The notes below the pieces were generated by a model, which saw nothing but the letters and a program-made list of their open reading frames with translations, had not been told where the DNA came from and ran no database searches. Shown here piece after piece: positions 1-64,000 of a stretch of DNA of 64,000 bases; the stretch's first letter is position 1, and each line of letters begins with the position of its first letter. This stretch comes from Stieleria varia (lineage in GTDB: Bacteria; Planctomycetota; Planctomycetia; Pirellulales; Pirellulaceae): assembly GCF_038443385.1 (NCBI RefSeq), contig NZ_CP151726.1:3720001-3784000 (forward strand), read 5' to 3'. Made by a program: the position numbers and the translations under genes.

Positions 1-106
1 GGGGGATTGAATCCCATGCCTCACCTCGACGAGACCGTTCTAAAAATCGACCGGCGAAGTTAGCTAGGTAACCCACTCCATCTGCCGAACACAGAACACA
101 CCAAAC

Positions 107-2164
107 ATGCTTGCTCGATCCCCTGTTTGCTGTGTTGTCTTTCTTCTTCTGCTCAGTCTCCCCGGAATTTCAATTGCGGAGAAACCGGCCGAGTCATCTT
201 CCGGCAACGCCGCCGCCTCGGGTATCACCGCGCTGGCACTTCGACGTGACCTCGGATTCCTCGCAAGTGACGATCTGCGCGGTCGCAGCGTGACCGATGA
301 CACGATCCAAGTCGCTGCGGATTATCTCGCCCGACGCATGGGTGAGATCGGGCTTCAAACGGACAGCTACGACGGAACGCCGTTTCAAGCCGTCGATGTC
401 CCCGTCGGAAATGAAACCGGCGCCCCCGACAAGAACAATGCGACCTTTCGCATCACTCGCGATGACGAGGGAGTCGACGAGGTGAACGTCACCCTGCGCG
501 ATGGATTCTCTCCACTGGCCGTTGGAGCCGATGACGGTGCTGTATCCGCGCCGTTGGTGTTTGCCGGCTACGGCATCACGGCACCCAAGATCGGCTACGA
601 CGACTACGCCGGGATCGATGCCAAAGGTGCGGTGGTGATGATCCTCCGCAAGGAACCACAGTTGAGCGATCCCGACAGCCCGTTTGGTGGCACCGAAAAC
701 AGCCAGCACGCATATTTCCAGACCAAGATCGCCAACGCGATCGAGCACGGCGCGTTGGCGGTCTTGATCGTCAACGATCCCAAGAGCATCGAGGAAGCGG
801 TGCAAGCCGAAGAGCAGCGGATCGAGCAAGAAAAAGAACGCCAGGTTGCCATCGAGAAACAGCTCAGCGAGCTGCCCGCCCAAGCCACCAAGAATCAAGC
901 GGCGCTGAAAGAGAAAATTGCCGTCATCGACGGTATGCTGGCCGACATGCAACGCAACGTTGATGAAGCTCGTCGCGGCGTACTGGGGCTGTCCGAGGCC
1001 GGTACAAAGAACAACAAAACAAAATCAATGCCGGTTGCGTCGATCGCTCGCGACGTCGCGGTGGACTTGCTGAAACGAGGCGGCAATGTCTCGCTGACGG
1101 AGATCGAAGCCTCCATCGATCGGGATCTCAAGCCGCAGAGCCACGAACTGGAGTCGATCATCGCCAGTGTGATGGTCAACATCAAACCTGCCGTTGCCGA
1201 GACCTTCAACGTCGTTGGCGTCTATCCAGGCAAAGGCCCCCTCGCCAATGAAACCATCGTCGTTGGTGCCCACTACGATCACGTCGGAATGGGCGGGTAC
1301 GGATCGTTGGCACCAGGAACGATTGCAATCCATAACGGGGCCGACGACAACGCGAGTGGCACGGCAACGATGCTCTCAATCGCCCAAACGGTGACCGGGA
1401 AACTCGAGACCGTCACGTCGCACCGTACTCTTGTTTTCATCGGATTCACAGGCGAAGAACGCGGGCTGATCGGCAGCCAGTTCTACGTTGATCACCCTTT
1501 GCGAGAGCTGAAACAGACTGCCGCAATGGTCAACTTGGACATGGTCGGTCGTCTGCGAGACAATGAGCTGACCGTTTACGGGACCGGTTCGGCCGACAAG
1601 CTGGAGGCCGTTGTGGACGCGGCCAACCAAAAGCAAGAATTCAACCTTTACAAGGTCGCTAGTGGCTATGGGCCCAGCGATCACCAGTCGTTTTACACCG
1701 CCGGCGTCCCCGTTTTGTTTTTCTTTACCGGGTTGCACAACGATTATCATCGCCCAACCGATGATTTCGACAAAATCGATTTCGGTAATCTAACCCGGAT
1801 AACCGATATGGTTTCCGATGTCACGCTGCAACTGTCAGTGCTGCCGGAACGTCCTCGTTATGCAGAAACGGAGCAGAAGGTCCAGATTCGCCGTCAAATG
1901 ACCGCGTATCTCGGAGTCACACTCTCCGACGGAAATGGTTCCGTAATGGTTTCCAGCATTTACGAGGATGGACCGGCAGAAGCCGGCGGGGTGCAAGTCG
2001 GTGATGTGCTTCAGCGTATGGGGAAAACGCGAATTCGATCGTCTGACGACGTTCTGAGTTGGTTGCGTGATCAGTCCCCAGGCAACGAAGTCGTCGTCCG
2101 TGTCTTGCGCGCTGGTAAGACGGTGAACTTGAATGTGAAGTTGGGAAATCGGCCCGGCAATTAG
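107..2164 (+). CDS. Secreted M28-family metallopeptidase with C-terminal PDZ domain
   Basis: The 685-residue product opens with a Sec signal peptide (basic start, hydrophobic core, cleavage near residue 24), so it is exported to the periplasm or surface. Residues about 145-350 look like a PA-type substrate-access domain interrupted by a charged coiled-coil stretch (about 225-270). The M28 zinc site is intact: HYDHVG near 389, GADDNASG near 412, the catalytic EE near 450, DMVG near 478 and the last His in YHRPTDD near 548. A PDZ domain occupies about 600-682 and probably binds peptide C-termini or regulates the protease. The family consists of aminopeptidases and carboxypeptidases; which peptides are cut cannot be told from sequence. 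It stands alone, 223 bp upstream of a Skp-like chaperone gene on the same strand, so a periplasmic protein-quality role is possible but inferred. Confidence 0.93.
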   Translation: MLARSPVCCVVFLLLLSLPGISIAEKPAESSSGNAAASGITALALRRDLGFLASDDLRGRSVTDDTIQVAADYLARRMGEIGLQTDSYDGTPFQAVDVPVGNETGAPDKNNATFRITRDDEGVDEVNVTLRDGFSPLAVGADDGAVSAPLVFAGYGITAPKIGYDDYAGIDAKGAVVMILRKEPQLSDPDSPFGGTENSQHAYFQTKIANAIEHGALAVLIVNDPKSIEEAVQAEEQRIEQEKERQVAIEKQLSELPAQATKNQAALKEKIAVIDGMLADMQRNVDEARRGVLGLSEAGTKNNKTKSMPVASIARDVAVDLLKRGGNVSLTEIEASIDRDLKPQSHELESIIASVMVNIKPAVAETFNVVGVYPGKGPLANETIVVGAHYDHVGMGGYGSLAPGTIAIHNGADDNASGTATMLSIAQTVTGKLETVTSHRTLVFIGFTGEERGLIGSQFYVDHPLRELKQTAAMVNLDMVGRLRDNELTVYGTGSADKLEAVVDAANQKQEFNLYKVASGYGPSDHQSFYTAGVPVLFFFTGLHNDYHRPTDDFDKIDFGNLTRITDMVSDVTLQLSVLPERPRYAETEQKVQIRRQMTAYLGVTLSDGNGSVMVSSIYEDGPAEAGGVQVGDVLQRMGKTRIRSSDDVLSWLRDQSPGNEVVVRVLRAGKTVNLNVKLGNRPGN

Positions 2165-2387
2165 CGATTGCTAGCACGGCGAACTGCGGAAAAAGTTTTT
2201 TTCTTAGCCGCCCTGAACCTGCCGTTTCTGTCTTTACGTGGTTGCAGCGTGGTGACAGAATCCCAACTCAGTGGAACATGCCGTTGTACGTGACGGCATG
2301 CTGATGGCAACAAGCTAGACGCGAACGTTCGCGACTGATCTTACCATCGGAATTTGGATGCGCACCCAAAATGCAAGGAGAGCGAAA

Positions 2388-3014
2388 GTGCGAATGATTC
2401 GCAATTTGGTCGTCGGAGTTGTCGTCGCGGCAACCGCAATCGTTTCGACCACGGCGCAAGCCCAAGAGCCGGCAGCAGGACACCGTATCGCGGTGGTTGA
2501 TGTCGCCTACATCTTCAAGAACCATCCCGGCATCAAGGCTCAAGTGGCTGCCGTCGAAGGTGATCTGAAAGCATACGATGCCGAATTGAAGACCAAACGT
2601 GATGCGTTGAAGTCGGCGGCTGAAAAGTTGAAGACTTTCAAGGTCGGAACCCCCGACTACACCGCACAAGAAGAAGCCGTTGCAGACATGGACTCCAAGC
2701 TCCGCTTGGAAATGGCTCGCAAACGCAAAGAACTGGCCGACGCAGAAGCCAAGATTTATTTCGAGAACTACCAAAAGATCGCCGCCGGCGTGAAGTTCCT
2801 CGCTGAACACTACAAGATCAACTTGGTCTTGCGCTACAACAGCGAGAGCATGGAACAAGAGAGCGGTGAGTCTGTCATCCGTGGCGTGATGAAAAACATT
2901 GTTTATCACGACAATGCTTTGGACATGACCCCCGGTGTGATGCAGTACCTGGACAAAGCACTGCCCGCTGCAGCGTCGACCGCTGGAGTTGGTGGAGCCG
3001 GAATCAACCGCTAA
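2388..3014 (+). CDS. OmpH/Skp-family periplasmic chaperone
   Basis: The protein is about 208 residues, with a signal peptide ending in a QAQ cleavage region, then a short beta strand (RIAVVDVAYIF) and a long charged helical region with heptad-like spacing, the layout of Skp/OmpH. Skp holds unfolded outer-membrane proteins on their way to the BAM complex. A GTG start at 2388 is preferred over the upstream ATG at 2358 because AAGGAG lies at 2375-2380, seven bases before it. The first part matches the family well; the C-terminal 40 residues (GVMQYLDKAL and an AG-rich tail) are less conserved. The next + strand genes are lpxC and lpxA, matching the frequent association of skp-like genes with lipid A genes in Gram-negative bacteria, although here 437 bp of repeat-bearing DNA intervenes. 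Confidence 0.88.
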   Translation: MRMIRNLVVGVVVAATAIVSTTAQAQEPAAGHRIAVVDVAYIFKNHPGIKAQVAAVEGDLKAYDAELKTKRDALKSAAEKLKTFKVGTPDYTAQEEAVADMDSKLRLEMARKRKELADAEAKIYFENYQKIAAGVKFLAEHYKINLVLRYNSESMEQESGESVIRGVMKNIVYHDNALDMTPGVMQYLDKALPAAASTAGVGGAGINR

Positions 3015-3155
3015 GGATTGATTTTCGGTGGGTGCGCAAAACCCAAGAGAAATCGTTGCCGGCGAGTGGCCCCGGCCATACGCCGCAACGGTCTCTGGGC
3101 AGCAGCATTCACCACAGGTGCCGCGAAAACGAAACATGATTGCATAGCGAAATCG

Positions 3156-3212
3156 TAACCCGACGCGTAAGCGAGGGATCTACGGTTGCGTCCTCGCCTA
3201 CGTGTCGAGTTA
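3156..3212. repeat. Imperfect hairpin of the ACGCGYAAGCGAG type
   Basis: The arms 3156-3177 and 3191-3212 are imperfect inverted repeats around a loop of about 13 bases. The arm core (ACGCGTAAGCGAGGGAT) is related to the arms at 8450-8550 and 37401-37456, so it belongs to a dispersed palindromic family in this genome. It abuts the 130-bp element that follows. Confidence 0.65.
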
Positions 3213-3342
3213 CTAGTGCATCATCCGGTCTTGATTTTGGGGTTAGCCGTTTTGGCGTTAGCCACGGTTGTGTGAAAACCGTGGCTAACGCCAAAACGGC
3301 TCATCTACCGAACCCACGTTCTAAGACTGGACGATGCACTAG
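3213..3342 (+). repeat. 130-bp CTAG-bounded inverted-repeat element, copy 1
   Basis: The element begins and ends with CTAG. Its terminal inverted repeats read CTAGTGCATCRTCCRGTCTT. Inside is a second, longer palindrome whose arms contain GTGGCTAACGCCAAAACGGC. Near-identical copies lie at 8291-8423 (same orientation) and 58207-58339 (opposite orientation). It has no coding capacity. The structure resembles a MITE; CTAG at both ends may be a 4-bp target duplication or part of the terminus. Confidence 0.85.
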
Positions 3343-3451
3343 GCAAAGTAGAACGTTCAGGCCAAGGATGGCCGGACAACCAATGACTCAACAAATTGAC
3401 AACAGCAGACGCCAAACCAGAGTCAGGTAAGGCGCAGGCAGGGAGGTCAGC

Positions 3452-4360
3452 GTGAATATCTCACGCAACGAGCACACGATCGCAACCACGTGCGAAGTCA
3501 GCGGGACGGGCTATTGGTCCGGACAGCGGGTTCGAGTGGTGATGTCGCCGGCCAGGGTCGGTACAGGCATCTTGCTGGTCCGCAGCGATCTGCCCGGATG
3601 TCCTTCCTGCCCAGCGACTGCAGAATTCCGTCATGATGCTCAGCTACGAACCATTCTGCAACGCGGTGATGCGCAGTTTCAGTTGGTGGAGCATTTGATG
3701 GCAGCGCTCTACGCGATGGAAATCGACAACTGCATCGTTGAGATCGACGCGGAGGAATTGCCTGGACTGGACGGCAGCTGCGCCGCATACGTGGACGCCC
3801 TGCAAAACGCGGGTCTGATCATCCAAGCGGCGGAAAAAAAACGCTTGGTCATTCGCGAACCCTTCACGATTCGGGCTGCAGATCGCACGATCTCCGCGGC
3901 GCCAGCCCCAAACGGTGTGACGGAGTTCGAATACGAGCTTTCGTTCGATCACGAATGCGTCATTCCCAATCAAAAATTCCGCAGCACATGCACTCCCGAT
4001 CGCTTCGCGCGTGAGATTGCACCGGCGCGGACGTTCATCACACAATCTCAAGCTCAGACGCTGAGAGCTCAAGGCGTTGCGTCTCATGTAACCAACAAAG
4101 ATTTATTGGTTTTTGGCGACCACGGACCGATAGAGAACACACTGCGATACTCCGACGAGTGCGCACGACACAAACTGTTGGACATGATCGGTGATCTAGC
4201 GTTGACGGGCCTGCAGTTGGTAGGACAGTTTTCGTCCGTTCGTGGAGGACACAACCTCAACGGGACGATGGCGACTCAATTGTTGCAGCTGGCTCAACAA
4301 CAAACCATGTCTCGTTCAAACACCAATCCAAACAGTCAGCAGCAAGATCGAGCCGCGTAA
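3452..4360 (+). CDS. lpxC: UDP-3-O-acyl-N-acetylglucosamine deacetylase (LpxC)
   Basis: LpxC catalyses the first committed step of lipid A synthesis, the zinc-dependent removal of acetate from UDP-3-O-acyl-GlcNAc in the cytoplasm. The 302-residue length is normal for the family. Visible hallmarks are VEHLMAAL near residue 80 (metal-binding His), a catalytic-region HKLLDMIGDLAL near 240 (second His and the Asp ligand) and GGHNLN near 267 (proton-transfer His). The start is GTG, preceded by GGGAGG at a spacing of about 7. lpxA follows 64 bp downstream, so the two are probably co-transcribed. Regulation is not evident from the sequence. The assignment is secure; acyl-chain specificity cannot be read from the sequence. 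Confidence 0.97.
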   Translation: MNISRNEHTIATTCEVSGTGYWSGQRVRVVMSPARVGTGILLVRSDLPGCPSCPATAEFRHDAQLRTILQRGDAQFQLVEHLMAALYAMEIDNCIVEIDAEELPGLDGSCAAYVDALQNAGLIIQAAEKKRLVIREPFTIRAADRTISAAPAPNGVTEFEYELSFDHECVIPNQKFRSTCTPDRFAREIAPARTFITQSQAQTLRAQGVASHVTNKDLLVFGDHGPIENTLRYSDECARHKLLDMIGDLALTGLQLVGQFSSVRGGHNLNGTMATQLLQLAQQQTMSRSNTNPNSQQQDRAA

Positions 4361-4424
4361 GGCACCGTCCGCACGTGGCGAACCATTTTCCTCCCCTCGT
4401 TTGATATGACCATTCGGAGTCACC

Positions 4425-5237
4425 ATGGGTGTCACCATCGCTCAGACCGCCGTCGTCGATCCCCGCGCAACGCTGGGAACGAACGTTCGAATCGGACATT
4501 TTTGCGTCATCGGTCCCGATGTCGTTATCGGTGATGACACGTTGATCGAAGATCACGTGATCATCTCAGGTGTTTGTCGACTGGGTTGCGAGAATCATAT
4601 CTTCCCCGGTACGGTCCTCGGCGCCGCTCCTCAAGACACCAGCTACAAAGGCACGCCGACGCGTGTCGAGATCGGTGACGGAAATGTGTTTCGCGAACAC
4701 TGCACGGTGAATCGCGCCACCGAAAAAGAAGACGGCGTGACGCTGGTCGGCGACAACAACTACTTCATGGCCGGTGGGCACATTGCTCACGATTGCAAAG
4801 TCGGCGACCGAATCGTTGCGGCAAACAACATCATGCTCGGCGGTCACGTTCGCGTCGGCAACGATGTGATCTTCGCCGGAGGCGTCGGCGTTTCCCACTT
4901 CGCAACCATCGGACAACTCAGCTTCGTCAGCGCAATGAGTCGTGTGTTGCACGATGTTCCGCCCTACACGATCGTCGACGGCCAGCCCACCAAGCCACGC
5001 GCCATCAACACGATCGGATTGAAGCGTCACGACTATTCCGAAGACGATATTCGGGTACTGACGGACGCCTTCAAACTGCTCTATCGCCAACGCGTTGGTG
5101 TTGAGGCAGCCCGCGAAGAAATGTTCAATCGCGGACCCATTCGCCCTGTCTTGCGTCACCTCTTTGACTGCGTGGATCGTTCCTGCAGCGGACGCCACGG
5201 ACGTGGCCAGGATCAGAGGAAAAAGAAAGCAGCATGA
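4425..5237 (+). CDS. lpxA: Acyl-ACP:UDP-N-acetylglucosamine O-acyltransferase (LpxA)
   Basis: LpxA transfers a 3-hydroxyacyl chain from ACP to UDP-GlcNAc, the first reaction of lipid A synthesis. The protein has 270 residues against 262 in E. coli. Its first two thirds are hexapeptide repeats forming a left-handed beta helix (for example GTNVRIGHFCVIGPDVVIG). The catalytic region GHIAHDC near residue 125 matches the E. coli segment, as do DVPPY and the C-terminal GLKRHDYS helical region. The C-terminal tail is lysine-rich (RKKKAA). The stop codon overlaps the start of the next gene by four bases (ATGA), which implies translational coupling with the Gfo/Idh dehydrogenase. Confidence 0.97.
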   Translation: MGVTIAQTAVVDPRATLGTNVRIGHFCVIGPDVVIGDDTLIEDHVIISGVCRLGCENHIFPGTVLGAAPQDTSYKGTPTRVEIGDGNVFREHCTVNRATEKEDGVTLVGDNNYFMAGGHIAHDCKVGDRIVAANNIMLGGHVRVGNDVIFAGGVGVSHFATIGQLSFVSAMSRVLHDVPPYTIVDGQPTKPRAINTIGLKRHDYSEDDIRVLTDAFKLLYRQRVGVEAAREEMFNRGPIRPVLRHLFDCVDRSCSGRHGRGQDQRKKKAA

Positions 5238-6322
5238 GCGGACTTCGCATTGCCGTCATCGGCGCCGGACACCTCGGACGAATCCACGCCAAACTGCTCG
5301 GCAGCGTTGACGGTGCAGAGCTCGTTGCGATCAGCGATCCGTTCGAATCGGCTCGTCAAAAAGCCGCTGAGCTTTACGACGTGCCCGTGGTCGCAAACTA
5401 TCTCGATCTGATCCCGAGAATCGACGCGGCGATCATTGCCGCTCCCACCGATCTGCACTGCGAGATCGCGGTCGAGTTGCTCAAAGCGGGAAAGCATGTG
5501 TTGGTGGAAAAGCCGCTGGCGAACACCGCAGAGGACGCCGATCGCTTGGCCGCACTGGCAGCATCCAAGCGTTTGACCTTGCAAGTCGGCCATGTGGAGC
5601 GATTCAACCCCGCGTTCACCGCGTTGGGCCAAGTCGGAGTGGATGTCAAGTACGTCGAAGCCGTCCGGGCGTCACGGTTTCCAGGGCGTTGCCTGGACGT
5701 CGGTGTCGTGATGGACTTGATGATCCATGACATCGATCTGGTGCTTTCATTGACCGAGGCCGCCGTTGCCAGTGTTTCCGCGAGCGGACTGGCCGTTGTC
5801 AGTGATCATGAGGACCTCGCCGAAGCACGCATCGAGTTCGAATGCGGCTTGGTCGCAAACTTGAAGGCGTCCCGGGTCAGTCCCACACCCGCACGAAACA
5901 TGCAAGTGTTCGGTTCCGGCGGATTTGCCAACATCGATTTCTCAGGTCCGACATTGACCACCGTTGTTCCCAGCGACGACATGGTCGATCGCTCGTTTGA
6001 TTTGTCGACGGAAACGGACAATCCACTGAGCTACGCTGACCAACTCTTTAGTGACCACTTGGGCGTCCAAGTACACCAGTTGGAGCCACGAAACGCCATC
6101 CTCGACGAGCTACATGACTTTGTCATCAGCATTCAATCGGGAATCGCGCCGACGGTAACGGGGGTTGCCGGTGCTCGCGCAGTGACCGTTGCGGAAATGA
6201 TTCTCGATTCCATCGCAGCACGTCGCTGGTACAGCGACAGTGTCACCACGGAGATCGGCCCAGCAGCCGTCGCCCGTCAGCGAATCGAAGTCGCTAGCCG
6301 ACGCCAACGCCGTTCGGCCTAG
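5234..6322 (+). CDS. Gfo/Idh/MocA-family NAD(P)-dependent oxidoreductase coupled to lpxA
   Basis: The 362-residue protein starts with a Rossmann nucleotide-binding motif (IAVIGAGHLGRIHAKLL) and carries the Gfo/Idh EKPLA motif near residue 94, followed by the alpha/beta substrate domain with GHVERFNPAF. No signal peptide is present, so it is cytoplasmic. It overlaps lpxA by 4 bases. In Acidithiobacillus and Leptospira a Gfo/Idh enzyme beside lpxA (GnnA) oxidises UDP-GlcNAc at C3 so that an aminotransferase (GnnB) can make the 3-amino sugar used for amide-linked lipid A. That role is a reasonable guess, but no GnnB-like gene is next to it. The stop codon TAG lies inside the CTAG target duplication of the adjoining insertion sequence; the reading frame is intact. 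Confidence 0.9.
   Translation: MSGLRIAVIGAGHLGRIHAKLLGSVDGAELVAISDPFESARQKAAELYDVPVVANYLDLIPRIDAAIIAAPTDLHCEIAVELLKAGKHVLVEKPLANTAEDADRLAALAASKRLTLQVGHVERFNPAFTALGQVGVDVKYVEAVRASRFPGRCLDVGVVMDLMIHDIDLVLSLTEAAVASVSASGLAVVSDHEDLAEARIEFECGLVANLKASRVSPTPARNMQVFGSGGFANIDFSGPTLTTVVPSDDMVDRSFDLSTETDNPLSYADQLFSDHLGVQVHQLEPRNAILDELHDFVISIQSGIAPTVTGVAGARAVTVAEMILDSIAARRWYSDSVTTEIGPAAVARQRIEVASRRQRRSA
6319..6322. repeat. Target-site duplication CTAG (left) of the IS1380 element
   Basis: CTAG directly precedes the left terminal repeat and is matched by CTAG at 8056-8059 after the right one. It contains the TAG stop codon of the upstream dehydrogenase gene, so insertion kept that gene whole. Confidence 0.85.
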
Positions 6323-8055
6323 CCCGGATATTGCATCCATCGGTTATTGACGCGGGGTTGCGAGTTCGATACGTCCGCTTTTGGGAAATGATTTGATTTT
6401 GATGGGGGCTTTCGCAGCGCCGCGCAGAAGGCCCCCCCTCCCCCAAGCGAATGATTCGCTTCGTGGTTGCGTTTTCCTCGAGGGTTGCCGCCCTTAGTCG
6501 CTTCGGCAAAGACGCGCCATGACTTCGTTAAAGAGACTCGCGCTAGGGCAGTGAGTCGGAAGGTGAAAAATCACTCGCCGACAAGTCACGCGTACTCGCG
6601 CGGCAATCTTGAACAGACGCAAGCGGATCGTATCCACACGCATCCGAGCATGTGTAGTGCCCTGAAGTGCCAACCGGCGGATTCCGTCGACCAACACATA
6701 CGCCAACGACGACAGAATCAAACGAAACTGATTGGCCATGAAGTCTGTGCAGCTGGTTCGATCGGCAAACAAACACATCTGTTGTTCCTTGATCCGATTC
6801 TCCATTTCACAACGCTGACAATAACGTTCTCGATAGAAATCCTTCGGGTTCCAAGCAACACTGCAGATCGTTCCAGGATCGAGGATTTGTCGAACCTGTT
6901 TGCCGTCCACGCGAGGGCGATGATAAGTCGGCTCGACGATCCCTTGGGCACTGGGCAGGTTTGTCACGACGAAACGCGGGTTGGCTCCCTTGTCGCCGTG
7001 CTCCGCCTTGCCGAGAACCCAGCGATGACGGTCCCATGTTTCCTGAGTGCGATAACGGAACCATTTGAAAAGCGTTCGCGTGGATTTAAATTTCAAATGC
7101 TCAAGTCGAGCACGGGTCATTTCGCAGGCAATATTGCGGATCAAGACGTTGTTCTTGGGCAATCCGAAGACATAGTAGACGTCGTTTTTATCGCACCAAC
7201 GCATGAGTCTTTCATCAGAATATCCGCCATCGCCACGTAAAATGATTTTCGTCTCCGGCCATCGCGAACGAATCTTTTGAACCAGCAGTTTGGTCACCGC
7301 GCGAGCGTGATGGGCTGCGCCAAAACTGCTGGGACGTAGGTAGGCGACGAGCAACTGATAGCCACAGAACACGTACAGCGGCAGAAAACAGTGGCCGTCG
7401 TAGAATCCATTGAAGTAGTTTTTGTCTTGATTGCCGTGCGTCGGATCATCTGTGGCATCATAGTCCAAGGTGATTTCTTCGGGCGGTTTCTCGTAGCTGT
7501 CCAGAAAGGTGTTTACGATTTCTTCGTGGATAGCCAGCATCGCTTTGCGATCGACACGATTTTCGAAACGTGAATGCGTTGACGGACTGGCCAAAGGAAC
7601 GTGTTCGTCGCTGTCATAGTCATTCTGTGCAGGCGTGCGTCCGGCAGCGACTTGAAAGGCTGCATCATGCCGCAAGTGGGCGTGATCGTTGCCGTCCTCG
7701 TAGCCTGCCGCAATTCCAAAGATACGACTGGTCAGGATCTCGGCCTGCGGATGTGCGGTGTAGATAGGATCGCGTGGATCGGCAATACAAGCGTCGACTC
7801 GGCGGATCAGGCCGAGTCGTTGATCGACTTCGCGAAGCAGTAGCAATCCGGCGTCGGACGTGAGCGTTCCGCCATCAAAATCAAACTCGACAGCTTGGCG
7901 ACGGAGGCGTTTCAGTGCAGCTCGTTTTCGATTACGCTTTGTCATTGCCGAGAGCCTTGGGCTTGGGATGTGTGAAGTGTTGTAACTCCAATGCATACCA
8001 GGACTAAGGCTCTTGCGCTATAGGGGGAAACAAATTTTCGGATGCAATATCCGGG
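6323..8055 (-). mobile_element. Complete IS1380-family insertion sequence, 1733 bp
   Basis: Perfect 16-bp terminal inverted repeats (CCCGGATATTGCATCC) sit at 6323-6338 and, as the complement, at 8040-8055. Directly outside are 4-bp direct repeats CTAG at 6319-6322 and 8056-8059, so the element still carries its target duplication. The single transposase gene on the minus strand fills most of it. Length, terminal repeats and target size fit the IS1380 family. Perfect ends and an open reading frame suggest a recent, possibly active insertion. Confidence 0.93.
6494..7945 (-). CDS. IS1380-family DDE transposase
   Basis: The protein has about 483 residues if started at the ATG at 7945, where the usual basic beginning MTKRNRKRAALKRL appears; an ATG at 7996 would add 17 unconserved residues. 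Candidate DDE residues are the Asp group in LDYDATDDPTHG (about 161-167), Asp 239 in ILRGDGGYSDERL and Glu about 382 in YCQRCEMENRIKEQ, the last being a strong IS1380 signature. It cuts and pastes the element by binding the terminal repeats. No frameshift or internal stop is seen. The gene points opposite to the lpx genes. Expression may start from within the right end of the element. Confidence 0.93.
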   Translation of the reverse strand: MTKRNRKRAALKRLRRQAVEFDFDGGTLTSDAGLLLLREVDQRLGLIRRVDACIADPRDPIYTAHPQAEILTSRIFGIAAGYEDGNDHAHLRHDAAFQVAAGRTPAQNDYDSDEHVPLASPSTHSRFENRVDRKAMLAIHEEIVNTFLDSYEKPPEEITLDYDATDDPTHGNQDKNYFNGFYDGHCFLPLYVFCGYQLLVAYLRPSSFGAAHHARAVTKLLVQKIRSRWPETKIILRGDGGYSDERLMRWCDKNDVYYVFGLPKNNVLIRNIACEMTRARLEHLKFKSTRTLFKWFRYRTQETWDRHRWVLGKAEHGDKGANPRFVVTNLPSAQGIVEPTYHRPRVDGKQVRQILDPGTICSVAWNPKDFYRERYCQRCEMENRIKEQQMCLFADRTSCTDFMANQFRLILSSLAYVLVDGIRRLALQGTTHARMRVDTIRLRLFKIAARVRVTCRRVIFHLPTHCPSASLFNEVMARLCRSD

Positions 8056-8062
8056 CTAGCAA

Positions 8063-8288
8063 TGGACTGCTCAAAGTATGGTGTTGTTTCTTTTTGGGTT
8101 TGCGCAAGTTTATGTCCCTACTGCCGGCGCAGCTGGTGACCCCAGTGAGCCTCAGACGCTAGCCGTGGGCCTGAGGCGGATTGTGGTGCCGGCCCACGGC
8201 TAGCGTCTGAGGCTCACTTTGATTGCGATGCATGGGACAAAAACATGGACTGAAAGAACAATGTCAACACCAAACTTTGAGTAGTCCA
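8063..8288. repeat. Nested palindromic element
   Basis: Outer arms of 24 bp (8063-8086 and 8265-8288) are inverted repeats with two mismatches (TGGACTGCTCAAAGTATGGT begins the first). Inside, 28-bp perfect arms (8144-8171 and 8191-8218) flank a 19-base loop. A partial match to the outer arm occurs at about 46604-46625. The core GCTAGCGTCTGAGG resembles other palindromes in the window. RNA from it would fold into a long hairpin. Confidence 0.75.
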
Positions 8289-8290
8289 GC

Positions 8291-8423
8291 CTAGTGCATC
8301 ATCCGGTCTTGATTTTGGGGTTAGCCGTTTTGGCGTTAGCCACGGTCGTGTCACGAAAACCGTGGCTAACGCCAAAACGGCTCATCTACCGAACCCACGT
8401 TCTAAGACTGGACGATGCACTAG
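8291..8423 (+). repeat. 130-bp CTAG-bounded inverted-repeat element, copy 2
   Basis: This 133-bp copy has the same orientation and termini as the element at 3213-3342 and differs from it by only a few bases, mostly around the central loop where it is three bases longer. It lies between two other palindromic repeats and downstream of the AI-2E permease gene. Confidence 0.85.
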
Positions 8424-8449
8424 CGCCAGAATCGCGACTTGAGCTTTCA

Positions 8450-8550
8450 TACCAGCACGACGCGCAAGCGAGTGATTCTTTAATACCAGGACGACGCGCA
8501 AGCGAGTGATTCCCGGCGTTTTATACACTCGCTTGCGCTTCGTGCTGGTA
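8450..8550. repeat. Three-arm palindromic repeat, CAAGCGAGTGA family
   Basis: Two direct copies of a 28-bp unit containing GACGCGCAAGCGAGTGATT (8450-8478 and 8484-8511) are followed by an inverted copy at 8526-8550. Either direct copy can pair with the inverted one. The same arms form the hairpin at 37401-37456. It sits just downstream of the AI-2E permease gene and might end transcription. Confidence 0.75.
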
Positions 8551-8637
8551 TTGACATCGTTTCCAATCAAGGTCGATTCACGATCGCAGCAATAGAGAAG
8601 CCGTTTTGGAGACGGCGGGAGATCTCGACGACCAAAT

Positions 8638-9882
8638 TCAGGTTGGACAAGTTGCTTCGTTGCCTTTGGCAGAATCCAAGTGTGGCGAAGCGATGATGTC
8701 GTGGCGGTGATGGGAATCGATGGACTCATCAGCGATCGGCTCATCAGTGTCGGGATCCTCCACGTTGGGGACTTCTGCGCCCAGAACATACGCCAGTGGT
8801 TGCAATCCTTCGTAGCCTTCACAAGCCATTCTAGCGGCGATCAGGATCGGGACGGATAAGAACACGCCCATGAATCCCCACATCCAGCCCCACAAGACGA
8901 TCGAAAGGAATACCACCACGGGGCTCATGCTCATCGAGCGACCTAGAATGGATGGCGTGATGAACTGGCCTTCCAGCGAAGTGAGAGTCAAGAAAGTTCC
9001 GGTGACGATGAATGCATAGTACGGTTGTCCAAAGTTGACCAGTGCGACGACAAAGATGATCATTGCACCGCAGATAGCACCGACGATTGGGATGAAATTG
9101 AACGCGAATGCCATGGCTCCCCACAGAATGGGTGACGGCATTCCGAGCAACCACATTGCCAGTCCAACGGAAACTCCGAGGCAGGCATTGATCGCGGTGA
9201 TCTTTGCGAGGTAGTTCCCAAGCCCTTCTTGAACGTTCGCAATGACCTCGATCAATCGGCGTCGGGCGGTGAAACCGGGCAACGCATGCATGATGCTGCG
9301 TAACAGATCGTCACCGGTCGCCAGCAAGAAATAAAGCAGTGCAAGACATATCGAGACGAAGGAGACGGCGTTGCCCGTGCCACTGAGATAGACAAAGTTT
9401 CCCGTCCATTCAGGTTGCTCAATTTCAACCGGCACAGGTTCCTCTGCATTGGTGGCAGATGTAGAGTCGTCCCCTCCGTCCGATGAGTCGGATAGTTCTT
9501 CTTTTGCTTCATCAACCGCTTTGAGTTTGTCCGTCAAAAACGAGAGTTTCTCTTTGACAACGGAAACATTTCTGGGAGCGTCCGCGATCATTTGCTGTGC
9601 CGGCTCGGCGACCAGATAGCCTGCAACTCCCAAAATGATCAACACGCAGAGAATGATTCCACCGGAGCCGATGGCCGGATGAATTCCAAAACGCTTGGCT
9701 TGGCGAACCACCGGTCGCAGCACCATGTACAGAACCAGTGAAGTGACGACGGGCACCACCATGTTCCGGGCGTAGTACAGGGCATACAGAGTGAGCATGA
9801 CCGCACAGACGCGAACCGCGATGACCCCAGCAGGTCTGGAACCATCGCTGCCCGTTTCGTCGTTTGGTTCCGTGTCGGTCAT
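8638..9882 (-). CDS. AI-2E family membrane permease (PF01594-like), first paralogue
   Basis: The 414-residue membrane protein has about seven to eight hydrophobic segments. Two lie near the N-terminus (about 22-65), followed by a third (about 75-95), then a soluble region with an acidic, low-complexity linker (about 130-160, SDSSDGGDDSTS), then the C-terminal membrane half with the family-typical FNFIPIVGAICG and LEGQFITPSILGR motifs. AI-2E proteins are named for the exporter of autoinducer-2, but many members have other or unknown substrates such as Na+/H+ exchange. A second paralogue lies at 34870-35961. It is followed within 5 bp on the same strand's upstream side by the PRC-barrel gene, so the two form an operon (PRC-barrel gene first). 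Confidence 0.92.
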   Translation of the reverse strand: MTDTEPNDETGSDGSRPAGVIAVRVCAVMLTLYALYYARNMVVPVVTSLVLYMVLRPVVRQAKRFGIHPAIGSGGIILCVLIILGVAGYLVAEPAQQMIADAPRNVSVVKEKLSFLTDKLKAVDEAKEELSDSSDGGDDSTSATNAEEPVPVEIEQPEWTGNFVYLSGTGNAVSFVSICLALLYFLLATGDDLLRSIMHALPGFTARRRLIEVIANVQEGLGNYLAKITAINACLGVSVGLAMWLLGMPSPILWGAMAFAFNFIPIVGAICGAMIIFVVALVNFGQPYYAFIVTGTFLTLTSLEGQFITPSILGRSMSMSPVVVFLSIVLWGWMWGFMGVFLSVPILIAARMACEGYEGLQPLAYVLGAEVPNVEDPDTDEPIADESIDSHHRHDIIASPHLDSAKGNEATCPT

Positions 9883-9886
9883 CTGA

Positions 9887-10453
9887 CTACTGATTCAGGT
9901 TTCGTTCACGGTTGTTTTTCATCAAGCGATCTTTAGCATCCATGTTTCGTTTGACGCCGTATCGCTTGTCCAGATCAGCGGCCCATTGACGGTCTGCCAT
10001 GTTGGGCCAGTTGTCTTCATCGAAGCCTTGCTGGCCTTCGAGTTGCTGCTGGGTGACATTGAGCACCAGGACATAGTCGTCGGAATCAACGTCGTCGTCG
10101 CCAGCTTCGTCCGGGTCAACTTGGACTTTGAAAGCTGCAAAGGGAACAGCGAACAGCTTGTTTCCAACGCCCAAGAATCCGCCGTAGGTAACCGCAGCGT
10201 ACTCCACTTTCCCGGTTCGGCTGTTGATCACGACGTCTTTGATCTCGCCGACACTTTCTCCCTGCGAGTTCTGAATGTTGTAGCCCATCAACTGACTCAC
10301 TCGGATGTTTGCGCCCTGAGTCTTGGCGTCCAGTTTCCCGGCGTCAACTTTGGGGCGTGTACGCTCCCTCGTCGTGTCCTGTGCGGTTGCCGTGGTCGAC
10401 GTGAGGCACGCAATCGCGGTGAGTGCCGATAGAAATTGAGATGTGCGTTTCAT
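9887..10453 (-). CDS. Exported PRC-barrel domain protein
   Basis: The start is placed at the ATG at 10453, which gives a signal peptide (MKRTSQFLSALTAIACLTS, cleavage after a TATA-Q type site); longer frames lack such a start. The mature protein, about 165 residues, contains a PRC-barrel (roughly 45-125: RVSQLMGYNIQNSQGESVGE, then DVVINSRTGKVEYAAVTYGG) and a charged C-terminal tail (DLDKRYGVKRN). PRC-barrels are small beta barrels in the photosynthetic reaction centre H subunit, RimM and many exported stress proteins; here the function is unknown. It lies 4 bp from the AI-2E permease gene, suggesting co-transcription. Confidence 0.88.
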   Translation of the reverse strand: MKRTSQFLSALTAIACLTSTTATAQDTTRERTRPKVDAGKLDAKTQGANIRVSQLMGYNIQNSQGESVGEIKDVVINSRTGKVEYAAVTYGGFLGVGNKLFAVPFAAFKVQVDPDEAGDDDVDSDDYVLVLNVTQQQLEGQQGFDEDNWPNMADRQWAADLDKRYGVKRNMDAKDRLMKNNRERNLNQ

Positions 10454-10687
10454 GGTTCTGTTCCCAGTGCTGCTGTGAAGAGTTCGGCCAATCCAGTGAT
10501 GTGGCCTATGCTTCACTTCTCTGCAGCATAGGCTGGACCAATCACACAGGATGCAGCCCATTTTCGGCAAAGACGTGTAGAACGATCATTACTTGCTCAT
10601 TCACAGAACGGCGGTCTGATCGCTGCTTGATCGCATTGGTTGTTTCGATATCAGCACAGTAGCGTTCGCCTGGGCTGTTAAAGATTT

Positions 10688-10764
10688 GGTGCTGTACAGG
10701 TGCTGTACAGGTGCTGTACAGGTGCTGTACAGGTGCTGTTCAGGGGCTGTTCAGGGGCTGTACA
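10688..10764. repeat. Seven tandem 11-bp units (GGTGCTGTACA)
   Basis: Four identical units GGTGCTGTACA are followed by three variants (GGTGCTGTTCA, GGGGCTGTTCA, GGGGCTGTACA). The period of 11 bp is about one helical turn, so any bound protein would see all sites on one face. It lies about 235 bp upstream of the PRC-barrel start, within the shared divergent region. Confidence 0.9.
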
Positions 10765-10799
10765 GGGATTGGCATGCGCAACCTTTCTCCCTACGCCGT

Positions 10800-10866
10800 G
10801 GGACGTGCGGAGAATAGGTGTCGCGAAATCCACGTAGCAATCATCGCTCCGCGTGATTTTTGCAAA
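10800..10866 (+). repeat. 66-bp dispersed repeat, copy 1
   Basis: The stretch from GGGACGTGCGGAGAAT to CGTGATTTTTGCAAA is matched in opposite orientation at 40994-41059, with three well-conserved blocks (GGGACGTGCGGAGAAT, TCGCGAAATC, TCATCGCTCCGCGTGATTTT) and variable bases between them. No frame is conserved between the copies. Confidence 0.8.
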
Positions 10867-11155
10867 GAGACAGGACGTTTGTTTTCCGCACGTCCCAAGG
10901 CGTTGAACAACATAGCCCAAGGCTAAAGCCTTCATTCGACTTAGCGAATTGACGTTGCATATCAAGACCAGTGTTTTGACTGCTCGGTGCCTTACGGCTC
11001 AGTTGTTGACCGCACGTTCAATCTTTTCAAAAGCATGACAGAATCATTTCCTCTGCATGCTTGGTTTGGAACATCGATTGCGGCAGGTGCTGAAACCGTT
11101 TGCGTCACAACCGTTCTGACGCAATCCCCGAAATCGAGATTCAGGAGACTCCCCG

Positions 11156-11992
11156 ATGTCAAAGTTATCGTTCACGTTCGCTTCTCTGGCAATTGCAGCA
11201 TTTTGCGGACTGCAAAGCGTCCAGGCCCAGCAGCCGTTGCCTGGTCAACCAATCAGTCCGACGCCACCGGGAACGGAAGTGATTCGACCAACTGAGCAAC
11301 AAGCCGGCGTGCAAAACGATCAAGGTGATCGCTATGAAGCGCGTCGTGTCTCTGTTGATTCACAGTCCAATCAACATGGACTGACCGTCAGAGAAGCCAT
11401 CGTTCAAAAGCTGCAAAAGACCAATGAAGCGGAAATCGAACTTGCAAAGATGGCGATGCAGCGAACAGATAACCAAGAGTTGAAGCAGCTCGCGCAGATG
11501 ATCATTCAAGATCATCAACAATGCAATCAAAAGCTTCAGCAGTGGGGCAGTCAAAACGACAAACGCAGCTCTCAAGATCAGTTGGGTCGAAATCAGGACG
11601 CTGGAGAAAACCGAGTCGGCAATCAAAAACGACCAAACAAAACGGATCAGTTTGCGAGCCGGCCAACGGGTGATGCGACGGGTGATGCACAGTCGGCGAG
11701 GGTACCGAATGAACTGTGGCGAGTAGGTGAACAGGCGTGCGAGAACGCATTGAAAATGACCAAGGACATGCTCGGAAACTATGAAGGCCAAGATTTCAAC
11801 ATGGCGTTTCTTGGACAGCAGTGCGTGGCACACACCATGATGCTTGCCGAGTTGAAAGCAATTGCCAGTGTCGGGCCTGAGGAGTTGCAAACATTCGCTC
11901 AGGAAACGAGCCAAAAGGTTGAACAGCACCTTGAAAAGTGCAAGCAACTTGCCAAGAAGCTCGAAGACGATCGATCAAAGAGCCGGTCGTAG
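11156..11992 (+). CDS. Exported DUF4142-domain protein
   Basis: The 278-residue protein has a signal peptide (MSKLSFTFASLAIAAFCGLQ, cleavage near residue 24). Residues about 85-125 show the DUF4142 pattern (KTNEAEIELAKMAMQRTDNQ, then ELKQLAQMIIQDHQQCNQKL), a ferritin-like helical pair; a second helical half (about 195-270) completes it after a polar, low-complexity linker of some 60 residues. DUF4142 proteins are periplasmic or outer-membrane anchored and often accompany osmotic or oxidative stress genes; the molecular function is unknown. A purine-rich stretch (AGGAGACTCCCCG) before the ATG supports this start. The long linker splitting the domain is unusual. Confidence 0.85.
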   Translation: MSKLSFTFASLAIAAFCGLQSVQAQQPLPGQPISPTPPGTEVIRPTEQQAGVQNDQGDRYEARRVSVDSQSNQHGLTVREAIVQKLQKTNEAEIELAKMAMQRTDNQELKQLAQMIIQDHQQCNQKLQQWGSQNDKRSSQDQLGRNQDAGENRVGNQKRPNKTDQFASRPTGDATGDAQSARVPNELWRVGEQACENALKMTKDMLGNYEGQDFNMAFLGQQCVAHTMMLAELKAIASVGPEELQTFAQETSQKVEQHLEKCKQLAKKLEDDRSKSRS

Positions 11993-12247
11993 TACAAGTC
12001 CTGTCAACCTCGAATATTGCAGCGCCGTAACCTGTCCGGTTGCGGCGTTGCGTCTTTGTCCCGCCATCTCTTTGGCGAGCTGCAGACCTACGGTTCATGC
12101 CCGAGTTTGGTCGACGAACATGACCTTTCCAACCATGACGACTTGGATGTCGCCCAATTTCTTCTCGACGTTGAGCAACGACGCCCCATTCGGCATATTC
12201 AGCCGGCCGTGCAGCGACGTTATGACAGGCACACGAAGGTCGTTGCA

Positions 12248-12832
12248 TCAGGCAGCTGCACGAATCACCTCACGCCGAATCACCCCTGCGGATTGTCGAC
12301 GAAATAGGTTGAATCGATAGCGAAGATAGGGCCAAGCGACGGTAGCCGCAGTGCTGTTGGGACGGAAGAATGCGGTCACTCGGTATGTAACACGACCGCA
12401 AGACGATTGATTGATCTCAAATCGCTCTTCGCCTTGTTCGGGATGCGCCGGCAAAGTGCCAATCGAAAATGCAAACCGCCGAGTGTCCGAGTCGTACTCG
12501 TCCATCACGTCGACGATGCGACACGCGGCGAGTGTCCATAGTCGGAAAACTCTCGCCCGAATCGCGATGTTCTGACCGATTTCGATCGGCGTTTCGCGAG
12601 GCAATGCCTCGACCCAACCGACATCGAATTGCCGCCAATGTCGGAACGCGGTCAGTGCAGCAGCAAAGATTGCTTCACCGTTGCCCAAATGAACTTCTGC
12701 GACATTATGATCGTAACTCGCAGGTAGGTTTCCTAATGACGCAAAAGTGTCGGGATAGTTCAAGTCCTGACGAGATTGCTGGGCAAGAAACGCAGCAATC
12801 GTCTTGTCATTGGGCTGAGTCAACGTAAACAA
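12248..12832 (-). CDS. DUF1990-family protein
   Basis: The 194-residue soluble protein has no signal peptide. It matches the layout of DUF1990 (a START/SRPBCC-like fold): LTQPNDKTIAAFLAQQSRQD at the N-terminus, LGNGEAIFAAALTAFRHWRQ in the middle, and a conserved C-terminal block (SCGRVTYRVTAFFRPNST, then WPYLRYRFNLFRRQSAGVI). Family members are widespread and uncharacterised; a lipid or small hydrophobic ligand is likely from the fold but not shown. It reads away from the DUF1328 gene upstream on the same strand, 82 bp away, so the two may share a transcript. Confidence 0.82.
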   Translation of the reverse strand: MFTLTQPNDKTIAAFLAQQSRQDLNYPDTFASLGNLPASYDHNVAEVHLGNGEAIFAAALTAFRHWRQFDVGWVEALPRETPIEIGQNIAIRARVFRLWTLAACRIVDVMDEYDSDTRRFAFSIGTLPAHPEQGEERFEINQSSCGRVTYRVTAFFRPNSTAATVAWPYLRYRFNLFRRQSAGVIRREVIRAAA

Positions 12833-12914
12833 TATCGGTTTCCTGTCGTTCTATGCAGTGGACATCTGGCAAAGTTGTCAAATGGCGACAACGACTCGCC
12901 GATCTCGTGCTGAC

Positions 12915-13082
12915 TCAGACAACCGGACCGCGTCGGCCCATCAGCAGTCCGAGGATGAACAACACCAAGAAAACAAAGAACAGGATCTTTGCGATCGTGG
13001 CAGCGGTTCCCGCTACGACGCCAAATCCAAGGACACCAGCGATCAACGCGACGATCAGAAAAGTAATGGCCCAGCCTAACAT
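12915..13082 (-). CDS. DUF1328-family small membrane protein
   Basis: This is a 55-residue protein beginning [20 protein letters not shown], a near-consensus DUF1328 (YtjA-like) sequence, with two transmembrane helices separated by a short turn and ending in a basic RRGP tail. The ATG at 13082 is preceded by GGAG at good spacing (TTGGAGATTGCC), which settles the start inside a much longer open frame. Homologues are small inner-membrane proteins found near stress genes; the function is unknown. The upstream frame extension is not conserved-looking and contains a 15-bp tandem repeat, so it is not part of the protein. Confidence 0.9.
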
Positions 13083-13380
13083 GGCAATCTCCAATGGTTG
13101 AATGATTGTTTCGCGGCAACGCACGCCATTGCCCGGCGATAAAAGTGACGAAAGTGCGATTGCCGTGCCAAATCCAATGAACCTGCAATACCGCAACGAA
13201 AAGGTTGAAAACACCACTGTGATTGCGCGTTTGCGAATCAAACTGTTCGCGTAGCAATCAGAGGTCTCCACGTGCCGGCGTGACCATCTCAAACCGACAG
13301 CAAATTGCTCCAGCTGTTCCTTCGCAATCGATTCCGAGACCAGCGGTGTCCGGACCAGTCCCGACACGACCACCCCTGCG

Positions 13381-13440
13381 CGTGCCACCTCTGTGCGTGC
13401 CACCTCTGTGCGTGCCACCCCTGTGCGTGCCACCCCTGTG
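13381..13440. repeat. Four tandem 15-bp units (CGTGCCACCYCTGTG)
   Basis: Two units read CGTGCCACCTCTGTG and two CGTGCCACCCCTGTG, preceded by a degenerate half unit. The 15-bp period keeps reading frame and so produces spurious repeat peptides on both strands. It lies about 300 bp upstream of the DUF1328 gene and 326 bp upstream of DUF421. Confidence 0.9.
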
Positions 13441-13560
13441 CGATCGCGAGCTTGCTATGCAATTCAAGCTCGGTGTAGCAAGGAGTTGAAATCGTCTGCC
13501 GGCACATGGTTTGCTCGACTGTCGCAGCATTCGATTTATAACCGCGTCTGGGAGATTGTC

Positions 13561-13653
13561 ATGTCATCATCTGCTCAGCCTGGCTCGCACGGTCACTCAT
13601 CGGACCAGTTTTGGGATGGGTTTCAGGCCCGCTCGATACCGGATTTGGGCTGA
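13561..13653 (+). CDS. Possible 30-residue small protein
   Basis: An ATG at 13561 follows GGAG (13551-13554) with a 6-base gap and opens a 30-codon frame ending TGA. The peptide is polar, His- and Ser-rich at the start (SSSAQPGSHGHSS) and has no hydrophobic segment. The only support is the ribosome-binding site; no family is recognised. It could equally be chance, or leader sequence of the DUF421 gene 53 bp downstream. Confidence 0.28.
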   Translation: MSSSAQPGSHGHSSDQFWDGFQARSIPDLG

Positions 13654-13706
13654 CGTGTTATGCGGCTCCCCCGATATGACATTCCTGGGCTGGCTTCACA
13701 AGTTTA

Positions 13707-14264
13707 ATGTGGCAATGTCTGATGTTCGACAAATGGGTTTCCGCGTCACTGAACCAACTCGCGATGATCTTGTTCTCTTCAGTCATCGTGTATCTCGCCA
13801 TCCTGCTCTACACACGAGCAGTGGGGCTTCGCAGTTTTTCAAAGATGTCGGCAGCCGATTTTGCCATGACCATTGCGGTTGGGTCACTCTTCGGGGCAAC
13901 CATCTCGAGCCCTTCGCCGACACTGTTCATGGGGCTGTTTGCAATCGCGTGTATGTTTGGCGGGCAATGGCTGTTGGCAACATTGCGAGTGCGATCGGAC
14001 AAAGTCAGTAAGGCGATGGATAATCAGCCACTGTTGCTGATGGCTGGATCAGAAATCATCCATGAAAATCTCCGCAAAGCAAATATGACTCAACAAGACC
14101 TGTTCGGGAAATTGCGTGAAGCGAATGCAATGAATTTCAAACAAGTCAAGGCAGTCGTGTTTGAGACGACGGGTGACGTGTCTGTGCTGCATTCTGCGGA
14201 TTCGATTTCACTGGAACCAACAATCTTTGACGACGTGATCGGATCAGAAAGGCTATTTTCGTAG
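13707..14264 (+). CDS. DUF421 (YetF-like) membrane protein
   Basis: The 185-residue protein has three transmembrane helices in the first 95 residues (the first about 14-36), the DUF421 motif LGLRSFSKMSAADFAMTIAVG-like region (here VGLRSFSKMSAADF and AVGSLFGATISS), and a C-terminal cytoplasmic domain with NQPLLLMAGSEIIHENLRKA. YetF-type proteins are of unknown function; Bacillus members support spore germination (GerA-like complexes) and others occur near stress genes. ATG at 13722 is an alternative start. The MgtC-family gene starts 27 bp downstream on the same strand, so an operon is very likely. Confidence 0.9.
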   Translation: MWQCLMFDKWVSASLNQLAMILFSSVIVYLAILLYTRAVGLRSFSKMSAADFAMTIAVGSLFGATISSPSPTLFMGLFAIACMFGGQWLLATLRVRSDKVSKAMDNQPLLLMAGSEIIHENLRKANMTQQDLFGKLREANAMNFKQVKAVVFETTGDVSVLHSADSISLEPTIFDDVIGSERLFS

Positions 14265-14291
14265 CGTGATGGTACCACGAGTGAGCCCAAG

Positions 14292-14828
14292 ATGATTGAT
14301 ACTGTGGATATCGCAAATCTGCAAACCATTGCGATCGCGGCAGCATGTGGCGCGGTCTTGGGGCTTGAACGCGAGATTGCCGGCAAGCCAGCCGGGATTC
14401 GCACGCACATTTTTGTAAGCGCCGGTTCGGCGCTCATGATGATCTTGGGCCAGGAAATCGTAAATCAGTTTCAACAACAGGAATCGAATTCACTGTTGAA
14501 GGCAGACCCGATTCGGATACTGCAGGCAATTGTGGTCGGGATCAGCTTTTTGGGTGCCGGTACGATCGTTCATCAGAAAGGCGAAGACGTCGAAGGCCTT
14601 ACGACAGCGGCAACCATCTATCTCACCGCCGGCATCGGTGTTGCAACGGCCGTCGATCGCGTTGGCTTGGCGTTCATCGTGACTGTATTTGGAGCAATCG
14701 TTCTCGTCTTGCTCGGTTTACTCGAACAACGCGTCGCCAAGTTCAACAATCGCAATTTCAATAAAGACAAATCCAACAAGGACAGAGTCGACGACGGAGT
14801 GATCGATGACGAAGAGTCAATCGAATGA
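14292..14828 (+). CDS. MgtC/SapB-family membrane protein
   Basis: The 178-residue protein has five predicted membrane segments and the family signatures GAVLGLEREIAGKPAGIRTH near residue 18-37, SFLGAGTIVHQKG near 96 and GLTTAATIYLTAGIGVA near 113-130. The C-terminal tail is polar and rich in Asn, Lys and Asp. MgtC proteins adapt cells to low Mg2+ and modulate F1Fo ATP synthase in Salmonella; many homologues lack the regulatory C-terminal domain, as this one does. It follows the DUF421 gene by 27 bp. No Mg2+-responsive leader could be recognised. Confidence 0.92.
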   Translation: MIDTVDIANLQTIAIAAACGAVLGLEREIAGKPAGIRTHIFVSAGSALMMILGQEIVNQFQQQESNSLLKADPIRILQAIVVGISFLGAGTIVHQKGEDVEGLTTAATIYLTAGIGVATAVDRVGLAFIVTVFGAIVLVLLGLLEQRVAKFNNRNFNKDKSNKDRVDDGVIDDEESIE

Positions 14829-15081
14829 AAGTCGACGCATGGTGAGGTCGGTGCAAGGTGGATGGGACACAGAGTCTAGCAAGCGAGAAATGGCGACCCA
14901 CCATCACCGCGTGACATCATGTCGCACTCTTTTTAATGCCTAGACCTATACACAGAGGTGTAGAATAGGTTAGGCTTAGCCGGCTCTGTATAGCTCCATC
15001 GGAGTTTGGTGAGTCAAGCTGTTTCCCGTGAGCACTTCATCGACTGCGATTCGCTCGCTCCCAGCCAACAACGGAAAAACC

Positions 15082-15393
15082 ATGGATCATCCATCAAATC
15101 AACCCATCGAACTGTTGCACATCGAACCAGGTGTCGAGCCGAAGCCGCAGTTACTGTTGCAGAACGACTCGTTCAAACTCATGCGTTTGGTTCTGCCTGC
15201 GGGAAAGTCGATTCCTGAGCATAAAGCTCCCAAAGAAATCACTGTAGATTGTCTCGCGGGCGCGATCGACTTCACCACAAGGCATGAGACACATCGAATG
15301 ACGACCGGCATGTTGCTGCACCTTGACGCTGGTGAACTGCATTCGTTGACCGCCATCGAAGACGCGATCGTGCTCGTCACCCTGGCAAAGTAG
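15082..15393 (+). CDS. Small cupin-domain protein
   Basis: From the ATG at 15082 the product has 103 residues; the frame extends upstream to 15028 without better start signals. It has a single cupin barrel: LVLPAGKSIPEHKAPKEITV (motif 1, with His and Glu as metal ligands) and HLDAGELHSLTAIEDAIVLVTL (motif 2, with the final His). Cytoplasmic. Small cupins of this kind serve as metal-dependent isomerases, dioxygenases or binding proteins; the substrate cannot be told. It stands alone. Upstream, at about 14939-14977, there is an imperfect palindrome (GCCTAGACCTATAC to GTAGAATAGGTTAGGC) that could be an operator or a terminator of the MgtC operon. Confidence 0.82.
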   Translation: MDHPSNQPIELLHIEPGVEPKPQLLLQNDSFKLMRLVLPAGKSIPEHKAPKEITVDCLAGAIDFTTRHETHRMTTGMLLHLDAGELHSLTAIEDAIVLVTLAK

Positions 15394-15579
15394 TCGTCGC
15401 TCGTCGCGTTGCGTTCTGGGGCTCTTTGGCCCTGACTCTCTAGCTCTGGGGCTTTTTGTCGCGGACGCCCGTTTGCTGCATTGTGAACCTGGACATGCAG
15501 AATTGCGGCGGCTAGATTCATTCTTCAATGACACTGTCATTCCCGCCTTCAAAATCCCACCTTGATAACGGAGTCAACG

Positions 15580-17832
15580 ATGTCGCATCACCGTTGCTTC
15601 TTGGCTTGCGTCATGACTTTGGTCTTCGCAATGGCGTTTGTGTCCCAGCGGGGCGTGATCGCAGAGGACTCGTCTGAGTACTTTGAGTCGCATGTGCGTC
15701 CGTTGTTGATCGCCAAGTGCGTGGAGTGTCACGGTGGCATGACGCCAGAAGGTGATTTGAATCTCGCGACGCGAGACGGTTTTATCAAAGGCGGAACCAG
15801 TGGCGGATTGACCGACGGCGTGGATCCCGAGTGGAGCCTGCTGTTTGAACGCATCATCACGCCAGATGAAGATGCGATGATGCCGCCTGATGAACGGTTG
15901 ACGTCTGACGAAGTCGCGGTGTTCAAGAAGTGGATTGAAGCGGGCAGCGTGTGGCCGGAGTCATCGTTGTTGCTGAAGGATGGCATCGAATCGGGCAGCC
16001 AGCATTGGTCGTTTCAATCGCTGCAGCGTCCCAGGGTTCCGCAGTTGGACGGCGATACATGGTGCTGGACGCCGATCGATCGTTTTATATTGGCAAAGAT
16101 GTCCGAGACTGGAGTGTCACCGGTCACGGATGCCGACAACGCCACTTGGTTGCGTCGCGTCACGCTTGCCGCGACCGGATTGCCACCTTCGCTGAGTCAA
16201 ATCGATGCGATGCAGTCTGCCGAGCGGCAAGACGCGGTCCGTACATTTGAACGACGTGAAATCAATCGCTTGCTGGCCTCTCGCGGTTTTGCCGAGCGTC
16301 AAGCTCGTCGTTGGTTGGACGTCGCTCGGTATGCGGATACATCGGGCGACGGTACTGACACGCCGATTCCCGAAGCGCGCTACTATCGCGATTGGGTCAT
16401 CGATGCTTTTGACACCGACAAGCCGTATGACGAGTTTGTGATTGAGCAGATCGCGGGCGACTTGTTGGCCGCTCAAAATCCCGAATCACCCGAAGCGTTT
16501 CGTCAGACCATTGCGACCGGGTTCATTGCTCTTTCACGACGGTTTGGCAATTCCAAATTCGCATCGATGCATCAGATCATCGACGACACGATCGACACGG
16601 TGGGCAAGTCGACGATGGGACTGAGTCTTGGTTGTGCCCGTTGTCACCATCACAAGTTTGACCCTGTGACGACGCAAGACTACTACGGACTGTACGGCTA
16701 TTTTGACAACACACAGTATCCTCACGCTGGAACCGAACATCAGAAAGAACGTAGCGACATGCCGCCAATCAGCGTTCCCATGTCGTGGTCGGATCGATAC
16801 GAATCATCGGTGGCTTGGGCGGTCAGTGATAAGCCGAATCCGCAGGACTCCAGGATACACATCGCGGGTGATCCGGCACAAAAAGGCGACGTCGCGCCGC
16901 GAGCATTTCTGGGATTTCTTAGCGGCGATGATGTCGAAATTCCCGACGACACAAGCGGTCGATTGCAATTGGCTCGCCGCATCGCATCGGCCGACAATCC
17001 GCTGTTTGCCCGCGTGATGGTCAATCGGATTTGGCAGGGATACTTTGGTCAAGGGTTGGTGGAGAACGCCAGCAATTTTGGTGTTCAAACCGCTCAGCCT
17101 CTGCATCACGAACTGCTTGACTATCTGGCGTGTGAGCTCATCGACAGCGGTTGGTCGATCAAACATGTCCATCGCTTGGTTTTGACATCGCATGTCTTCC
17201 GGTTGTCGAGTCAGACGACGGAGTCTGGACTTGCTCGGGATCAAGCGAACCGGTGTTGGTGGCATTTTCCTCGCGTTCGCATGGATGCCGAGACCTTGCG
17301 GGATTCGATCCTCGCAGCCAGTGGCCAATTGGAACTGGGCGACGGCGGTCGTCATCCTTTCAAGCCGACGGAGAAATTACAGTACAACCAGGGCCGGCCG
17401 TTCAACGAGATTTTTGATCATTCCCGACGGTCGGTGTACTTGATGACGCCACGATTGAACAAACATCCGATGATGGCGATGTTTGACGGAGCAGACGCCA
17501 ATGTCACGACGGCATCGCGGGGTGAGTCGACGGTTCCGCTGCAATCGTTGTTCGCGATGAATAGCCCCTTCATGGCCTCGCAGGCCAGTTCCTTGGCCAT
17601 ACGCGTTCTTGAGTCAGCGGACACCACACCAGCGAGAATCGGTCTGTTGTGGCGTTTGACGTTGGGACGGTTACCCGATGAATCCGAACAAAATTGGTTG
17701 GCGCAATACGTTGAATCAACCATCAGCGAACTAGCCGCCGAAGGCCGCCCGTCGGATGATGCAAGCACCTCGGCATGGACGAGTGTTGCGCGGACGATGC
17801 TCGCGTCCAACGAATTCATTTACATCGATTAA
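15580..17832 (+). CDS. Planctomycete cytochrome c, DUF1549 and DUF1553 protein
   Basis: The ATG at 15580 is chosen because CGGAG lies 7 bases upstream. The 750-residue exported protein has a signal peptide (about residues 1-28), a PSCyt1-type cytochrome c domain with one haem motif CVECH near residue 48, a DUF1549 domain (about 150-370, with RRVTLAATGLPPS and RQARRWLDVARYADTSGDG) and a DUF1553 domain (about 460-740, NPLFARVMVNRIWQGYFGQG). A second Cys pair CARCHHH occurs near 350. The family is hugely expanded in planctomycetes, nearly always with a DUF1501 partner. Its role is unproven; links to polysaccharide or sulfated-glycan use have been suggested from context. The partner gene begins 21 bp downstream. 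Confidence 0.95.
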   Translation: MSHHRCFLACVMTLVFAMAFVSQRGVIAEDSSEYFESHVRPLLIAKCVECHGGMTPEGDLNLATRDGFIKGGTSGGLTDGVDPEWSLLFERIITPDEDAMMPPDERLTSDEVAVFKKWIEAGSVWPESSLLLKDGIESGSQHWSFQSLQRPRVPQLDGDTWCWTPIDRFILAKMSETGVSPVTDADNATWLRRVTLAATGLPPSLSQIDAMQSAERQDAVRTFERREINRLLASRGFAERQARRWLDVARYADTSGDGTDTPIPEARYYRDWVIDAFDTDKPYDEFVIEQIAGDLLAAQNPESPEAFRQTIATGFIALSRRFGNSKFASMHQIIDDTIDTVGKSTMGLSLGCARCHHHKFDPVTTQDYYGLYGYFDNTQYPHAGTEHQKERSDMPPISVPMSWSDRYESSVAWAVSDKPNPQDSRIHIAGDPAQKGDVAPRAFLGFLSGDDVEIPDDTSGRLQLARRIASADNPLFARVMVNRIWQGYFGQGLVENASNFGVQTAQPLHHELLDYLACELIDSGWSIKHVHRLVLTSHVFRLSSQTTESGLARDQANRCWWHFPRVRMDAETLRDSILAASGQLELGDGGRHPFKPTEKLQYNQGRPFNEIFDHSRRSVYLMTPRLNKHPMMAMFDGADANVTTASRGESTVPLQSLFAMNSPFMASQASSLAIRVLESADTTPARIGLLWRLTLGRLPDESEQNWLAQYVESTISELAAEGRPSDDASTSAWTSVARTMLASNEFIYID

Positions 17833-17852
17833 GGTCTCTGGAGATGAAAAAC

Positions 17853-19190
17853 ATGAAACGACGTGATGCGATTCGTACAGGGATCTTTGGCGCCGCCGGG
17901 CTGTCTGCGTACTTTTCCGCGGCGTCAAATGCCGCGGCAAACCCCTTAGCACCGCAACCGACTCACTTCCCAGCCAGAGCCAAACGGGTCATTCAGATTT
18001 TTCTGCCCGGCGGCGTCTCGCACATCGACACTTTTGATCCCAAAGCGGAACTGACAGCCTGCGACGGCAAGACGTTCGACAAAGGAAAGGTCCTGGCAGC
18101 CAGCCAATGGGGTCATGCTGCGGGAGGCCAGTCGGGGCTGGAAGTTTCGGATCTGTTCCCTCGGTTGCGCGATCAAGCCGATGAATTGTGTTTGATCCGA
18201 TCGATGTACGGTGACAAAGCCGACCACTTTGAAGCCACGCTTAGCATTCATTCCGGTGCCATGGTCGGGGCATTGCCGGGAATCGGTGCCTGGGTCAGCT
18301 ATGGCATGGGAACCGAAAACCCCAACCTGCCTTCTCACGTCGTGTTTTGTGACAAGTTGCCGTATGCAGGTTCGCAATCTTGGGACTCCAATTTTTTGCC
18401 GACGTATCATCAGGGAACGCGAATTCGTCCCGGCGATGAGCCGATCCCGGATCTGAATCCGTCCGATGGAACAGGTCATCAACGTCAAGCCAAAGAGCTG
18501 GAACTGTTGAAACGACTCAATCAGCACCATGCCGACGCTCGACCAGATGATTCACGACTGGCCGCTCGCATGCACGCCTTTGATGCCGCCGTTGGATTGC
18601 AGAGGACCGCACCCGAGGTCTTTAGCGTGGCCGACGAAGACACGGCGACGTTGGATCGGTACGGAATCAAATCGGGGGACACGTCGAGTTTTGCGTGGCA
18701 GTGTCTGATGGCGCGGCGGATGAGCGAACGGGGAGTTCGGTTCGTTGAACTCGTCGATCGCAACAATTGGGACGCCCACTCAAAAATGAAGTCCTATGAG
18801 GGGCTTGCCAAGAATGTCGATCAAGCCATCGCGGCTTTGATTGCCGATCTGAAACAGCGCGGGTTGCTTGATGAAACGTTGATCGTGTGCTGCACCGAGT
18901 TCGGTCGTACTCCCTATCGCAAGCCGGAGGAAACGGACGGGCGGGGGCACTACAAAAACGCGTTCACCTGTTGGCTGGCCGGGGGCGGAGTTCGTGGCGG
19001 GTCGGCTTACGGGGCAACGGATGAGTACGGCATCGAAATTGTGGACCAACCTGCCCACATTCATGACTTCCACGCCACCATCCTGCATCTACTGGGTTTT
19101 GATCACGAACGATTGACCTATTTCTACAACGGCCGCGATTTTCGACTCACCGGGTTGGCCGGCAATGTGCTGCATGACGTCGTTGCCTGA
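17853..19190 (+). CDS. DUF1501 protein with Tat signal
   Basis: The start is set at the ATG at 17853, nine bases after GGAG; this gives MKRRDAIRTGIFGAAGLSAY, a twin-arginine signal. The 445-residue protein belongs to DUF1501, an alkaline-phosphatase/sulfatase-like fold: IQIFLPGGVSHIDTFDPK near residue 50, GDKADHFEATLSIHSG near 120, CCTEFGRTPY near 350 and DGRGHYKNAF near 365. It is exported folded, possibly with a metal bound. Together with the upstream cytochrome/DUF1549/DUF1553 protein it forms the classical planctomycete two-gene unit. The substrate is unknown. Confidence 0.95.
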   Translation: MKRRDAIRTGIFGAAGLSAYFSAASNAAANPLAPQPTHFPARAKRVIQIFLPGGVSHIDTFDPKAELTACDGKTFDKGKVLAASQWGHAAGGQSGLEVSDLFPRLRDQADELCLIRSMYGDKADHFEATLSIHSGAMVGALPGIGAWVSYGMGTENPNLPSHVVFCDKLPYAGSQSWDSNFLPTYHQGTRIRPGDEPIPDLNPSDGTGHQRQAKELELLKRLNQHHADARPDDSRLAARMHAFDAAVGLQRTAPEVFSVADEDTATLDRYGIKSGDTSSFAWQCLMARRMSERGVRFVELVDRNNWDAHSKMKSYEGLAKNVDQAIAALIADLKQRGLLDETLIVCCTEFGRTPYRKPEETDGRGHYKNAFTCWLAGGGVRGGSAYGATDEYGIEIVDQPAHIHDFHATILHLLGFDHERLTYFYNGRDFRLTGLAGNVLHDVVA

Positions 19191-19296
19191 GTCGTGCCGC
19201 CTGTGTAACACCACCTGAGTAACACATCGCCTAGGTTTCTATCCGTAGCCTGGGTCTTCCAATCAACTGCTACCCTCCTTTCAAAGGAATGAATTC

Positions 19297-20280
19297 ATGA
19301 GCGCCACACTGAGTCCCGAGTCAGCGACCGACGATAACGAAGATGTAATGGCCGATATCGGCAACCCCGAAGGCGAACTGTTGGAGGGTCAAGTGTTGGA
19401 TCATTGTCTCGCCGAGCACCCGGGCATCGATTGGGCCGCGGCCGCCTGGATCGGGATCGTCCACTTGGGGGCGCTTGCCGCTCCATTCACGTTTTCATTT
19501 ACCGGATTGGGCGTCATGTTGGCGCTGTATTTCTTGACCGGTTGTATCGGCATTTGTCTTGGTTACCACCGTTTGCTCAGCCACAAGAGTTTTGAAACAT
19601 ATCGGCCGGTTCGATGGCTGATCGCGTGGATCGGAGGATTGGCGGGTGAAGGTTCCGCGATTCATTGGTGTGCCAATCATCGGATCCATCATGCCAAGAG
19701 TGATCACGAAGGAGACCCGCATTCGCCTCGTGAAGGATTCTTGTGGAGCCATATGTTGTGGTGCATGCAACGCATCGGCAGCGAGGATCGTCGAGCGATG
19801 CACAGGCGATGGGTGCCCGATTTGTTGAAAGATCCTGTGCTTCGATTCCTCGACACGACGTTCTTGCTTTGGCAGATCGTCATCGGTCTGGTGTTGGCCG
19901 GGGTCGGCTACGCGATTGACGGTCCGGCAATGGCAGCTTCACTGGTCGTGTGGGGCGTATTCGTCCGCATGGTGATTGTGCTGCATGCCACCTGGTGCAT
20001 CAACTCGGTCACGCACGTATGGGGCTACAAGACGTACGACAACGGTGACGACAGCAAGAATCTCTGGTGGGTTGCGGTGATCACGTTTGGCGAAGGCTGG
20101 CACAACAATCATCACGCGTACCAAAAAGCCGCCAACTATGGCCACCGATGGTGGGAATTCGACACGACGTATCAAATGATACGTCTGCTGAAGTTCACCG
20201 GCTTGGCATGGTCGATCGCCCCCATCCCGCAGCGAGCCCTGGAGATTCTCGCCAAGAAACGCCTCGCTTCACACATTTGA
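19297..20280 (+). CDS. Membrane fatty acid desaturase (acyl-CoA delta-9 type)
   Basis: The 327-residue protein carries the three His boxes of membrane di-iron desaturases: HRLLSH near residue 91, HRIHH near 128 and HNNHH near 268, plus the conserved GEGWHNNHHAY. Four transmembrane helices in two pairs flank the boxes (about 47-85 and 187-235). The N-terminal 40 residues are acidic and unconserved. The enzyme introduces a cis double bond into acyl chains using O2 and an electron donor, so it adjusts membrane fluidity. GAATGA-AAGGA before the ATG (CAAAGGAATGAATTC) gives a usable ribosome-binding site. It appears monocistronic, between the DUF1501 gene and the sigma factor. Confidence 0.95.
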   Translation: MSATLSPESATDDNEDVMADIGNPEGELLEGQVLDHCLAEHPGIDWAAAAWIGIVHLGALAAPFTFSFTGLGVMLALYFLTGCIGICLGYHRLLSHKSFETYRPVRWLIAWIGGLAGEGSAIHWCANHRIHHAKSDHEGDPHSPREGFLWSHMLWCMQRIGSEDRRAMHRRWVPDLLKDPVLRFLDTTFLLWQIVIGLVLAGVGYAIDGPAMAASLVVWGVFVRMVIVLHATWCINSVTHVWGYKTYDNGDDSKNLWWVAVITFGEGWHNNHHAYQKAANYGHRWWEFDTTYQMIRLLKFTGLAWSIAPIPQRALEILAKKRLASHI

Positions 20281-20487
20281 GAGTCGTTGCTGCCGTGGTG
20301 AACACTTGTATCCATCAAGCGTCTTATTGACAGCCTAGCCCTGGACTGTCCAAGGATTGGAGTTGTGGAACCTCGGTGCTCCGCACGTTTCTGTCACCTC
20401 CCCAGCGCAGCAGGGGAAGGTGATAGGGGAAAAAATTGCTCAATTCGTCGGTGTACGCTCAGCGTCTCAGATCGGGTAAGTTCTGAT

Positions 20488-21147
20488 ATGGATGCTGATA
20501 TCACCAGTTTCGAAGAACTGCTCCGTCTCGCAAAAATGGGTGACGAGGTGGCAATGGCTGCGCTATTCGAGATGCACCGGAAACGATTGCGACAGATGGT
20601 GCAGTTCCGACTCGACTCCCGCTTGAAGGGGCGAGTGGATCCCTCGGATGTTCTACAAGAGGCTTGGATCGAAGCAAGGACGCGCTTGCCCGGGTTTTCT
20701 GAGAAAGAGGAAATGCCCTTTTTCTTGTGGCTGCGGCTGATCGTCGGTCAGAAGCTGCTCGATTTGCGGCGTCATCATATCGGAGTTCAAATGCGAACGG
20801 TCGATCGCGAGATTGCGAATGGTGGAATTGGCATCCCAGGGGCGACATCGATCGCGTTGGCGGCCCAGTTGCTCGGATACGCAAACTCCCCCAGTGACGC
20901 TGCGATACAAGCCGAAACTCGCCGGCGAATTCAGGAAGCACTTGATGCAATGGATCCGATCGATCGCGAAGTGTTGACGTTGCGTCACTTTGAGTTTCTC
21001 ACGAATGCGGAAACTGCAAAGACGCTTAAAATATCGCATGCCGCGGCCAGTAACCGATACATTCGGGCGCTGCAGCGGATGAAGCAGATTCTCAGCATGG
21101 CTCAAGGCAACACCGACGATACGTTGACGCGGGCGCCCCATGGATGA
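20488..21147 (+). CDS. ECF-type RNA polymerase sigma factor paired with a Ser/Thr kinase
   Basis: The 219-residue protein has sigma region 2 (about 10-85: DEVAMAALFEMHRKRLRQMV, RVDPSDVLQEAWIEA) and region 4 (about 150-205: LDAMDPIDREVLTLRHFEFL, then a helix-turn-helix with LKISHAAASNRYIRALQ), linked without region 3. This is the planctomycete sigma family that is typically next to a kinase gene. The ATG at 20488 is chosen because region 2 begins right after it; the frame extends upstream to 20365. It overlaps the kinase gene by 8 bases, so the two are translationally coupled. In such pairs phosphorylation by the partner kinase is thought to control the sigma factor, since no anti-sigma gene is present. 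Confidence 0.95.
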   Translation: MDADITSFEELLRLAKMGDEVAMAALFEMHRKRLRQMVQFRLDSRLKGRVDPSDVLQEAWIEARTRLPGFSEKEEMPFFLWLRLIVGQKLLDLRRHHIGVQMRTVDREIANGGIGIPGATSIALAAQLLGYANSPSDAAIQAETRRRIQEALDAMDPIDREVLTLRHFEFLTNAETAKTLKISHAAASNRYIRALQRMKQILSMAQGNTDDTLTRAPHG

Positions 21148-24100
21148 TTCTGAGCAACGCAATCCGATCGAAGTATTGGCCGACGAGTTTGTCGAACGTT
21201 TTCGAAGAGGCGAGCGGCCATCTTTGCAGGAATATGTCGATCGGCACCCCGATTTTGCAGCCGAAATCCGTGAGCTATTTCCGCTGCTCGTGGATATGGA
21301 GGAAGCACGCTCTGCGAACACTTGGACCGAGTCCACCAGGGCACGGCCATTTGTGACGCCCGAGATTGAGCAGTTGGGCGACTACCGAATCATCCGCGAG
21401 ATCGGACGTGGAGGGATGGGGATTGTTTACGAGGCCGAACAGGTGTCGTTGGGCCGCCGGGTGGCATTGAAGGTGTTGCCAACGAGCATTCTCAATGATT
21501 CCAAGCATCGATCGCGTTTCCAGCGAGAGTCCAAAGCGGCGGCGAGTTTGCACCATACGAACATCGTCCCTGTCTTTGGAGTCGGAGAGGAAAACGGCTT
21601 GGGGTACTACGTGATGCAACTCATTGATGGGCACGGGTTGGATGACGTGTTGAAGGAACTGAAGGAGATGTCGTTGGGATCGACGTTCGGGACTCGGTCA
21701 TCGCGGGAGAATAACATCGCAATTTCAAATGCGGCATTTCAACTACATGGCTCGTCGGGCTCGCATTCCTACACAGCCCAAGCCAAGGACAGTCGCTCGC
21801 TATCGAAGCCGTCGATTGCTATTGCAGCAGAGCGTGGGGATTCGCGGCGTCGCAAGAAGAATGCGACCTATTGGGAGAATGTTTCGAGAATCGGAATCCA
21901 AGTTGGCAAAGCGCTTGACTACGCGCATAAGCAGGGAGTCCTTCACCGCGACATCAAGCCGGCAAACCTGTTGCTAGACTTAAACGGCACCGTTTGGGTC
22001 ACCGACTTTGGCTTGGCAAGTCTGGAAGATGATCGTCGTTTGACCGAAACGGGGGATGTGCTTGGCACGCTGCGATACATGGCCCCTGAATCGTTCAAAG
22101 GATCCACGGACGCGCGCAGCGAAGTTTTCAGTTTGGGATTAACGCTCTACGAACTATTGGTGTTGAGTCCGGCATTTGATCAAGTGAATCGAAACACATT
22201 GATCGATAGCGTCGTGAATTGTCGCATCGAACCGATCCGCAAGTTACGTTCCGACGTGCCAGCGGACTTGCAAACGATTGTTCACAAGGCGATTGAACGA
22301 GATCCAGATCATCGCTATCAGACAGCGGAAGAACTGGCGGATGATCTGACGCGATTTGTCAACGATGAGCCGATCAAGGCACGACGTGTCTTGTTGCCCG
22401 AACGTTTTTTTCGCTGGAGTCGACACAACCGAGGGTTGGCGACACTTGCAATTTCTCTTGCCCTGATCGTGACGTTGACGGCCGTTGGCTCGTCGATCTC
22501 GGCAGGGTATTTTTTGAATCTTAGCAATCGGTTGGACGACACAGTTAGTGAATTGACAACGGCGCGTGGCGAAGCCGACAGCCGCGCCGAGGAGAATCTT
22601 CGGCTTGCCCAAACGGCCGATTCCGCAAGACGCTTGACGGACTCTACGCTCGCAGACATGCACACGCAACGTGGATTCTTGGTCGGCCGCGAGGGGAAAT
22701 TTGCAGAGGCGGCACTGTGGTTTGCCAATGCCGCCTTGTCGGCGCCGCATGATCCGCATCGCCAGTCCGCTAATCGTCAGCGTGCCGAAAACTGGCTCAG
22801 CCGTACGATGACTCCCTTGGCCACTTGTGACATGGGCAATCGTGAACTGATGCAGTTGCAGTATCAGCCAAACGGTCATCGATTACTCATTCAGACTCCC
22901 CAGCAGCTACGAGTTTGGGATTGGCGGAGTGTTGACTTTTTGGCGTGGACCAACGAACTAGATAGTGTGCAGGATGCATGTTGGTCCCCCAATGGTCGCC
23001 GAATTGCCATCGCATTTCGCGACGGCAATGTCCAGGTTCGCGACGTCGTTTCTGGGAAGTTGGATTTTGAATTTCAGCCCCATGGAAACGTAGAGGCGAT
23101 GACTTGGTCGCCCGACGGAACGTTGATCGCAACGGCCGACAGAACCGTTCAAGTATGGAAGGTTGCCGATCAGCCAACCCTCGTCAACCAATGGCAGCAT
23201 CCTGACCGAGTGTATGCTCTGACTTTTAATCAGTCGGGAAATCGATTGGCGACCGCCTGTCGAGGTCAGCAAGCTAGGCTCTTTGCAGTGGGATCAGCAT
23301 TGACACGGGAGTCACCGCTGTTGGGGCCCGTTAGGCATGCACCCGCGCAGATTTCACGACGTGCCAAGCCTGTCTTTTTCGATGACGATCAAAAGCTGGT
23401 AACGATCGATGGAAATCGAATTCTTTGGTGGGATCTGGCAACTGGCAATGATGTGACACCCGCATTGGAAACAGAGCCTGCTGGTTTCATCATGAGTCTT
23501 GCTGTTAGCCCGGACGGAGAATGGATCGCGGCGGGTGGCAAGTTGTCTGCGATGCTTTGGAACATTCGCGGTGAGAGCTTTCGCCTGGAACATGGCAACA
23601 ATGTCCGAGATCTAGATTTCGATGTTGGAAGTCAGAATCTGCTGACGACGTGCATTGATGGAACGGCTCGGCTTTGGTCGTTGCCGGTGGATAGACGCCA
23701 GCCAAGGTTGTTTCCGCAGCGTGAGCGATTCACAATCGGCGCGATTTCTTTGGACGGCAAGCAGATCGCGGTCGGTGGCAAGCAGCACGTGACGATCTGG
23801 AGGGTGCCAGAAGACAAGCTAGTGATCGGTCAGGTGAAACTTTGGGAGTCCGGCCCTTGGCGCCCCCGAATCAGTGCTGATGGCCGTCTGGCAACCTTGG
23901 GTGTGATCCATCCATTCGGTCGGCTATCAGTTTCCCGAGTAAGACAGTTGAAAGTTGCTGACGTTTCCAGTGGTGGGCAAGCGGGTCAGACGATCGATCT
24001 TGACGGGGGTTTGGTCGACTCCTGTGTTTGTTCGGACAATCAATGTGTCGCGGCGGTCTGCGTCAAGGATGACCAGGGTATCTTGTCGTGTTACGACATC

Positions 24101-26485
24101 GCCACGGGGAAGGGTTTGTTTGAATCGCATGTGCTTCCGGCCAAGCCCGTGAGCGTTTCCAGTCGTCCCGACGCAAATCAAGTAGCGGTCCTGTGTGATG
24201 ACGGACATGTCGTCGTTGTCGATATCGAAAGCGGCGAGTTGGTGCAACAGTTTTCGCTCCAAAGCTGGAGTGGCGATGCAAATCGTTTGTGCCGAGTTCG
24301 GTACACACCTGATGGAAAAACGCTCGTTGCTCTGACCCCGCATAACGCTATCGAAGTGCGAGACTCGGAGTCCGGCGGGCGAAGGTTCTCACCGATCGTG
24401 CCCGTCATCAAAGGCGGTCCGTGCCGTGCGATCGACATTTCCGCCGATAGCCGATGGATGGCGACCGGTGTCAATGGCGAGAATGTCGTTCGCGTTTGGG
24501 ATTTGGCGACGGGGCAACCCGCTGGGCCGGCGATCCCACATTCCGGTGATCATTTTGGAATCACGAGTCTTGCCTTCAGTCCCGATGGTCGGCAACTGTT
24601 GTCAGGCCACGAGGATGGCATGGCTCGGTTGTGGGACTGGCAGACCGGTACGTTATTGGTACGACCAATGTCGCATCCAGATGGTGTAACGGATGTCAAG
24701 GTTGTTCGCGACGGTCGCTATGCGGTTGCCGCCGTGCGACTTGGGACCGTCTATTTCTGGGATCTTGGAACGGGAAAAATGGTGGCTCCTCCGGCCGATT
24801 ATCCCTTGCCGATCGGTTCAACCGAGTCGATCGAGATCGCGGGAGATCGATTGATCGCGAGCGCGTACGGTCGGTACCCATTGATTGATTTATCCGTCGC
24901 CTTTCGTGAACCGACCGAATCGATCGAATCGATTGTGAACGCGGCGTCGCTGAGTTCAAACCAAAAGAATCAGCTTGGCGAGCTGAGCACCTTGGATCGT
25001 TCCGAGTGGATGAGCCAATGGGCAACGTACAAGCAGCGCAGGCTTCAAGACTCGATCCAGGAAATTGTTGCCTTACTGGACCAATCAGACGACCTTCAGT
25101 TGATTCAGCGCATTGCTGAACAGTCAGTCCAAAATGGTTCCATTGAACAGGTACTCGAACTTCGTCCGGACGTTCCGCAATTGCATCGTGCGTTTGCAAC
25201 CGATCTTCGCCGCCGGGGTGACGACGCCTCGGCTGCCAAGCATCGAGAGCTTGCGATTGCTCTGCTGAGTCAGAAACTCGACAATTTTGCGGATGATCAA
25301 CCTCCCTCCAGCCCACGGCACAACGCATTTGCCTCTGAACTGGCATCGTTGATCATCGAACATTACGTACCGGCGTTCACTGCAAATCAATCGTCCGAAG
25401 ACGACGACCAGGCAATATTGCATCAAAAGCTTCGGACGTTGACCGAACAGCGATCGCTCGTTGGACGATGTGCGCTTGCCGCAGCTTGGCTTGTTTCCAG
25501 ACGCAGCGACGAGGCCGAGCGGATATTGAGTGAGGATGCGGAGACGATTGCTCCTGAGGACAAAGCAACATGGATGATTCTGCAAGCGGTTGCCTATCGA
25601 GAGCTCGGACAGCAAGAGGCACATTCTCAAGTCAGCGAGCAGCTTATCGAGTGGCTCGGTCGAGAAACCTTGCCTGCTCATTTTCATTCCCTGGCACGAC
25701 GAGCAATGACTCTACCCAGCGACGTCAGCACTGCTGAGTTCAACGAACTGCTGGGGCGCCAGTGGGCAACAGAACGTTTGGCGAAGTTATCGGCGGCAAT
25801 CCAACAATCGCCCGATTCAGCACCAGCGTATGTCGCCCGAGCTGACATTTTTAAGCGTCTTGGTAAGTGGGATTTGAGTGCATCCGATTTGCTCAGAGCG
25901 AAAGAGATTCGTCCCCACAGTCATTCACTTTGGACTTTAGCCGCCGACTCGCTCATCATGGCCGGGGATGAAAGGGGCTATCAGCAGCTTTGCCAAGAAA
26001 TGGTGGAACGTTTCCAGGGCACAGATGCCCCACCGGTTGCGGACGGATTGATCAAGACCTGTCTGTTGCGTCCGAATTCTGTCGAAGTCACGTCGTTGCC
26101 AATCGATCTGGTTCGCGATCATACGCCGGATCATCAGACCCACTATTGGGAAATGTATGTCGCCTGCTGCGCCCTGCATTCCTATCGCAGCGGAGATGCC
26201 CAAGCAGCGATCGGATGGACAGAAAAGCTGGGAGAAATGACGGGCGACGCCGCTAAAGTCGCGCTGGTCGTTCGTGCGATGGCGGAACATGAGCTTGGGG
26301 AAACCGAGAAAGCTCGTAAGACGCTATCGATTGTCGAAGCGATGATTCCTGGCGAACTGCGAACGTTGGGCACAGACGCCTATGACGGCCCCGTTCCCCT
26401 GCCGTCGAGCCCGCGTCATGACGACTTGATTCCGGAAATCCTGAGGCGTGAAGCAGCCGAAAAACTGTTGGGGCTTCGGCCGTAG
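21140..26485 (+). CDS. Transmembrane Ser/Thr protein kinase with WD40 propellers and TPR-like tail
   Basis: The protein has 1781 residues. An N-terminal segment (1-60, RRGERPSLQEYVDRHPDFA) typical of planctomycete kinases precedes a complete kinase domain: glycine loop IGRGGMGIVY (88-97), Lys 111, HRDIKPANLL with catalytic Asp 271, DFG 289-291 and APE 315-317. A Ser-rich insertion of about 65 residues (178-243) lies between the N-lobe and the catalytic loop. One transmembrane helix spans about 432-455. Then come WD40 repeats from about 560 to 1240 (for example TWSPDGTLIATADRTVQVWK and AFSPDGRQLLSGHEDGMARL) and an alpha-helical TPR-like region to the end. The kinase lobe should be cytoplasmic and the propellers outside. 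It overlaps the sigma factor gene by 8 bases. Confidence 0.95.
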   Translation: MDDSEQRNPIEVLADEFVERFRRGERPSLQEYVDRHPDFAAEIRELFPLLVDMEEARSANTWTESTRARPFVTPEIEQLGDYRIIREIGRGGMGIVYEAEQVSLGRRVALKVLPTSILNDSKHRSRFQRESKAAASLHHTNIVPVFGVGEENGLGYYVMQLIDGHGLDDVLKELKEMSLGSTFGTRSSRENNIAISNAAFQLHGSSGSHSYTAQAKDSRSLSKPSIAIAAERGDSRRRKKNATYWENVSRIGIQVGKALDYAHKQGVLHRDIKPANLLLDLNGTVWVTDFGLASLEDDRRLTETGDVLGTLRYMAPESFKGSTDARSEVFSLGLTLYELLVLSPAFDQVNRNTLIDSVVNCRIEPIRKLRSDVPADLQTIVHKAIERDPDHRYQTAEELADDLTRFVNDEPIKARRVLLPERFFRWSRHNRGLATLAISLALIVTLTAVGSSISAGYFLNLSNRLDDTVSELTTARGEADSRAEENLRLAQTADSARRLTDSTLADMHTQRGFLVGREGKFAEAALWFANAALSAPHDPHRQSANRQRAENWLSRTMTPLATCDMGNRELMQLQYQPNGHRLLIQTPQQLRVWDWRSVDFLAWTNELDSVQDACWSPNGRRIAIAFRDGNVQVRDVVSGKLDFEFQPHGNVEAMTWSPDGTLIATADRTVQVWKVADQPTLVNQWQHPDRVYALTFNQSGNRLATACRGQQARLFAVGSALTRESPLLGPVRHAPAQISRRAKPVFFDDDQKLVTIDGNRILWWDLATGNDVTPALETEPAGFIMSLAVSPDGEWIAAGGKLSAMLWNIRGESFRLEHGNNVRDLDFDVGSQNLLTTCIDGTARLWSLPVDRRQPRLFPQRERFTIGAISLDGKQIAVGGKQHVTIWRVPEDKLVIGQVKLWESGPWRPRISADGRLATLGVIHPFGRLSVSRVRQLKVADVSSGGQAGQTIDLDGGLVDSCVCSDNQCVAAVCVKDDQGILSCYDIATGKGLFESHVLPAKPVSVSSRPDANQVAVLCDDGHVVVVDIESGELVQQFSLQSWSGDANRLCRVRYTPDGKTLVALTPHNAIEVRDSESGGRRFSPIVPVIKGGPCRAIDISADSRWMATGVNGENVVRVWDLATGQPAGPAIPHSGDHFGITSLAFSPDGRQLLSGHEDGMARLWDWQTGTLLVRPMSHPDGVTDVKVVRDGRYAVAAVRLGTVYFWDLGTGKMVAPPADYPLPIGSTESIEIAGDRLIASAYGRYPLIDLSVAFREPTESIESIVNAASLSSNQKNQLGELSTLDRSEWMSQWATYKQRRLQDSIQEIVALLDQSDDLQLIQRIAEQSVQNGSIEQVLELRPDVPQLHRAFATDLRRRGDDASAAKHRELAIALLSQKLDNFADDQPPSSPRHNAFASELASLIIEHYVPAFTANQSSEDDDQAILHQKLRTLTEQRSLVGRCALAAAWLVSRRSDEAERILSEDAETIAPEDKATWMILQAVAYRELGQQEAHSQVSEQLIEWLGRETLPAHFHSLARRAMTLPSDVSTAEFNELLGRQWATERLAKLSAAIQQSPDSAPAYVARADIFKRLGKWDLSASDLLRAKEIRPHSHSLWTLAADSLIMAGDERGYQQLCQEMVERFQGTDAPPVADGLIKTCLLRPNSVEVTSLPIDLVRDHTPDHQTHYWEMYVACCALHSYRSGDAQAAIGWTEKLGEMTGDAAKVALVVRAMAEHELGETEKARKTLSIVEAMIPGELRTLGTDAYDGPVPLPSSPRHDDLIPEILRREAAEKLLGLRP

Positions 26486-26637
26486 TGTGCTCGTGGCGCC
26501 GTCTTCGGTGGCCCAATTTCGCTTTCGGCTATGGGTCAGACAGGGGCGGACACTCGTGGGCATGGCCAGTAGGGATTCATTCTGAACAAATAGTCTGTGT
26601 ACGATCGCCGCGCCGAATCGGGTAAACCCGGAGAGGG

Positions 26638-29600
26638 ATGAATCCGCGTCTTGCATCCCCATGCCCGCCGGTGCTGGACGATGTCATGTCTAAATCAAAT
26701 CTTTTCGCAAACCCATTTTACAGCCGTAAACGTGAGATCGGTCGACGGAAACGCAAGAACGCTCGGCGGTTCGAATGTCTCGAACCGCGACTGTATCTCG
26801 CCGCAGAGGTCATCAATGTCAATGTCACTGCGGATGAAGTGATTGCTGGCGATGGCCGGACGTCACTTCGCGAGGCGATTATTCGAGCGCATACGTCACC
26901 GGAAGAAACGGTGATCATCAATCTCCAACCCGGCTCGAACTATGGGATTTCGCGTTCCCTTGGCGGCGTGGAGGAAAACAGCTCCCTCGAAGATCCGCTG
27001 TACGGCGACTTTGACATCACCCGTGATCTGGTCATCAACGGTAACGGTGCGACGATCGATGCCAATTCGCTGAGCCGTATCTTTGACATTCGCGCTCAGC
27101 CCCTCGGCGCTCCGGACGTATCGCTCAACGATCTGACGCTCACCGGCGGATTGGAGACACGTGCAGGCGGAGCGATCCGGATTTCAAATACTTTCTCCCA
27201 CGGGGGCGGAGTTGTCGCGATCAATGGCAGTACGATCCTCTCGAATCGTGTTGTCGCATCCCAAATGGGGCAGCATGGTGACGACGCATACGGCGGCGGG
27301 ATTTATAGTTTTGGCAGCTACGAAATCGTACTCGATGATACGGTTATCGAGAGCAACTCGGCGCAAGCAGGACACGGACGGGCCGGATCATCTCAGGCGA
27401 ACGCTTTCGGCGGCGACGGTGGGACGGCGCAAGGTGGGGGCGTCTACGTGGTCGGCTCGAGTCTCGCCATTCGAAACAACTCGGTCATCAAGCTCAACGA
27501 AGCGATCGGCGGCGATAGCGGCTACGACAATACAGCATCGGGTTACGTCGAAGTTGCCGAAGGAGGCGGCGTCTACGTTAGTTCGGCAACGCTGTCCATT
27601 TCCGACAGTCGCTTTGAAGAGAATTTCGTTCGCGGTGGTGAATCCGGTGAGGAAGACACGACGACAGCGCGACCAGGTGGCGATGCTAACGGAGGCGCGT
27701 TGTTCATCGGCTACAACTTAGATTTGGAAACCGTCACGATCGAGTCGAGTTTGTTCATCGGCAACGAAGCGACAGGCGGCAAAGGGGGCGGGATACGGCT
27801 TCAGGGAACAGCCGCTCGCGGCGGACATGCGCGCGGCGGAGCGATCTACAATGCAGCAGCCATTTTGAATGTCATCGACACAGAATTCGGCACGAATACG
27901 GCAAAAGGTGGTGCAGGCGGCACGACGCGTCTGGGAGCCGCCGGTCGCGGGGGAGATGCCTTCGGTGGCGCGATTCATAGTGTTCAGGGGGCGGTCGTTC
28001 ACATCAGCGGTACCCTTGAATTCGACGGAACCATCGATGTCCATACGTCGGATCTGACCGGCACGACATTGACGACTTCATTCATCGGCAATCGAGTATT
28101 GGGCGGCACCGGTGGCCATAAAAGAAAGTCGTTTGAAGGCTCAAGCAGCGATCAAGCGGGAGACGGTGGCAATGTATCGGGTGGTGCCATCTATCAAGCA
28201 GTGGGTGGTTCTCTGGAAATCGATCAAGTCCTGTTCGCCGATAATGTCGCTGCCTCCGGGTACGGGGGAATGGGCAATATGAATCAGGCCGAGACGTGTA
28301 ACACCAGTGAAATTCCACGCTTGTGTGTCGGTTCGAGTGCCGGTGAAGATGGCGCTGCACTTGGTGGAGCTATTCATTCAGAAAGCGACGTCGCACTGAC
28401 CGACTCATCGTTGTTCAGCAACTTGGCTGCCGGCGGCGGTTTTGAGATCGACGGACGCATCGCCGGCGGTGCCGGTGGGATCACGGTCAATGGTGCCGGG
28501 TACTCGGGCGGCGATGGCGGTAGCGCATCGGGCGGTGCCTTGTCTGTCTACGATGCCAGCGTCACGATTGCCGGCAGCGGGTTTGTCGCCAACGCTGCAG
28601 TTGGCGGTGCGGCGGGAACGGGCGGGATTGGTCTTGGGCTCGGTGCCACTGGCCCCGGCGGTAAGGGCGGGGCCGGCGGTGACGCGACGGGAGGAGCGAT
28701 TGCGGTTGCGTTGGTTACGGATCATGAGGTCGACGTGACAACGTCGGTACTGGCCAACAATCGTGTATTCGCGGGTGCCGGCGGAACCGCTGGGTTTGCA
28801 GCTCAAGATGGAATAGTCGCCGCAGGTGGTCGAGGTGGTCAGGGTGGTCAAGGTGGAAACGCATCCGGTGGTGGACTCGCGATTCAATATGCCCGCGACT
28901 CGTCCAGCTTGCCGACGGTCGATGGCACCTTGTCAATGACCGAGACGATTGTCAGTGCCAATGCGGTTGTCGCCGGCGACGGCGGCGCGGGGGGCGACGG
29001 CGTGTATTACAGCGGTCACGGTGGAGATGGGGGCGGTGGCGGAAACGCACAGGGCGGCGGCGTCTACATCCAAAACGTTGACGCAACGATTGAGTCAACG
29101 ACGGTCGACGCGAACGTGGTCAGCAGCGGCTGGGGTGGGCGTGGTGGTGAAGGGGGATCCGATCTGTTTCTAGAAATCCGTGCCAATGATTTCGGTGGCA
29201 ACGGAGGAAACGGCGGAGATGGTGGGCTGGCCGCTGGTGGCGGAATCGCGTTGGACGGAGGAACGCTGTGGCTGAGTGAATCCACGATCGTCAATAACAT
29301 CGTCATCTCTGGAGGCGGCGGTTACGGGGGCCACGGCGAACGTGGTTACGTCAAGGGAGGCGATGCGGGCCATGGAGGAGACGGCGGTGATGCCAGAGGA
29401 GGTGGCGTGTATAACGTCGGCAACCAAACCGCTCTATTGATCGGAGCAGCCACGATTACCGGAAACTCAACCAATGCGGGTGGTGGCGGATTCAGCGGAC
29501 TGTTCGGTGTGATGGACCGGAATGGCAATCAGGCTGTGGAAGCGTATCACCGGCGAGATCGCCCTTACATTGGTACGAACGGAGCCGCCTTCCCTGGGTC

Positions 29601-32600
29601 CTCCACCGCGATTCTGACGACAGACGCCGCGTCGGTCGATTCCGCCTTGTTGGAGAATCCCGGCTTGGCAGGTGACACGTTAACCAATTCCCTGATCGTT
29701 GGTGGTGTGGGAGCAGGTGCATTCGTTGCCGGGGCTGGTGCTGCGGCAACGGGAGCCGTCGCAATATCGACCATCGCGTTCTTAGGTACCGCGTCAGCGA
29801 CATTCGGAGGCGCGGCCGCAGCAGGAAGCGTCGGAGTCATCGGAGTCGTGGCCGTTTCAGCATTGCCAGTATTGGGCATCGGTGCCGCCGCGTTCACCGT
29901 TGCCGTGGTTTCAGCGAAGATCATCATCAGCCTCTCGCAAGGGGCGAGTTTCAATACTGCAGTCAATGACGCGTTCCCCGACATTGACGGCAGTTACGGC
30001 GTGAACGTCGGAATCCTCTTTTCCAGTGATCCTGGTGATGATGATGAGCACGAGCTTCTACCAAGGGGGCCGGGCAGCGCCGGACAAAAAGGTGACGATG
30101 GTACCTCCAGCGGACCGGGTGTCTTTGGCGGAACGCACATCAGTCGATCGCTGATCGCCGGAAACTCAGCAAGATCTCGCAGCTACAGCAACGTCGTAAG
30201 GAATCGGACGATCCACTACGACAGAGATTTTATTGAGAACGGACGAGCGACGAGAATCGTTACTGCAGATCATCCGTCGGCTTCCTCAGGGACGTTTCAG
30301 GACGTCTTTGAAGTCACTCAAACCACCACCGACCTGTACTTGGACGATGTCGAAGGTGGAACGATCGTGAGTTTTGGACACAATATCATTGGCTTCACTG
30401 ACAATGAAGACAGCTTTCATACAAACGACCAATTCGCACTGATTTGTGACCCGGGCTTGTCAAGCAATCCTTGCAGGAGTGACTTCGTTACGTTCCGAAC
30501 GCAGGAAGTTGTGACGCATCCGAACGGTTCGATTGAGCTTGTCTTTTATTTCCGTAGCGCGCCTGAAGACTACGACATTAACATCCTCGAAGTGGTCGGA
30601 TTGGACACGCAACTGCGGATGAACGGAGGGAACACACCTACGCTCTCGCTGCTACCGGGCAGCCCTGCGTCCAACCAAGTCCCTTTTGATGCAGCCAACG
30701 CGTCTCAAAATGGATTTGTGTCGCCGGGAAATTCCGACATCGGTGCTTGGGGCGGGGAGCAGTTCACACCGGTGATTACCGGTCCGGTGGGACCGATCTC
30801 CGTCGAACCGTTTTCGGTATTGGTGAGCTTCGACTCGGAAGTCGAGCGGCTTGATCCTAATGATTTGACCATCACCGGTGGTAGCCTGGTCAGCGACATC
30901 ATCTCGTTACCGAACAACGAATATCGCTTCGCAATCGGTCCGGAGGGCGCGGGCATCGTGACCATTGAGATTGCCGAACAACGACTTCGCGATGCCTTCG
31001 GCGCTTTAAACTTGGCATCGGATCCTTTTACCATTCTCGCTGTCTTTCCCGATGAAACCGCCCCCGCAAGTCACGTCGACGCCTTGCCAACTGTCGCAAC
31101 GTCGTTGACGTTTGACATCACCATATCGGCTGACGACGTTATGGCTCCGATCGAAGTGGACGAAACGGTTTCCGGCCTTGCTGAGATTGACCTTTACGTC
31201 GCGACCGACAGTGGGCCCTTCGTATTGCATCAAACACTTACTGGAGACGCACGTTCCATTTCTTTCACCGGCGTCAGCAATACACAGTACTGGTTTCGTA
31301 GCATCGCTCGCGACACGGCCGGTAACGAGGAGTCCAAACCGGTTGTCGCTGACACATCGATCTATGTCCCCGATCTGGACGCACCGATCACTTCGGTCAA
31401 TATGATCACTCCGACCGATACCGGTTGGATCGTTGAGATTGTCGGTAGCGAGGTCGGCGGCAGTGGCTTGGATCAGTTCACCTTACAAGTCTCGATTGAT
31501 TCGCAAGCAGCCACCAGTCATGGGCCATTTGATGCAGGGCTACCCGACCCCGACGGTAACCACTCGGTAATGATTCCTTATCTAGGAATTCTCGATGGAG
31601 AGGCTCACACCTATCGTTTTCAGTCGGTCGGTGTCGACACACGTGGCAACGTCGAGATCGCTCCGGCGTCCCCGGACATTTCAATCAGCAGAACGATTGC
31701 GGAGCCGATCGAATTGGAGCTGATTGATGTCGACATTCAGAATGGGTCACGACAACGATCTTACATTCGCCATGTGGATCTCCTCTTCAATCGCAGCGAA
31801 GGTCTCACCGCAGTTTACGAGTCAATGTTAGACGCAGATCCTGATAACGACCGATTGGTGCTGCAGTGGAACTCGGAGGGAACGATCACCATTTTGGACC
31901 TGACGGGACAGATTTCGCAGTCTTCCGCCACGTTGACGGTCGACTTTGGGAGCGAAGGGATCGGCGGCGACTCACGATCGGCGGATGGCAACGGAACTTA
32001 TCAGTTCTTTATCGACGTCGATGGCGACGGCGAAGTTGACCAAACCACTGTTTTCCATCGTCTACTCGGCGACGCCAATGGTGATGCCATCGTGGACCGT
32101 ATCGACATGATGGACATCATCGCAGGTTTGGTCCGACGACACGATGATGCCGATATCGACGGTGACGGAAAGGTTGACCTCGCCGATCGAGGAATCGTAC
32201 AGCGAGAATTCAATCAAGAGGTCGCTACAGGTGCGACGAATGCTTTGGGCGAACTCATTTCGTCGAGCGTTTCGGCAGCGATTCGTCCCGCTTCCCTGTA
32301 TCCCAGCATGTGGCAAAATGCCTCGATGGCGGGCGACGTCAATAACGATGCCGTGGTGAGCGCACTGGATGCACTGATCGTGGTCAACCAGCTTCGTTCA
32401 AGATCGTTCAGCAACGACCGGGGTACGATTGCTTGGGGCGTTTCAGGTGAGTCCGACTTGCCCGTTTACCTCGACGCCAACGGCGACGGCCGGGTCACGG
32501 CCTTGGATGCCCTGAGTGTGATCAACGAACTCAGATTTCCAGTCCCCGCTATCTCCACCGATCCGATCGTCGTTGCCGATGCACCGGATCCCGATGACGA

Positions 32601-32652
32601 ACGACTCCACATGATCGACCATTTGTACGCTAATGAAGGATTCTTGTTCTAA
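26638..32652 (+). CDS. Giant LEPR-type surface protein: Gly-rich beta-helix, Ig-like and dockerin-like domains
   Basis: The 2004-residue product begins with basic residues followed by FECLEPRLYLAAE (about 46-57), the LEPR-XLL motif of planctomycete surface proteins, then a CSLREA-like start (DEVIAGDGRTSLREA). Residues about 85-980 form a beta-helix-like array with Gly-rich turns (GGDGG, GAGGTAG) and repeated VTIESS-type rungs. Residues about 1011-1105 are an unexpected long hydrophobic, Ala/Gly-rich segment. The rest includes Ig-like domains (about 1370-1700) and two dockerin-like Ca2+ pairs (GDANGDAIVDRIDMMDIIAG near 1810 and GDVNNDAVVSALDALIVVNQ near 1898, LDANGDGRVTALDALSVINE near 1950). 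It is probably an adhesin. An alternative start is the ATG at 26686. It follows the kinase gene by 152 bp. Confidence 0.9.
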   Translation: MNPRLASPCPPVLDDVMSKSNLFANPFYSRKREIGRRKRKNARRFECLEPRLYLAAEVINVNVTADEVIAGDGRTSLREAIIRAHTSPEETVIINLQPGSNYGISRSLGGVEENSSLEDPLYGDFDITRDLVINGNGATIDANSLSRIFDIRAQPLGAPDVSLNDLTLTGGLETRAGGAIRISNTFSHGGGVVAINGSTILSNRVVASQMGQHGDDAYGGGIYSFGSYEIVLDDTVIESNSAQAGHGRAGSSQANAFGGDGGTAQGGGVYVVGSSLAIRNNSVIKLNEAIGGDSGYDNTASGYVEVAEGGGVYVSSATLSISDSRFEENFVRGGESGEEDTTTARPGGDANGGALFIGYNLDLETVTIESSLFIGNEATGGKGGGIRLQGTAARGGHARGGAIYNAAAILNVIDTEFGTNTAKGGAGGTTRLGAAGRGGDAFGGAIHSVQGAVVHISGTLEFDGTIDVHTSDLTGTTLTTSFIGNRVLGGTGGHKRKSFEGSSSDQAGDGGNVSGGAIYQAVGGSLEIDQVLFADNVAASGYGGMGNMNQAETCNTSEIPRLCVGSSAGEDGAALGGAIHSESDVALTDSSLFSNLAAGGGFEIDGRIAGGAGGITVNGAGYSGGDGGSASGGALSVYDASVTIAGSGFVANAAVGGAAGTGGIGLGLGATGPGGKGGAGGDATGGAIAVALVTDHEVDVTTSVLANNRVFAGAGGTAGFAAQDGIVAAGGRGGQGGQGGNASGGGLAIQYARDSSSLPTVDGTLSMTETIVSANAVVAGDGGAGGDGVYYSGHGGDGGGGGNAQGGGVYIQNVDATIESTTVDANVVSSGWGGRGGEGGSDLFLEIRANDFGGNGGNGGDGGLAAGGGIALDGGTLWLSESTIVNNIVISGGGGYGGHGERGYVKGGDAGHGGDGGDARGGGVYNVGNQTALLIGAATITGNSTNAGGGGFSGLFGVMDRNGNQAVEAYHRRDRPYIGTNGAAFPGSSTAILTTDAASVDSALLENPGLAGDTLTNSLIVGGVGAGAFVAGAGAAATGAVAISTIAFLGTASATFGGAAAAGSVGVIGVVAVSALPVLGIGAAAFTVAVVSAKIIISLSQGASFNTAVNDAFPDIDGSYGVNVGILFSSDPGDDDEHELLPRGPGSAGQKGDDGTSSGPGVFGGTHISRSLIAGNSARSRSYSNVVRNRTIHYDRDFIENGRATRIVTADHPSASSGTFQDVFEVTQTTTDLYLDDVEGGTIVSFGHNIIGFTDNEDSFHTNDQFALICDPGLSSNPCRSDFVTFRTQEVVTHPNGSIELVFYFRSAPEDYDINILEVVGLDTQLRMNGGNTPTLSLLPGSPASNQVPFDAANASQNGFVSPGNSDIGAWGGEQFTPVITGPVGPISVEPFSVLVSFDSEVERLDPNDLTITGGSLVSDIISLPNNEYRFAIGPEGAGIVTIEIAEQRLRDAFGALNLASDPFTILAVFPDETAPASHVDALPTVATSLTFDITISADDVMAPIEVDETVSGLAEIDLYVATDSGPFVLHQTLTGDARSISFTGVSNTQYWFRSIARDTAGNEESKPVVADTSIYVPDLDAPITSVNMITPTDTGWIVEIVGSEVGGSGLDQFTLQVSIDSQAATSHGPFDAGLPDPDGNHSVMIPYLGILDGEAHTYRFQSVGVDTRGNVEIAPASPDISISRTIAEPIELELIDVDIQNGSRQRSYIRHVDLLFNRSEGLTAVYESMLDADPDNDRLVLQWNSEGTITILDLTGQISQSSATLTVDFGSEGIGGDSRSADGNGTYQFFIDVDGDGEVDQTTVFHRLLGDANGDAIVDRIDMMDIIAGLVRRHDDADIDGDGKVDLADRGIVQREFNQEVATGATNALGELISSSVSAAIRPASLYPSMWQNASMAGDVNNDAVVSALDALIVVNQLRSRSFSNDRGTIAWGVSGESDLPVYLDANGDGRVTALDALSVINELRFPVPAISTDPIVVADAPDPDDERLHMIDHLYANEGFLF

Positions 32653-33350
32653 TGAAACGACACCTACGCAATCATTCGAAGTGTCGATGGCTTGCCACCA
32701 TCGCGCTTTTAACAAGCTGCTTGATTGACAGTCCTCGCAGCGACGCCGCTTTGGTCGTCTCCGTCACACAAACCGAATTTCAAGTCGGCGGAATAGGATC
32801 GCTCTTCATCGAAGTCACTGGTAGCAATGACTTGGTTGCGTCGATGAACATTCAATTGCGTGTGAAGCCGCTTGGGGCAGTCGGTAGTGGGCTTCAACTG
32901 ATCTCTCCGCCGGTCGATGCACACTTTGATCAGTCTGCCTATTTGTTTCGGAATAACAGCTTTGCACAGAATATCGGCCTCGATCCTGTTGCCATCTCGA
33001 CGTTCGATCTGCCCAATGATACGTTCAGCATAAGCGATGGGACATTCAATGGCGCGAACGCAAATGTATTCGGTACAAAACTCGTGGGCCGCGTTGATTT
33101 CCAACATTCGTTTCCAGCGCTCAGCGACCCGAATTCCCTGATCGGCGATCAATTTGAATTCGAAATCGATATCGCGAGTTCTAGTTTCGCCGACGCGAGT
33201 TTCGCAAACGTGCCTTTCTCGGTGAGCCCAGTCAACGGGATCGCTACGCTCTCGGCGGTGCCCGAACCAACGACCACTATGACTCTGCTCCTAATGTCTG
33301 CTCTAGGATTTGTCCGCAGGCGGCGTAGGAAACCACTGCTGCCGAGTTGA
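32652..33350 (+). CDS. PEP-CTERM sorted exported protein
   Basis: The 232-residue protein has a signal peptide (about 1-33, CRWLATIALLTSCLIDS) and ends with the PEP-CTERM sorting tail: VPEPTTTMTLLLMSALGFVR then an Arg cluster. Exosortase is expected to cut at this tail and attach the product to the surface; no exosortase gene is in the window. The body is beta-rich (LVVSVTQTEFQVGGIGSLFI), resembling cohesin-like domains that follow dockerin proteins. Its ATG overlaps the stop of the giant upstream gene by one base (TAATG), so the two are translationally coupled and probably act together. A cohesin-like partner for the dockerin-like repeats is an inference from this arrangement. Confidence 0.88.
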   Translation: MKRHLRNHSKCRWLATIALLTSCLIDSPRSDAALVVSVTQTEFQVGGIGSLFIEVTGSNDLVASMNIQLRVKPLGAVGSGLQLISPPVDAHFDQSAYLFRNNSFAQNIGLDPVAISTFDLPNDTFSISDGTFNGANANVFGTKLVGRVDFQHSFPALSDPNSLIGDQFEFEIDIASSSFADASFANVPFSVSPVNGIATLSAVPEPTTTMTLLLMSALGFVRRRRRKPLLPS

Positions 33351-33419
33351 GTGCCAAATCTTGCATTGGTTAGCTCCCTCAACTCGGATGTGACCATCCA
33401 TCGGGTCGGCACCGTTCGA

Positions 33420-33902
33420 TTAGAGCGAAACGGAGGCGTTGGTCGACGCGTCCGTTTCTGGTCGGTTGCCTTGCAGGTACGCCTTGCCTGCTTTCAGTAA
33501 GTACTTCACGCCCGTCAAACCCGAGTTGTCCCAATACTCTCCGCTCGATGGCTCGATTCTCAGTAGAACAATGGAGTCGCTGGCCTTGCCTTCGGGAAAC
33601 CAGACCTTCCAAGCTTCGTTCCAAAGTTCATCCAACTTTGCTCGATCGTCCACGGCCTGTGCGGTACCGGTGAGCGATACGAACTTGCTGGAACCTTGCA
33701 TCGTGACCACCGTTTCGGGATCGAGCATCAAGTCGGCGATCTTCCCGGAATTGCGGTCGGTGACGAACCAAATCTGGCCGTCCTCCTCCACTTGGGCGAC
33801 CGCCATCGGTCGTGCATAGAGCGCACCGTGATCACCACGGGTGACAAGCATGGCGGTGTCAAAGTCATGTAGCAGGTCGATTAGTTTCTGTTGAGTGTCC
33901 AT
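33420..33902 (-). CDS. Pyridoxamine 5'-phosphate oxidase-like (general stress protein 26) flavin-binding protein
   Basis: The 160-residue cytoplasmic protein has the split-barrel FMN-binding layout: FDTAMLVTRGDHGALYARPM near residue 14, IWFVTDRNSGKIADLMLDPE near 44, VSLTGTAQAVDD near 75 and WNEAWKVWFPEGKASDSIVL near 93, which is typical of the GSP26-type subfamily. The last 20 residues are a polar tail. Such proteins bind FMN or F420 and reduce unknown substrates under stress; they do not make pyridoxal phosphate. It lies between the PEP-CTERM gene (convergent) and the PfpI-like gene on the same strand, 144 bp away. Confidence 0.9.
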   Translation of the reverse strand: MDTQQKLIDLLHDFDTAMLVTRGDHGALYARPMAVAQVEEDGQIWFVTDRNSGKIADLMLDPETVVTMQGSSKFVSLTGTAQAVDDRAKLDELWNEAWKVWFPEGKASDSIVLLRIEPSSGEYWDNSGLTGVKYLLKAGKAYLQGNRPETDASTNASVSL

Positions 33903-34046
33903 GATTTCGTTGAGGGGTTAGATCTGCAAAGGTGAAAGTGGTGAGGGCGTCTCGATGAAATCCAGCATGGCGCTGAACCATATCGATCTCGGGGCCAAGT
34001 TGAACTTTGGGTCACGTGGTTCATCTTGAAAACGCGTTCAGATGGA

Positions 34047-34613
34047 TCATGCTTTCTGGGCGGCGTGTTTTCCCTCCGCGAACTCTTCAACGGCCTTGTC
34101 GCAGAAGGCGGGCAGGTCGTCGGGGTTTCGACTGGTCACCAATCCTTCATCGCACACGCATTCTTCGTCGACCCATTCAGCCCCGGCGTTTTTGAGATCC
34201 GTCTTGAGGCTCGGCCACGAGGTCACCCGACGCCCGCGAACCACATCGGCTTCTATCAGTGTCCACGGTCCATGGCAGATGGCTGCAACCGGTTTGTGTT
34301 GCTTGAAGAAATCTCGAACGAACGATACAGAGTCATCACACATTCGCAATGCGTCTGGATTGGCGACGCCGCCGGGTAGCACCAGTCCGTCGAAGTCCTC
34401 GGCCGATGCAGTGTGGACGGATTGATCGACACTGAACATGTCCGCTTTCTCGTCGTGATTCATTCCTTGGATTTCGCCATCTTTGGGAGAAACCAGAATG
34501 ACATCAGCGCCAGCATTCTTGACCGCATCCCATGGCTTGGTCAGTTCGACTTGCTCAAATCCGTCGGTAGCAAGAAACGCGATGCGTTTTCCGGTGAGCG
34601 ATTTTGAATTCAT
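34047..34613 (-). CDS. DJ-1/PfpI-family protein (PfpI-type glyoxalase/protease family)
   Basis: The ATG at 34613 is chosen because AGGAG is 7 bases upstream (ACAGGAGATTAATC); upstream codons in the frame are not family-like. The 188-residue protein is a standard PfpI: Glu 20 in DGFEQVEL, and the nucleophile elbow AAICHGPWTL with Cys 113 and His 114. The family includes glyoxalases/deglycases and the Pyrococcus PfpI protease; YhbO-like members protect against stress. It is cytoplasmic. The neighbouring genes (PNPOx-like, AI-2E permease, Pmp3-like) fit a stress context. The substrate is not predictable. Confidence 0.93.
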   Translation of the reverse strand: MNSKSLTGKRIAFLATDGFEQVELTKPWDAVKNAGADVILVSPKDGEIQGMNHDEKADMFSVDQSVHTASAEDFDGLVLPGGVANPDALRMCDDSVSFVRDFFKQHKPVAAICHGPWTLIEADVVRGRRVTSWPSLKTDLKNAGAEWVDEECVCDEGLVTSRNPDDLPAFCDKAVEEFAEGKHAAQKA

Positions 34614-34869
34614 GATTAATCTCCTGTCTTGGAAAGAACTGTTTTTGTCAAAGGGATTGGTGCAGGTTCCATGCCATTTGGATTGCAGCCATTTGGGAGT
34701 CTCGCCAACTGGGGACAACCAGTGGCTCAAATGCCCGTATCAATGTCAACGTTCTGAGCGGGCCGGATCAAGGACCACGTTCGCCGCACTGATGAAACGC
34801 AACACACATGGGCCGTCGACGGCTCTGCGAGCAGAGTGACTTGCAATCAACCAATGGCAACTCGAATGG

Positions 34870-35961
34870 TCATGTCGTTACAGGTTCATTCGGAGCCTCA
34901 TTCAACGCGCGATCCCTCATGATGTTCAGCAGCGCATGAAAACAAGCGGCCACCATTGGCCCAAGGAAGATGCCCCACAATCCCATCAGCTTTAGCGCCC
35001 CCAAAACGGTCACCAAAGCGATCAGGGGATGTAATCTTGCTCGATTTCCGATCACGTAGGCTCGGACCAAATTGTCCGAACTGGAAATGATCGCGCCGCC
35101 GTAGACCGCTAGTGCAATTCCACCTCCATATCTTCCTTCGATCAACAACCATGCTGCAACGGAGAGCCATACGACCGCGGAACCGACAAACGGGATGAAA
35201 GAGCAGAACATTGACAGCACAATCAACACCCAGACGTTGGGAACACCGAGCACGGCGAACCCTATCCCGGCGAGCGTCGCTTGCACAGCTCCGGCGACCA
35301 CCGAACCGAGCACGACGCCTCGGCAAACCACTTGGAATCGATTCGTCAGCTTCTGTTGTTCATTATTCTTCAGCGGCATGAACCGGTGCAGTTCACCAAC
35401 GAACAGGTCGCGATCGGCTAGAAAGTAGTACAGTCCGAGCGCTATGATGCATAGACTGAGGGCGAACGAGAAGAGATCAGAAAGGATGCCCGTGGTCTTT
35501 TCATAGACCTCGCTCGTCACATCGTGCAGTAGGTTGGATGCTGATTCTTTGATCTGTTCTTGCTGGCCCGCGGATAAACGATTGTACAAATCATCCACGG
35601 CAGCCCCGATCCGCGAACGTTCAATTTTCCCGATCGTCTCGTCGAAACTCTTTGGCGAATCCACATCAAGCCAACGCACGGCGTCGTTGCCAACGGTCAT
35701 CACTTGTGTCCCGGCCATGATCAAAGTAAAGCAGATTGGCAATAGCACCAACAACATCACCAGCAGGGTGGTGACCAATGCGGCGATTCGATCATGCCCT
35801 GCAAATCGTCTGGTCAACCACTGATGCAGCGGCGAAAAGAGCACCGTCAGTACAGCGGCGATAAAGAGCGTGGCGATGAAAGGCTTGACCACGTGGAAGA
35901 ACAGGAAGCCGATCAAGGTCAGTAGTGCGATCAGCAACCAGAACGATAGGTGTCGAGGCAT
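34870..35961 (-). CDS. AI-2E family membrane permease, second paralogue
   Basis: The 363-residue protein, started at the ATG at 35961, shows the AI-2E layout: N-terminal helices (about 5-30, 30-60 and 60-85), a soluble amphipathic region (about 90-160), and a C-terminal membrane half with SMFCSFIPFVGSAVVWLS and a GIFLGPMVAACFHALL end. It lacks the acidic linker of the paralogue at 8638-9882 and is shorter at both ends, so the two are distant copies rather than a recent duplication. Transport of an unknown solute is inferred from the family. It is flanked upstream by a Pmp3-like gene on the same strand, 70 bp away. Confidence 0.93.
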   Translation of the reverse strand: MPRHLSFWLLIALLTLIGFLFFHVVKPFIATLFIAAVLTVLFSPLHQWLTRRFAGHDRIAALVTTLLVMLLVLLPICFTLIMAGTQVMTVGNDAVRWLDVDSPKSFDETIGKIERSRIGAAVDDLYNRLSAGQQEQIKESASNLLHDVTSEVYEKTTGILSDLFSFALSLCIIALGLYYFLADRDLFVGELHRFMPLKNNEQQKLTNRFQVVCRGVVLGSVVAGAVQATLAGIGFAVLGVPNVWVLIVLSMFCSFIPFVGSAVVWLSVAAWLLIEGRYGGGIALAVYGGAIISSSDNLVRAYVIGNRARLHPLIALVTVLGALKLMGLWGIFLGPMVAACFHALLNIMRDRALNEAPNEPVTT

Positions 35962-36031
35962 CAAAAAATCCAGTTCCCGCTTGCACCGGGTAAAATTGGC
36001 ATTCTTTAAAGTGCCATCGCAGTGGCTGGCT

Positions 36032-36211
36032 TCAAAGACGCTCCAAGCCTGGTTTGTTGGCAGCCATCACATACACGGCATGCAAGATTCCTGGAACTAC
36101 TCCGAGCAAGGTCAAGAGGCAATTGATCCAGAAGTGCTTGCCGATTCCGAATTGCATGTAGACGGAAACCGGGGGTAACAAGAATGCGATCAGTAGACGA
36201 ATGAATTCCAT
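36032..36211 (-). CDS. Pmp3/YqaE-family small membrane protein (UPF0057)
   Basis: The 59-residue protein MEFIRLLIAFLLPPVSVYMQ continues to HFWINCLLTLLGVVPGILHA; two transmembrane helices with the conserved LLPPVSV and GVVPGILHAVYV motifs define the family. The ATG at 36211 is preceded by GGGAGGGA at 7-8 bases, which decides the start within a longer open frame. Homologues in yeast (Pmp3) and bacteria hold membrane potential under salt and cold stress. It lies upstream of the AI-2E permease and probably shares its transcript. Confidence 0.93.
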   Translation of the reverse strand: MEFIRLLIAFLLPPVSVYMQFGIGKHFWINCLLTLLGVVPGILHAVYVMAANKPGLERL

Positions 36212-36725
36212 GGCGAAATCCCTCCCGTTGTGTGCGGCAAATCGTAACGAGATCGTAGCAAGCTCTATGCCAAGACACCTGTATTCCTCGGCCAGGGACT
36301 TGTGATTGATAATATTAGGATGGGCACTCGTGCCCGTTGATGCTTTCTCGGACAAGCGTGCCCAAGCTACGTCAGCTGTTAATTGCACGCCCCACGCCGA
36401 GGCTCATCCGATGTTGCTGTTTGAACGAGCGTTCCGCTTGAGCTCACTGCGTGCGACGTCGAAAGTCATGTTCTGAGTAGATGTCCTTGGTCGCTTGCGG
36501 GCCAAAGGGGTTCGTGACCGACCAAGCATCCGTATCGTCGTTCGACTTGCTGGGTAAAGCCAAGCGATCGTGTTCTCAGCGAAATTCGTCAGTGATACAC
36601 TTCTCGTCATCACCCAGTTAGCCTGGTATGATTTCCATAACAGTGCCGATTAGGGATTCGAGTTCGGCACAAAGATTGCATCCATCGAGTTATTCTTCCC
36701 TACGACCCTCTTCTATTTCTTTACC
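36212..36725. other. Intergenic stretch between the Pmp3-like and response-regulator genes
   Basis: This divergent gap should hold both promoters. It contains one copy of a dispersed repeat (36317-36371). Small frames exist but have neither ribosome-binding sites nor recognisable sequence. Nothing else is seen. Confidence 0.6.
36317..36371 (+). repeat. Dispersed repeat AGGATGGGCACTCKTGCCCGT, copy 1
   Basis: A short palindromic head (GGGCACTCGTGCCC) is followed after about 13 bases by a CAAGCGTGCCCAAGCTACG tail. A second copy with the same two-part structure lies at 59472-59530 in the same orientation. Confidence 0.75.
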
Positions 36726-37232
36726 ATGACCGACTCGGACCGACCTCGACGGTGCGTGATTGCAGACGACGTTCGCGCCTCTCGCGAGACAGTTGCGACG
36801 TGGATGCAAGAGTGTGGGTTTCAATGCACGCTGGCTAAGAATGGCCTACAAGCTTGGCAGGCGATCTGTCATCAGCCGCCCGATCTACTCATTACGGATC
36901 TTGAGATGCCCGGTCTGTGTGGCCTTGAACTCCTGGAGAGGATTCGTCAATCGGACTACGAACCGATCAGCAGTGTACCTGTTTTGGTAATGACGAGCCT
37001 TCGAGATGGACAGACATTAACTATCGTTCAACAAATGGGTGGGGATGCGTTATTGCAGAAACCCTTATGTAAACAGTCCACGCTCTCTGTGGTCCTTGAT
37101 TTGGTTGCAGGTGACCATGCATCCCGGCGTGTTGTCCATCCGCTGGACGACAGCGTGGTCACTGGAAGTGGTGTGATTTCACCGACATTGAGGAGGCTGC
37201 TCAAAACCGTCGCGAAAAGCGAACGCCGCTAG
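36726..37232 (+). CDS. Stand-alone response regulator receiver protein
   Basis: The 168-residue protein is a single CheY-like receiver domain: acidic pocket Asp 14 and Asp 15 in CVIADDVRAS, phosphoacceptor Asp 58 in LLITDLEMPG, Thr 90 in VLVMTS and Lys 112 in LLQKPL. The remaining 45 residues are a polar tail without a recognisable output or DNA-binding domain. Such single-domain regulators act by protein contact, for example on a kinase, chemotaxis motor or anti-sigma system. No histidine kinase gene is nearby, so its partner lies elsewhere in the genome. It seems monocistronic. Confidence 0.92.
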   Translation: MTDSDRPRRCVIADDVRASRETVATWMQECGFQCTLAKNGLQAWQAICHQPPDLLITDLEMPGLCGLELLERIRQSDYEPISSVPVLVMTSLRDGQTLTIVQQMGGDALLQKPLCKQSTLSVVLDLVAGDHASRRVVHPLDDSVVTGSGVISPTLRRLLKTVAKSERR

Positions 37233-37400
37233 ACGCGGATGATTCGCGCGACGGACCATGTTCTTCGCAAAACATTTACGCGACATGGGTTGCGCGGATT
37301 GGGACGACAAAAACTGCCTGCGCGTATCAGCCGCCACGCGATAGAGAGCGTCCCGCGTTGAACGCATGGTTTCACGTTGAATTTCAAGCAAAGTACCAAA

Positions 37401-37456
37401 ACGACGCGCAAGCGAGTGAATAGAACAATAAGACGATTCACTCGCTTGCGCGTCGT
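37401..37456. repeat. Perfect 20-bp-arm hairpin, CAAGCGAGTGA family
   Basis: The arms ACGACGCGCAAGCGAGTGAA (37401-37420) and its complement (37437-37456) flank a 16-base loop; the pairing extends weakly outward (TACCAAA against GCTAGTA). It is the same family as 8450-8550. Located between convergent genes, it could act as a two-way terminator. Confidence 0.85.
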
Positions 37457-37578
37457 GCTAGTAAAGAAGAGAAAAATGGCTGGTGCGATCAACATGATAG
37501 GCCCTGAGCCGCTCGCCGTCAGGCCCCGGGTTTAAGCACTGAAACGGAAGCTCGATGGGTGCAAGACCCGGTCGCTTA

Positions 37579-37620
37579 CGCGTCACGGCTCACGGCGTTT
37601 GGTAGCGTCATACGCTTAGA
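37579..37620 (-). repeat. 42-bp dispersed repeat (copy at 59352-59393)
   Basis: The sequence ending GGTAGCGTCATACGCTTAGA is matched, with one mismatch over 42 bases, on the opposite strand at 59352-59393. The flanks share weaker similarity (CCCGGTCGCTTACG against GGCCGCTGACGCG), so the unit may be longer. Confidence 0.8.
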
Positions 37621-37687
37621 GACGTTCAGCTGCTTGGGATTGAATGCCACTGTCCCGCGAAGTGGCTGGCTACGGAAATGCGGTCAC

Positions 37688-38776
37688 TCACCTTTCCAGA
37701 ATCGTGTCCAAAATGCTTAGCAGTTCGGGACTCGTGGTGGCGTCGCTCGCGGCGGACGCATCAGCCTTGAGTTTCATCACAGCATCGCTCGTCCTGGCGG
37801 TGATGTTCTCATGCGTTGTGAATTGGGACCAAGTTGCCTGATTGGCATCCAAATGCAGCTGTACCCAATTGGCATCCTGTTGATGGCTGGAACGCCGGTC
37901 GGTGTAGCAATCCATTTCAACTTGTCGGTCCGCCCGACTCGCGTCCGCCCGACTCGCGTCCGCCCGACGTTCTCGCGCCATGGCTGCAATCAATTCGTCT
38001 TCACCCTCGACCACTTTCGCGGGATCGTCAAGATCAATGTCGTCGTCGCCGTCGCCCAGATCTGCACTGGCCGGATTTGTCGAATACACACCGAGCGGAT
38101 TGTCGACGATGTAGTCCCTGTCGGGGTCGTAATCATCGCTGTCATAGATTGAGTCTTGCGAGTAAGGCATGGTTGCTGAGCGAGTTTGAACTTCTCGTTC
38201 GCTGATTCGCCCTGCAGTAGGACGCCCCATGCCTCGACGACTCGCTGCAGCGGCAATCGCGCCTTCCACTCCATCTTCGATCGCGTCAGCGCGATTGCGA
38301 GCCTCGGCTGGAGTTTCGTCGATGTAGTCGTCCACTCGGTATTGGTCAACGTCCAGTCGCAGTTTGTCGTCTGTCTGTTCGTCGTCGAGTCCGGGATCGT
38401 CGAATCCAGCGGGCGTTTCTGTGTCAAAGCGTTTGATACTTGGGTCGAGCGTCGTTGGAGCTGTTCTCTTGATTTGTTTCCAGCCAAATTTTTCGAGGGC
38501 ATCGACGATATCATTCGACTTTTTCGCGATCGCTTGAAGTTTCTGTCGTTGGGGTGCGGACTCACTACGTTTTGCTGCCTCGAAAGCAAGTTTTCTGGTG
38601 AGGCTGGCGTCACTCCAGATCACGCCGGCAAGGGCCCAATCACTGATCTTTTCAGCCGACCCATCTGGGACCGCATTGCCGATAGGCGGTTGCTCGTCGG
38701 CTCGCGCCGTCATCATCGCGGCGCAGGCAAATGCGACGAAGGTAAAGAAATATAGGAGAGTGTTTTGTTTTCGCAT
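37688..38776 (-). CDS. Exported acidic protein of unknown function
   Basis: From the ATG at 38776 the protein has 362 residues with a signal peptide (MRKQNTLLYFFTFVAFACAA, cleavage near ARA-D). Residues about 35-95 form a helical, possibly DUF4142-like segment (DWALAGVIWSDASLTRKLAF). The middle is strongly acidic and low complexity (DPGLDDEQTDDKLRLDVDQY, DSDDYDPDRDYIVD), and a 15-bp internal repeat encodes RADAS-RADAS-RAD near residue 273. The C-terminal 75 residues are again helical and polar. I do not recognise a family. The next gene on the same strand also encodes an acidic, Asp-rich exported protein, so a shared role in Ca2+ binding or cell-surface charge is possible. Confidence 0.75.
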   Translation of the reverse strand: MRKQNTLLYFFTFVAFACAAMMTARADEQPPIGNAVPDGSAEKISDWALAGVIWSDASLTRKLAFEAAKRSESAPQRQKLQAIAKKSNDIVDALEKFGWKQIKRTAPTTLDPSIKRFDTETPAGFDDPGLDDEQTDDKLRLDVDQYRVDDYIDETPAEARNRADAIEDGVEGAIAAAASRRGMGRPTAGRISEREVQTRSATMPYSQDSIYDSDDYDPDRDYIVDNPLGVYSTNPASADLGDGDDDIDLDDPAKVVEGEDELIAAMARERRADASRADASRADRQVEMDCYTDRRSSHQQDANWVQLHLDANQATWSQFTTHENITARTSDAVMKLKADASAASDATTSPELLSILDTILER

Positions 38777-38910
38777 GGGATTGGATTTCGATCTTTGAGA
38801 GGAAGGCATCGTAGCTGCAAGCTGCCGGCTGATCGGCTAATCGGATCATCTGCTAAACGATCCGTACTCGCATGCTGGCAACTCGCGGCTACGCGTTGGG
38901 AGGGCTTGGA

Positions 38911-40107
38911 CTACGGTTTCAATGCGACGCGTTCGATTTGAGTCGATTTGTCTCCTGTTGTGACTTCACGCGCGATCAACATCACACGGTCCTTGACCTT
39001 CACGGCCGTTCCAGTGACCGTCACTTGGCTGCCCTTCTGGACGTCCAGATTCAGGTTTTCCTGGGGGCCCATGTCAACGAGCAAGTTCTTGTCGTTGTCG
39101 GTCTTGATTTTCGCAAACTGGTGCGTGTTTCCTCGGACTTTCATCGTCTTCAAGTCTTTGACTTTGCCCGTGAATTCGCGACCGCTGCGATTGATTGTCT
39201 GCTCTTCGCCGTTAAGCGTCACTTTGTTGGCAACCAAGACTGACTTATCGCCGACTTTAAAGATTGCACCCTTGGCGCTGACATCTTGGCCCTTCTGAGG
39301 AATCGAATCGAAATGATCCGATGACCCGATATCGACGATCATGTCTTGGCCTTGAGTTTGGTTCGTGCCGTCCAAAGCCACCACCACGTTGGTGCCATGC
39401 GGCGTCTTCACCTTTTTTACAGATTGAATCGATCCCTGCCGGGAGACGACCTGAGAACTCCTCGATTTCTGGTCGTTCTGCGATTTCATCTTGTTCTTTT
39501 TGTCTTGCTCGGCGTTCGCATCCGAGAACCCGATGTAGTTAAAAGACTCGTAGAGTCCATCGCGATCGGTATCGACGTACTCAGCGACAGAGTCGTACAC
39601 GCCATCGTTGTCGTAGTCGTAGTAGTTGGCGGTGTAGTCCCAATACCCGTCGTTGTCGTAGTCGCTGTAGTTTGAGTTTCCATGATCGTAGTAATCATAG
39701 AACCAGCGATCATCTACAGAGTTGTTCGCGACAGTGCCATCGGTGACTCTGTCGTCGGCGACTCTGTCATTGGTGGTGCGGTTATCCCCGTAGTAACCGT
39801 AACTTGACTCTCCCCAATTGAGAAAATTGTCGTTGTCTGAACTGGTTACGTTTTCCGCAGCGTCAAATGTCTCGTTGTCCCAGCGGCCAATTGCTTCGTC
39901 GGTCGGGTTGTAGTCATTGCCGTCGAACCACTCGCTGATGTCGTACCAAGCATCGTCTTCATAGTACGGCGTATTGCTGGGGAACTCGTTGTCTGCCGCT
40001 GCGCTGGGATGTTGACCAGCAAGAGGTGTCATTACACCAAGGGCAATGGCGAGTACCCAACGACGATGTGCTTTCGTTCTTGTGTGGTCCATTCGTGTAG
40101 TCTTCAT
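38911..40107 (-). CDS. Exported protein with DxDxDG repeats and two tandem OB-like domains
   Basis: The 398-residue protein has a signal peptide (cleavage near AAA-D, residue 38). Residues about 45-150 are rich in Tyr, Asp and Asn; three Ca2+-loop-like repeats follow (DYDNDGYWDY, DYDNDGVYDS, DTDRDGLYES, about 150-190), resembling thrombospondin type 3 or EF-hand loops. After a Lys/Gln-rich linker come two homologous domains of about 65 residues (about 235-305 and 325-390), each with a VDxG...QKG..V...G...V.D...L.A..VT pattern that looks like a bacterial OB fold. The internal duplication is clear by eye. Function is unknown; Ca2+ binding at the surface is inferred. Confidence 0.78.
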   Translation of the reverse strand: MKTTRMDHTRTKAHRRWVLAIALGVMTPLAGQHPSAAADNEFPSNTPYYEDDAWYDISEWFDGNDYNPTDEAIGRWDNETFDAAENVTSSDNDNFLNWGESSYGYYGDNRTTNDRVADDRVTDGTVANNSVDDRWFYDYYDHGNSNYSDYDNDGYWDYTANYYDYDNDGVYDSVAEYVDTDRDGLYESFNYIGFSDANAEQDKKNKMKSQNDQKSRSSQVVSRQGSIQSVKKVKTPHGTNVVVALDGTNQTQGQDMIVDIGSSDHFDSIPQKGQDVSAKGAIFKVGDKSVLVANKVTLNGEEQTINRSGREFTGKVKDLKTMKVRGNTHQFAKIKTDNDKNLLVDMGPQENLNLDVQKGSQVTVTGTAVKVKDRVMLIAREVTTGDKSTQIERVALKP

Positions 40108-40282
40108 TTTGACAGTCCTTCAGTTTGAGTCGGGAAAGGAACAGTCGCGAAGAGAAGCGACCTACATCGAAATGATGCTGGAGAGAAAAAGGTGCAACCA
40201 GCGCGCCAATTCGGCAACCCTGGTCTGTGACTTTGGCAGCCAGCGGGTGTAAGTCGATGCGATTGGGCAACGTATTACAGCG

Positions 40283-40894
40283 TCAGACTAGCTTCGTCCA
40301 CTGATAGACTTTGAGTGGAGGAATGTTCAGCGCGATCACTTCGCATTTTGAGGGTCCGAACAATGGGAAGGCATGTTGTTCGATGTCCGACCGTATCTGA
40401 TATGCGATGAAGGCACCTGCTGGTGCCAATGCTTCGTGAACGGACCTAACGATCGCTGCTGCCACTGCAGCGGGCAAAGCGCTGAATGGAATTCCGGAAA
40501 CGATCACATCGGGGCGACTGAATCCGTGAGCCTCGATAGTTTCTAGCAAGTTTACCGCGTCGCCGATCTCGAGCGAGAATCGAGGATCAGCGATTTTCTC
40601 CAATGCTTCGCGAAAGGCCGGCATTTTTTCGATCGCCAGCAAGCGGCTGTCCGGTCGCATTTGTTTCAGTAGCGCCGCCGTCGTGCCACCTGCTCCCGGC
40701 CCCAATTCCAGTACTACGCTTGCATCCCGAATGCAATCACGATTCGCGATGTTTTCCGTCAAGTAGGGCGAGCTTGGGCAGATCGTGCAGACATCCTTGG
40801 GATGTTTCAACCAAGCTCGAATGACGTACGCCATCCTTTTCCCAAAGGAGGGCGAGGGAGGCGGCTCCATGGAAACGGGTATTGAATCGCTCAT
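40283..40894 (-). CDS. Phospholipid N-methyltransferase-like SAM enzyme
   Basis: The 203-residue protein has a class I SAM-methyltransferase fold. It begins with an amphipathic helix region (RMAYVIRAWLKHPKDVCTIC), then motif I VLELGPGAGGTTAALL near residue 61, an acidic residue after strand 2 (LLAIEKM) and motif IV VIVSGIPFSALP. Together with the C-terminal PPLKVYQWTK pattern this matches PmtA-type phosphatidylethanolamine N-methyltransferases and the related KsgA-like group. A role in making methylated phospholipids at the inner membrane is likely but not certain, as the family also contains proteins of unknown substrate. It is monocistronic. Confidence 0.8.
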   Translation of the reverse strand: MSDSIPVSMEPPPSPSFGKRMAYVIRAWLKHPKDVCTICPSSPYLTENIANRDCIRDASVVLELGPGAGGTTAALLKQMRPDSRLLAIEKMPAFREALEKIADPRFSLEIGDAVNLLETIEAHGFSRPDVIVSGIPFSALPAAVAAAIVRSVHEALAPAGAFIAYQIRSDIEQHAFPLFGPSKCEVIALNIPPLKVYQWTKLV

Positions 40895-40993
40895 GATTAT
40901 CGTCGCACATTTCCCAGGAACCGAGGCAATTCGTCTTTCTCAACAGCGAGAATGTCAATCATTTGGAAGGTGCGGAAAACACGTGTCCTAGCA

Positions 40994-41059
40994 TTTGCAA
41001 AATCACGCGGAGCGATGACTGCTTTGTCGATTTCGCGAAACTGATTCTCCGCACGTCCC
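40994..41059 (-). repeat. 66-bp dispersed repeat, copy 2
   Basis: In opposite orientation to the copy at 10800-10866, with the same conserved blocks (GGGACGTGCGGAGAAT, TCGCGAAATC, TCATCGCTCCGCGTGATTTT). It lies between the methyltransferase gene and the BrkB-like gene, just downstream of the latter. Confidence 0.8.
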
Positions 41060-41082
41060 AAGTGATTCGCCCAAGTGATTCG

Positions 41083-42003
41083 CTACGAACTGGTTGCTCC
41101 ACGTCGAATGTCTTCGATGACACGAACGGCATTTTCCTCGGGTTGAATCCCTGCCCCATACCGAACGGCATAGATCTGCGTCGCTTCTGCGCCCAGCAGA
41201 ACGATGTTGGCAGAGTAGTAGACCCAGACGAGAATCACAGCCAACGAAGCTGCTGCGGCACCCAATTGCGCGCCGGGTTCGCTGTAGGAAAAATAGATCT
41301 GCATCGCAAATCGTCCGACGAGAAAGAGCAGCGTTGTCATCGCTGCGCCGACCAAGACGTCGCGCCAGCGGACCACCGCGTCCGGCATGAACTTAAAGAT
41401 CGCGGCGAAGATCGTGAACACGACGATGGCTTGCACGACATAATTAATCATGTCGGCGATTCCACCGCTGATGCCGATGGTTTCACCTAACTGTTGGCCA
41501 ACGGTAGAGAGAACGGATGAAACGGCAATCGATACGAGCAGCAGAAAACCGAGTCCCAGAATCATTGCGAGCGAAATCACCCGTTTGATCAACATCGACA
41601 GGATGCCCGAGTTTTCGGGGTCCGGCTTCACTTGCCAAACACGGTTCAAGGAGTCTTGCAGGGCACCCACGACGCCCGTTGCACCTACGATGATACCGGC
41701 AAAACTGATCAGTGTTTTCCACCACACACCGCCGGATTCACGATTGTTTTCGAGGATCGCGGTAATGCCTTCCGCTGCAGCGGGATTTCCCAGCATCTCC
41801 GTCGCCTGCTCCTGCAGAACGTCCTGTGCTCGCTCCCTAGCACCATCGCCCTCGTAGGCCACCGACAGTCCGAAGGTCAGTACCGTCAGCAGCACGTAGA
41901 GCAGCGGAGGCAATGCGAATGCGGTGTAGTAGGCCAGCGCAGCGGCTAGCGTTGTGCAGCGATCTTTCGAGAACTGGGAAAAGGTTTGTTTGAGAAAGTC
42001 CAT
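41083..42003 (-). CDS. YihY/BrkB-family inner membrane protein
   Basis: The 306-residue protein has six transmembrane helices. Signatures are the N-terminal FSKDRCTTLAAALAYYTAFALPPL near residue 10, GVVGALQDSLNRVWQVKPDP near 115 and the C-terminal VYYSANIVLLGAEATQIYA near 265. BrkB homologues were first called RNase BN by mistake; the true role is unknown, with suggested transport or envelope functions. The ATG at 42003 is well placed for the family start, and a 20-bp tandem duplication lies just upstream (42017-42056). It is monocistronic. Confidence 0.93.
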   Translation of the reverse strand: MDFLKQTFSQFSKDRCTTLAAALAYYTAFALPPLLYVLLTVLTFGLSVAYEGDGARERAQDVLQEQATEMLGNPAAAEGITAILENNRESGGVWWKTLISFAGIIVGATGVVGALQDSLNRVWQVKPDPENSGILSMLIKRVISLAMILGLGFLLLVSIAVSSVLSTVGQQLGETIGISGGIADMINYVVQAIVVFTIFAAIFKFMPDAVVRWRDVLVGAAMTTLLFLVGRFAMQIYFSYSEPGAQLGAAAASLAVILVWVYYSANIVLLGAEATQIYAVRYGAGIQPEENAVRVIEDIRRGATSS

Positions 42004-42016
42004 CGGTTCGGTAATT

Positions 42017-42056
42017 GTTGCTGGATTCGCGATCGTGTTGCTGGATTCGCGACCGT
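42017..42056. repeat. Two tandem 20-bp units upstream of the BrkB-like gene
   Basis: GTTGCTGGATTCGCGATCGT is followed directly by a copy with one change near its end. It starts 13 bases before the ATG of the BrkB-like gene, so it would lie in the untranslated leader or promoter. Confidence 0.85.
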
Positions 42057-42218
42057 CGATTGCAGATCAAGCAGTCACTACAATTCTCACGCCGCAACCC
42101 CCACAGCACTGACGTGCAAACGCCATACCGAAGCCGTTATGATATTTGACGATTCACCAGTCGTCTCAGGCTGATGATCTCAGCGGGGACGCAGAATTTG
42201 AGCTGTCGGATCGAGCAC

Positions 42219-45200
42219 TCATTGGATTCTCCATTGTCCCCACAGTTTTGGTGTCAATTCGGCTTCGCTGGGGACATCGGCGGTGATGGCGGTGGCTTTG
42301 TTGCTCCAGTAGACACGCTGCGTCGTTTGGCCGTTGGAGCCTCGCAGGACCCCGATGTCGCCACGGATGATGTCGCCGGAGTTTGGTGCCAAATGCAGCG
42401 TTGCAAGGGGGACGCTGATTTCGTAGCTGCCCGCCGCATTGGTGGCAAATGAAACTTGCGAGGTGACATCCTCAACGACGTCGATGTAGATTGTTCGCCA
42501 GGGGCTACTGAACGCGACGGGTTGGCGGGTCCCTGGGACTTTGGCGCGATAGAGCAACGCTCGTAGCTCGCCTTTGATTTGCGTGACCAAAAGCCGTTGA
42601 TCGGTGTCCGTTTGCAGCATCAGATCCAGGCAGCCGCCGGTCTTGAACAGTGCGTTGGGAGTCTCGCCGCTGTTGCTCAATAGGTTTTCTTCGGTCGTAC
42701 GCCAGGCTGCGTAGAGCCGGTCGTCGGCGATGCAGAGTGAGCCGCTGACTTCGTACGGCCGCGAGTCGCTGTTGAAGTTTGCTTTGGTGCCCCGTCGGTC
42801 GATCATGGCCCAGTCGGAGGTGGCTGGCCAATCATTCAGCTGTCCATCGACCGTCGGCGGTGCGGGTTTCAATGGCACGTTCAGGATGCCGGTGCCGTGG
42901 TTTTTTTGCCGAGTGGCTTCTACGAGTTCAAACCACTTGAGAGCCTTCTTGAGATCACTGCTGGAGATCTTGAGTTTTTGATCGGGCAAACGTTGCAGGG
43001 ATTCGAGTCCATCGACACGCACCAAGCTGGTGCGTCCGCCGTCGACGAGATAGACCCTGTTGTCTGGTGTCCGCGTCATGCTGGGCCAAAAGTTTTCGTC
43101 GTGCAATGACACGTCGGTGACATTCATGTTGCGAGTGGCGACGGGCGCAGCCCAGTTGGGACGCAGCCGAATGTCGTGAAACAAAGTACTCACGAACATG
43201 CCGTCCGCAGTGAAGAGATACATGTTTCCCATGTTGCCATTGATACCGAACACCGGACCGACGGGGCTCTTGATGAAATCGCCGAGCAGCCGCGTATGGC
43301 CGACGACCATACCGGGGCGATCGGGCACGGCGGCTTCGTGACTGGCATGAAGTCCAGGCCAAGGGCTTGGGTAACTCCACCGTGGCTCACCTTGAAACAT
43401 TCCACCGATCCCGTGCGGCGAAAAGGGCTCGGTCGCATTGGTTGAAACTGTCCAACCGTGGCGGTGGAGCGATTGATTCCCGCCACTGGATGGTGGTCTG
43501 CCACACGCGGGTCCGAGACGCACAGGTCGAAATTCGTAATGCGGAACGCCGTGTGTATCGATGCTGGTAGGGCTGAACATCACGGTGTCTTCGCCCATTC
43601 GCGAAACAACAAACTCGAGATCGTCGGTCACGGTAACGCCACGAGCTTTGCCTTTGCCCATCTGTATTTCGTCAGGCTGTGGTGTACCGTCAGCGCTGGT
43701 GTCGATCCAGAGAAACGTGGCATGTTTGTCCGACGGCGGATTAGATTGCTCGGGCAGGGAGTCTTCGGGCCACGACGAACGGAATTCCGCTTGCTCGCGG
43801 AGATACTGCCATGAATGTGCGTCACCCATCGCGGCGACGAGTCGAGTTTCAATGCCCGTGTCAAGCCAGATGAAGGAGACGTTGTCACCGCCGGTCGGTG
43901 TGTGCGTATAACAACTGGTAAAGTATCGTCGGCCATCGCCCATCGACGGATACAGAGGCCAGTCGGGTGAGAAGTGGCCGTAGTGGGCTTCGAGGATCGG
44001 ATCGGGCCGTGCAAAGACACGCTTGAGTGAGTCGCTGCCGTTTTCCCAGTCCAGCGTGAACTCAAGTCCCTTGTAGAAGAATGCGTTCGCATCGCGTGAA
44101 TCGAGTACGCCGCCGCCGCCGTACTCGGTGGGCCCGTAGAAGGTGCGCAGCAGCTCTCCGTCCGGCGACCACACCGAGACGCGTCGTGGGAAGTTGTCGT
44201 TTTCGGCAACCCAGAGTCGACCTTGCGAATCGAGCGCGAGACCATTGGGATGGTTCATGTGTTGCGGATCATACGGGCCGACCTCTGGTACTCCCGCTTT
44301 GCCGATCGCGGTGAGCAGTGCTCCGGTGGGAGAGAATACTTTGATTTGGTGCGAGTTACCCCGGTCACTGATGAAAAATCGTCCCTCGGCATCGATCGCA
44401 ATATGTCTTGGATCCTCCAGTTCTGTCGCAATGATCGTTTTTGATTGAGATGACTTGGCCGAAGCATAGGCAATCAATTTGTCTCCACTGAGCACGAGCA
44501 TTTGGCCCATTGCGTCAAAGATCACACCGCGAGGGTTGTTCACTGCGAGCCGGCCTGAGATGGTTCCAGACCTAGCGTCAATGAACAGCAACTCGTTCTG
44601 CCGTAGCATCGAGCAGACCAGGAGGCCGTCGTGCACGGCGAGTCCGCTCAACACAAACTTGCGATCTCCGCCCTCGAAACCTTCGATCGGCGTGGGTCTG
44701 GGATCGTTGGGACTCTTGGGCCGAGGGTCACCGCCCAACTTGGTCGTGAAGATCGGCTGGTCGCCGAGCGATTTTGTCTTAGCCGTCAAGCGCAGCTCGC
44801 CTTCCCACACCGAGCCGACGTAACAAAGGTGATCGGGATCGGCATTCGGCCCCGAGTCGACCGCTAAAGTCGGCGCACCGGTCCAATGGCCGCCGACCCA
44901 ATGCTGACCGCCGATTTTGGTGCCGTCTTCGAGTAACCATTGCAAACCGTGCCCGCCTTCGGCGACATAGCAACCCATCAGGACAATGGGTTGTCCGTCG
45001 GTGGTTCGACTGCCGGGCACACAAGCGATACTGGTCGGCGGCGTGTGCGTGGTGAGCCAGCATCCGGTGTTGTCCGCGGTTGTCCAAGCAGGCTTGCCGG
45101 CGTTATAGATGCTGAACTCGTAGTGCAAGCTCAAGGGTTTGCGATACAGACCACGCACCGTGTATTCACCCGGAGCGACCGGGCGTGAGGGAATGTGGTA

Positions 45201-46541
45201 GACGCCATGCCGCGCCGCCTGTGGATCACGCAGCAAGTCGTCGCTGCCGTCCCACCAAGCAACGTTCTCGCCCGCGGGGAACGGAGTTTCGCTGACAAGG
45301 TTTCGCACGCGACGCCCCTCATGATCGTCGATCACGAGCGTCACAAGGCCCGCCTCTGGCAGTGTGAATCTGACGGGAATTGGCGGTGGCTGCTCAAGAG
45401 ATTTTGGTAAGACGAGGCTCGCAAGTGCGGCGTCCGAAATCGACGACAAGGTCATCAGTTCACCAAGCCATACGCGACGTCCGTCTTTGATTTTGCCAAC
45501 GACATGAGAATGTTTTTCGCTGCTGGGCGAAGTGATCCGAATACGCAACGCTCGTGTGTTGATCTCGCGATCCAATGCAATCCAGTTCGGACCAAGCTGA
45601 CTTGGGTACCAAGATTGCAAGTCGCGACCGATGCCGACAGGGACCCACGATGCGTCGGTGGCCTCACGAACGTTTGCTTCATCGGTACCGATGAACGCAT
45701 CGATCTCGCATTCTGAAAAACCCGGCCACAAAAGGCAAAGGCTGCTGAGCCTTACGGGACTTGGCCAAGTGAGCGTAATGAACTCGGGATGCTCAGATGA
45801 GACCGGCAACGGCACACCCTGCTCCGCATTCTCCCACGTCTGCCAAGTTCGATTGTGCGATTCGTCCACGATTTTCATCGAGGCGTCATCGCGGGCGCGG
45901 GATTGCACTAACGCCTGAGGTGCAACATTGCCCAGGCGATTAGGCAGTAGCCAAACACCGGCGAGCTTTCCAGTCATCTCACGATCGCCGGGCGACGGGG
46001 TGTGACTGAAACGCAACGCTCGTGTCGATGTTTTCGGCGGCAACACCCACCAGCCATAGTCCCCGTCAGTGACTTCAGCGTTGGATTCCAAATCGCCGAC
46101 TAAACGTTGCGCAGCCACCCACTGCGAGTCGTCCTCTAAATCACCTGGATACATCGCATCTGGTTTCAGCACGCTCAACGAGCCGCCGCCACCGACAAGC
46201 ACACTGCCTACAGGAATGGGCTGCGTGAATCCGATGCGAAGATGCCGGGTTCCGCTCTCCCGTCCGGCACCAAACGCAACGCCTCGCCAGTGCGGTTTGG
46301 ATTGCCTGCACCAAACAACGGCTTGGGGACCAAGTTGTGCGGTTTCACGGTCGTCCTGAATCAGGGACTCGGACTGTCCGGCAATGCATTGAGCGAAAGT
46401 AGCAGGGTCAAGCAAGTCAGCGTCCAGCCCGCTAAAATCCTTGACGTTGGCTGTTTGTGCGGATGAGGAGTGAATTCCTACGACTACAAATACCGTCAGC
46501 AAGACAAGATTACTCAATCGCATGATGAATCTGAGTGGCAT
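42219..46541 (-). CDS. Giant exported NHL-propeller protein with FlgD-like and CBM9-like domains
   Basis: The start is ambiguous between ATGs at 46541 and 46523, giving about 1440 or 1434 residues; a signal peptide covers the beginning. A first part (about 30-390) has discoidin-like beta strands. A FlgD-like Ig domain follows (about 400-490, PVRFTLPEAGLVTLVIDDHE). NHL-type propeller blades lie at about 690-830 (IAIDAEGRFFISDRGNSHQI, HPNGLALDSQGRLWVAENDN). The C-terminal 220 residues resemble a CBM9-like sugar-binding domain (PTVDGQLNDWPATSDWA and VPLATLHLAPNSGDIIRGDI). Such proteins are common in planctomycetes and probably bind or process polysaccharides; no catalytic motif was identified. 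Confidence 0.87.
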   Translation of the reverse strand: MPLRFIMRLSNLVLLTVFVVVGIHSSSAQTANVKDFSGLDADLLDPATFAQCIAGQSESLIQDDRETAQLGPQAVVWCRQSKPHWRGVAFGAGRESGTRHLRIGFTQPIPVGSVLVGGGGSLSVLKPDAMYPGDLEDDSQWVAAQRLVGDLESNAEVTDGDYGWWVLPPKTSTRALRFSHTPSPGDREMTGKLAGVWLLPNRLGNVAPQALVQSRARDDASMKIVDESHNRTWQTWENAEQGVPLPVSSEHPEFITLTWPSPVRLSSLCLLWPGFSECEIDAFIGTDEANVREATDASWVPVGIGRDLQSWYPSQLGPNWIALDREINTRALRIRITSPSSEKHSHVVGKIKDGRRVWLGELMTLSSISDAALASLVLPKSLEQPPPIPVRFTLPEAGLVTLVIDDHEGRRVRNLVSETPFPAGENVAWWDGSDDLLRDPQAARHGVYHIPSRPVAPGEYTVRGLYRKPLSLHYEFSIYNAGKPAWTTADNTGCWLTTHTPPTSIACVPGSRTTDGQPIVLMGCYVAEGGHGLQWLLEDGTKIGGQHWVGGHWTGAPTLAVDSGPNADPDHLCYVGSVWEGELRLTAKTKSLGDQPIFTTKLGGDPRPKSPNDPRPTPIEGFEGGDRKFVLSGLAVHDGLLVCSMLRQNELLFIDARSGTISGRLAVNNPRGVIFDAMGQMLVLSGDKLIAYASAKSSQSKTIIATELEDPRHIAIDAEGRFFISDRGNSHQIKVFSPTGALLTAIGKAGVPEVGPYDPQHMNHPNGLALDSQGRLWVAENDNFPRRVSVWSPDGELLRTFYGPTEYGGGGVLDSRDANAFFYKGLEFTLDWENGSDSLKRVFARPDPILEAHYGHFSPDWPLYPSMGDGRRYFTSCYTHTPTGGDNVSFIWLDTGIETRLVAAMGDAHSWQYLREQAEFRSSWPEDSLPEQSNPPSDKHATFLWIDTSADGTPQPDEIQMGKGKARGVTVTDDLEFVVSRMGEDTVMFSPTSIDTHGVPHYEFRPVRLGPACGRPPSSGGNQSLHRHGWTVSTNATEPFSPHGIGGMFQGEPRWSYPSPWPGLHASHEAAVPDRPGMVVGHTRLLGDFIKSPVGPVFGINGNMGNMYLFTADGMFVSTLFHDIRLRPNWAAPVATRNMNVTDVSLHDENFWPSMTRTPDNRVYLVDGGRTSLVRVDGLESLQRLPDQKLKISSSDLKKALKWFELVEATRQKNHGTGILNVPLKPAPPTVDGQLNDWPATSDWAMIDRRGTKANFNSDSRPYEVSGSLCIADDRLYAAWRTTEENLLSNSGETPNALFKTGGCLDLMLQTDTDQRLLVTQIKGELRALLYRAKVPGTRQPVAFSSPWRTIYIDVVEDVTSQVSFATNAAGSYEISVPLATLHLAPNSGDIIRGDIGVLRGSNGQTTQRVYWSNKATAITADVPSEAELTPKLWGQWRIQ

Positions 46542-46641
46542 GTAGGCATTCTTGTCCCTTGGTTGAGGTGACACGGGGAATTAAACGGTGGTGGCAAGAA
46601 AACGTGTCAATACCAAACTTATAGCAGACCAGACTTAGGCT

Positions 46642-49600
46642 CTACACCGTATCCGGAGGATCAACGCTCAGAGACGGCAACGTGTTGGTGGCAATGTAAA
46701 CCCATCCGTTGCGTTTGTTGAGAATGTAGAGTTCTCCTCCGGGCCCCTGGCCGAATCGGAGATCCGCGCGAATCTTGCCAGCAGACGCGATGGCAACAAA
46801 ATCCTCCTCATCGTCCAAGACATCTTTGAGCGAATCACGAACGAGTGACGTTGTACTGGGATCGTTGTCGTGATCAAACAGAATGGTCAATTCCTGTGGA
46901 GTCAGCCACGTCAGGTCATCTGGAGTGTCGCGATTGGGATCGGCTGAGTCGAGCGTGGTGATCTGTTCGAGAGCCTGTGCAAAATCAATGTGGTAGGCTC
47001 GGCCATCGGTGGCGAATTCTGCAAAAATGAACTGTCCATCCAGTGCCGACGATCCGTTTTGAATCACGTGTCCGCCCGTGATGGCTTGTCCAACAAACGA
47101 TTCCCCAAATATGCCCTCGTGCCCAAGAATCGCGACGGGGAATGTGTACCCATTGGCAGCTTCGTCGGCCGGCAACGCGGCGATATTTCCGTTGATGAAC
47201 GCCTGCTCGCCCAGGTGCACGAAAACACCTTCGCGATCGGCCCAGCCATAACTCGCGCCGGCCACCACGATGTTCACTTCCTCGACATTGTCGCGTCCGA
47301 TGTCGGTGACCAACAAATGAACATCCCCGGTGGCGTCTTGGGCGAAAGCCAGATTGTGCGGATTGCGGAATCCAACCGCGTAGACTTCGTCAGGATACCG
47401 CGTGTCGTCCACAAAGGGGTTCAAATCGGGGGTTGAGTACGGTGCCGTATCGGTTGCCAATGGATCGACACGCAGAATCTTGCCCAGTGCATCGTTGTTT
47501 AAGCCATCGCCTGCAATCGCGGACTGCACACTGCCGTCACCGACACCGACGTACATCAAACCGTAGTCTGCGTCGCCCGGTTGAGCGTACGGATTGAAAA
47601 GCATGTTCTGGATCGGGTGGTCCTCAGCAACCATCCCGATCCGGAATACTTCGCGATAGCTGTCCAAATCGACCTCAGCGGTCGCAAAATCAAAGGTCCA
47701 TTCGGCGAGCACATTGTCAACGGGTACAGGCGTCTGGGGGTCACTGAGGTAGGTGAACGTGGACGGGTCCGCCGGGCGTTCTCCGGTATACGTCGTATAG
47801 AACTTTCCGTTGGTTGCAAACTCTGGATGGAAGGCAACGTTGCGTATGCCAAACAAGGGATTGGAATTAACGACATCGAGTCCTGTGTTGGCGACAATCG
47901 CCGTCGCCACATCAAAGAGAAGTTCGACGGATGTGTTGCCGTCGGAGTCCGACACGATCTCGTAGATTTCGCCGGTGTTGTCAAAGGTGCCATCAGTCAC
48001 CACAAAGAGCCTGTTGCCAAGTGTCGCGAATGAATTCATGCGAGGTTGTCGGCCTGCCGTGTCCAACGGCAGTTTGGCAAACCGACGGACCTCAAGGAAT
48101 TTGCCCGAGGGAGTCAGCTCTGGTGCGACAGCAGAATTGATTTGGGTTTGCGGTTGCTGGTGAGATTGGTTCACCGTGATGGTCACGTCCGCTGTCGCCG
48201 GGACCAATGAGCCGTTGTTGGACATGATCGTGTAACTGAATGAATCCGTACCCACGAAATCAGTGGCAGGCGTGTAGTGCACGATTCCATCGATCAGTTC
48301 CAGATCTCCATTCTGCGTTTCCGACTGGAGGACAATGTTCGATAGGTTGTAGTCACTGAAAACATCGTTTGCCAGGACCGCCAATGGTACCGCTAAGCTG
48401 TCCTCTGGGATCGAAAACGCGTCATCGCTGATGAAGGCCCCGTGGTAATGAAAGAATCCATTGTAAAACAGGGTGTCTCCGTGACCAAAGCCATGCTGAA
48501 TCGCTCCGTCAACAACGCCCGTGCCCGCTGAATAGGTCGACGGGACCTCTGTCTCATAGCGAACCCCGTTGATCACAATGGCGTCGACAATCAGATTGCG
48601 ATCGTTCACGCCGGGGACCACAAACTCATCGGTGTTGTATTCAACACGAATTTGATTGGCCGAGACGTTTTTTCCGGCGGTGTATGTGTACGTCTCGAAT
48701 TGGTCGGTAACATCGAACACGTCCACGCGGCGACCATCTACCACGAGGTCAAAGTTCTCGGTACCCGATTCACCGCGCGCGATGATCTCGATCACGGCAC
48801 CGGTTGCGTACTGAAAATATCCATTGGTGTTGAGCGTATTGCCGATACCGTAGCCCGGCAAAATCGCTTGAGCATCGGGCGAGAATACGCCGGTAGAAAA
48901 CACGTACGGCGAATCGGTCTCGACGCGATACCCGTCGACTTCGATCCAGTCCACATTCAAGTTCGGATCAGTTACCCCGTTGGGGTCGACGACGTCATTG
49001 TCAAAAATCAAGCGAACGTCGTTCGCGGAAATGGGTGCGGTGTGAGTGTAAGAGTAGCTCTGGGTTTGAGTCGTTATATCAAACTCAGCAACATCCTGAC
49101 CGCCAATGTTCAGCTTCATGTGCTCCGTGCCTTCGTCGCCATTCGCTTGAACGATCACGGTAGAGGGCGGAGCATCGAACTCAAAAAAACCGTTGACGTG
49201 CAGGAATTCGCCGCGGAGATACCCAGGATCAATTCCCACGCCGTTGGTCCAAACCCCGGTGGAGTACGTCGATGGATCTGCCGTTGTAAATGATTGGCCG
49301 TTGACGCGGATTCCAGAGACCTGCAGATTGCGATCGATCCCGTTCTCAGGATCATAGAGGTCATTGATGAGCTCCACGCGAATGAAATCCACGGCGGGAT
49401 CGAGTACGCGATCGATCTGAGCGGTGAATGTCTCGCCGGCCGTGCTCACATTCCACGATTCGATTTCCTGGCCACCCACGGTCAGACGCATCACTTCCTC
49501 ACCGGTCATGCCGGCAGCGTCGATCTCGATGGTTGTCGCATTTTGATTGGCGTATTCAAAGAATCCGTTGGTATACAGCCACTCTGACTGAGCGAATCGC

Positions 49601-50664
49601 GGTACTGCTGCTTGGTTGAGTGGATTCCATAAACCTGTTGAGAATGTCGAGTCATCCTCGGTCTCAAAAGCCACACCATCGATTTCGATTCGATCGATCA
49701 ACAGGTTGCGGTCGCCACTGAGATCCACGAGATCATTTGTGAACAAAACACGAATTTGATCGGCCGTCACGGGAGATGCGTTTTCGAACGAGTATTGTTC
49801 GAAGGTCCGAGTCTCGACATCTCCTCCGATCCCGGAGAACTCAGCGACCGTTTGCTCGTCGATTTGCAACGCCAAGTTCTCGCTACCGGTTACGCCGGCA
49901 GCAAAAATACTGACCAATAGTGTCGAATGAAATTCTCGCCGGGCACGAGTTGAGACGACCAGGGACGCTTGCACGTCGCCTACAGTCGACTCCAATTCCC
50001 AGTCCGCATGACTGCTGTTCGCGTTAGCTGATTGCCTGCCGTAAACGGTATGTCCGGTTTGATTCGTGCTGGCCGCAACATCTGCGGACGTCAATTCAGA
50101 CAGCGCTTGCACGAACAACTCTCCGGCGGCACCCGCGGCGACATCGCAACCGTAGAGCAGAATGTCTCCGTCATCAGAAAGGGATTTTCCCCAAGCCTGA
50201 ACCGATGGCTGATGTTTCCTCAATTGAGCTTCATCAATCAACTGACCACCGAGTTGGATTGCTCCAGATCGACCGTGGCTGATGATGTGGATGCTGGGGA
50301 GTTCTTTGCGATCGGCTAGCGTTCGAGTGATTTGATCAATCGCGTTTTCCGATGGCGTCAGCAAGACGATGTCGGCGTCGCTCGCAATGCCTGCCAGCAG
50401 TGTTTCTAATTGCGGTACGTCCGCGTCGACGAAGACCAACGCCGACGGGTGGCAATCCGTGTCGCTGCTCGTAGCTATGGCGGTGTCTGAGAATGGAGAG
50501 CCTGTGGATCTGTCTGTACACTCGGCAACCACAGTGGACTGAGCGATGCCGGCGTCGGCCGCCAATAAGAGTCGAGGTTCAAGCGCGAACCCGTTAGAGA
50601 AAGCTTGGCGAAATCGGCTTCGATGAAGTCGTCGGAACCTAGTTGGGCGTTGAGAGTCAGACAT
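46642..50664 (-). CDS. Giant LEPR-XLL surface protein: DUF4347, four CBM60-like repeats, cadherin-like and sugar dehydrogenase domains
   Basis: From the ATG at 50664 the protein has 1340 residues; ATG at 50709 is an alternative. The LEPR-XLL motif LEPRLLLAAD is at 28-37. A DUF4347 domain follows (about 70-220, HIISHGRSGAIQLGGQLIDE and ILLYGCDVAAGAAG). Four repeats of about 120 residues lie at roughly 248-740, each with V.ANGDEGTEHM-like, DRNLxV..I.V.G and VNGFFxF elements, matching Ca2+-dependent xylan-binding CBM60-type modules. A cadherin-like domain (about 745-832) precedes a glucose/sorbosone dehydrogenase-type propeller (about 858-1320, DIGRDNVEEVN and GFRNPHNLAFA). It probably binds and oxidises sugars on xylan-like polymers; this is inferred. 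A 1.2 kb minisatellite lies directly upstream. Confidence 0.88.
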   Translation of the reverse strand: MSDSQRPTRFRRLHRSRFRQAFSNGFALEPRLLLAADAGIAQSTVVAECTDRSTGSPFSDTAIATSSDTDCHPSALVFVDADVPQLETLLAGIASDADIVLLTPSENAIDQITRTLADRKELPSIHIISHGRSGAIQLGGQLIDEAQLRKHQPSVQAWGKSLSDDGDILLYGCDVAAGAAGELFVQALSELTSADVAASTNQTGHTVYGRQSANANSSHADWELESTVGDVQASLVVSTRARREFHSTLLVSIFAAGVTGSENLALQIDEQTVAEFSGIGGDVETRTFEQYSFENASPVTADQIRVLFTNDLVDLSGDRNLLIDRIEIDGVAFETEDDSTFSTGLWNPLNQAAVPRFAQSEWLYTNGFFEYANQNATTIEIDAAGMTGEEVMRLTVGGQEIESWNVSTAGETFTAQIDRVLDPAVDFIRVELINDLYDPENGIDRNLQVSGIRVNGQSFTTADPSTYSTGVWTNGVGIDPGYLRGEFLHVNGFFEFDAPPSTVIVQANGDEGTEHMKLNIGGQDVAEFDITTQTQSYSYTHTAPISANDVRLIFDNDVVDPNGVTDPNLNVDWIEVDGYRVETDSPYVFSTGVFSPDAQAILPGYGIGNTLNTNGYFQYATGAVIEIIARGESGTENFDLVVDGRRVDVFDVTDQFETYTYTAGKNVSANQIRVEYNTDEFVVPGVNDRNLIVDAIVINGVRYETEVPSTYSAGTGVVDGAIQHGFGHGDTLFYNGFFHYHGAFISDDAFSIPEDSLAVPLAVLANDVFSDYNLSNIVLQSETQNGDLELIDGIVHYTPATDFVGTDSFSYTIMSNNGSLVPATADVTITVNQSHQQPQTQINSAVAPELTPSGKFLEVRRFAKLPLDTAGRQPRMNSFATLGNRLFVVTDGTFDNTGEIYEIVSDSDGNTSVELLFDVATAIVANTGLDVVNSNPLFGIRNVAFHPEFATNGKFYTTYTGERPADPSTFTYLSDPQTPVPVDNVLAEWTFDFATAEVDLDSYREVFRIGMVAEDHPIQNMLFNPYAQPGDADYGLMYVGVGDGSVQSAIAGDGLNNDALGKILRVDPLATDTAPYSTPDLNPFVDDTRYPDEVYAVGFRNPHNLAFAQDATGDVHLLVTDIGRDNVEEVNIVVAGASYGWADREGVFVHLGEQAFINGNIAALPADEAANGYTFPVAILGHEGIFGESFVGQAITGGHVIQNGSSALDGQFIFAEFATDGRAYHIDFAQALEQITTLDSADPNRDTPDDLTWLTPQELTILFDHDNDPSTTSLVRDSLKDVLDDEEDFVAIASAGKIRADLRFGQGPGGELYILNKRNGWVYIATNTLPSLSVDPPDTV

Positions 50665-52027
50665 CAAACTTTGCGCTGGCGCGGGGTTGCATTTCGAGAC
50701 ATGCCCCACGTGATCAGACGGTAGTTGAGGCCCCGCCAGTTTAAATGGAGATTCCCGAAGTGTCCGCCAGAATCGGCGAATAAGCGGCTAGCGTTCTATG
50801 GGACTGGGCTTCGCGTTGGAGTGGTAGGCTTTAGCCGATCTGCCTGCTCACTGAGACCAGGGGGCGGATCGGCTGAAGCCTACCACTCCAACCGCTGGAC
50901 TTCAGGCTCTCGCCGATCTGGCTGTTCTCTGAGACCAGGGGGGCGGATCGGCTGAAGCCTACCACTCCAACCGCTGGACTTCAGGCTCTCGTCGATCTGG
51001 CTGTTCTCTGAGACCAGGGGGCGGATCGGCTGAAGCCTACCACTCCAACCGCTGGACTTCAGGTTCTCGCCGATCTGGCTGTTCTCTGAGACCAGGAGGC
51101 GGATCGGCTGAAGCCTACCACTCCAACCGCTGGACTTCAGGCTCTCGCCGATCTGGCTGTTCTCTGAGACCAAGAGGGCGGATCGGCTGAAGCCTACCAC
51201 TCCAACCGCTGGACTTCAGGCTCTCGCCGATCTGGCTGTTCTCTGAGACCAGGAGGGCGGATCGGCTGAAGCCTACCACTCCAACCGCTGGACTTCAGGC
51301 TCTCGCCGATCTGGCTGTTCTCTGAGACCAGGGGGGGATCGGCTGAAGCCTACCACTCCAACCGCTGGACTTCAGGCTCTCGCCGATCTGGCTGTTCTCT
51401 GAGACCAGGGGGCGGATCGGCTGAAGCCTACCACTCCAACCGCTGGACTTCAGGCCCTCGCCGATCTGGCTGTTCTCTGAGACCAGGGGGCGGATCGGCT
51501 GAAGCCTACCACTCCAACCGCTGGACTTCAGGCTCTCGCCGATCTGCCTGCTCACTGAGACCAGGGGGGCGGATCGGCTGAAGCCTACCACTCCAACCGC
51601 TGGACTTCAGGCTCTCGCCGATCTGGCTGTTCTCTGAGACCAGGAGGGCGGATCGGCTGAAGCCTACCACTCCAACCGCTGGACTTCAGGCCCTCGCCGA
51701 TCTGGCTGTTCTCTGAGACCAGGGGGCGGATCGGCTGAAGCCTACCACTCCAACCGCTGGACTTCAGGCTCTCGCCGATCTGGCTGTTCTCTGAGACCAG
51801 GGGGGCGGATCGGCTGAAGCCTACCACTCCAACCGCTGGACTTCAGGCCCTCGCCGATCTGGCTGTTCTCTGAGACCAGGGGGGCGGATCGGCTGAAGCC
51901 TACCACTCCAACCGCTGGACTTCAGGCTCTCGCCGATCTGGCTGTTCTCTGAGACTAGGGGGGCGGATCGGCTAAAGCCTACCACTCCAACGGTCTTTGA
52001 GATATTCCATGCTCTTGCCAGGCCAGG
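50665..52027. other. 1.36 kb stretch almost wholly filled by a tandem repeat
   Basis: About 50665-50815 is unique DNA with the promoter side of the LEPR gene; 50816-51990 is the tandem array described separately; 51991-52027 leads into the 3' end of the exported oxidoreductase gene. Open frames on the minus strand are in-phase stretches of the repeat. Confidence 0.85.
50816..51990. repeat. Minisatellite: 15 tandem copies of a 77-79-bp unit
   Basis: The block GGATCGGCTGAAGCC recurs 15 times, starting at 50866, 50945, 51023, 51101, 51180, 51259, 51336, 51414, 51492, 51571, 51650, 51728, 51807, 51886 and 51965. The spacing varies between 77 and 79 because of a G run whose length changes. Each unit is partly palindromic, and the left edge (50816-50840) is an inverted copy of 50867-50891, making a 25-bp-arm hairpin with one mismatch. 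Between genes 50664 (start, minus) and 52028 (end, minus). Confidence 0.95.
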
Positions 52028-53398
52028 CTAAACGTTGATCTCGTAACCTTTGCGGTTTTCTCGTGAAAGAAACGCGTTGGCTTCGTCATCGCCGATGATC
52101 TCCCGTTTGGCGGGATCCCAATTCAATTCGCGTCCCAATCGGATCGCGATGTTTGCTAGGTGACAGGTCTCCAGCATTCGGTTGTGAGACCATACGTCGG
52201 AGATCGGTTGCTTGCGGCTCCGCATTCCTTCGATGAAATTGGCGGTGTGGTTTTCGCTGACCGGTCCGCCATAGACGTCTTCCACGGCTCCCTCGGGCAA
52301 CGGATTGCTTTCGAGGTCTTCAACCGGCTTGCCCGTCAGTTTGCCGCGATTGACAAAGAATCGCCCTTTGGTTCCTTCGAACAAAATTCCGTTGTCACCT
52401 TCGCTGGTGATGACCATCGGGATATCACCGGGCATGTTGGCGTGAATTTCGAACTTGGTCGGCGAGTTGTATTGATCGCTGACCGTCGGATAGCCGTCTT
52501 TGTACTCGACGGGCAGGGAATAGCTGACAGGCGTGATCTTGTTGGGACCGGAATCACCTGCACCCAACGCCCAGGTGGCGATGTCGACATGGTGTGCACC
52601 CCAGTCGTTCATTTGGCCGCCGGAGTACTCGTACCAATTTCGCCAAGCGTAGTGGCAGTTCGTGTACAGCGGAACGCCACCGCCATAGCCGACTCGCATC
52701 TCTGGCAATGCTCGGTAGGGTACTTTGGGCGCTGGGCCAAGCCACATGTCCCAATCAAGTCCTTCGGGGACATCGATCGCTGGAATCTTGGGCGAGCCAG
52801 TGGCGCCGTTGATGCCGCAAGTGACCTTTTGGATGTCACCGATGCGACCGTCGCGGATCAAAGCGATCGCTTTAAGGAATCGGTGATCGTTCTCGGTGCG
52901 TTGCATCGTTCCGACTTGGAAAACGCGTCCGGTCTGCTTGACGATCTTTTCGATCAGCTTGCCTTCGTCGATCGTCAAGGTCAGCGGTTTTTCGCAGTAG
53001 ACGTCCTTGCCCGCCAACATGGCTTCGACGGAAATCTTGGTGTGCCAATGATCCGGGGCGGCGATCATGACCGCGTCGATGTCGTCGCGTTCGAGCAGTT
53101 TGCGATAGTCGCTGTACTCGTCAGCTTTCTTGCCGGTTCGCTCCTTGAGTTTTTCGTTGGTTGCGCCCAGGACGTTGGCGTCGACGTCAGCAAATGCAGC
53201 GAAGTCCGCGAACTTGGTCGACTTGCTGGTGATCGTCCAGCCTTGATTGCGCAGTCCGATGGTGGCGAAGACAGGGCGTTCGTTCGGAGAATCTTGGCCG
53301 CGAGAAACGGCACTGGTTCCCAGAAATACGCCTGCCGCGGTTGCCGCACTTGTCGTTTGCAGGAAGTCGCGTCGGGTGAATTGACGTTTAGCAGCCAT
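52028..53398 (-). CDS. Tat-exported Gfo/Idh/MocA-family oxidoreductase
   Basis: The second of two adjacent ATGs (53398) is preferred, being 7 bases after GAGG. The 456-residue protein has a twin-arginine signal (FTRRDFLQTTSAATAAGVFL), so the folded, cofactor-loaded enzyme goes to the periplasm. The nucleotide domain (about 45-180) has DAVMIAAPDHWHT and EKPLTLTIDEGKLI; the substrate domain has GGQMNDWGAHHVDIATWALG near 265, a family hallmark. Planctomycetes have many such paralogues, often in polysaccharide loci; the substrate is unknown. It lies between the minisatellite and the flavodoxin-like gene, 90 bp away on the same strand. Confidence 0.93.
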   Translation of the reverse strand: MAAKRQFTRRDFLQTTSAATAAGVFLGTSAVSRGQDSPNERPVFATIGLRNQGWTITSKSTKFADFAAFADVDANVLGATNEKLKERTGKKADEYSDYRKLLERDDIDAVMIAAPDHWHTKISVEAMLAGKDVYCEKPLTLTIDEGKLIEKIVKQTGRVFQVGTMQRTENDHRFLKAIALIRDGRIGDIQKVTCGINGATGSPKIPAIDVPEGLDWDMWLGPAPKVPYRALPEMRVGYGGGVPLYTNCHYAWRNWYEYSGGQMNDWGAHHVDIATWALGAGDSGPNKITPVSYSLPVEYKDGYPTVSDQYNSPTKFEIHANMPGDIPMVITSEGDNGILFEGTKGRFFVNRGKLTGKPVEDLESNPLPEGAVEDVYGGPVSENHTANFIEGMRSRKQPISDVWSHNRMLETCHLANIAIRLGRELNWDPAKREIIGDDEANAFLSRENRKGYEINV

Positions 53399-53488
53399 CA
53401 TGAATCCTCTATGGAAATCGGGGGGAAGGTGTCAGGAGGTAACGGGGAACATTGAAAAGTCTGTGCGAAACTAAAAGTCTGTGCGAAA

Positions 53489-54052
53489 CTATTTGCCCAA
53501 ATCTTTGAAGCGCTCGTAGTTTTGGTTGAGTGGGTGGGCGTCTTCGCGACCACCAATCATACACGCTGTCCATTCGGAAAGTCGTCGCCCGAGTCGCTGG
53601 CAGGCTGCTTGGACGCGATCCTCCTCGGGCGCGCCGGCGGAGATTGCTCCGTAATGGGCAGAGAATTTGATTCCGGAATAGTCGGTCAATCCAAAAACAA
53701 GGAAGCCGTAGTTGAGCAAGATCGACATCAGTGACATGCATGTCCATTCCTGGCCGCCACCCCAGGCGCCTGCGGAAGAAAACACGCAAGCGATCTTGCC
53801 GTCACGTTTGCCCCAATTCTCGATCGGTTGTTGATCCCACCACTGTTTCATTTGCCAACTGACGGTTCCATAGTTGGTGGGCGATCCCAATGCGATGCCG
53901 TCGCACCAATCCAGATCAGTGTGATCGGCTTCGTCGATGCTCTTCAAACGAACCTCGACCGCGTCCACTTGACGCGCACCTTCGGCCACCAGCTCGGCCA
54001 TCCGCTGAGTGTTCTGTGTGTTGGAGTGATAAAGGACCAGGACGTTCGTCAT
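53489..54052 (-). CDS. Flavodoxin/NAD(P)H:quinone oxidoreductase-type flavoprotein
   Basis: The 187-residue protein shows a flavodoxin fold: VLVLYHSNTQNTQRMAELVA (FMN phosphate loop, residues 4-23), ALGSPTNYGTVSWQMKQWWD near 54 (WrbA-like GSPT loop) and VFSSAGAWGGGQEWTCMSLM near 87. The last 40 residues hold conserved polar residues. WrbA-like enzymes carry out two-electron reduction of quinones and protect from redox cycling. Here only general family membership is claimed. It reads divergently from the CE1-CE6 gene, and a short repeat lies 40 bp upstream of its start. Confidence 0.9.
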   Translation of the reverse strand: MTNVLVLYHSNTQNTQRMAELVAEGARQVDAVEVRLKSIDEADHTDLDWCDGIALGSPTNYGTVSWQMKQWWDQQPIENWGKRDGKIACVFSSAGAWGGGQEWTCMSLMSILLNYGFLVFGLTDYSGIKFSAHYGAISAGAPEEDRVQAACQRLGRRLSEWTACMIGGREDAHPLNQNYERFKDLGK

Positions 54053-54585
54053 TTTTTCGGTTTATTGAATCGAGAATGTCAAGTTTCCACGTGGGATTCG
54101 TGACCTCGTCCACTTCTAATTGGATGTCAAGTTGATCAACTCTGAGCACAATTCTAGTTACTTTGCGCCCCGACAAGGGTCACATGATACCATTTGGATC
54201 GATCCAGGATTTATCCTTGGCAGCATCTGCTTGGCAATCTCTGAGTCTGTCGAACAAGTAGCCCATCAGAAAGCTCGTTTTCAGCAGAACGCCCGCCGGA
54301 TTCTGGGGTTCACCGGAGTATCAAACGGGCTTGCTCTCATGTGCTCTGGTCATCGTTTTCAATCGCTACACTTTGTCGGATGTGAAAAAACTCCGCCCCT
54401 TTGCGCAATTCCTCATGGAAGGTGAGTGCAAAGCAGCGTTAAGAATGGTGAGTGCATGAGGTCGCGAGTCCTGCCGCGGGGGACTCTTGACCTCGTTCAC
54501 TGCTGATTGCGGGGGACTCGTGACCTCGTCCACTACTGATTGCCGCGGAAATCTCTTCAAACTCTTTTCAAAACAAGGTCGTATT
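54053..54585. other. Divergent intergenic region with a 32-bp repeat
   Basis: Shared upstream region of the flavoprotein and double-esterase genes. It contains four copies of a 32-33-bp sequence (54091-54122, an inverted one at 54443-54474, and tandem ones at 54478-54510 and 54511-54543). No gene is supported in the middle part. Confidence 0.65.
54443..54543. repeat. Inverted and tandem 32-33-bp repeats before the CE1-CE6 gene
   Basis: The unit contains GGGGGACTCGTGACCTCGTC and ends CACTACTGATTGC. Two direct copies (54478-54510 and 54511-54543) follow an inverted, more diverged copy (54443-54474). A further copy (54091-54122) lies near the other promoter of this divergent region. The last copy ends 43 bases before the ATG of the esterase gene. 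Confidence 0.8.
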
Positions 54586-56631
54586 ATGTTCTGTCGTTTG
54601 CCTCTGCTTGCATGCACCACGCTTCTGCTGCTGGGAACTGTCGGATGGGCTCAAGATGACGTGCCTGTGGATGACTGGAAACCGGCCACCACGAACCAGG
54701 ATGGCAGGGAGTACCCTCAAGTCAATTCGGAAGGACGCGTTCGCTTTCGCATCCACGCACCCGACGCGAAAAGTGTTGCCTGCACTTTCCGCGACAGCAG
54801 CGAATTTGTGAAAGATGCCGATGGCAATTGGACGGGCTACACTCGCAAGTTGGATGAAGGATTCCATTATTACGAATTGATCATCGACGGTGCGAAGGTC
54901 CCGGACCCGAACAGCAAGTACTTTTTCGGGGCCATGCGTTGGGGCAGCGGTGTGGAAGTGCCCGCGAACGACAAAGAATTTTACGCGGTCAAGAAGGTCC
55001 CTCATGGTCAGATCCGCGAAGTCCTTTTTTACTCCGAAAGCACAGAACAAGATCGTCGCGCATTCATCTACACCCCGCCGGGATACGACGCCGACCAACA
55101 AAAACGATATCCCGTGCTTTACCTACAACATGGTTGGGGTGAGAACGAGTACGGCTGGAGCGTCCAAGGCCACGCCGGTTTGATCATGGACAATTTGATT
55201 GCCGATGGAACCTCCAAACCATTCATCATCGTGATGACCTACGGCATGACCAACGATGTGCGTCCAGGTGGCATCGGTGGCTTTGACATCACCCATTTCG
55301 AAACCGTGCTCGTGGATGAGCTGATCCCGTATGTTGATTCCCATTTTCGCACGTTGACGGACCAGCCCAACCGAGCGATGGCGGGGCTGTCGATGGGCGG
55401 AATGGAAACCAAGACGATCACGCTGCGAAACCTGGACAAGTTTTCGCACATTGGTCTTTTCAGCGGCGGTTCGATCTCGATGGAAGACGTGGAGAAGACC
55501 GAAGGGTTCAAGGAGAAAGTCAAACTTGTTTTTGTCAGCTACGGCAGCAAAGAAGTCGGCGGTGGAGGCCGCCCGCGTCGAGGTGGTGACCCGGAAGCGA
55601 ACAGCAAGGCGTTGAAGGACGCGGGCATCAACAGCCACTACTACGTCTCTCCGGAAACAGCCCACGAATGGCAAACATGGCGTCGTAGTTTGCGTGAGTT
55701 CGCTCCGCTGTTATTTGCCGATGACGCGACGATTGCCAAGCGAACCAGCCTCGAAAAGCAGATGGAAGAGAACGCCAGCGAAGTCGTAGCGAATGATCCG
55801 AACGGCGACGACGCGAAGAAGCAGACCGCAGTCGAGTTGAGCTCTCAGGTGGATCCCAATTTTCACATCTACCTTTGCCTGGGACAGTCGAACATGGAAA
55901 GTGGCGGTCGCATGAATGAGGCGGACCGCGAAGTCGATGACCGGTTCCTGGTCATGGCAGATTTCGACAATGCCGATCGTGGCTGGGAAAAGAACCGTTG
56001 GTACCAAGCGATTCCGCCGCTCGCTGCGCGTGGCCGAGGAATCTGCATGGTCGATGGCTTTGGCAAGACTCTGGTCGCCGGCCTTCCAGAAAACGTGCGA
56101 GTCGGTGTGGTCAAGGTCTCCGTTCCCGGTTGCAAGATTGAGCTTTTCGACAAGAACGCCTTTCAGTCCTACATCGAGAATGAACGAGACTGGATGAAAA
56201 ATATCGTGCGAAACTACGAGGATAACCCCTATCAATACTTGGTGGATATGGGCAAAACGGCGCAACAGCATGGCGTGATCAAAGGCGTATTGTTGCATCA
56301 GGGCGAGTCCAACACCGGTGACAAGGCTTGGCCTCAAAAAGTCAAAACGGTTTACGACAACCTGATGGCCGATTTGAACTTGAATCCTGAAGACGTTCCG
56401 CTGCTGGCCGGCGAGATGGTGCATGCCGACCAACAAGGACGCTGTGCCAGCATGAACGATATCTTGGCCGAACTGCCCAGCACGATCCCTAACGCTCACG
56501 TGATTTCATCGGCCGGTTGTCCAACCGATGACCGACTGCATTTCAACTCCGAGGGATCCCGGATATTCGGAAGCCGTTATGGCGAAAAGATGCTTGCTTT
56601 GCTCGGACAGCAAACCGCGTCAGCAAATTAG
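54586..56631 (+). CDS. Bifunctional carbohydrate esterase (CE1 feruloyl/acetyl esterase plus CE6 acetyl esterase)
   Basis: The 681-residue exported protein starts at the ATG at 54586 (AAGG upstream) with a signal peptide ending GWAQ. A CBM48-like beta domain (about 45-145, EGRVRFRIHAPDAKSVACTF) is followed by a CE1/esterase-D domain (about 150-385) with nucleophile elbow GLSMGG (Ser about 269), and HEW (His about 360). A linker leads to a CE6/SASA domain (about 428-675): GQSNMES with Ser about 435, HQGESNTGD, and the DDRLHFNSEG block with His about 652. Such double esterases remove feruloyl and acetyl side groups from xylan. The xylanase gene starts 52 bp downstream, so the two form an operon. 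Confidence 0.93.
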   Translation: MFCRLPLLACTTLLLLGTVGWAQDDVPVDDWKPATTNQDGREYPQVNSEGRVRFRIHAPDAKSVACTFRDSSEFVKDADGNWTGYTRKLDEGFHYYELIIDGAKVPDPNSKYFFGAMRWGSGVEVPANDKEFYAVKKVPHGQIREVLFYSESTEQDRRAFIYTPPGYDADQQKRYPVLYLQHGWGENEYGWSVQGHAGLIMDNLIADGTSKPFIIVMTYGMTNDVRPGGIGGFDITHFETVLVDELIPYVDSHFRTLTDQPNRAMAGLSMGGMETKTITLRNLDKFSHIGLFSGGSISMEDVEKTEGFKEKVKLVFVSYGSKEVGGGGRPRRGGDPEANSKALKDAGINSHYYVSPETAHEWQTWRRSLREFAPLLFADDATIAKRTSLEKQMEENASEVVANDPNGDDAKKQTAVELSSQVDPNFHIYLCLGQSNMESGGRMNEADREVDDRFLVMADFDNADRGWEKNRWYQAIPPLAARGRGICMVDGFGKTLVAGLPENVRVGVVKVSVPGCKIELFDKNAFQSYIENERDWMKNIVRNYEDNPYQYLVDMGKTAQQHGVIKGVLLHQGESNTGDKAWPQKVKTVYDNLMADLNLNPEDVPLLAGEMVHADQQGRCASMNDILAELPSTIPNAHVISSAGCPTDDRLHFNSEGSRIFGSRYGEKMLALLGQQTASAN

Positions 56632-56683
56632 TCACGGAAACATTCGCCGCTTTGTCGTGATCAATCACCTGAGGGAATCCCCG

Positions 56684-58147
56684 ATGAGAAAAACTGTTCG
56701 TTTGTTTTTGTGCACATTGCTTTTCGCTGTCGTCGTGACGCGGGGTGTCTCTTCAAGACCCGCGTTTGCTGAAGAGATCGCAGGGCAATGGCACGCATTG
56801 TTCGACACTCCCGGCGGCACGCAGACCTACCACTTTGATTTTCAGAACCAGGACGGCGAAGTGACCGTCAAGGCGGTCGTCGAATCCGGGGATCAGAAAC
56901 GTGACGTTGAGTTTGAGGAAGCGAAATTGGTCGGGGACACCGTGTCGTTCGTAGAACGGCGGAGTTTCGGCAATCGAGAGCTTCGCATCGAGTACACCGG
57001 CAAGCTCGGTGAGAAAGAGATCACGATGGTCCGCAAGATCGGCGACTTTGGCAGTCAAGAATCGCCGGCGACTCGTGATCTACCAAAACGAGAACCCGCT
57101 CCGACGACGCCTGTGGTCGAAGTGCACATTGATCGCTTGATCAAGGATGCCTTTCAAGATTCGTTTCGCATCGGCACCGCGGGTGATTTCCCTGCCCGCT
57201 ACTCAGATCAGGAATTGCAAGTTGCGTCAGAGCACTTCAACGCCGTGACTCCAGAGAACTGTATGAAACCGGAGCGTGTCCATCCGCAAGAGAGTACGTG
57301 GCGATTTGAGCAGCCCGATGCTTTGGTCCAATGGGCTACCGAGAACAAAATGAGTGTCCACGGTCATACACTTGTGTGGCACGCCCAGACGGACGACTGG
57401 TTCTTTCGCGACGGCGATCGCGAAGTCGTGAAGCAGCGGATGAAAGATCACATCGACACACTGGTGGGACGGTACAAGGGAAAGATTCAGAGTTGGGATG
57501 TCGTCAACGAAGCGATCAATGATGGCGGGAACCAAGAAACGGGGCAGACCGAGAATCTACGCAACTCCAAATGGATGCAGGCCCTCGGTCCCGAGTTCCT
57601 GACACTGGCCTTCAAGTTCGCTCACGCAGCCGACCCCGACGCGATTCTGTATTACAACGACTACAACATCGAGTCCGGGCCGAAACACGAGAGTTCCATG
57701 GTGTTGCTGCGGCGGCTATTGAAAGACGGCGCGCCGATCCATGCGGTCGGGATTCAAGGGCACTGGCGTACCGGCAGCGTTCCCTATGAAGACATCGAAA
57801 AGGCGATCTTGGACTACTCGTCGCTGGGATTGAAGGTCAGCATCACGGAGCTTGATGTGACGATTCGAGGAGCCTCCGGCGGCCAATTCGGCGGCGGTTT
57901 TGGTCGAAGACAGCGTGGCAACAGTACGCCGCCGTCGGTTGCCGACTTGAACGCTCAAGCGGAAGCCTACGCAAAACTGTTCGCGATTTTTCGTAAGCAT
58001 GAAGACGTCATCGAAAGGGTCACGTTCTGGGGATTGAACGACCGTCGCACGTGGCGTTTCGGGCAGCACCCCCTGGTGTTTGACGCCAACAATCACCCCA
58101 AGCCCGCGTATCCGGCGATCGTGAATGAAGCGTCGAGAGGCGAGTAG
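56684..58147 (+). CDS. GH10 endo-1,4-beta-xylanase
   Basis: From the ATG at 56684 (GAGGGA upstream) the protein has 487 residues. A signal peptide (about 1-30) leads to a small beta-rich N-terminal domain (about 32-120, QTYHFDFQNQDGEVTVKAVV) with no known family, then a GH10 TIM barrel (about 145-485). Hallmarks are AVTPENCMKPERVHP, HGHTLVWHAQ, the acid/base DVVNEAIND (Glu about 276), GIQGHW and the nucleophile SITELDVTI (Glu about 389), and WGLNDRRTW. A Gly-rich loop (GASGGQFGGGFGRRQRG) follows the nucleophile. It cuts the xylan backbone. It probably acts with the esterase encoded upstream in the same operon. Confidence 0.96.
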   Translation: MRKTVRLFLCTLLFAVVVTRGVSSRPAFAEEIAGQWHALFDTPGGTQTYHFDFQNQDGEVTVKAVVESGDQKRDVEFEEAKLVGDTVSFVERRSFGNRELRIEYTGKLGEKEITMVRKIGDFGSQESPATRDLPKREPAPTTPVVEVHIDRLIKDAFQDSFRIGTAGDFPARYSDQELQVASEHFNAVTPENCMKPERVHPQESTWRFEQPDALVQWATENKMSVHGHTLVWHAQTDDWFFRDGDREVVKQRMKDHIDTLVGRYKGKIQSWDVVNEAINDGGNQETGQTENLRNSKWMQALGPEFLTLAFKFAHAADPDAILYYNDYNIESGPKHESSMVLLRRLLKDGAPIHAVGIQGHWRTGSVPYEDIEKAILDYSSLGLKVSITELDVTIRGASGGQFGGGFGRRQRGNSTPPSVADLNAQAEAYAKLFAIFRKHEDVIERVTFWGLNDRRTWRFGQHPLVFDANNHPKPAYPAIVNEASRGE

Positions 58148-58414
58148 AAGTGAAAGTGGGGTGTTTGAAGTGGGCGTGATGAAACAACTCGTTCCAGCGT
58201 TTCCCCTAGTGCATCGTCCAGTCTTAGTACGTGGGTTCGATAAATGAGCCGTTTTGGCGTTAGCCACGGTTTTTGTGACACAAACGTGGCTAACGCCAAA
58301 ACGGCTAACCCCAAAATCAAGACTGGACGATGCACTAGTCGTTTGAGGCGCAGGCTGCGCTAGATGCGGCGTAGCAGTCCGGATGGTAGTGCCACCTGTG
58401 CCTTCGGCTACGGG
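58148..58414. other. Intergenic stretch with one copy of the 130-bp element
   Basis: Between the xylanase and ferredoxin genes (convergent ends). It contains copy 3 of the CTAG-bounded element (58207-58339); the rest shows nothing recognisable. Confidence 0.65.
58207..58339 (-). repeat. 130-bp CTAG-bounded inverted-repeat element, copy 3
   Basis: The 133-bp element lies in opposite orientation to copies 1 and 2, with CTAG at both ends and the CTAGTGCATCGTCCAGTCTT terminus. It begins 60 bp after the xylanase stop codon and may act as its terminator hairpin. Confidence 0.85.
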
Positions 58415-58804
58415 TCAAACGGGGTGTCGTCTCGCCCAATCTGGGTTTTGCGCGATCACCAGTTTCTCTACGACTCGGCCGTTGATCAGGTGTTCTTGGA
58501 TGATCTCTTCAATGGCCTCAGGCGTGCAGCGTCCGTACCACGTTCCATCGGGAGTGACCGCCATGATGGGGCCTCCTTTGCAAATGCCGACGCAGCCCAT
58601 TTTGATGCGGACGATTCCGCCACGTCCCTCCAGTCCGAGCGATTTGAGTCGCTTTTTGAGGTATTTCCAGGATTCCAGCATCTCTTTGCCGCTGGCACAT
58701 TTGGCCGTTTTTCGGTCCATGCACATCAGCAACATTCGATCGGCGCGGTCCAGGCCGAGCTTTTCGCATTTTCGGGAAGCAGCATTCAGCTCGGAAGCAC
58801 TCAT
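58415..58804 (-). CDS. [2Fe-2S] ferredoxin (thioredoxin-like, Shethna type)
   Basis: The 129-residue cytoplasmic protein has four cysteines in the thioredoxin-like [2Fe-2S] pattern: Cys 28 and Cys 36 (MLLMCMDRKTAKCASGKEM) and Cys 71 and Cys 75 (IKMGCVGICKGGPIMAV), with GTWYGRCTPEAIEEIIQEHL after them. This fold is shared with NuoE and small Shethna proteins. It transfers electrons, to an unknown partner. The C-terminus ends WARRHPV. It is divergent from the hypothetical gene at 58915. Confidence 0.9.
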   Translation of the reverse strand: MSASELNAASRKCEKLGLDRADRMLLMCMDRKTAKCASGKEMLESWKYLKKRLKSLGLEGRGGIVRIKMGCVGICKGGPIMAVTPDGTWYGRCTPEAIEEIIQEHLINGRVVEKLVIAQNPDWARRHPV

Positions 58805-58914
58805 GTGGCGGTCCGCAGGGAGGAAATTGGCAGGATTGAAGTTAGGGAAATCGCGGATTTCGCTGCCGTTATCAGCATTGACGACGCTCCCAAACCGGCT
58901 ATTCTCTATTGAGA

Positions 58915-59262
58915 ATGGTTTTCATCAAGCGTTTTTCTGGTAGATGCCGCGTGCAAAGTGAAACAATCCTGAATGTCTTTCCTGGGGCCAGCGACACAAA
59001 TCGACTGGCACTCGTACAGACTGAGACCATCTGTGGCTTGCGTCATTTGGTGTTACGTCAAGAATCGTATTCGCCGGACGTGGGCTGGTTCACCCAGAGC
59101 TGTGTGGTGATCGAGCCCGAGCAGGTTGCAGCGTTGAAGATGACGTTGTCGCCGCAGCAGCTTGGGGCCAACGGCCAGGGGATGAAAGCCTCCGTTGCGA
59201 GGCCGTCACGCCCGCAAAGCTCGACGGCTCCGACAACACTGAGGCTGCACGAAGCCGTTTAA
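58915..59262 (+). CDS. Conserved-looking hypothetical protein
   Basis: The 115-residue product (start taken at the ATG at 58915; a TTG at 58909 also fits) has no signal peptide or membrane segment. It has a compact beta-rich centre, RLALVQTETICGLRHLVLRQ then ESYSPDVGWFTQSCVVIEPE, that reads like a real folded domain, and a disordered polar tail with SRPQSSTAPTTLR. I do not recognise a family. It lies 110 bp from the divergent ferredoxin gene. The tail resembles noise, so the true end may be the result of mutation. Confidence 0.5.
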   Translation: MVFIKRFSGRCRVQSETILNVFPGASDTNRLALVQTETICGLRHLVLRQESYSPDVGWFTQSCVVIEPEQVAALKMTLSPQQLGANGQGMKASVARPSRPQSSTAPTTLRLHEAV

Positions 59263-59351
59263 ACAAGTGCCGCAGTGCTTGAGAGTGCGGCCCGCTAAGG
59301 AACGCCGTATCTCGCGAGATGACGGCATTCAAGCCGCATCCGTCCAACATG

Positions 59352-59393
59352 TCTAAGCGTATGACGCTACCAAACGCCGTGAGCCGCGACGCG
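59352..59393 (+). repeat. 42-bp dispersed repeat, second copy
   Basis: TCTAAGCGTATGACGCTACC starts a 42-base block matching the complement of 37579-37620 with one mismatch. It has an internal palindromic character (GCGTATGACGC). Confidence 0.8.
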
Positions 59394-59471
59394 TCAGCGG
59401 CCGGGCCTTTCACTCTGCCCGGTGCCATATCGGCGAGTTGATCTAGTCCTTGTTGGGGATTGAAAGACTAT

Positions 59472-59530
59472 AGGATGGGCACTCTTGCCCGTCTGAGTAT
59501 TGAATGTCGGCCAAGAGTGGCCAACCTACG
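59472..59530 (+). repeat. Dispersed repeat AGGATGGGCACTCKTGCCCGT, copy 2
   Basis: The head AGGATGGGCACTCTTGCCCG and tail CCAAGAGTGGCCAACCTACG correspond to the copy at 36317-36371 with the same order and similar spacing. Confidence 0.75.
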
Positions 59531-59587
59531 ACTAAATCAACAAGACGCTAGCCGCAGGCCTCATGGCGGTAGCTAATCCATTCGAGG

Positions 59588-59680
59588 CCCGTGGCTGGCG
59601 CCATCGGCTCACAGTGATCCCGTGGCTAGCGCCATCGGCTCATATTGATCCCGTGGCTAGCGCCATCGGCTCACAGTGAT
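59588..59680 (+). repeat. Three tandem 31-bp units
   Basis: Units begin CCCGTGGCTRGCGCCATCGG and continue CTCACAGTGAT or CTCATATTGAT. The core GTGGCTAGCGCCA...CGGCTCA is related to the inner arms of the 130-bp elements. Confidence 0.9.
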
Positions 59681-59794
59681 AACGTAACACGATTCAATCA
59701 GCAGTCTCGTTCATTGGTGGAGGTGGACAAGAATTGGCTGAAATCACAACGCCGAAACATCAAGTCAGCCCGGCCATCGCAGGCCTGAGGCGTA

Positions 59795-60250
59795 TCAGGC
59801 GGTTTTTTCGGATGAAGCTGATCCGGCAGCTGTGGCTTCGCTGTTTCGCAGCAGTTTGGTGTATTCTTCCACACCTTCCTGCTCTTCGATCAAGATGTCT
59901 TCCAGGAAGACGGTCAGCGGACGATCTCCTTCGGCCATCTCAAGTGCTTTGGTGTACATCTCGACGGCTTTGGACTCGAACGCCAAGCTGAACTCGAGCA
60001 CTTCCCTCAAGTTGCGTGATTGCTTGATTTCATTGCGAGTGGCGACGGGGACACCGCCCAGTGCGACGATCTTGTCACCGATCTTTTGAGCGTGGCCAAA
60101 AGACTCTTTCGCGTCGCCGATGAACTTCTCCGCGTAGACTTCACGCCAGATGCCTTCGCAAATGAAGCTGGCTTGCGAGTACTGGGCCACGCCGGTCCAC
60201 TCGTGTTTCAGGATCTCGTTCAAGTGGTCAATCATTGCTTGGTTTGACAT
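59795..60250 (-). CDS. Bacterioferritin/ferritin-like di-iron protein
   Basis: The ATG at 60250 gives 151 residues (upstream frame lacks family residues). The four-helix bundle has candidate iron ligands Glu 17 (LKHEWTG), Glu 49 and His 53 (AKESFGHAQKIGD), Glu 92 (AFESKAVEMY) and Glu 122 or 123 (ILIEEQEGVEEY). In bacterioferritin the last motif usually reads EEQEH; here the His is replaced by Gly, so one metal ligand appears to be missing. The protein may store iron poorly or have another metal site. The C-terminal 20 residues are an Ala/Ser-rich tail. It is monocistronic. Confidence 0.9.
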   Translation of the reverse strand: MSNQAMIDHLNEILKHEWTGVAQYSQASFICEGIWREVYAEKFIGDAKESFGHAQKIGDKIVALGGVPVATRNEIKQSRNLREVLEFSLAFESKAVEMYTKALEMAEGDRPLTVFLEDILIEEQEGVEEYTKLLRNSEATAAGSASSEKTA

Positions 60251-60455
60251 GGTTCTTCTCGTCTGTTGAGGGATCATTCTGCTGCTGTTCACAATATCGG
60301 AATGCCAAGCCCGGCAAAAGACCAGGAATCGCAGACGTTGTTTTTCTCAACAGAACGTTGCAATCCGACTTGACAGTGATTCTCCGAAGTAACTAACAGG
60401 GGACGTCAGCCTTGCTATCCAAGGGGGGGCGTCCAATGCTTGCAGGTGAATGAAC

Positions 60456-62018
60456 ATGAGTCCGCGGAAGTTTTTTCGATCACGCGAGGCGATTCAGCGA
60501 ATCGTGCTGCGAGTATGCACGAGTGTTGGAATTTCGGTATTCCTGTTATTGTGTAGTCAAGCCAACGCGCAATTCGTTCCGTCAGTGTACGAGTCGACGA
60601 CCGGTCCATTGCCAGAACAAGATTTCGTTTGGCCCAATATCGATCTCTCAGTGGATGAGTCGCCAACGGCGAGTGAGGAAGAGGTCGAGCAGGTTGCATT
60701 TGAACCTCCGTTTCCTTCTGCATCGTCCGTGGAAAAAACGGGCCAAACCAACTTCGCCCCGATCACAAGCTTCAACGCGTCGCCCTGTGACCTGCAGGCA
60801 CGCCACTGCGATGCGTGTGACGTCTGTGGAGACTTCTTTCGGATTCGTCAATCGACGTACCAAGCTGGTGGTTGGTGGCAACAAGGCGTGACGTTGAATC
60901 CAGACGATCCACGCAATCGCCTCAATGCTCCGGTGTTGTTTAATGATCGGGCAAACGACTATCAGATGAACCAGCTCTATTTCTATGCGGGCAAGACTGC
61001 GAGCGTGGACGGTTCGCAGTGGGATTGGGGCGGTCGTATTGATCTCAACTACGGAACCGACAGTCGTTTTGTGACCGTTCCTGGTTTAGAGGAGCACGAT
61101 GATCGCACGCCGCGATGGAACAGTGAAACGTCCGACTACGGGCTAGCGGTTCCTCAAGTCTACGTGGATTTGGGCACGCCGATTGGACCCTACGGCAGCA
61201 CGATTCGCTTGGGTCATTTCTATGCATTGGGTGGATACGAGACATTTGCCGCACCAGAAAACTTCTTTTATTCGCACGCGTACACATACCTCTATGGCGA
61301 ACCATTCACTCATTCAGGCGGCATGTGGTTTGGTAAGCTGACGCCGACACTTTCCGCGGCTGTAGCGGGGACAACCGGATGGGACTCCCTCTACACCGAC
61401 TTGAGTGAATGGGGTGTTCGAGCGGGGCTGCTAAAGACATTCAACGCCGGCAAGACGACGATTGCATTGACCGGTCACGGAGGCGACGACTTCACAGGCA
61501 TTCGCACGGCGGCGGGGACGTCGGCTGCACCGCGAGCATGGGCGTCGCTGGTGATGAAGCATTTTCTCAGCCCGAATCTCTATTACGTTTTGCAAGGAGA
61601 CTACGGCTACCAGCAGGATGCCGTCGTCGTTCTGGACAACGGGAACAACACGGTCGGTTTTGGCGATGCCAATTGGTATGGAATCAATCAGTACCTCGTC
61701 TATCAATGGAACCAAAAATGGTCGGCGGGGATGAGAGTCGAGTGGTTCCGAGATGACGGAAACAGTCGTGTCGGTTTGCCGATCGAGTACGTCAATGGTG
61801 GTCCCGCATTCAACGGCAGCGACTATTTTTCATTGACCACCGGCATCAACTACAAACCACACCCCAGCGTATTGTTGCGAACAGAGCTTCGCTACGACAG
61901 TTCCGATGTCGAGAGTAATCCGGCTATCCCCGGCGGTGTCGCGGGCATTCACCCGTTCGACGACCGCAGTGACGACGATCAATTGACGATCGCGATGGAT
62001 GCGATCTTGATGTTCTAA
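60456..62018 (+). CDS. BBP2-type outer-membrane beta-barrel porin
   Basis: Of two in-frame ATGs, 60456 has AGGTGA 6 bases upstream. The roughly 520-residue protein has a signal peptide (about 10-38, SVGISVFLLLCSQANA), a low-complexity N-terminal part (about 40-110) and a Cys-rich linker (SPCDLQARHCDACDVCGDFF, about 105-125). The remainder is a barrel of alternating residues with typical BBP2/OmpL motifs (QMNQLYFYAGK, YGLAVPQVYVDLGTPIGPYG, VRLGHFYALGGYETF) and ends with Phe (ILMF), a BAM recognition signal. It should form a channel in the outer membrane for small solutes. Confidence 0.9.
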   Translation: MSPRKFFRSREAIQRIVLRVCTSVGISVFLLLCSQANAQFVPSVYESTTGPLPEQDFVWPNIDLSVDESPTASEEEVEQVAFEPPFPSASSVEKTGQTNFAPITSFNASPCDLQARHCDACDVCGDFFRIRQSTYQAGGWWQQGVTLNPDDPRNRLNAPVLFNDRANDYQMNQLYFYAGKTASVDGSQWDWGGRIDLNYGTDSRFVTVPGLEEHDDRTPRWNSETSDYGLAVPQVYVDLGTPIGPYGSTIRLGHFYALGGYETFAAPENFFYSHAYTYLYGEPFTHSGGMWFGKLTPTLSAAVAGTTGWDSLYTDLSEWGVRAGLLKTFNAGKTTIALTGHGGDDFTGIRTAAGTSAAPRAWASLVMKHFLSPNLYYVLQGDYGYQQDAVVVLDNGNNTVGFGDANWYGINQYLVYQWNQKWSAGMRVEWFRDDGNSRVGLPIEYVNGGPAFNGSDYFSLTTGINYKPHPSVLLRTELRYDSSDVESNPAIPGGVAGIHPFDDRSDDDQLTIAMDAILMF

Positions 62019-62142
62019 AGCCCACCCCGAGTCCACCGACCAGAACTTCGCCGGCCAATATCTGGCAGGTCGGTTCCCTCCCCAACTCTCTTAACGAATC
62101 GAATCCGACAGCGGATTCCACACAGGCAAGGAAGCCCATCCG

Positions 62143-64000
62143 ATGGTACATCGCCACCGCCCCGCCAGTCGTTTGCATTCACGACATGCCAAGCGACGCA
62201 TCATGTTGGAGCAATTGGAATGCCGCCAACTGCTCGCCGTCGATGGTTTTCAGATTGACCTCAGCGGTGGCGGGACTGTCGACCTGTTTGACACCGATGG
62301 CGGTGCGAGCATTCACGAGCTGTTTGTCAATGGAAGCCCAAACGGAGGAACTCTCGGCACGTCCAATGTTCCTGGGCAAAACAACGAGAACCCGGTTGCA
62401 GTTGCCGATTCGGTTGTCGTTAACGAAGACGGTCCGCTCATCAACATTCTGGTGGCCGATTTGTTGGCCAACGACAGTGACCCAGACAACAGTGGTCAGA
62501 TGGCAATTGCCTCGATTGATGATTCATCGACGGTTGGTCAAGTCACTTTGGATGTAAATTCCGGCACGATTCTGTACGATCCGTCAGGGCTCTTTGAGTC
62601 ACTCGGCGTCGGACAAAGCTCCGTCGATGTGTTCAGCTACACCCTGGACGATGGTGCCAACGGGCGAGGCAATGCGATGGTGACGGTTACCATCAACGGT
62701 GTGAACGATGCTCCGGCGATCACTGGCCCGGCCAGCACACGCGTTGACGAGGGTGGCACGGCAGCGGCATCAGGCACCTTTGCAGACATTGACGACGGTG
62801 ATGCGATCATTTTGTCCGCCAGTGAGGGAAGCGTCGTTGGCGGCGATGACGGCGGTTGGTCTTGGTCGATGGATACGTTTGACGGACCAGACCAATCTCG
62901 CGACATAACGATCACCGCAACGGATGGTTCCAGCGAAACAGCATCATGGACGTTTCGTCTCAATATCGACAATGTTGCCCCCAGCATCGAACTGACGGGA
63001 GCCGAGACGGCGGTCGAGGGGGCCGGTTACGCGCTGACCCTCGGCACTGTGACGGATCCTGGACAAGAAACGATCACGAGCTACATCGTCGATTGGGGGG
63101 ACGGAACGACTGAGTCGTTCTCCGATGCGGGCGTCAAAACGCATGTTTTCCCCGGCGGTCCGGCAACTCACGTGATCACTGTTTCCGTGGTGGATGAAGA
63201 CGGAACCCACACGGCGGCGACAAAATCGGTTGTGGTGGAGAACGCTGCACCTCAGATCAACGTCGATCAAGCAACCGTGATGATCGATGAAGGATTCGTC
63301 GCAACGAATTCAGGAACCTTCCATGACGCGGGCACGGACGAGGTGACATTGTCAGCATCCGTCGGGTCGGTGATGAAGGAAAATGACGACGCTTGGTCGT
63401 GGACGCTGGCGACGCAGGACGGTCCTGTCGAAAGTCAAACGGTCACCATCACCGCAACGGATTCCGATGGTGCGCAGTTCACGGCGACGTTTGAGTTGTT
63501 CGTTTCCAATGTCGCTCCTGCCTTGACCGTCGATACAGCGTTGGTGACGGTCGACGAAGGATCGATTGCGACGAACTCTGGAACCTTTGCCGATGTTGAT
63601 CAGGACGACGTGACATTGACGGCTTCGTTCGGAACTGTCGCACAAGACGTCAACGGTAGTTGGAGTTGGACGGCGGGAATCACTGATGGCCCTGATCAAT
63701 CGCAAACCGTTACGATCACTGCGATCGACGAGGACGGCGGTCAGTCGACAGTGACTTTCGGACTCGTGGTCAACAATCTCGCGCCTGTCGCATCGGATCA
63801 AACCATTGACGTGATCGGCAATGTTCCCGTCACCCTGCCACTCGCTGTACTGCTCGAGGGAGCGACCGATGTGGGTATGGATGAACTGTCCGTTCTGACG
63901 CTTGATGATTCGGCAACGTCTGGATTGCTGTCTATCGACGAACAGAATCAGACATTTCGCTACGTTCCGGTGACCGGTTTCACAGGTAGCGATTCATTTG
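62143..64000 (+). CDS. LEPR-type giant adhesin with cadherin/Ig-like repeats (3' end outside the window)
   Basis: The frame opened by the ATG at 62143 stays open to the end of the window (619 codons). Basic start, then LEQLECRQLLAVD (22-34), a variant of the LEPR-XLL motif. A first cadherin-like segment (about 80-190, VADSVVVNEDGPLINILVAD) is followed by VDEG-type repeats of about 80-90 residues (near 200, 380 and 465; for example SGTFADVDQDDVTLTASFGT with WSW and VTITATD) and a PKD-like domain with VDWGDGT near 325. The last visible part begins another Ig-like domain. It is probably a large calcium-binding surface adhesin. The gene begins 125 bp after the porin gene. Confidence 0.9.
   Translation, partial: MVHRHRPASRLHSRHAKRRIMLEQLECRQLLAVDGFQIDLSGGGTVDLFDTDGGASIHELFVNGSPNGGTLGTSNVPGQNNENPVAVADSVVVNEDGPLINILVADLLANDSDPDNSGQMAIASIDDSSTVGQVTLDVNSGTILYDPSGLFESLGVGQSSVDVFSYTLDDGANGRGNAMVTVTINGVNDAPAITGPASTRVDEGGTAAASGTFADIDDGDAIILSASEGSVVGGDDGGWSWSMDTFDGPDQSRDITITATDGSSETASWTFRLNIDNVAPSIELTGAETAVEGAGYALTLGTVTDPGQETITSYIVDWGDGTTESFSDAGVKTHVFPGGPATHVITVSVVDEDGTHTAATKSVVVENAAPQINVDQATVMIDEGFVATNSGTFHDAGTDEVTLSASVGSVMKENDDAWSWTLATQDGPVESQTVTITATDSDGAQFTATFELFVSNVAPALTVDTALVTVDEGSIATNSGTFADVDQDDVTLTASFGTVAQDVNGSWSWTAGITDGPDQSQTVTITAIDEDGGQSTVTFGLVVNNLAPVASDQTIDVIGNVPVTLPLAVLLEGATDVGMDELSVLTLDDSATSGLLSIDEQNQTFRYVPVTGFTGSDSF

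What the first reader, a model, noticed from the sequence alone, without database searches (positions are those of the whole stretch)
3213..58339. Three-copy, about 130-bp CTAG-bounded inverted-repeat element
Copies at 3213-3342, 8291-8423 (same orientation) and 58207-58339 (opposite) share terminal repeats CTAGTGCATCRTCCRGTCTT and an inner palindrome with GTGGCTAACGCCA. This is the structure of a MITE. Each copy begins and ends with the palindrome CTAG, which is also the target duplication of the IS1380 element in this window, although the terminal repeats of the IS differ. They may be mobilised by a CTAG-targeting transposase encoded elsewhere.
Basis: partly seen in the sequence, partly recalled or inferred. 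Interest (0 to 1): 0.7.

Follow-up and report, generated by a model that had tools for sequence, protein, structure and literature searches.

The report
IS630-derived MITE with a shared palindrome
The repeat is a real miniature transposon of about 130 base pairs, present in roughly 110 copies in this bacterium; its ends are cut-down ends of an IS630-type jumping gene that was not found in this genome, and a similar central hairpin also turns up inside miniature transposons with different ends in related bacteria.

Summary
Confirmed and extended. The three window copies (3213-3342, 8291-8423, 58206-58338) belong to a family of about 110 in the 9.72-Mb genome: 226 terminal-repeat hits against 2 in the control; 87 left-right pairs rebuilt from 200 listed ends. 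Insertion into CTAG is shown by single-CTAG empty sites in paralogous repeats and by a copy splitting a condensation-domain gene. The ends derive from IS630-family elements: 16 of 17 terminal bases match an IS630 in Rhodopirellula rubra, and the left end still encodes the transposase's last codons (PKIKTG* against PQIKTG*). The right end resembles 5' ends of complete relatives. No matching transposase was found in this genome. It is an IS630-derived MITE, like RUP of pneumococcus: a known kind. Less ordinary: its palindrome arm recurs elsewhere in the family inside MITEs with other ends, mainly TAAGCAGG-type, with single two-sided IS1380-type and TTAGCTGG-type cases; three insertions carry matching off-consensus 4-bp repeats, where IS630 normally duplicates TA; some copies grew by tandem amplification of one hairpin arm, up to 12 units.

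The parts
3213..3342 (+). MITE copy 1 (genome 3723213-3723342), CTAG to CTAG; loop 3 nt shorter; between a minus-strand ORF and lpxC
3213..3232 (+). copy 1 left terminal repeat with CTAG (IS630 3'-end side)
3245..3301 (+). copy 1 hairpin: arms 3245-3268 and 3278-3301
3323..3342 (-). copy 1 right terminal repeat with CTAG (IS630 5'-end side)
8291..8423 (+). MITE copy 2 (genome 3728291-3728423); another repeat (8063-8288) ends 2 nt before it; between the IS1380 element and an AI-2E transporter gene
8291..8322 (-). copy 2: remnant of the IS630 transposase 3' end, read as NPKIKTG*CT
8323..8382 (+). copy 2 hairpin: arms 8323-8346 and 8359-8382
8404..8423 (-). copy 2 right terminal repeat with CTAG
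58206..58338 (-). MITE copy 3 (genome 3778206-3778338), opposite orientation; downstream of a GH10 gene
58247..58306 (-). copy 3 hairpin: arms 58247-58270 and 58283-58306
6319..8059 (-). IS1380-family element with CTAG at both ends (considered as mobiliser and rejected)

Best explanation
It is a non-autonomous miniature element derived from an IS630-family (Tc1/mariner-like) insertion sequence by internal deletion, keeping about 33 bp of the IS 3' end (including the last transposase codons) and roughly 30-35 bp of the IS 5' end around a REP-like inverted pair of arms. An IS630 transposase supplied in trans binds the 16-17 bp terminal repeats, excises the element and inserts it into the palindrome CTAG (inferred from the family). 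The supplying IS was not found in this genome, so the copies are probably dormant unless such an IS returns (search result shown, dormancy inferred).
For: Genome-wide family: 43 direct matches at 98% or more over 132-133 of 133 bases, with only 40 of 138 candidates scored; 226 terminal hits against 2 control; 109 left and 107 right ends against 0 control; 87 pairs from the 200 listed of these 216 ends, 74 of them 131 bp from TA to TA. Low divergence: among the 74, 46 distinct sequences, identical groups of 12, 8 and 6, mean pairwise identity 0.964. Target: CTAG on both sides in 79 of 87. Empty sites: 4987087 against 2887783 (96% over 124 bp; target GTAG, empty copy GTGG), 2987148 against 2986996 (93% over 122), 1571352 against 106911 (90.5% over 74), 3841733 against 4267329 (88% over 76). 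Gene interruption: the flanks of 5545233 hit successive stretches of one Condensation profile, 49-203 and 223-327. IS630 origin: the terminal 17 bases differ by one base from the 3' ends of IS630 fragments in R. rubra (L090, L121) and Blastopirellula (L078) in 40 of 87 left ends and 77 of 87 right ends, by 2-3 bases in the rest; transposase C-terminus read inside the MITE end; both ends resemble complete IS630s of 1241 and 1228 bp in the right order, whose second frames pass the NCBIfam IS630 and Pfam DDE_3 cut-offs; 8 of 8 IS copies examined (of 10 listed in two genomes) sit in CTAG.
Against: No complete autonomous element with these ends was seen; the R. rubra and Blastopirellula examples are 3' fragments at contig starts or truncated, so the right-end comparison rests on relatives with different terminal bases, judged by eye. 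IS630 elements are reported to duplicate only TA (PMC2170065, passages), while three copies here look like 4-bp duplications. No transposition has been observed.
Confidence: 0.92

Rival explanations
1. The MITE is mobilised by IS1380-family transposases, which also use CTAG and are present in the window.
For: The IS1380 at 6319-8059 is flanked by CTAG; 20 of 174 flank sides of the 87 copies begin with an IS1380-type end, up to 4 mismatches allowed.
Against: IS1380 ends (CCCGGATATTGCATC) do not resemble GTGCATCRTCCRGTCTT, which matches IS630 ends at 16 of 17 bases and carries IS630 transposase codons. Sharing CTAG explains the abutment.
Confidence: 0.02
2. The unit is a REPIN moved by a RAYT (Y1) transposase, and the CTAG ends are incidental.
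For: The arms are REP-like imperfect palindromes in inverted pairs, and single or tandem units without recognised ends occur in other genomes.
Against: In the own genome the 215 exact arm 16-mers found in fetched DNA (of 224; the DNA was fetched around element ends, and 9 were not seen) lie in or within 200 bp of elements or in an arm array of one element. Homology of the ends to IS630 and single-CTAG empty sites point to a DDE transposon. No GTAG tag was seen. RAYT genes were not searched for.
Confidence: 0.04
3. The one intact resident IS630 (genome 8737.6-8738.5 kb) mobilises the MITE despite different ends.
For: It is an IS630 with an open 365-aa transposase frame.
Against: Its ends are TAAGCACCCCAKCARCG, unlike the MITE ends.
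Confidence: 0.04
4. It is a host functional repeat (terminator or RNA-processing hairpin) spread by recombination, not by transposition.
For: Very stable hairpin; fewer copies inside ORFs: 20 of 87 with a spanning ORF of 150 codons or more, against 50 of 105 other CTAG sites (the control sites come mostly from the window and the 2-3 kb loci, so they are not matched).
Against: Terminal repeats, CTAG duplication, empty sites and gene interruption. Depletion in ORFs is also expected from selection.
Confidence: 0.02

Closest known systems
RUP of Streptococcus pneumoniae with IS630-Spn1 (as described in PMC2229807, passages seen)
   Same: 107 bp, 108 copies, ends like those of an IS630, TA-containing targets, often found at IS elements.
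   Different: Here CTAG-specific, with a long palindrome shared with other MITEs, arm amplification, and no partner IS found in the genome. Sequences were not compared directly.
Correia/NEMIS elements of Neisseria (PMC2229807, passages seen)
   Same: Short, TIR-bounded, TA at termini.
   Different: Different host; sequences not aligned here.
IS630 / ISY100, Tc1/mariner-like elements (PMC2170065, passages seen)
   Same: Transposase family of the autonomous relatives; target containing TA; the reference list names Tenzen and Ohtsubo 1991 on CTAG preference of IS630.
   Different: ISY100 duplicates TA; three copies here show matched 4-bp repeats. The autonomous relatives here have two overlapping frames.
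MITEPsy1 of Pseudomonas syringae (PMC3189936, passages seen)
   Same: 100-bp MITE that duplicates 4 nt, CTAG or YTAA, on insertion.
   Different: Attributed there to ISPsy2 (table: IS5?); its terminal repeats differ.
REP/REPIN palindromes (PMC3733652, passages seen)
   Same: Inverted pair of REP-like arms; that paper notes REP dimers inserted in longer palindromes in A. variabilis.
   Different: No GTAG tag seen, and in the own-genome DNA in hand the arms occur only with the MITE.

Membership tests
MITE | Short element with terminal inverted repeats and no transposase gene | tested here: met
   130-133 bp in the window; 20-bp ends with CTAG; no room for a transposase
MITE | Many dispersed near-identical copies | tested here: met
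   About 110 copies; mean pairwise identity 0.964 among 74 copies of 131 bp
MITE | Target-site duplication and empty sites | tested here: met
   CTAG on both sides in 79 of 87 copies; single-CTAG empty paralogues
IS630-derived | Ends match an IS630-family element | tested here: met
   Left end: 16 of 17 terminal bases and transposase codons of the R. rubra IS630. Right end: similar to complete relatives only
IS630-derived | Target contains TA | tested here: met
   TA at the left end in 86 of 87 and at the right end in 87 of 87
IS630-derived | Duplication of TA only (2 bp) | tested here: inconclusive
   79 of 87 uninformative (CTAG is a palindrome); 3 fit 4 bp, 3 fit TA or one later mutation, 2 fit neither without mutation. 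G012: of 27, 14 CTAG/CTAG, 4 one-sided changes that fit TA or mutation, 9 otherwise changed
IS630-derived | Autonomous partner in the same genome | tested here: not met
   No hit below E = 1 to the cognate C-terminus; one intact IS630, with other ends, plus a 47-bit and a 24-bit match under the cut-off
IS1380-derived MITE | Ends match IS1380 | tested here: not met
   Different terminal repeats
REPIN | Inverted pair of REP-like palindromes | tested here: met
   Two 24-nt arms in the window copy; 23 of 40 places in other genomes have an inverted second arm
REPIN | GTAG tag next to the REP | tested here: not met
   Bases before the arm vary and show no GTAG in the 20 rows printed, judged by eye
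REPIN | Associated RAYT gene | not tested
RUP / Correia | Sequence homology | not tested
   Compared by description only

The most novel reading that the evidence does not exclude
The inner palindrome is a portable REP-like module that has been captured independently by MITEs with unrelated ends (IS630 CTAGTG-type, TAAGCAGG-type, IS1380-type, and one TTAGCTGG-type) across one planctomycete family. MITE bodies and MITE ends would then be exchangeable parts, and the palindrome may itself help mobility or bind a host factor. In addition, this IS630 branch may duplicate 4 bp (NTAN) rather than TA.
Probability: 0.4. Interest if true: 0.7.

Novelty: new variant of a known kind. Interest (0 to 1): 0.5.

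Why it matters
Bacterial MITEs are usually explained as internally deleted IS elements whose interior is unimportant (general knowledge). Here the arm of the interior hairpin is recognisable inside MITEs whose ends are at chance level to each other. If that holds up, the palindrome is a selected or self-propagating part, and a direct test is possible (move a marked MITE with and without it). The family also offers about 110 insertions, single-CTAG empty sites, and a few off-consensus targets that bear on 2-bp against 4-bp duplication in this IS630 branch.

Tried and rejected
IS1380 as mobiliser: ends differ. Resident IS630 at 8738 kb: ends differ. An autonomous element hidden between distant ends: the long pairs (554, 590, 775 bp) turned out to be a nested repeat and tandem arm arrays, not genes. 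A scan of genome contigs for the 17-base terminal core gave 76 loci, of which I count 7 as real relatives (L066, L078, L090, L104, L116, L118, L121), by eye from the bases around the match; the rest look like chance matches to a short pattern in 257 billion bases. Viral contigs gave two transposase relatives at 53% and 42% identity without the terminal pattern. Faster divergence of ends than of interior between this genome and G012 was tested and not found: terminal segments 0.71 and 0.65, hairpin 0.73. My first figure for arm conservation between end types, 0.86, was inflated: 16 of the 25 bases were fixed by the query, and it counted four CTAGTG variants as different types. Regrouped, on 13 hand-picked rows, the 9 unselected arm bases are 0.60 identical between groups (0.52 within), against 0.27, 0.28 and 0.39 in the flanks and 0.35 in the loop (ungapped, so a one-base shift in G193 and G176 lowers it). 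The idea that all genus members carry the arm was rejected: 10 of 14 have none. Literature: no paper with 'Pirellulaceae', 'transposase' and 'IS630'; 9 listed for 'planctomycet' with 'miniature inverted-repeat transposable', of which only PMC3733652 was opened, by passages; 3 listed for IS630, MITE, CTAG, two of them opened by passages. Subscription papers are mostly not in the library, so this is weak evidence of absence. That some other IS630s also use CTAG is recalled, not looked up.
Full report
WHAT IS THERE. The three reported copies are in the sequence, the third one base lower than stated. Their 20-base ends occur 6 times in the window against 0.02 expected. The window lies in a single-contig genome of 9,719,866 bases. 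A search with copy 2 gives 43 direct matches at 98-100% identity over 132-133 of 133 bases, but only 40 of 138 candidates were scored. A pattern search for the end gives 226 hits with up to 3 mismatches, against 2 for the reversed control. Longer left-end and right-end patterns give 109 and 107 hits against none. The listings show 100 of each; these 200 ends form 87 convergent left-right pairs and leave 26 unpaired. So there are about 110 copies. Of the 87, 74 are 131 bp from TA to TA; the 74 hold 46 distinct sequences, with identical groups of 12, 8 and 6, and a mean pairwise identity of 0.964, minimum 0.878. The 87 lie in both orientations (39 and 48) and all along the chromosome.

IT INSERTED. 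For each of the 87 copies the two flanks were joined with one TA and compared with the own-genome DNA in hand. Several copies sit inside other repeats whose other members are empty: 2987148 against 2986996 (92.6% over 122 bp), 3841733 against 4267329 (88% over 76 bp) and 1571352 against 106911 (90.5% over 74 bp) with a single CTAG, and 4987087 against 2887783 (96% over 124 bp) with target GTAG and empty copy GTGG. Not every spanning match in that output is an empty site; those at tandem copies (1217638-1218060, 5464818-5465100) are artefacts of neighbouring copies. At least one copy splits a gene: the pieces flanking 5545233 match positions 49-203 and 223-327 of one Condensation profile. At 3541277 the piece downstream is the start of a sulfatase domain and the frame is open across the insertion point. 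Overall, fewer copies lie in long frames: 20 of 87 have a spanning frame of 150 codons or more, against 50 of 105 other CTAG sites; the control sites come mostly from the window and the longer loci and are not matched. The three window copies lie between the family-assigned genes.

WHERE ITS ENDS COME FROM. A scan of genome contigs for the 17-base core found 76 loci. Most look like chance, but five carry what looks like the end of an IS630-type transposase gene (L066, L078, L090, L104, L121) and two are 79-bp miniatures in a Caldilineaceae genome (L116, L118). In R. rubra the gene ends ...YPQIKTG-stop, with the stop inside the terminal repeat, and the fragment matches the IS630 model over its C-terminus (44 bits, under the whole-protein cut-off). 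The R. rubra end GTGCATCATCCAGTCTT differs by one base from 40 of 87 MITE left ends and 77 of 87 right ends, by two or three from the others; none of the 87 is identical. The left end of MITE copy 2, read backwards, gives NPKIKTG-stop-CT; the IS gives PQIKTG-stop-CT. Copies whose left end reads CATCG instead of CATCA lack that stop. The MITE end is thus a relic of the transposase gene's tail. Complete relatives of 1241 and 1228 bp (L157, L180, L153) have two overlapping frames; the second passes the IS630 and DDE_3 cut-offs, the first matches the IS630 model below it. Their 3' ends read ...GATTTTGGGGTAGA or similar, as does the MITE left end (GATTTTGGGGTTAG); a 5' end reads ...TTAGGAATTGGGGTTTCC, like the MITE right end ...TTAGAACGTGGGTTCGG. 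Eight of eight copies examined, of ten listed in two genomes, sit in CTAG. G004, in the own genus, carries eight near-identical copies of another member; the three examined have or contain ends CTAGTGGTGCGTCA. A ninth IS630 there (L319) showed no CTAGTG end.

THE PARTNER WAS NOT FOUND. The cognate C-terminus has no hit below E = 1 in the own genome. DDE_3 finds one intact IS630, with different ends (TAAGCACCCC...), and a fragment; the IS630 model adds one 24-bit match. The two other MITE-rich members of the genus, G003 and G012, have no IS630 above the cut-off (0 and one 24-bit match), while G004 and G007, which do, have neither the MITE nor its arm. A Blastopirellula genome of the same family carries the matching end (G033, which by identical coordinates is G157, the record of L078).

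TARGET AND DUPLICATION. Both sides read CTAG in 79 of 87 copies. CTAG is a palindrome and the IS630 literature reports duplication of TA (PMC2170065, passages), so those 79 do not tell 2 bp from 4 bp. Of the other eight, three have the same off-consensus tetramer on both sides (GTAG/GTAG, CTAC/CTAC twice), which random pairing of left and right tetramers reaches in 2 of 200,000 trials. Under a TA-only rule each would need a precise second mutation. Three others (CTAG/CTAA, CTAG/CTAT, ATAG/CTAG) fit TA duplication or one later mutation, and two (CTTG/CTAG, CTAG/GTAG) fit neither without mutation. In G012, of 27 copies 14 read CTAG/CTAG, 4 read CTAG/CTAA (twice), CTAG/CTAT and CTAG/CTAC, which speaks for TA or later mutation, and 9 are otherwise changed. 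I read this as suggestive, not settled.

STACKING. Because CTAG remains on both sides, a new element can insert at the junction. Of 174 flank sides, 37 begin with one of three other repeat ends, loosely matched (20 IS1380-type, 12 GTGGTCTGGGACA, 5 AAAGSCTGACGTAC), against 43 of 548 sides of other CTAG sites in the same DNA. Thirty-three of 87 copies are involved.

ARM AMPLIFICATION. Thirteen of 87 pairs are not 131 bp. Several carry head-to-tail copies of one arm with its neighbourhood: 44-bp left-arm units two or three times (4915172, 2414338, 7100384), a 51-bp right-arm unit 10 times (4267805), and a 58-bp right-arm unit 12 times (4582519). An unpaired copy at 6867132 has a similar array. 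Slippage at the hairpin during replication is the likely cause (inferred).

THE SHARED PALINDROME. In the own genome the exact 16-mer GGCGTTAGCCACGGTT occurs 224 times. Of the 215 in fetched DNA, 174 are inside the 87 pairs, 37 within 200 bp of unpaired ends, and 4 in the array just mentioned; 9 were not seen. In 199 genomes of the family, 37 have the 16-mer, in 15 of 68 genera; 18 of the 37 have five or more, and the reversed control gives single hits in 3 genomes. In the own genus it is 4 of 14. I fetched 40 places from 15 of these genomes, chosen by hand from a capped listing. By script, 12 of 40 have TAAGCAGG-type ends (10 on both sides), 2 have an IS630 CTAGTG end on one side, 2 have IS1380-type ends (one on both sides: G145 L368), 1 has a TTAGCTGG-type pair, and 23 have none of these. 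Six of those 23 (G187) seem by eye to have degenerate TAAGC ends; several others look like single or tandem REP-like units. Of 40, 34 have AGCCG just upstream and 23 have an inverted second arm within 60 nt; shuffled controls give 0 and 0. On 13 hand-picked rows in four end groups, the 9 arm bases not fixed by the query are 0.60 identical between groups, against 0.27 to 0.39 in the flanks and 0.35 in the loop. The earlier figure of 0.86 for the whole arm includes 16 bases fixed by the query. The same kind of arm therefore sits inside miniature elements with several kinds of end, though the evidence for the IS1380-type and TTAGCTGG-type cases is one two-sided example each. The TAAGCAGG-type ends themselves recall ends of another IS630 branch (G007, CTAAGCACGTSAGCAYG). 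Capture of a mobile REP-like unit by different MITEs, followed by amplification, is my preferred reading; replacement or divergence of the ends of one old MITE is the alternative.

COMPARISON. In size, copy number and IS630-like ends this is closest to RUP of pneumococcus (107 bp, 108 copies, IS630-Spn1; PMC2229807, passages). MITEPsy1 also duplicates CTAG or YTAA but is assigned to ISPsy2 (PMC3189936, passages). REP dimers inside longer palindromes have been noted in A. variabilis (PMC3733652, passages). TIME elements (PMC4133298, abstract and outline) show mosaic miniature transposons with Tn3-family ends. The element is thus a new IS630-derived MITE; the shared palindrome and the possible 4-bp duplication are what set it apart.

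Noticed in passing
window 8063-8288: A second, unrelated repeat with inverted ends like TGGACTGCTCAAAGT.TGGTGTTG lies between the IS1380 element and MITE copy 2; related sequence occurs beside and inside other MITE copies (for example 2874730).
   Followed up: partly
window 6319-8059: IS1380 element with a 500-aa frame and CTAG at both ends; end-like sequences CCCGGATTATTCAT beside many MITE copies suggest an IS1380-derived miniature family.
   Followed up: partly
genome 1217638-1218060: Three MITE copies in tandem with period 146 bp, separated by a short spacer.
   Followed up: no
genome 2986900-2987300: A local tandem array with units around CGTTTAACGACTAGCCG, one unit of which received a MITE.
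   Followed up: no
L066:502-646 and L104:5684-5828: A 145-bp IS630 deletion derivative that seems to carry part of the transposase C-terminus: an intermediate between IS and MITE.
   Followed up: partly
L116:2936-3014 and L118:1430-1508: A 79-bp miniature with the end GTGCATCATCCAGTCTT in a Caldilineaceae (Chloroflexi) genome, so this end type is not confined to planctomycetes.
   Followed up: no
L378 (G188), about C30:104391-104883: The arm repeats with a period of 159 bp without recognised MITE ends.
   Followed up: no
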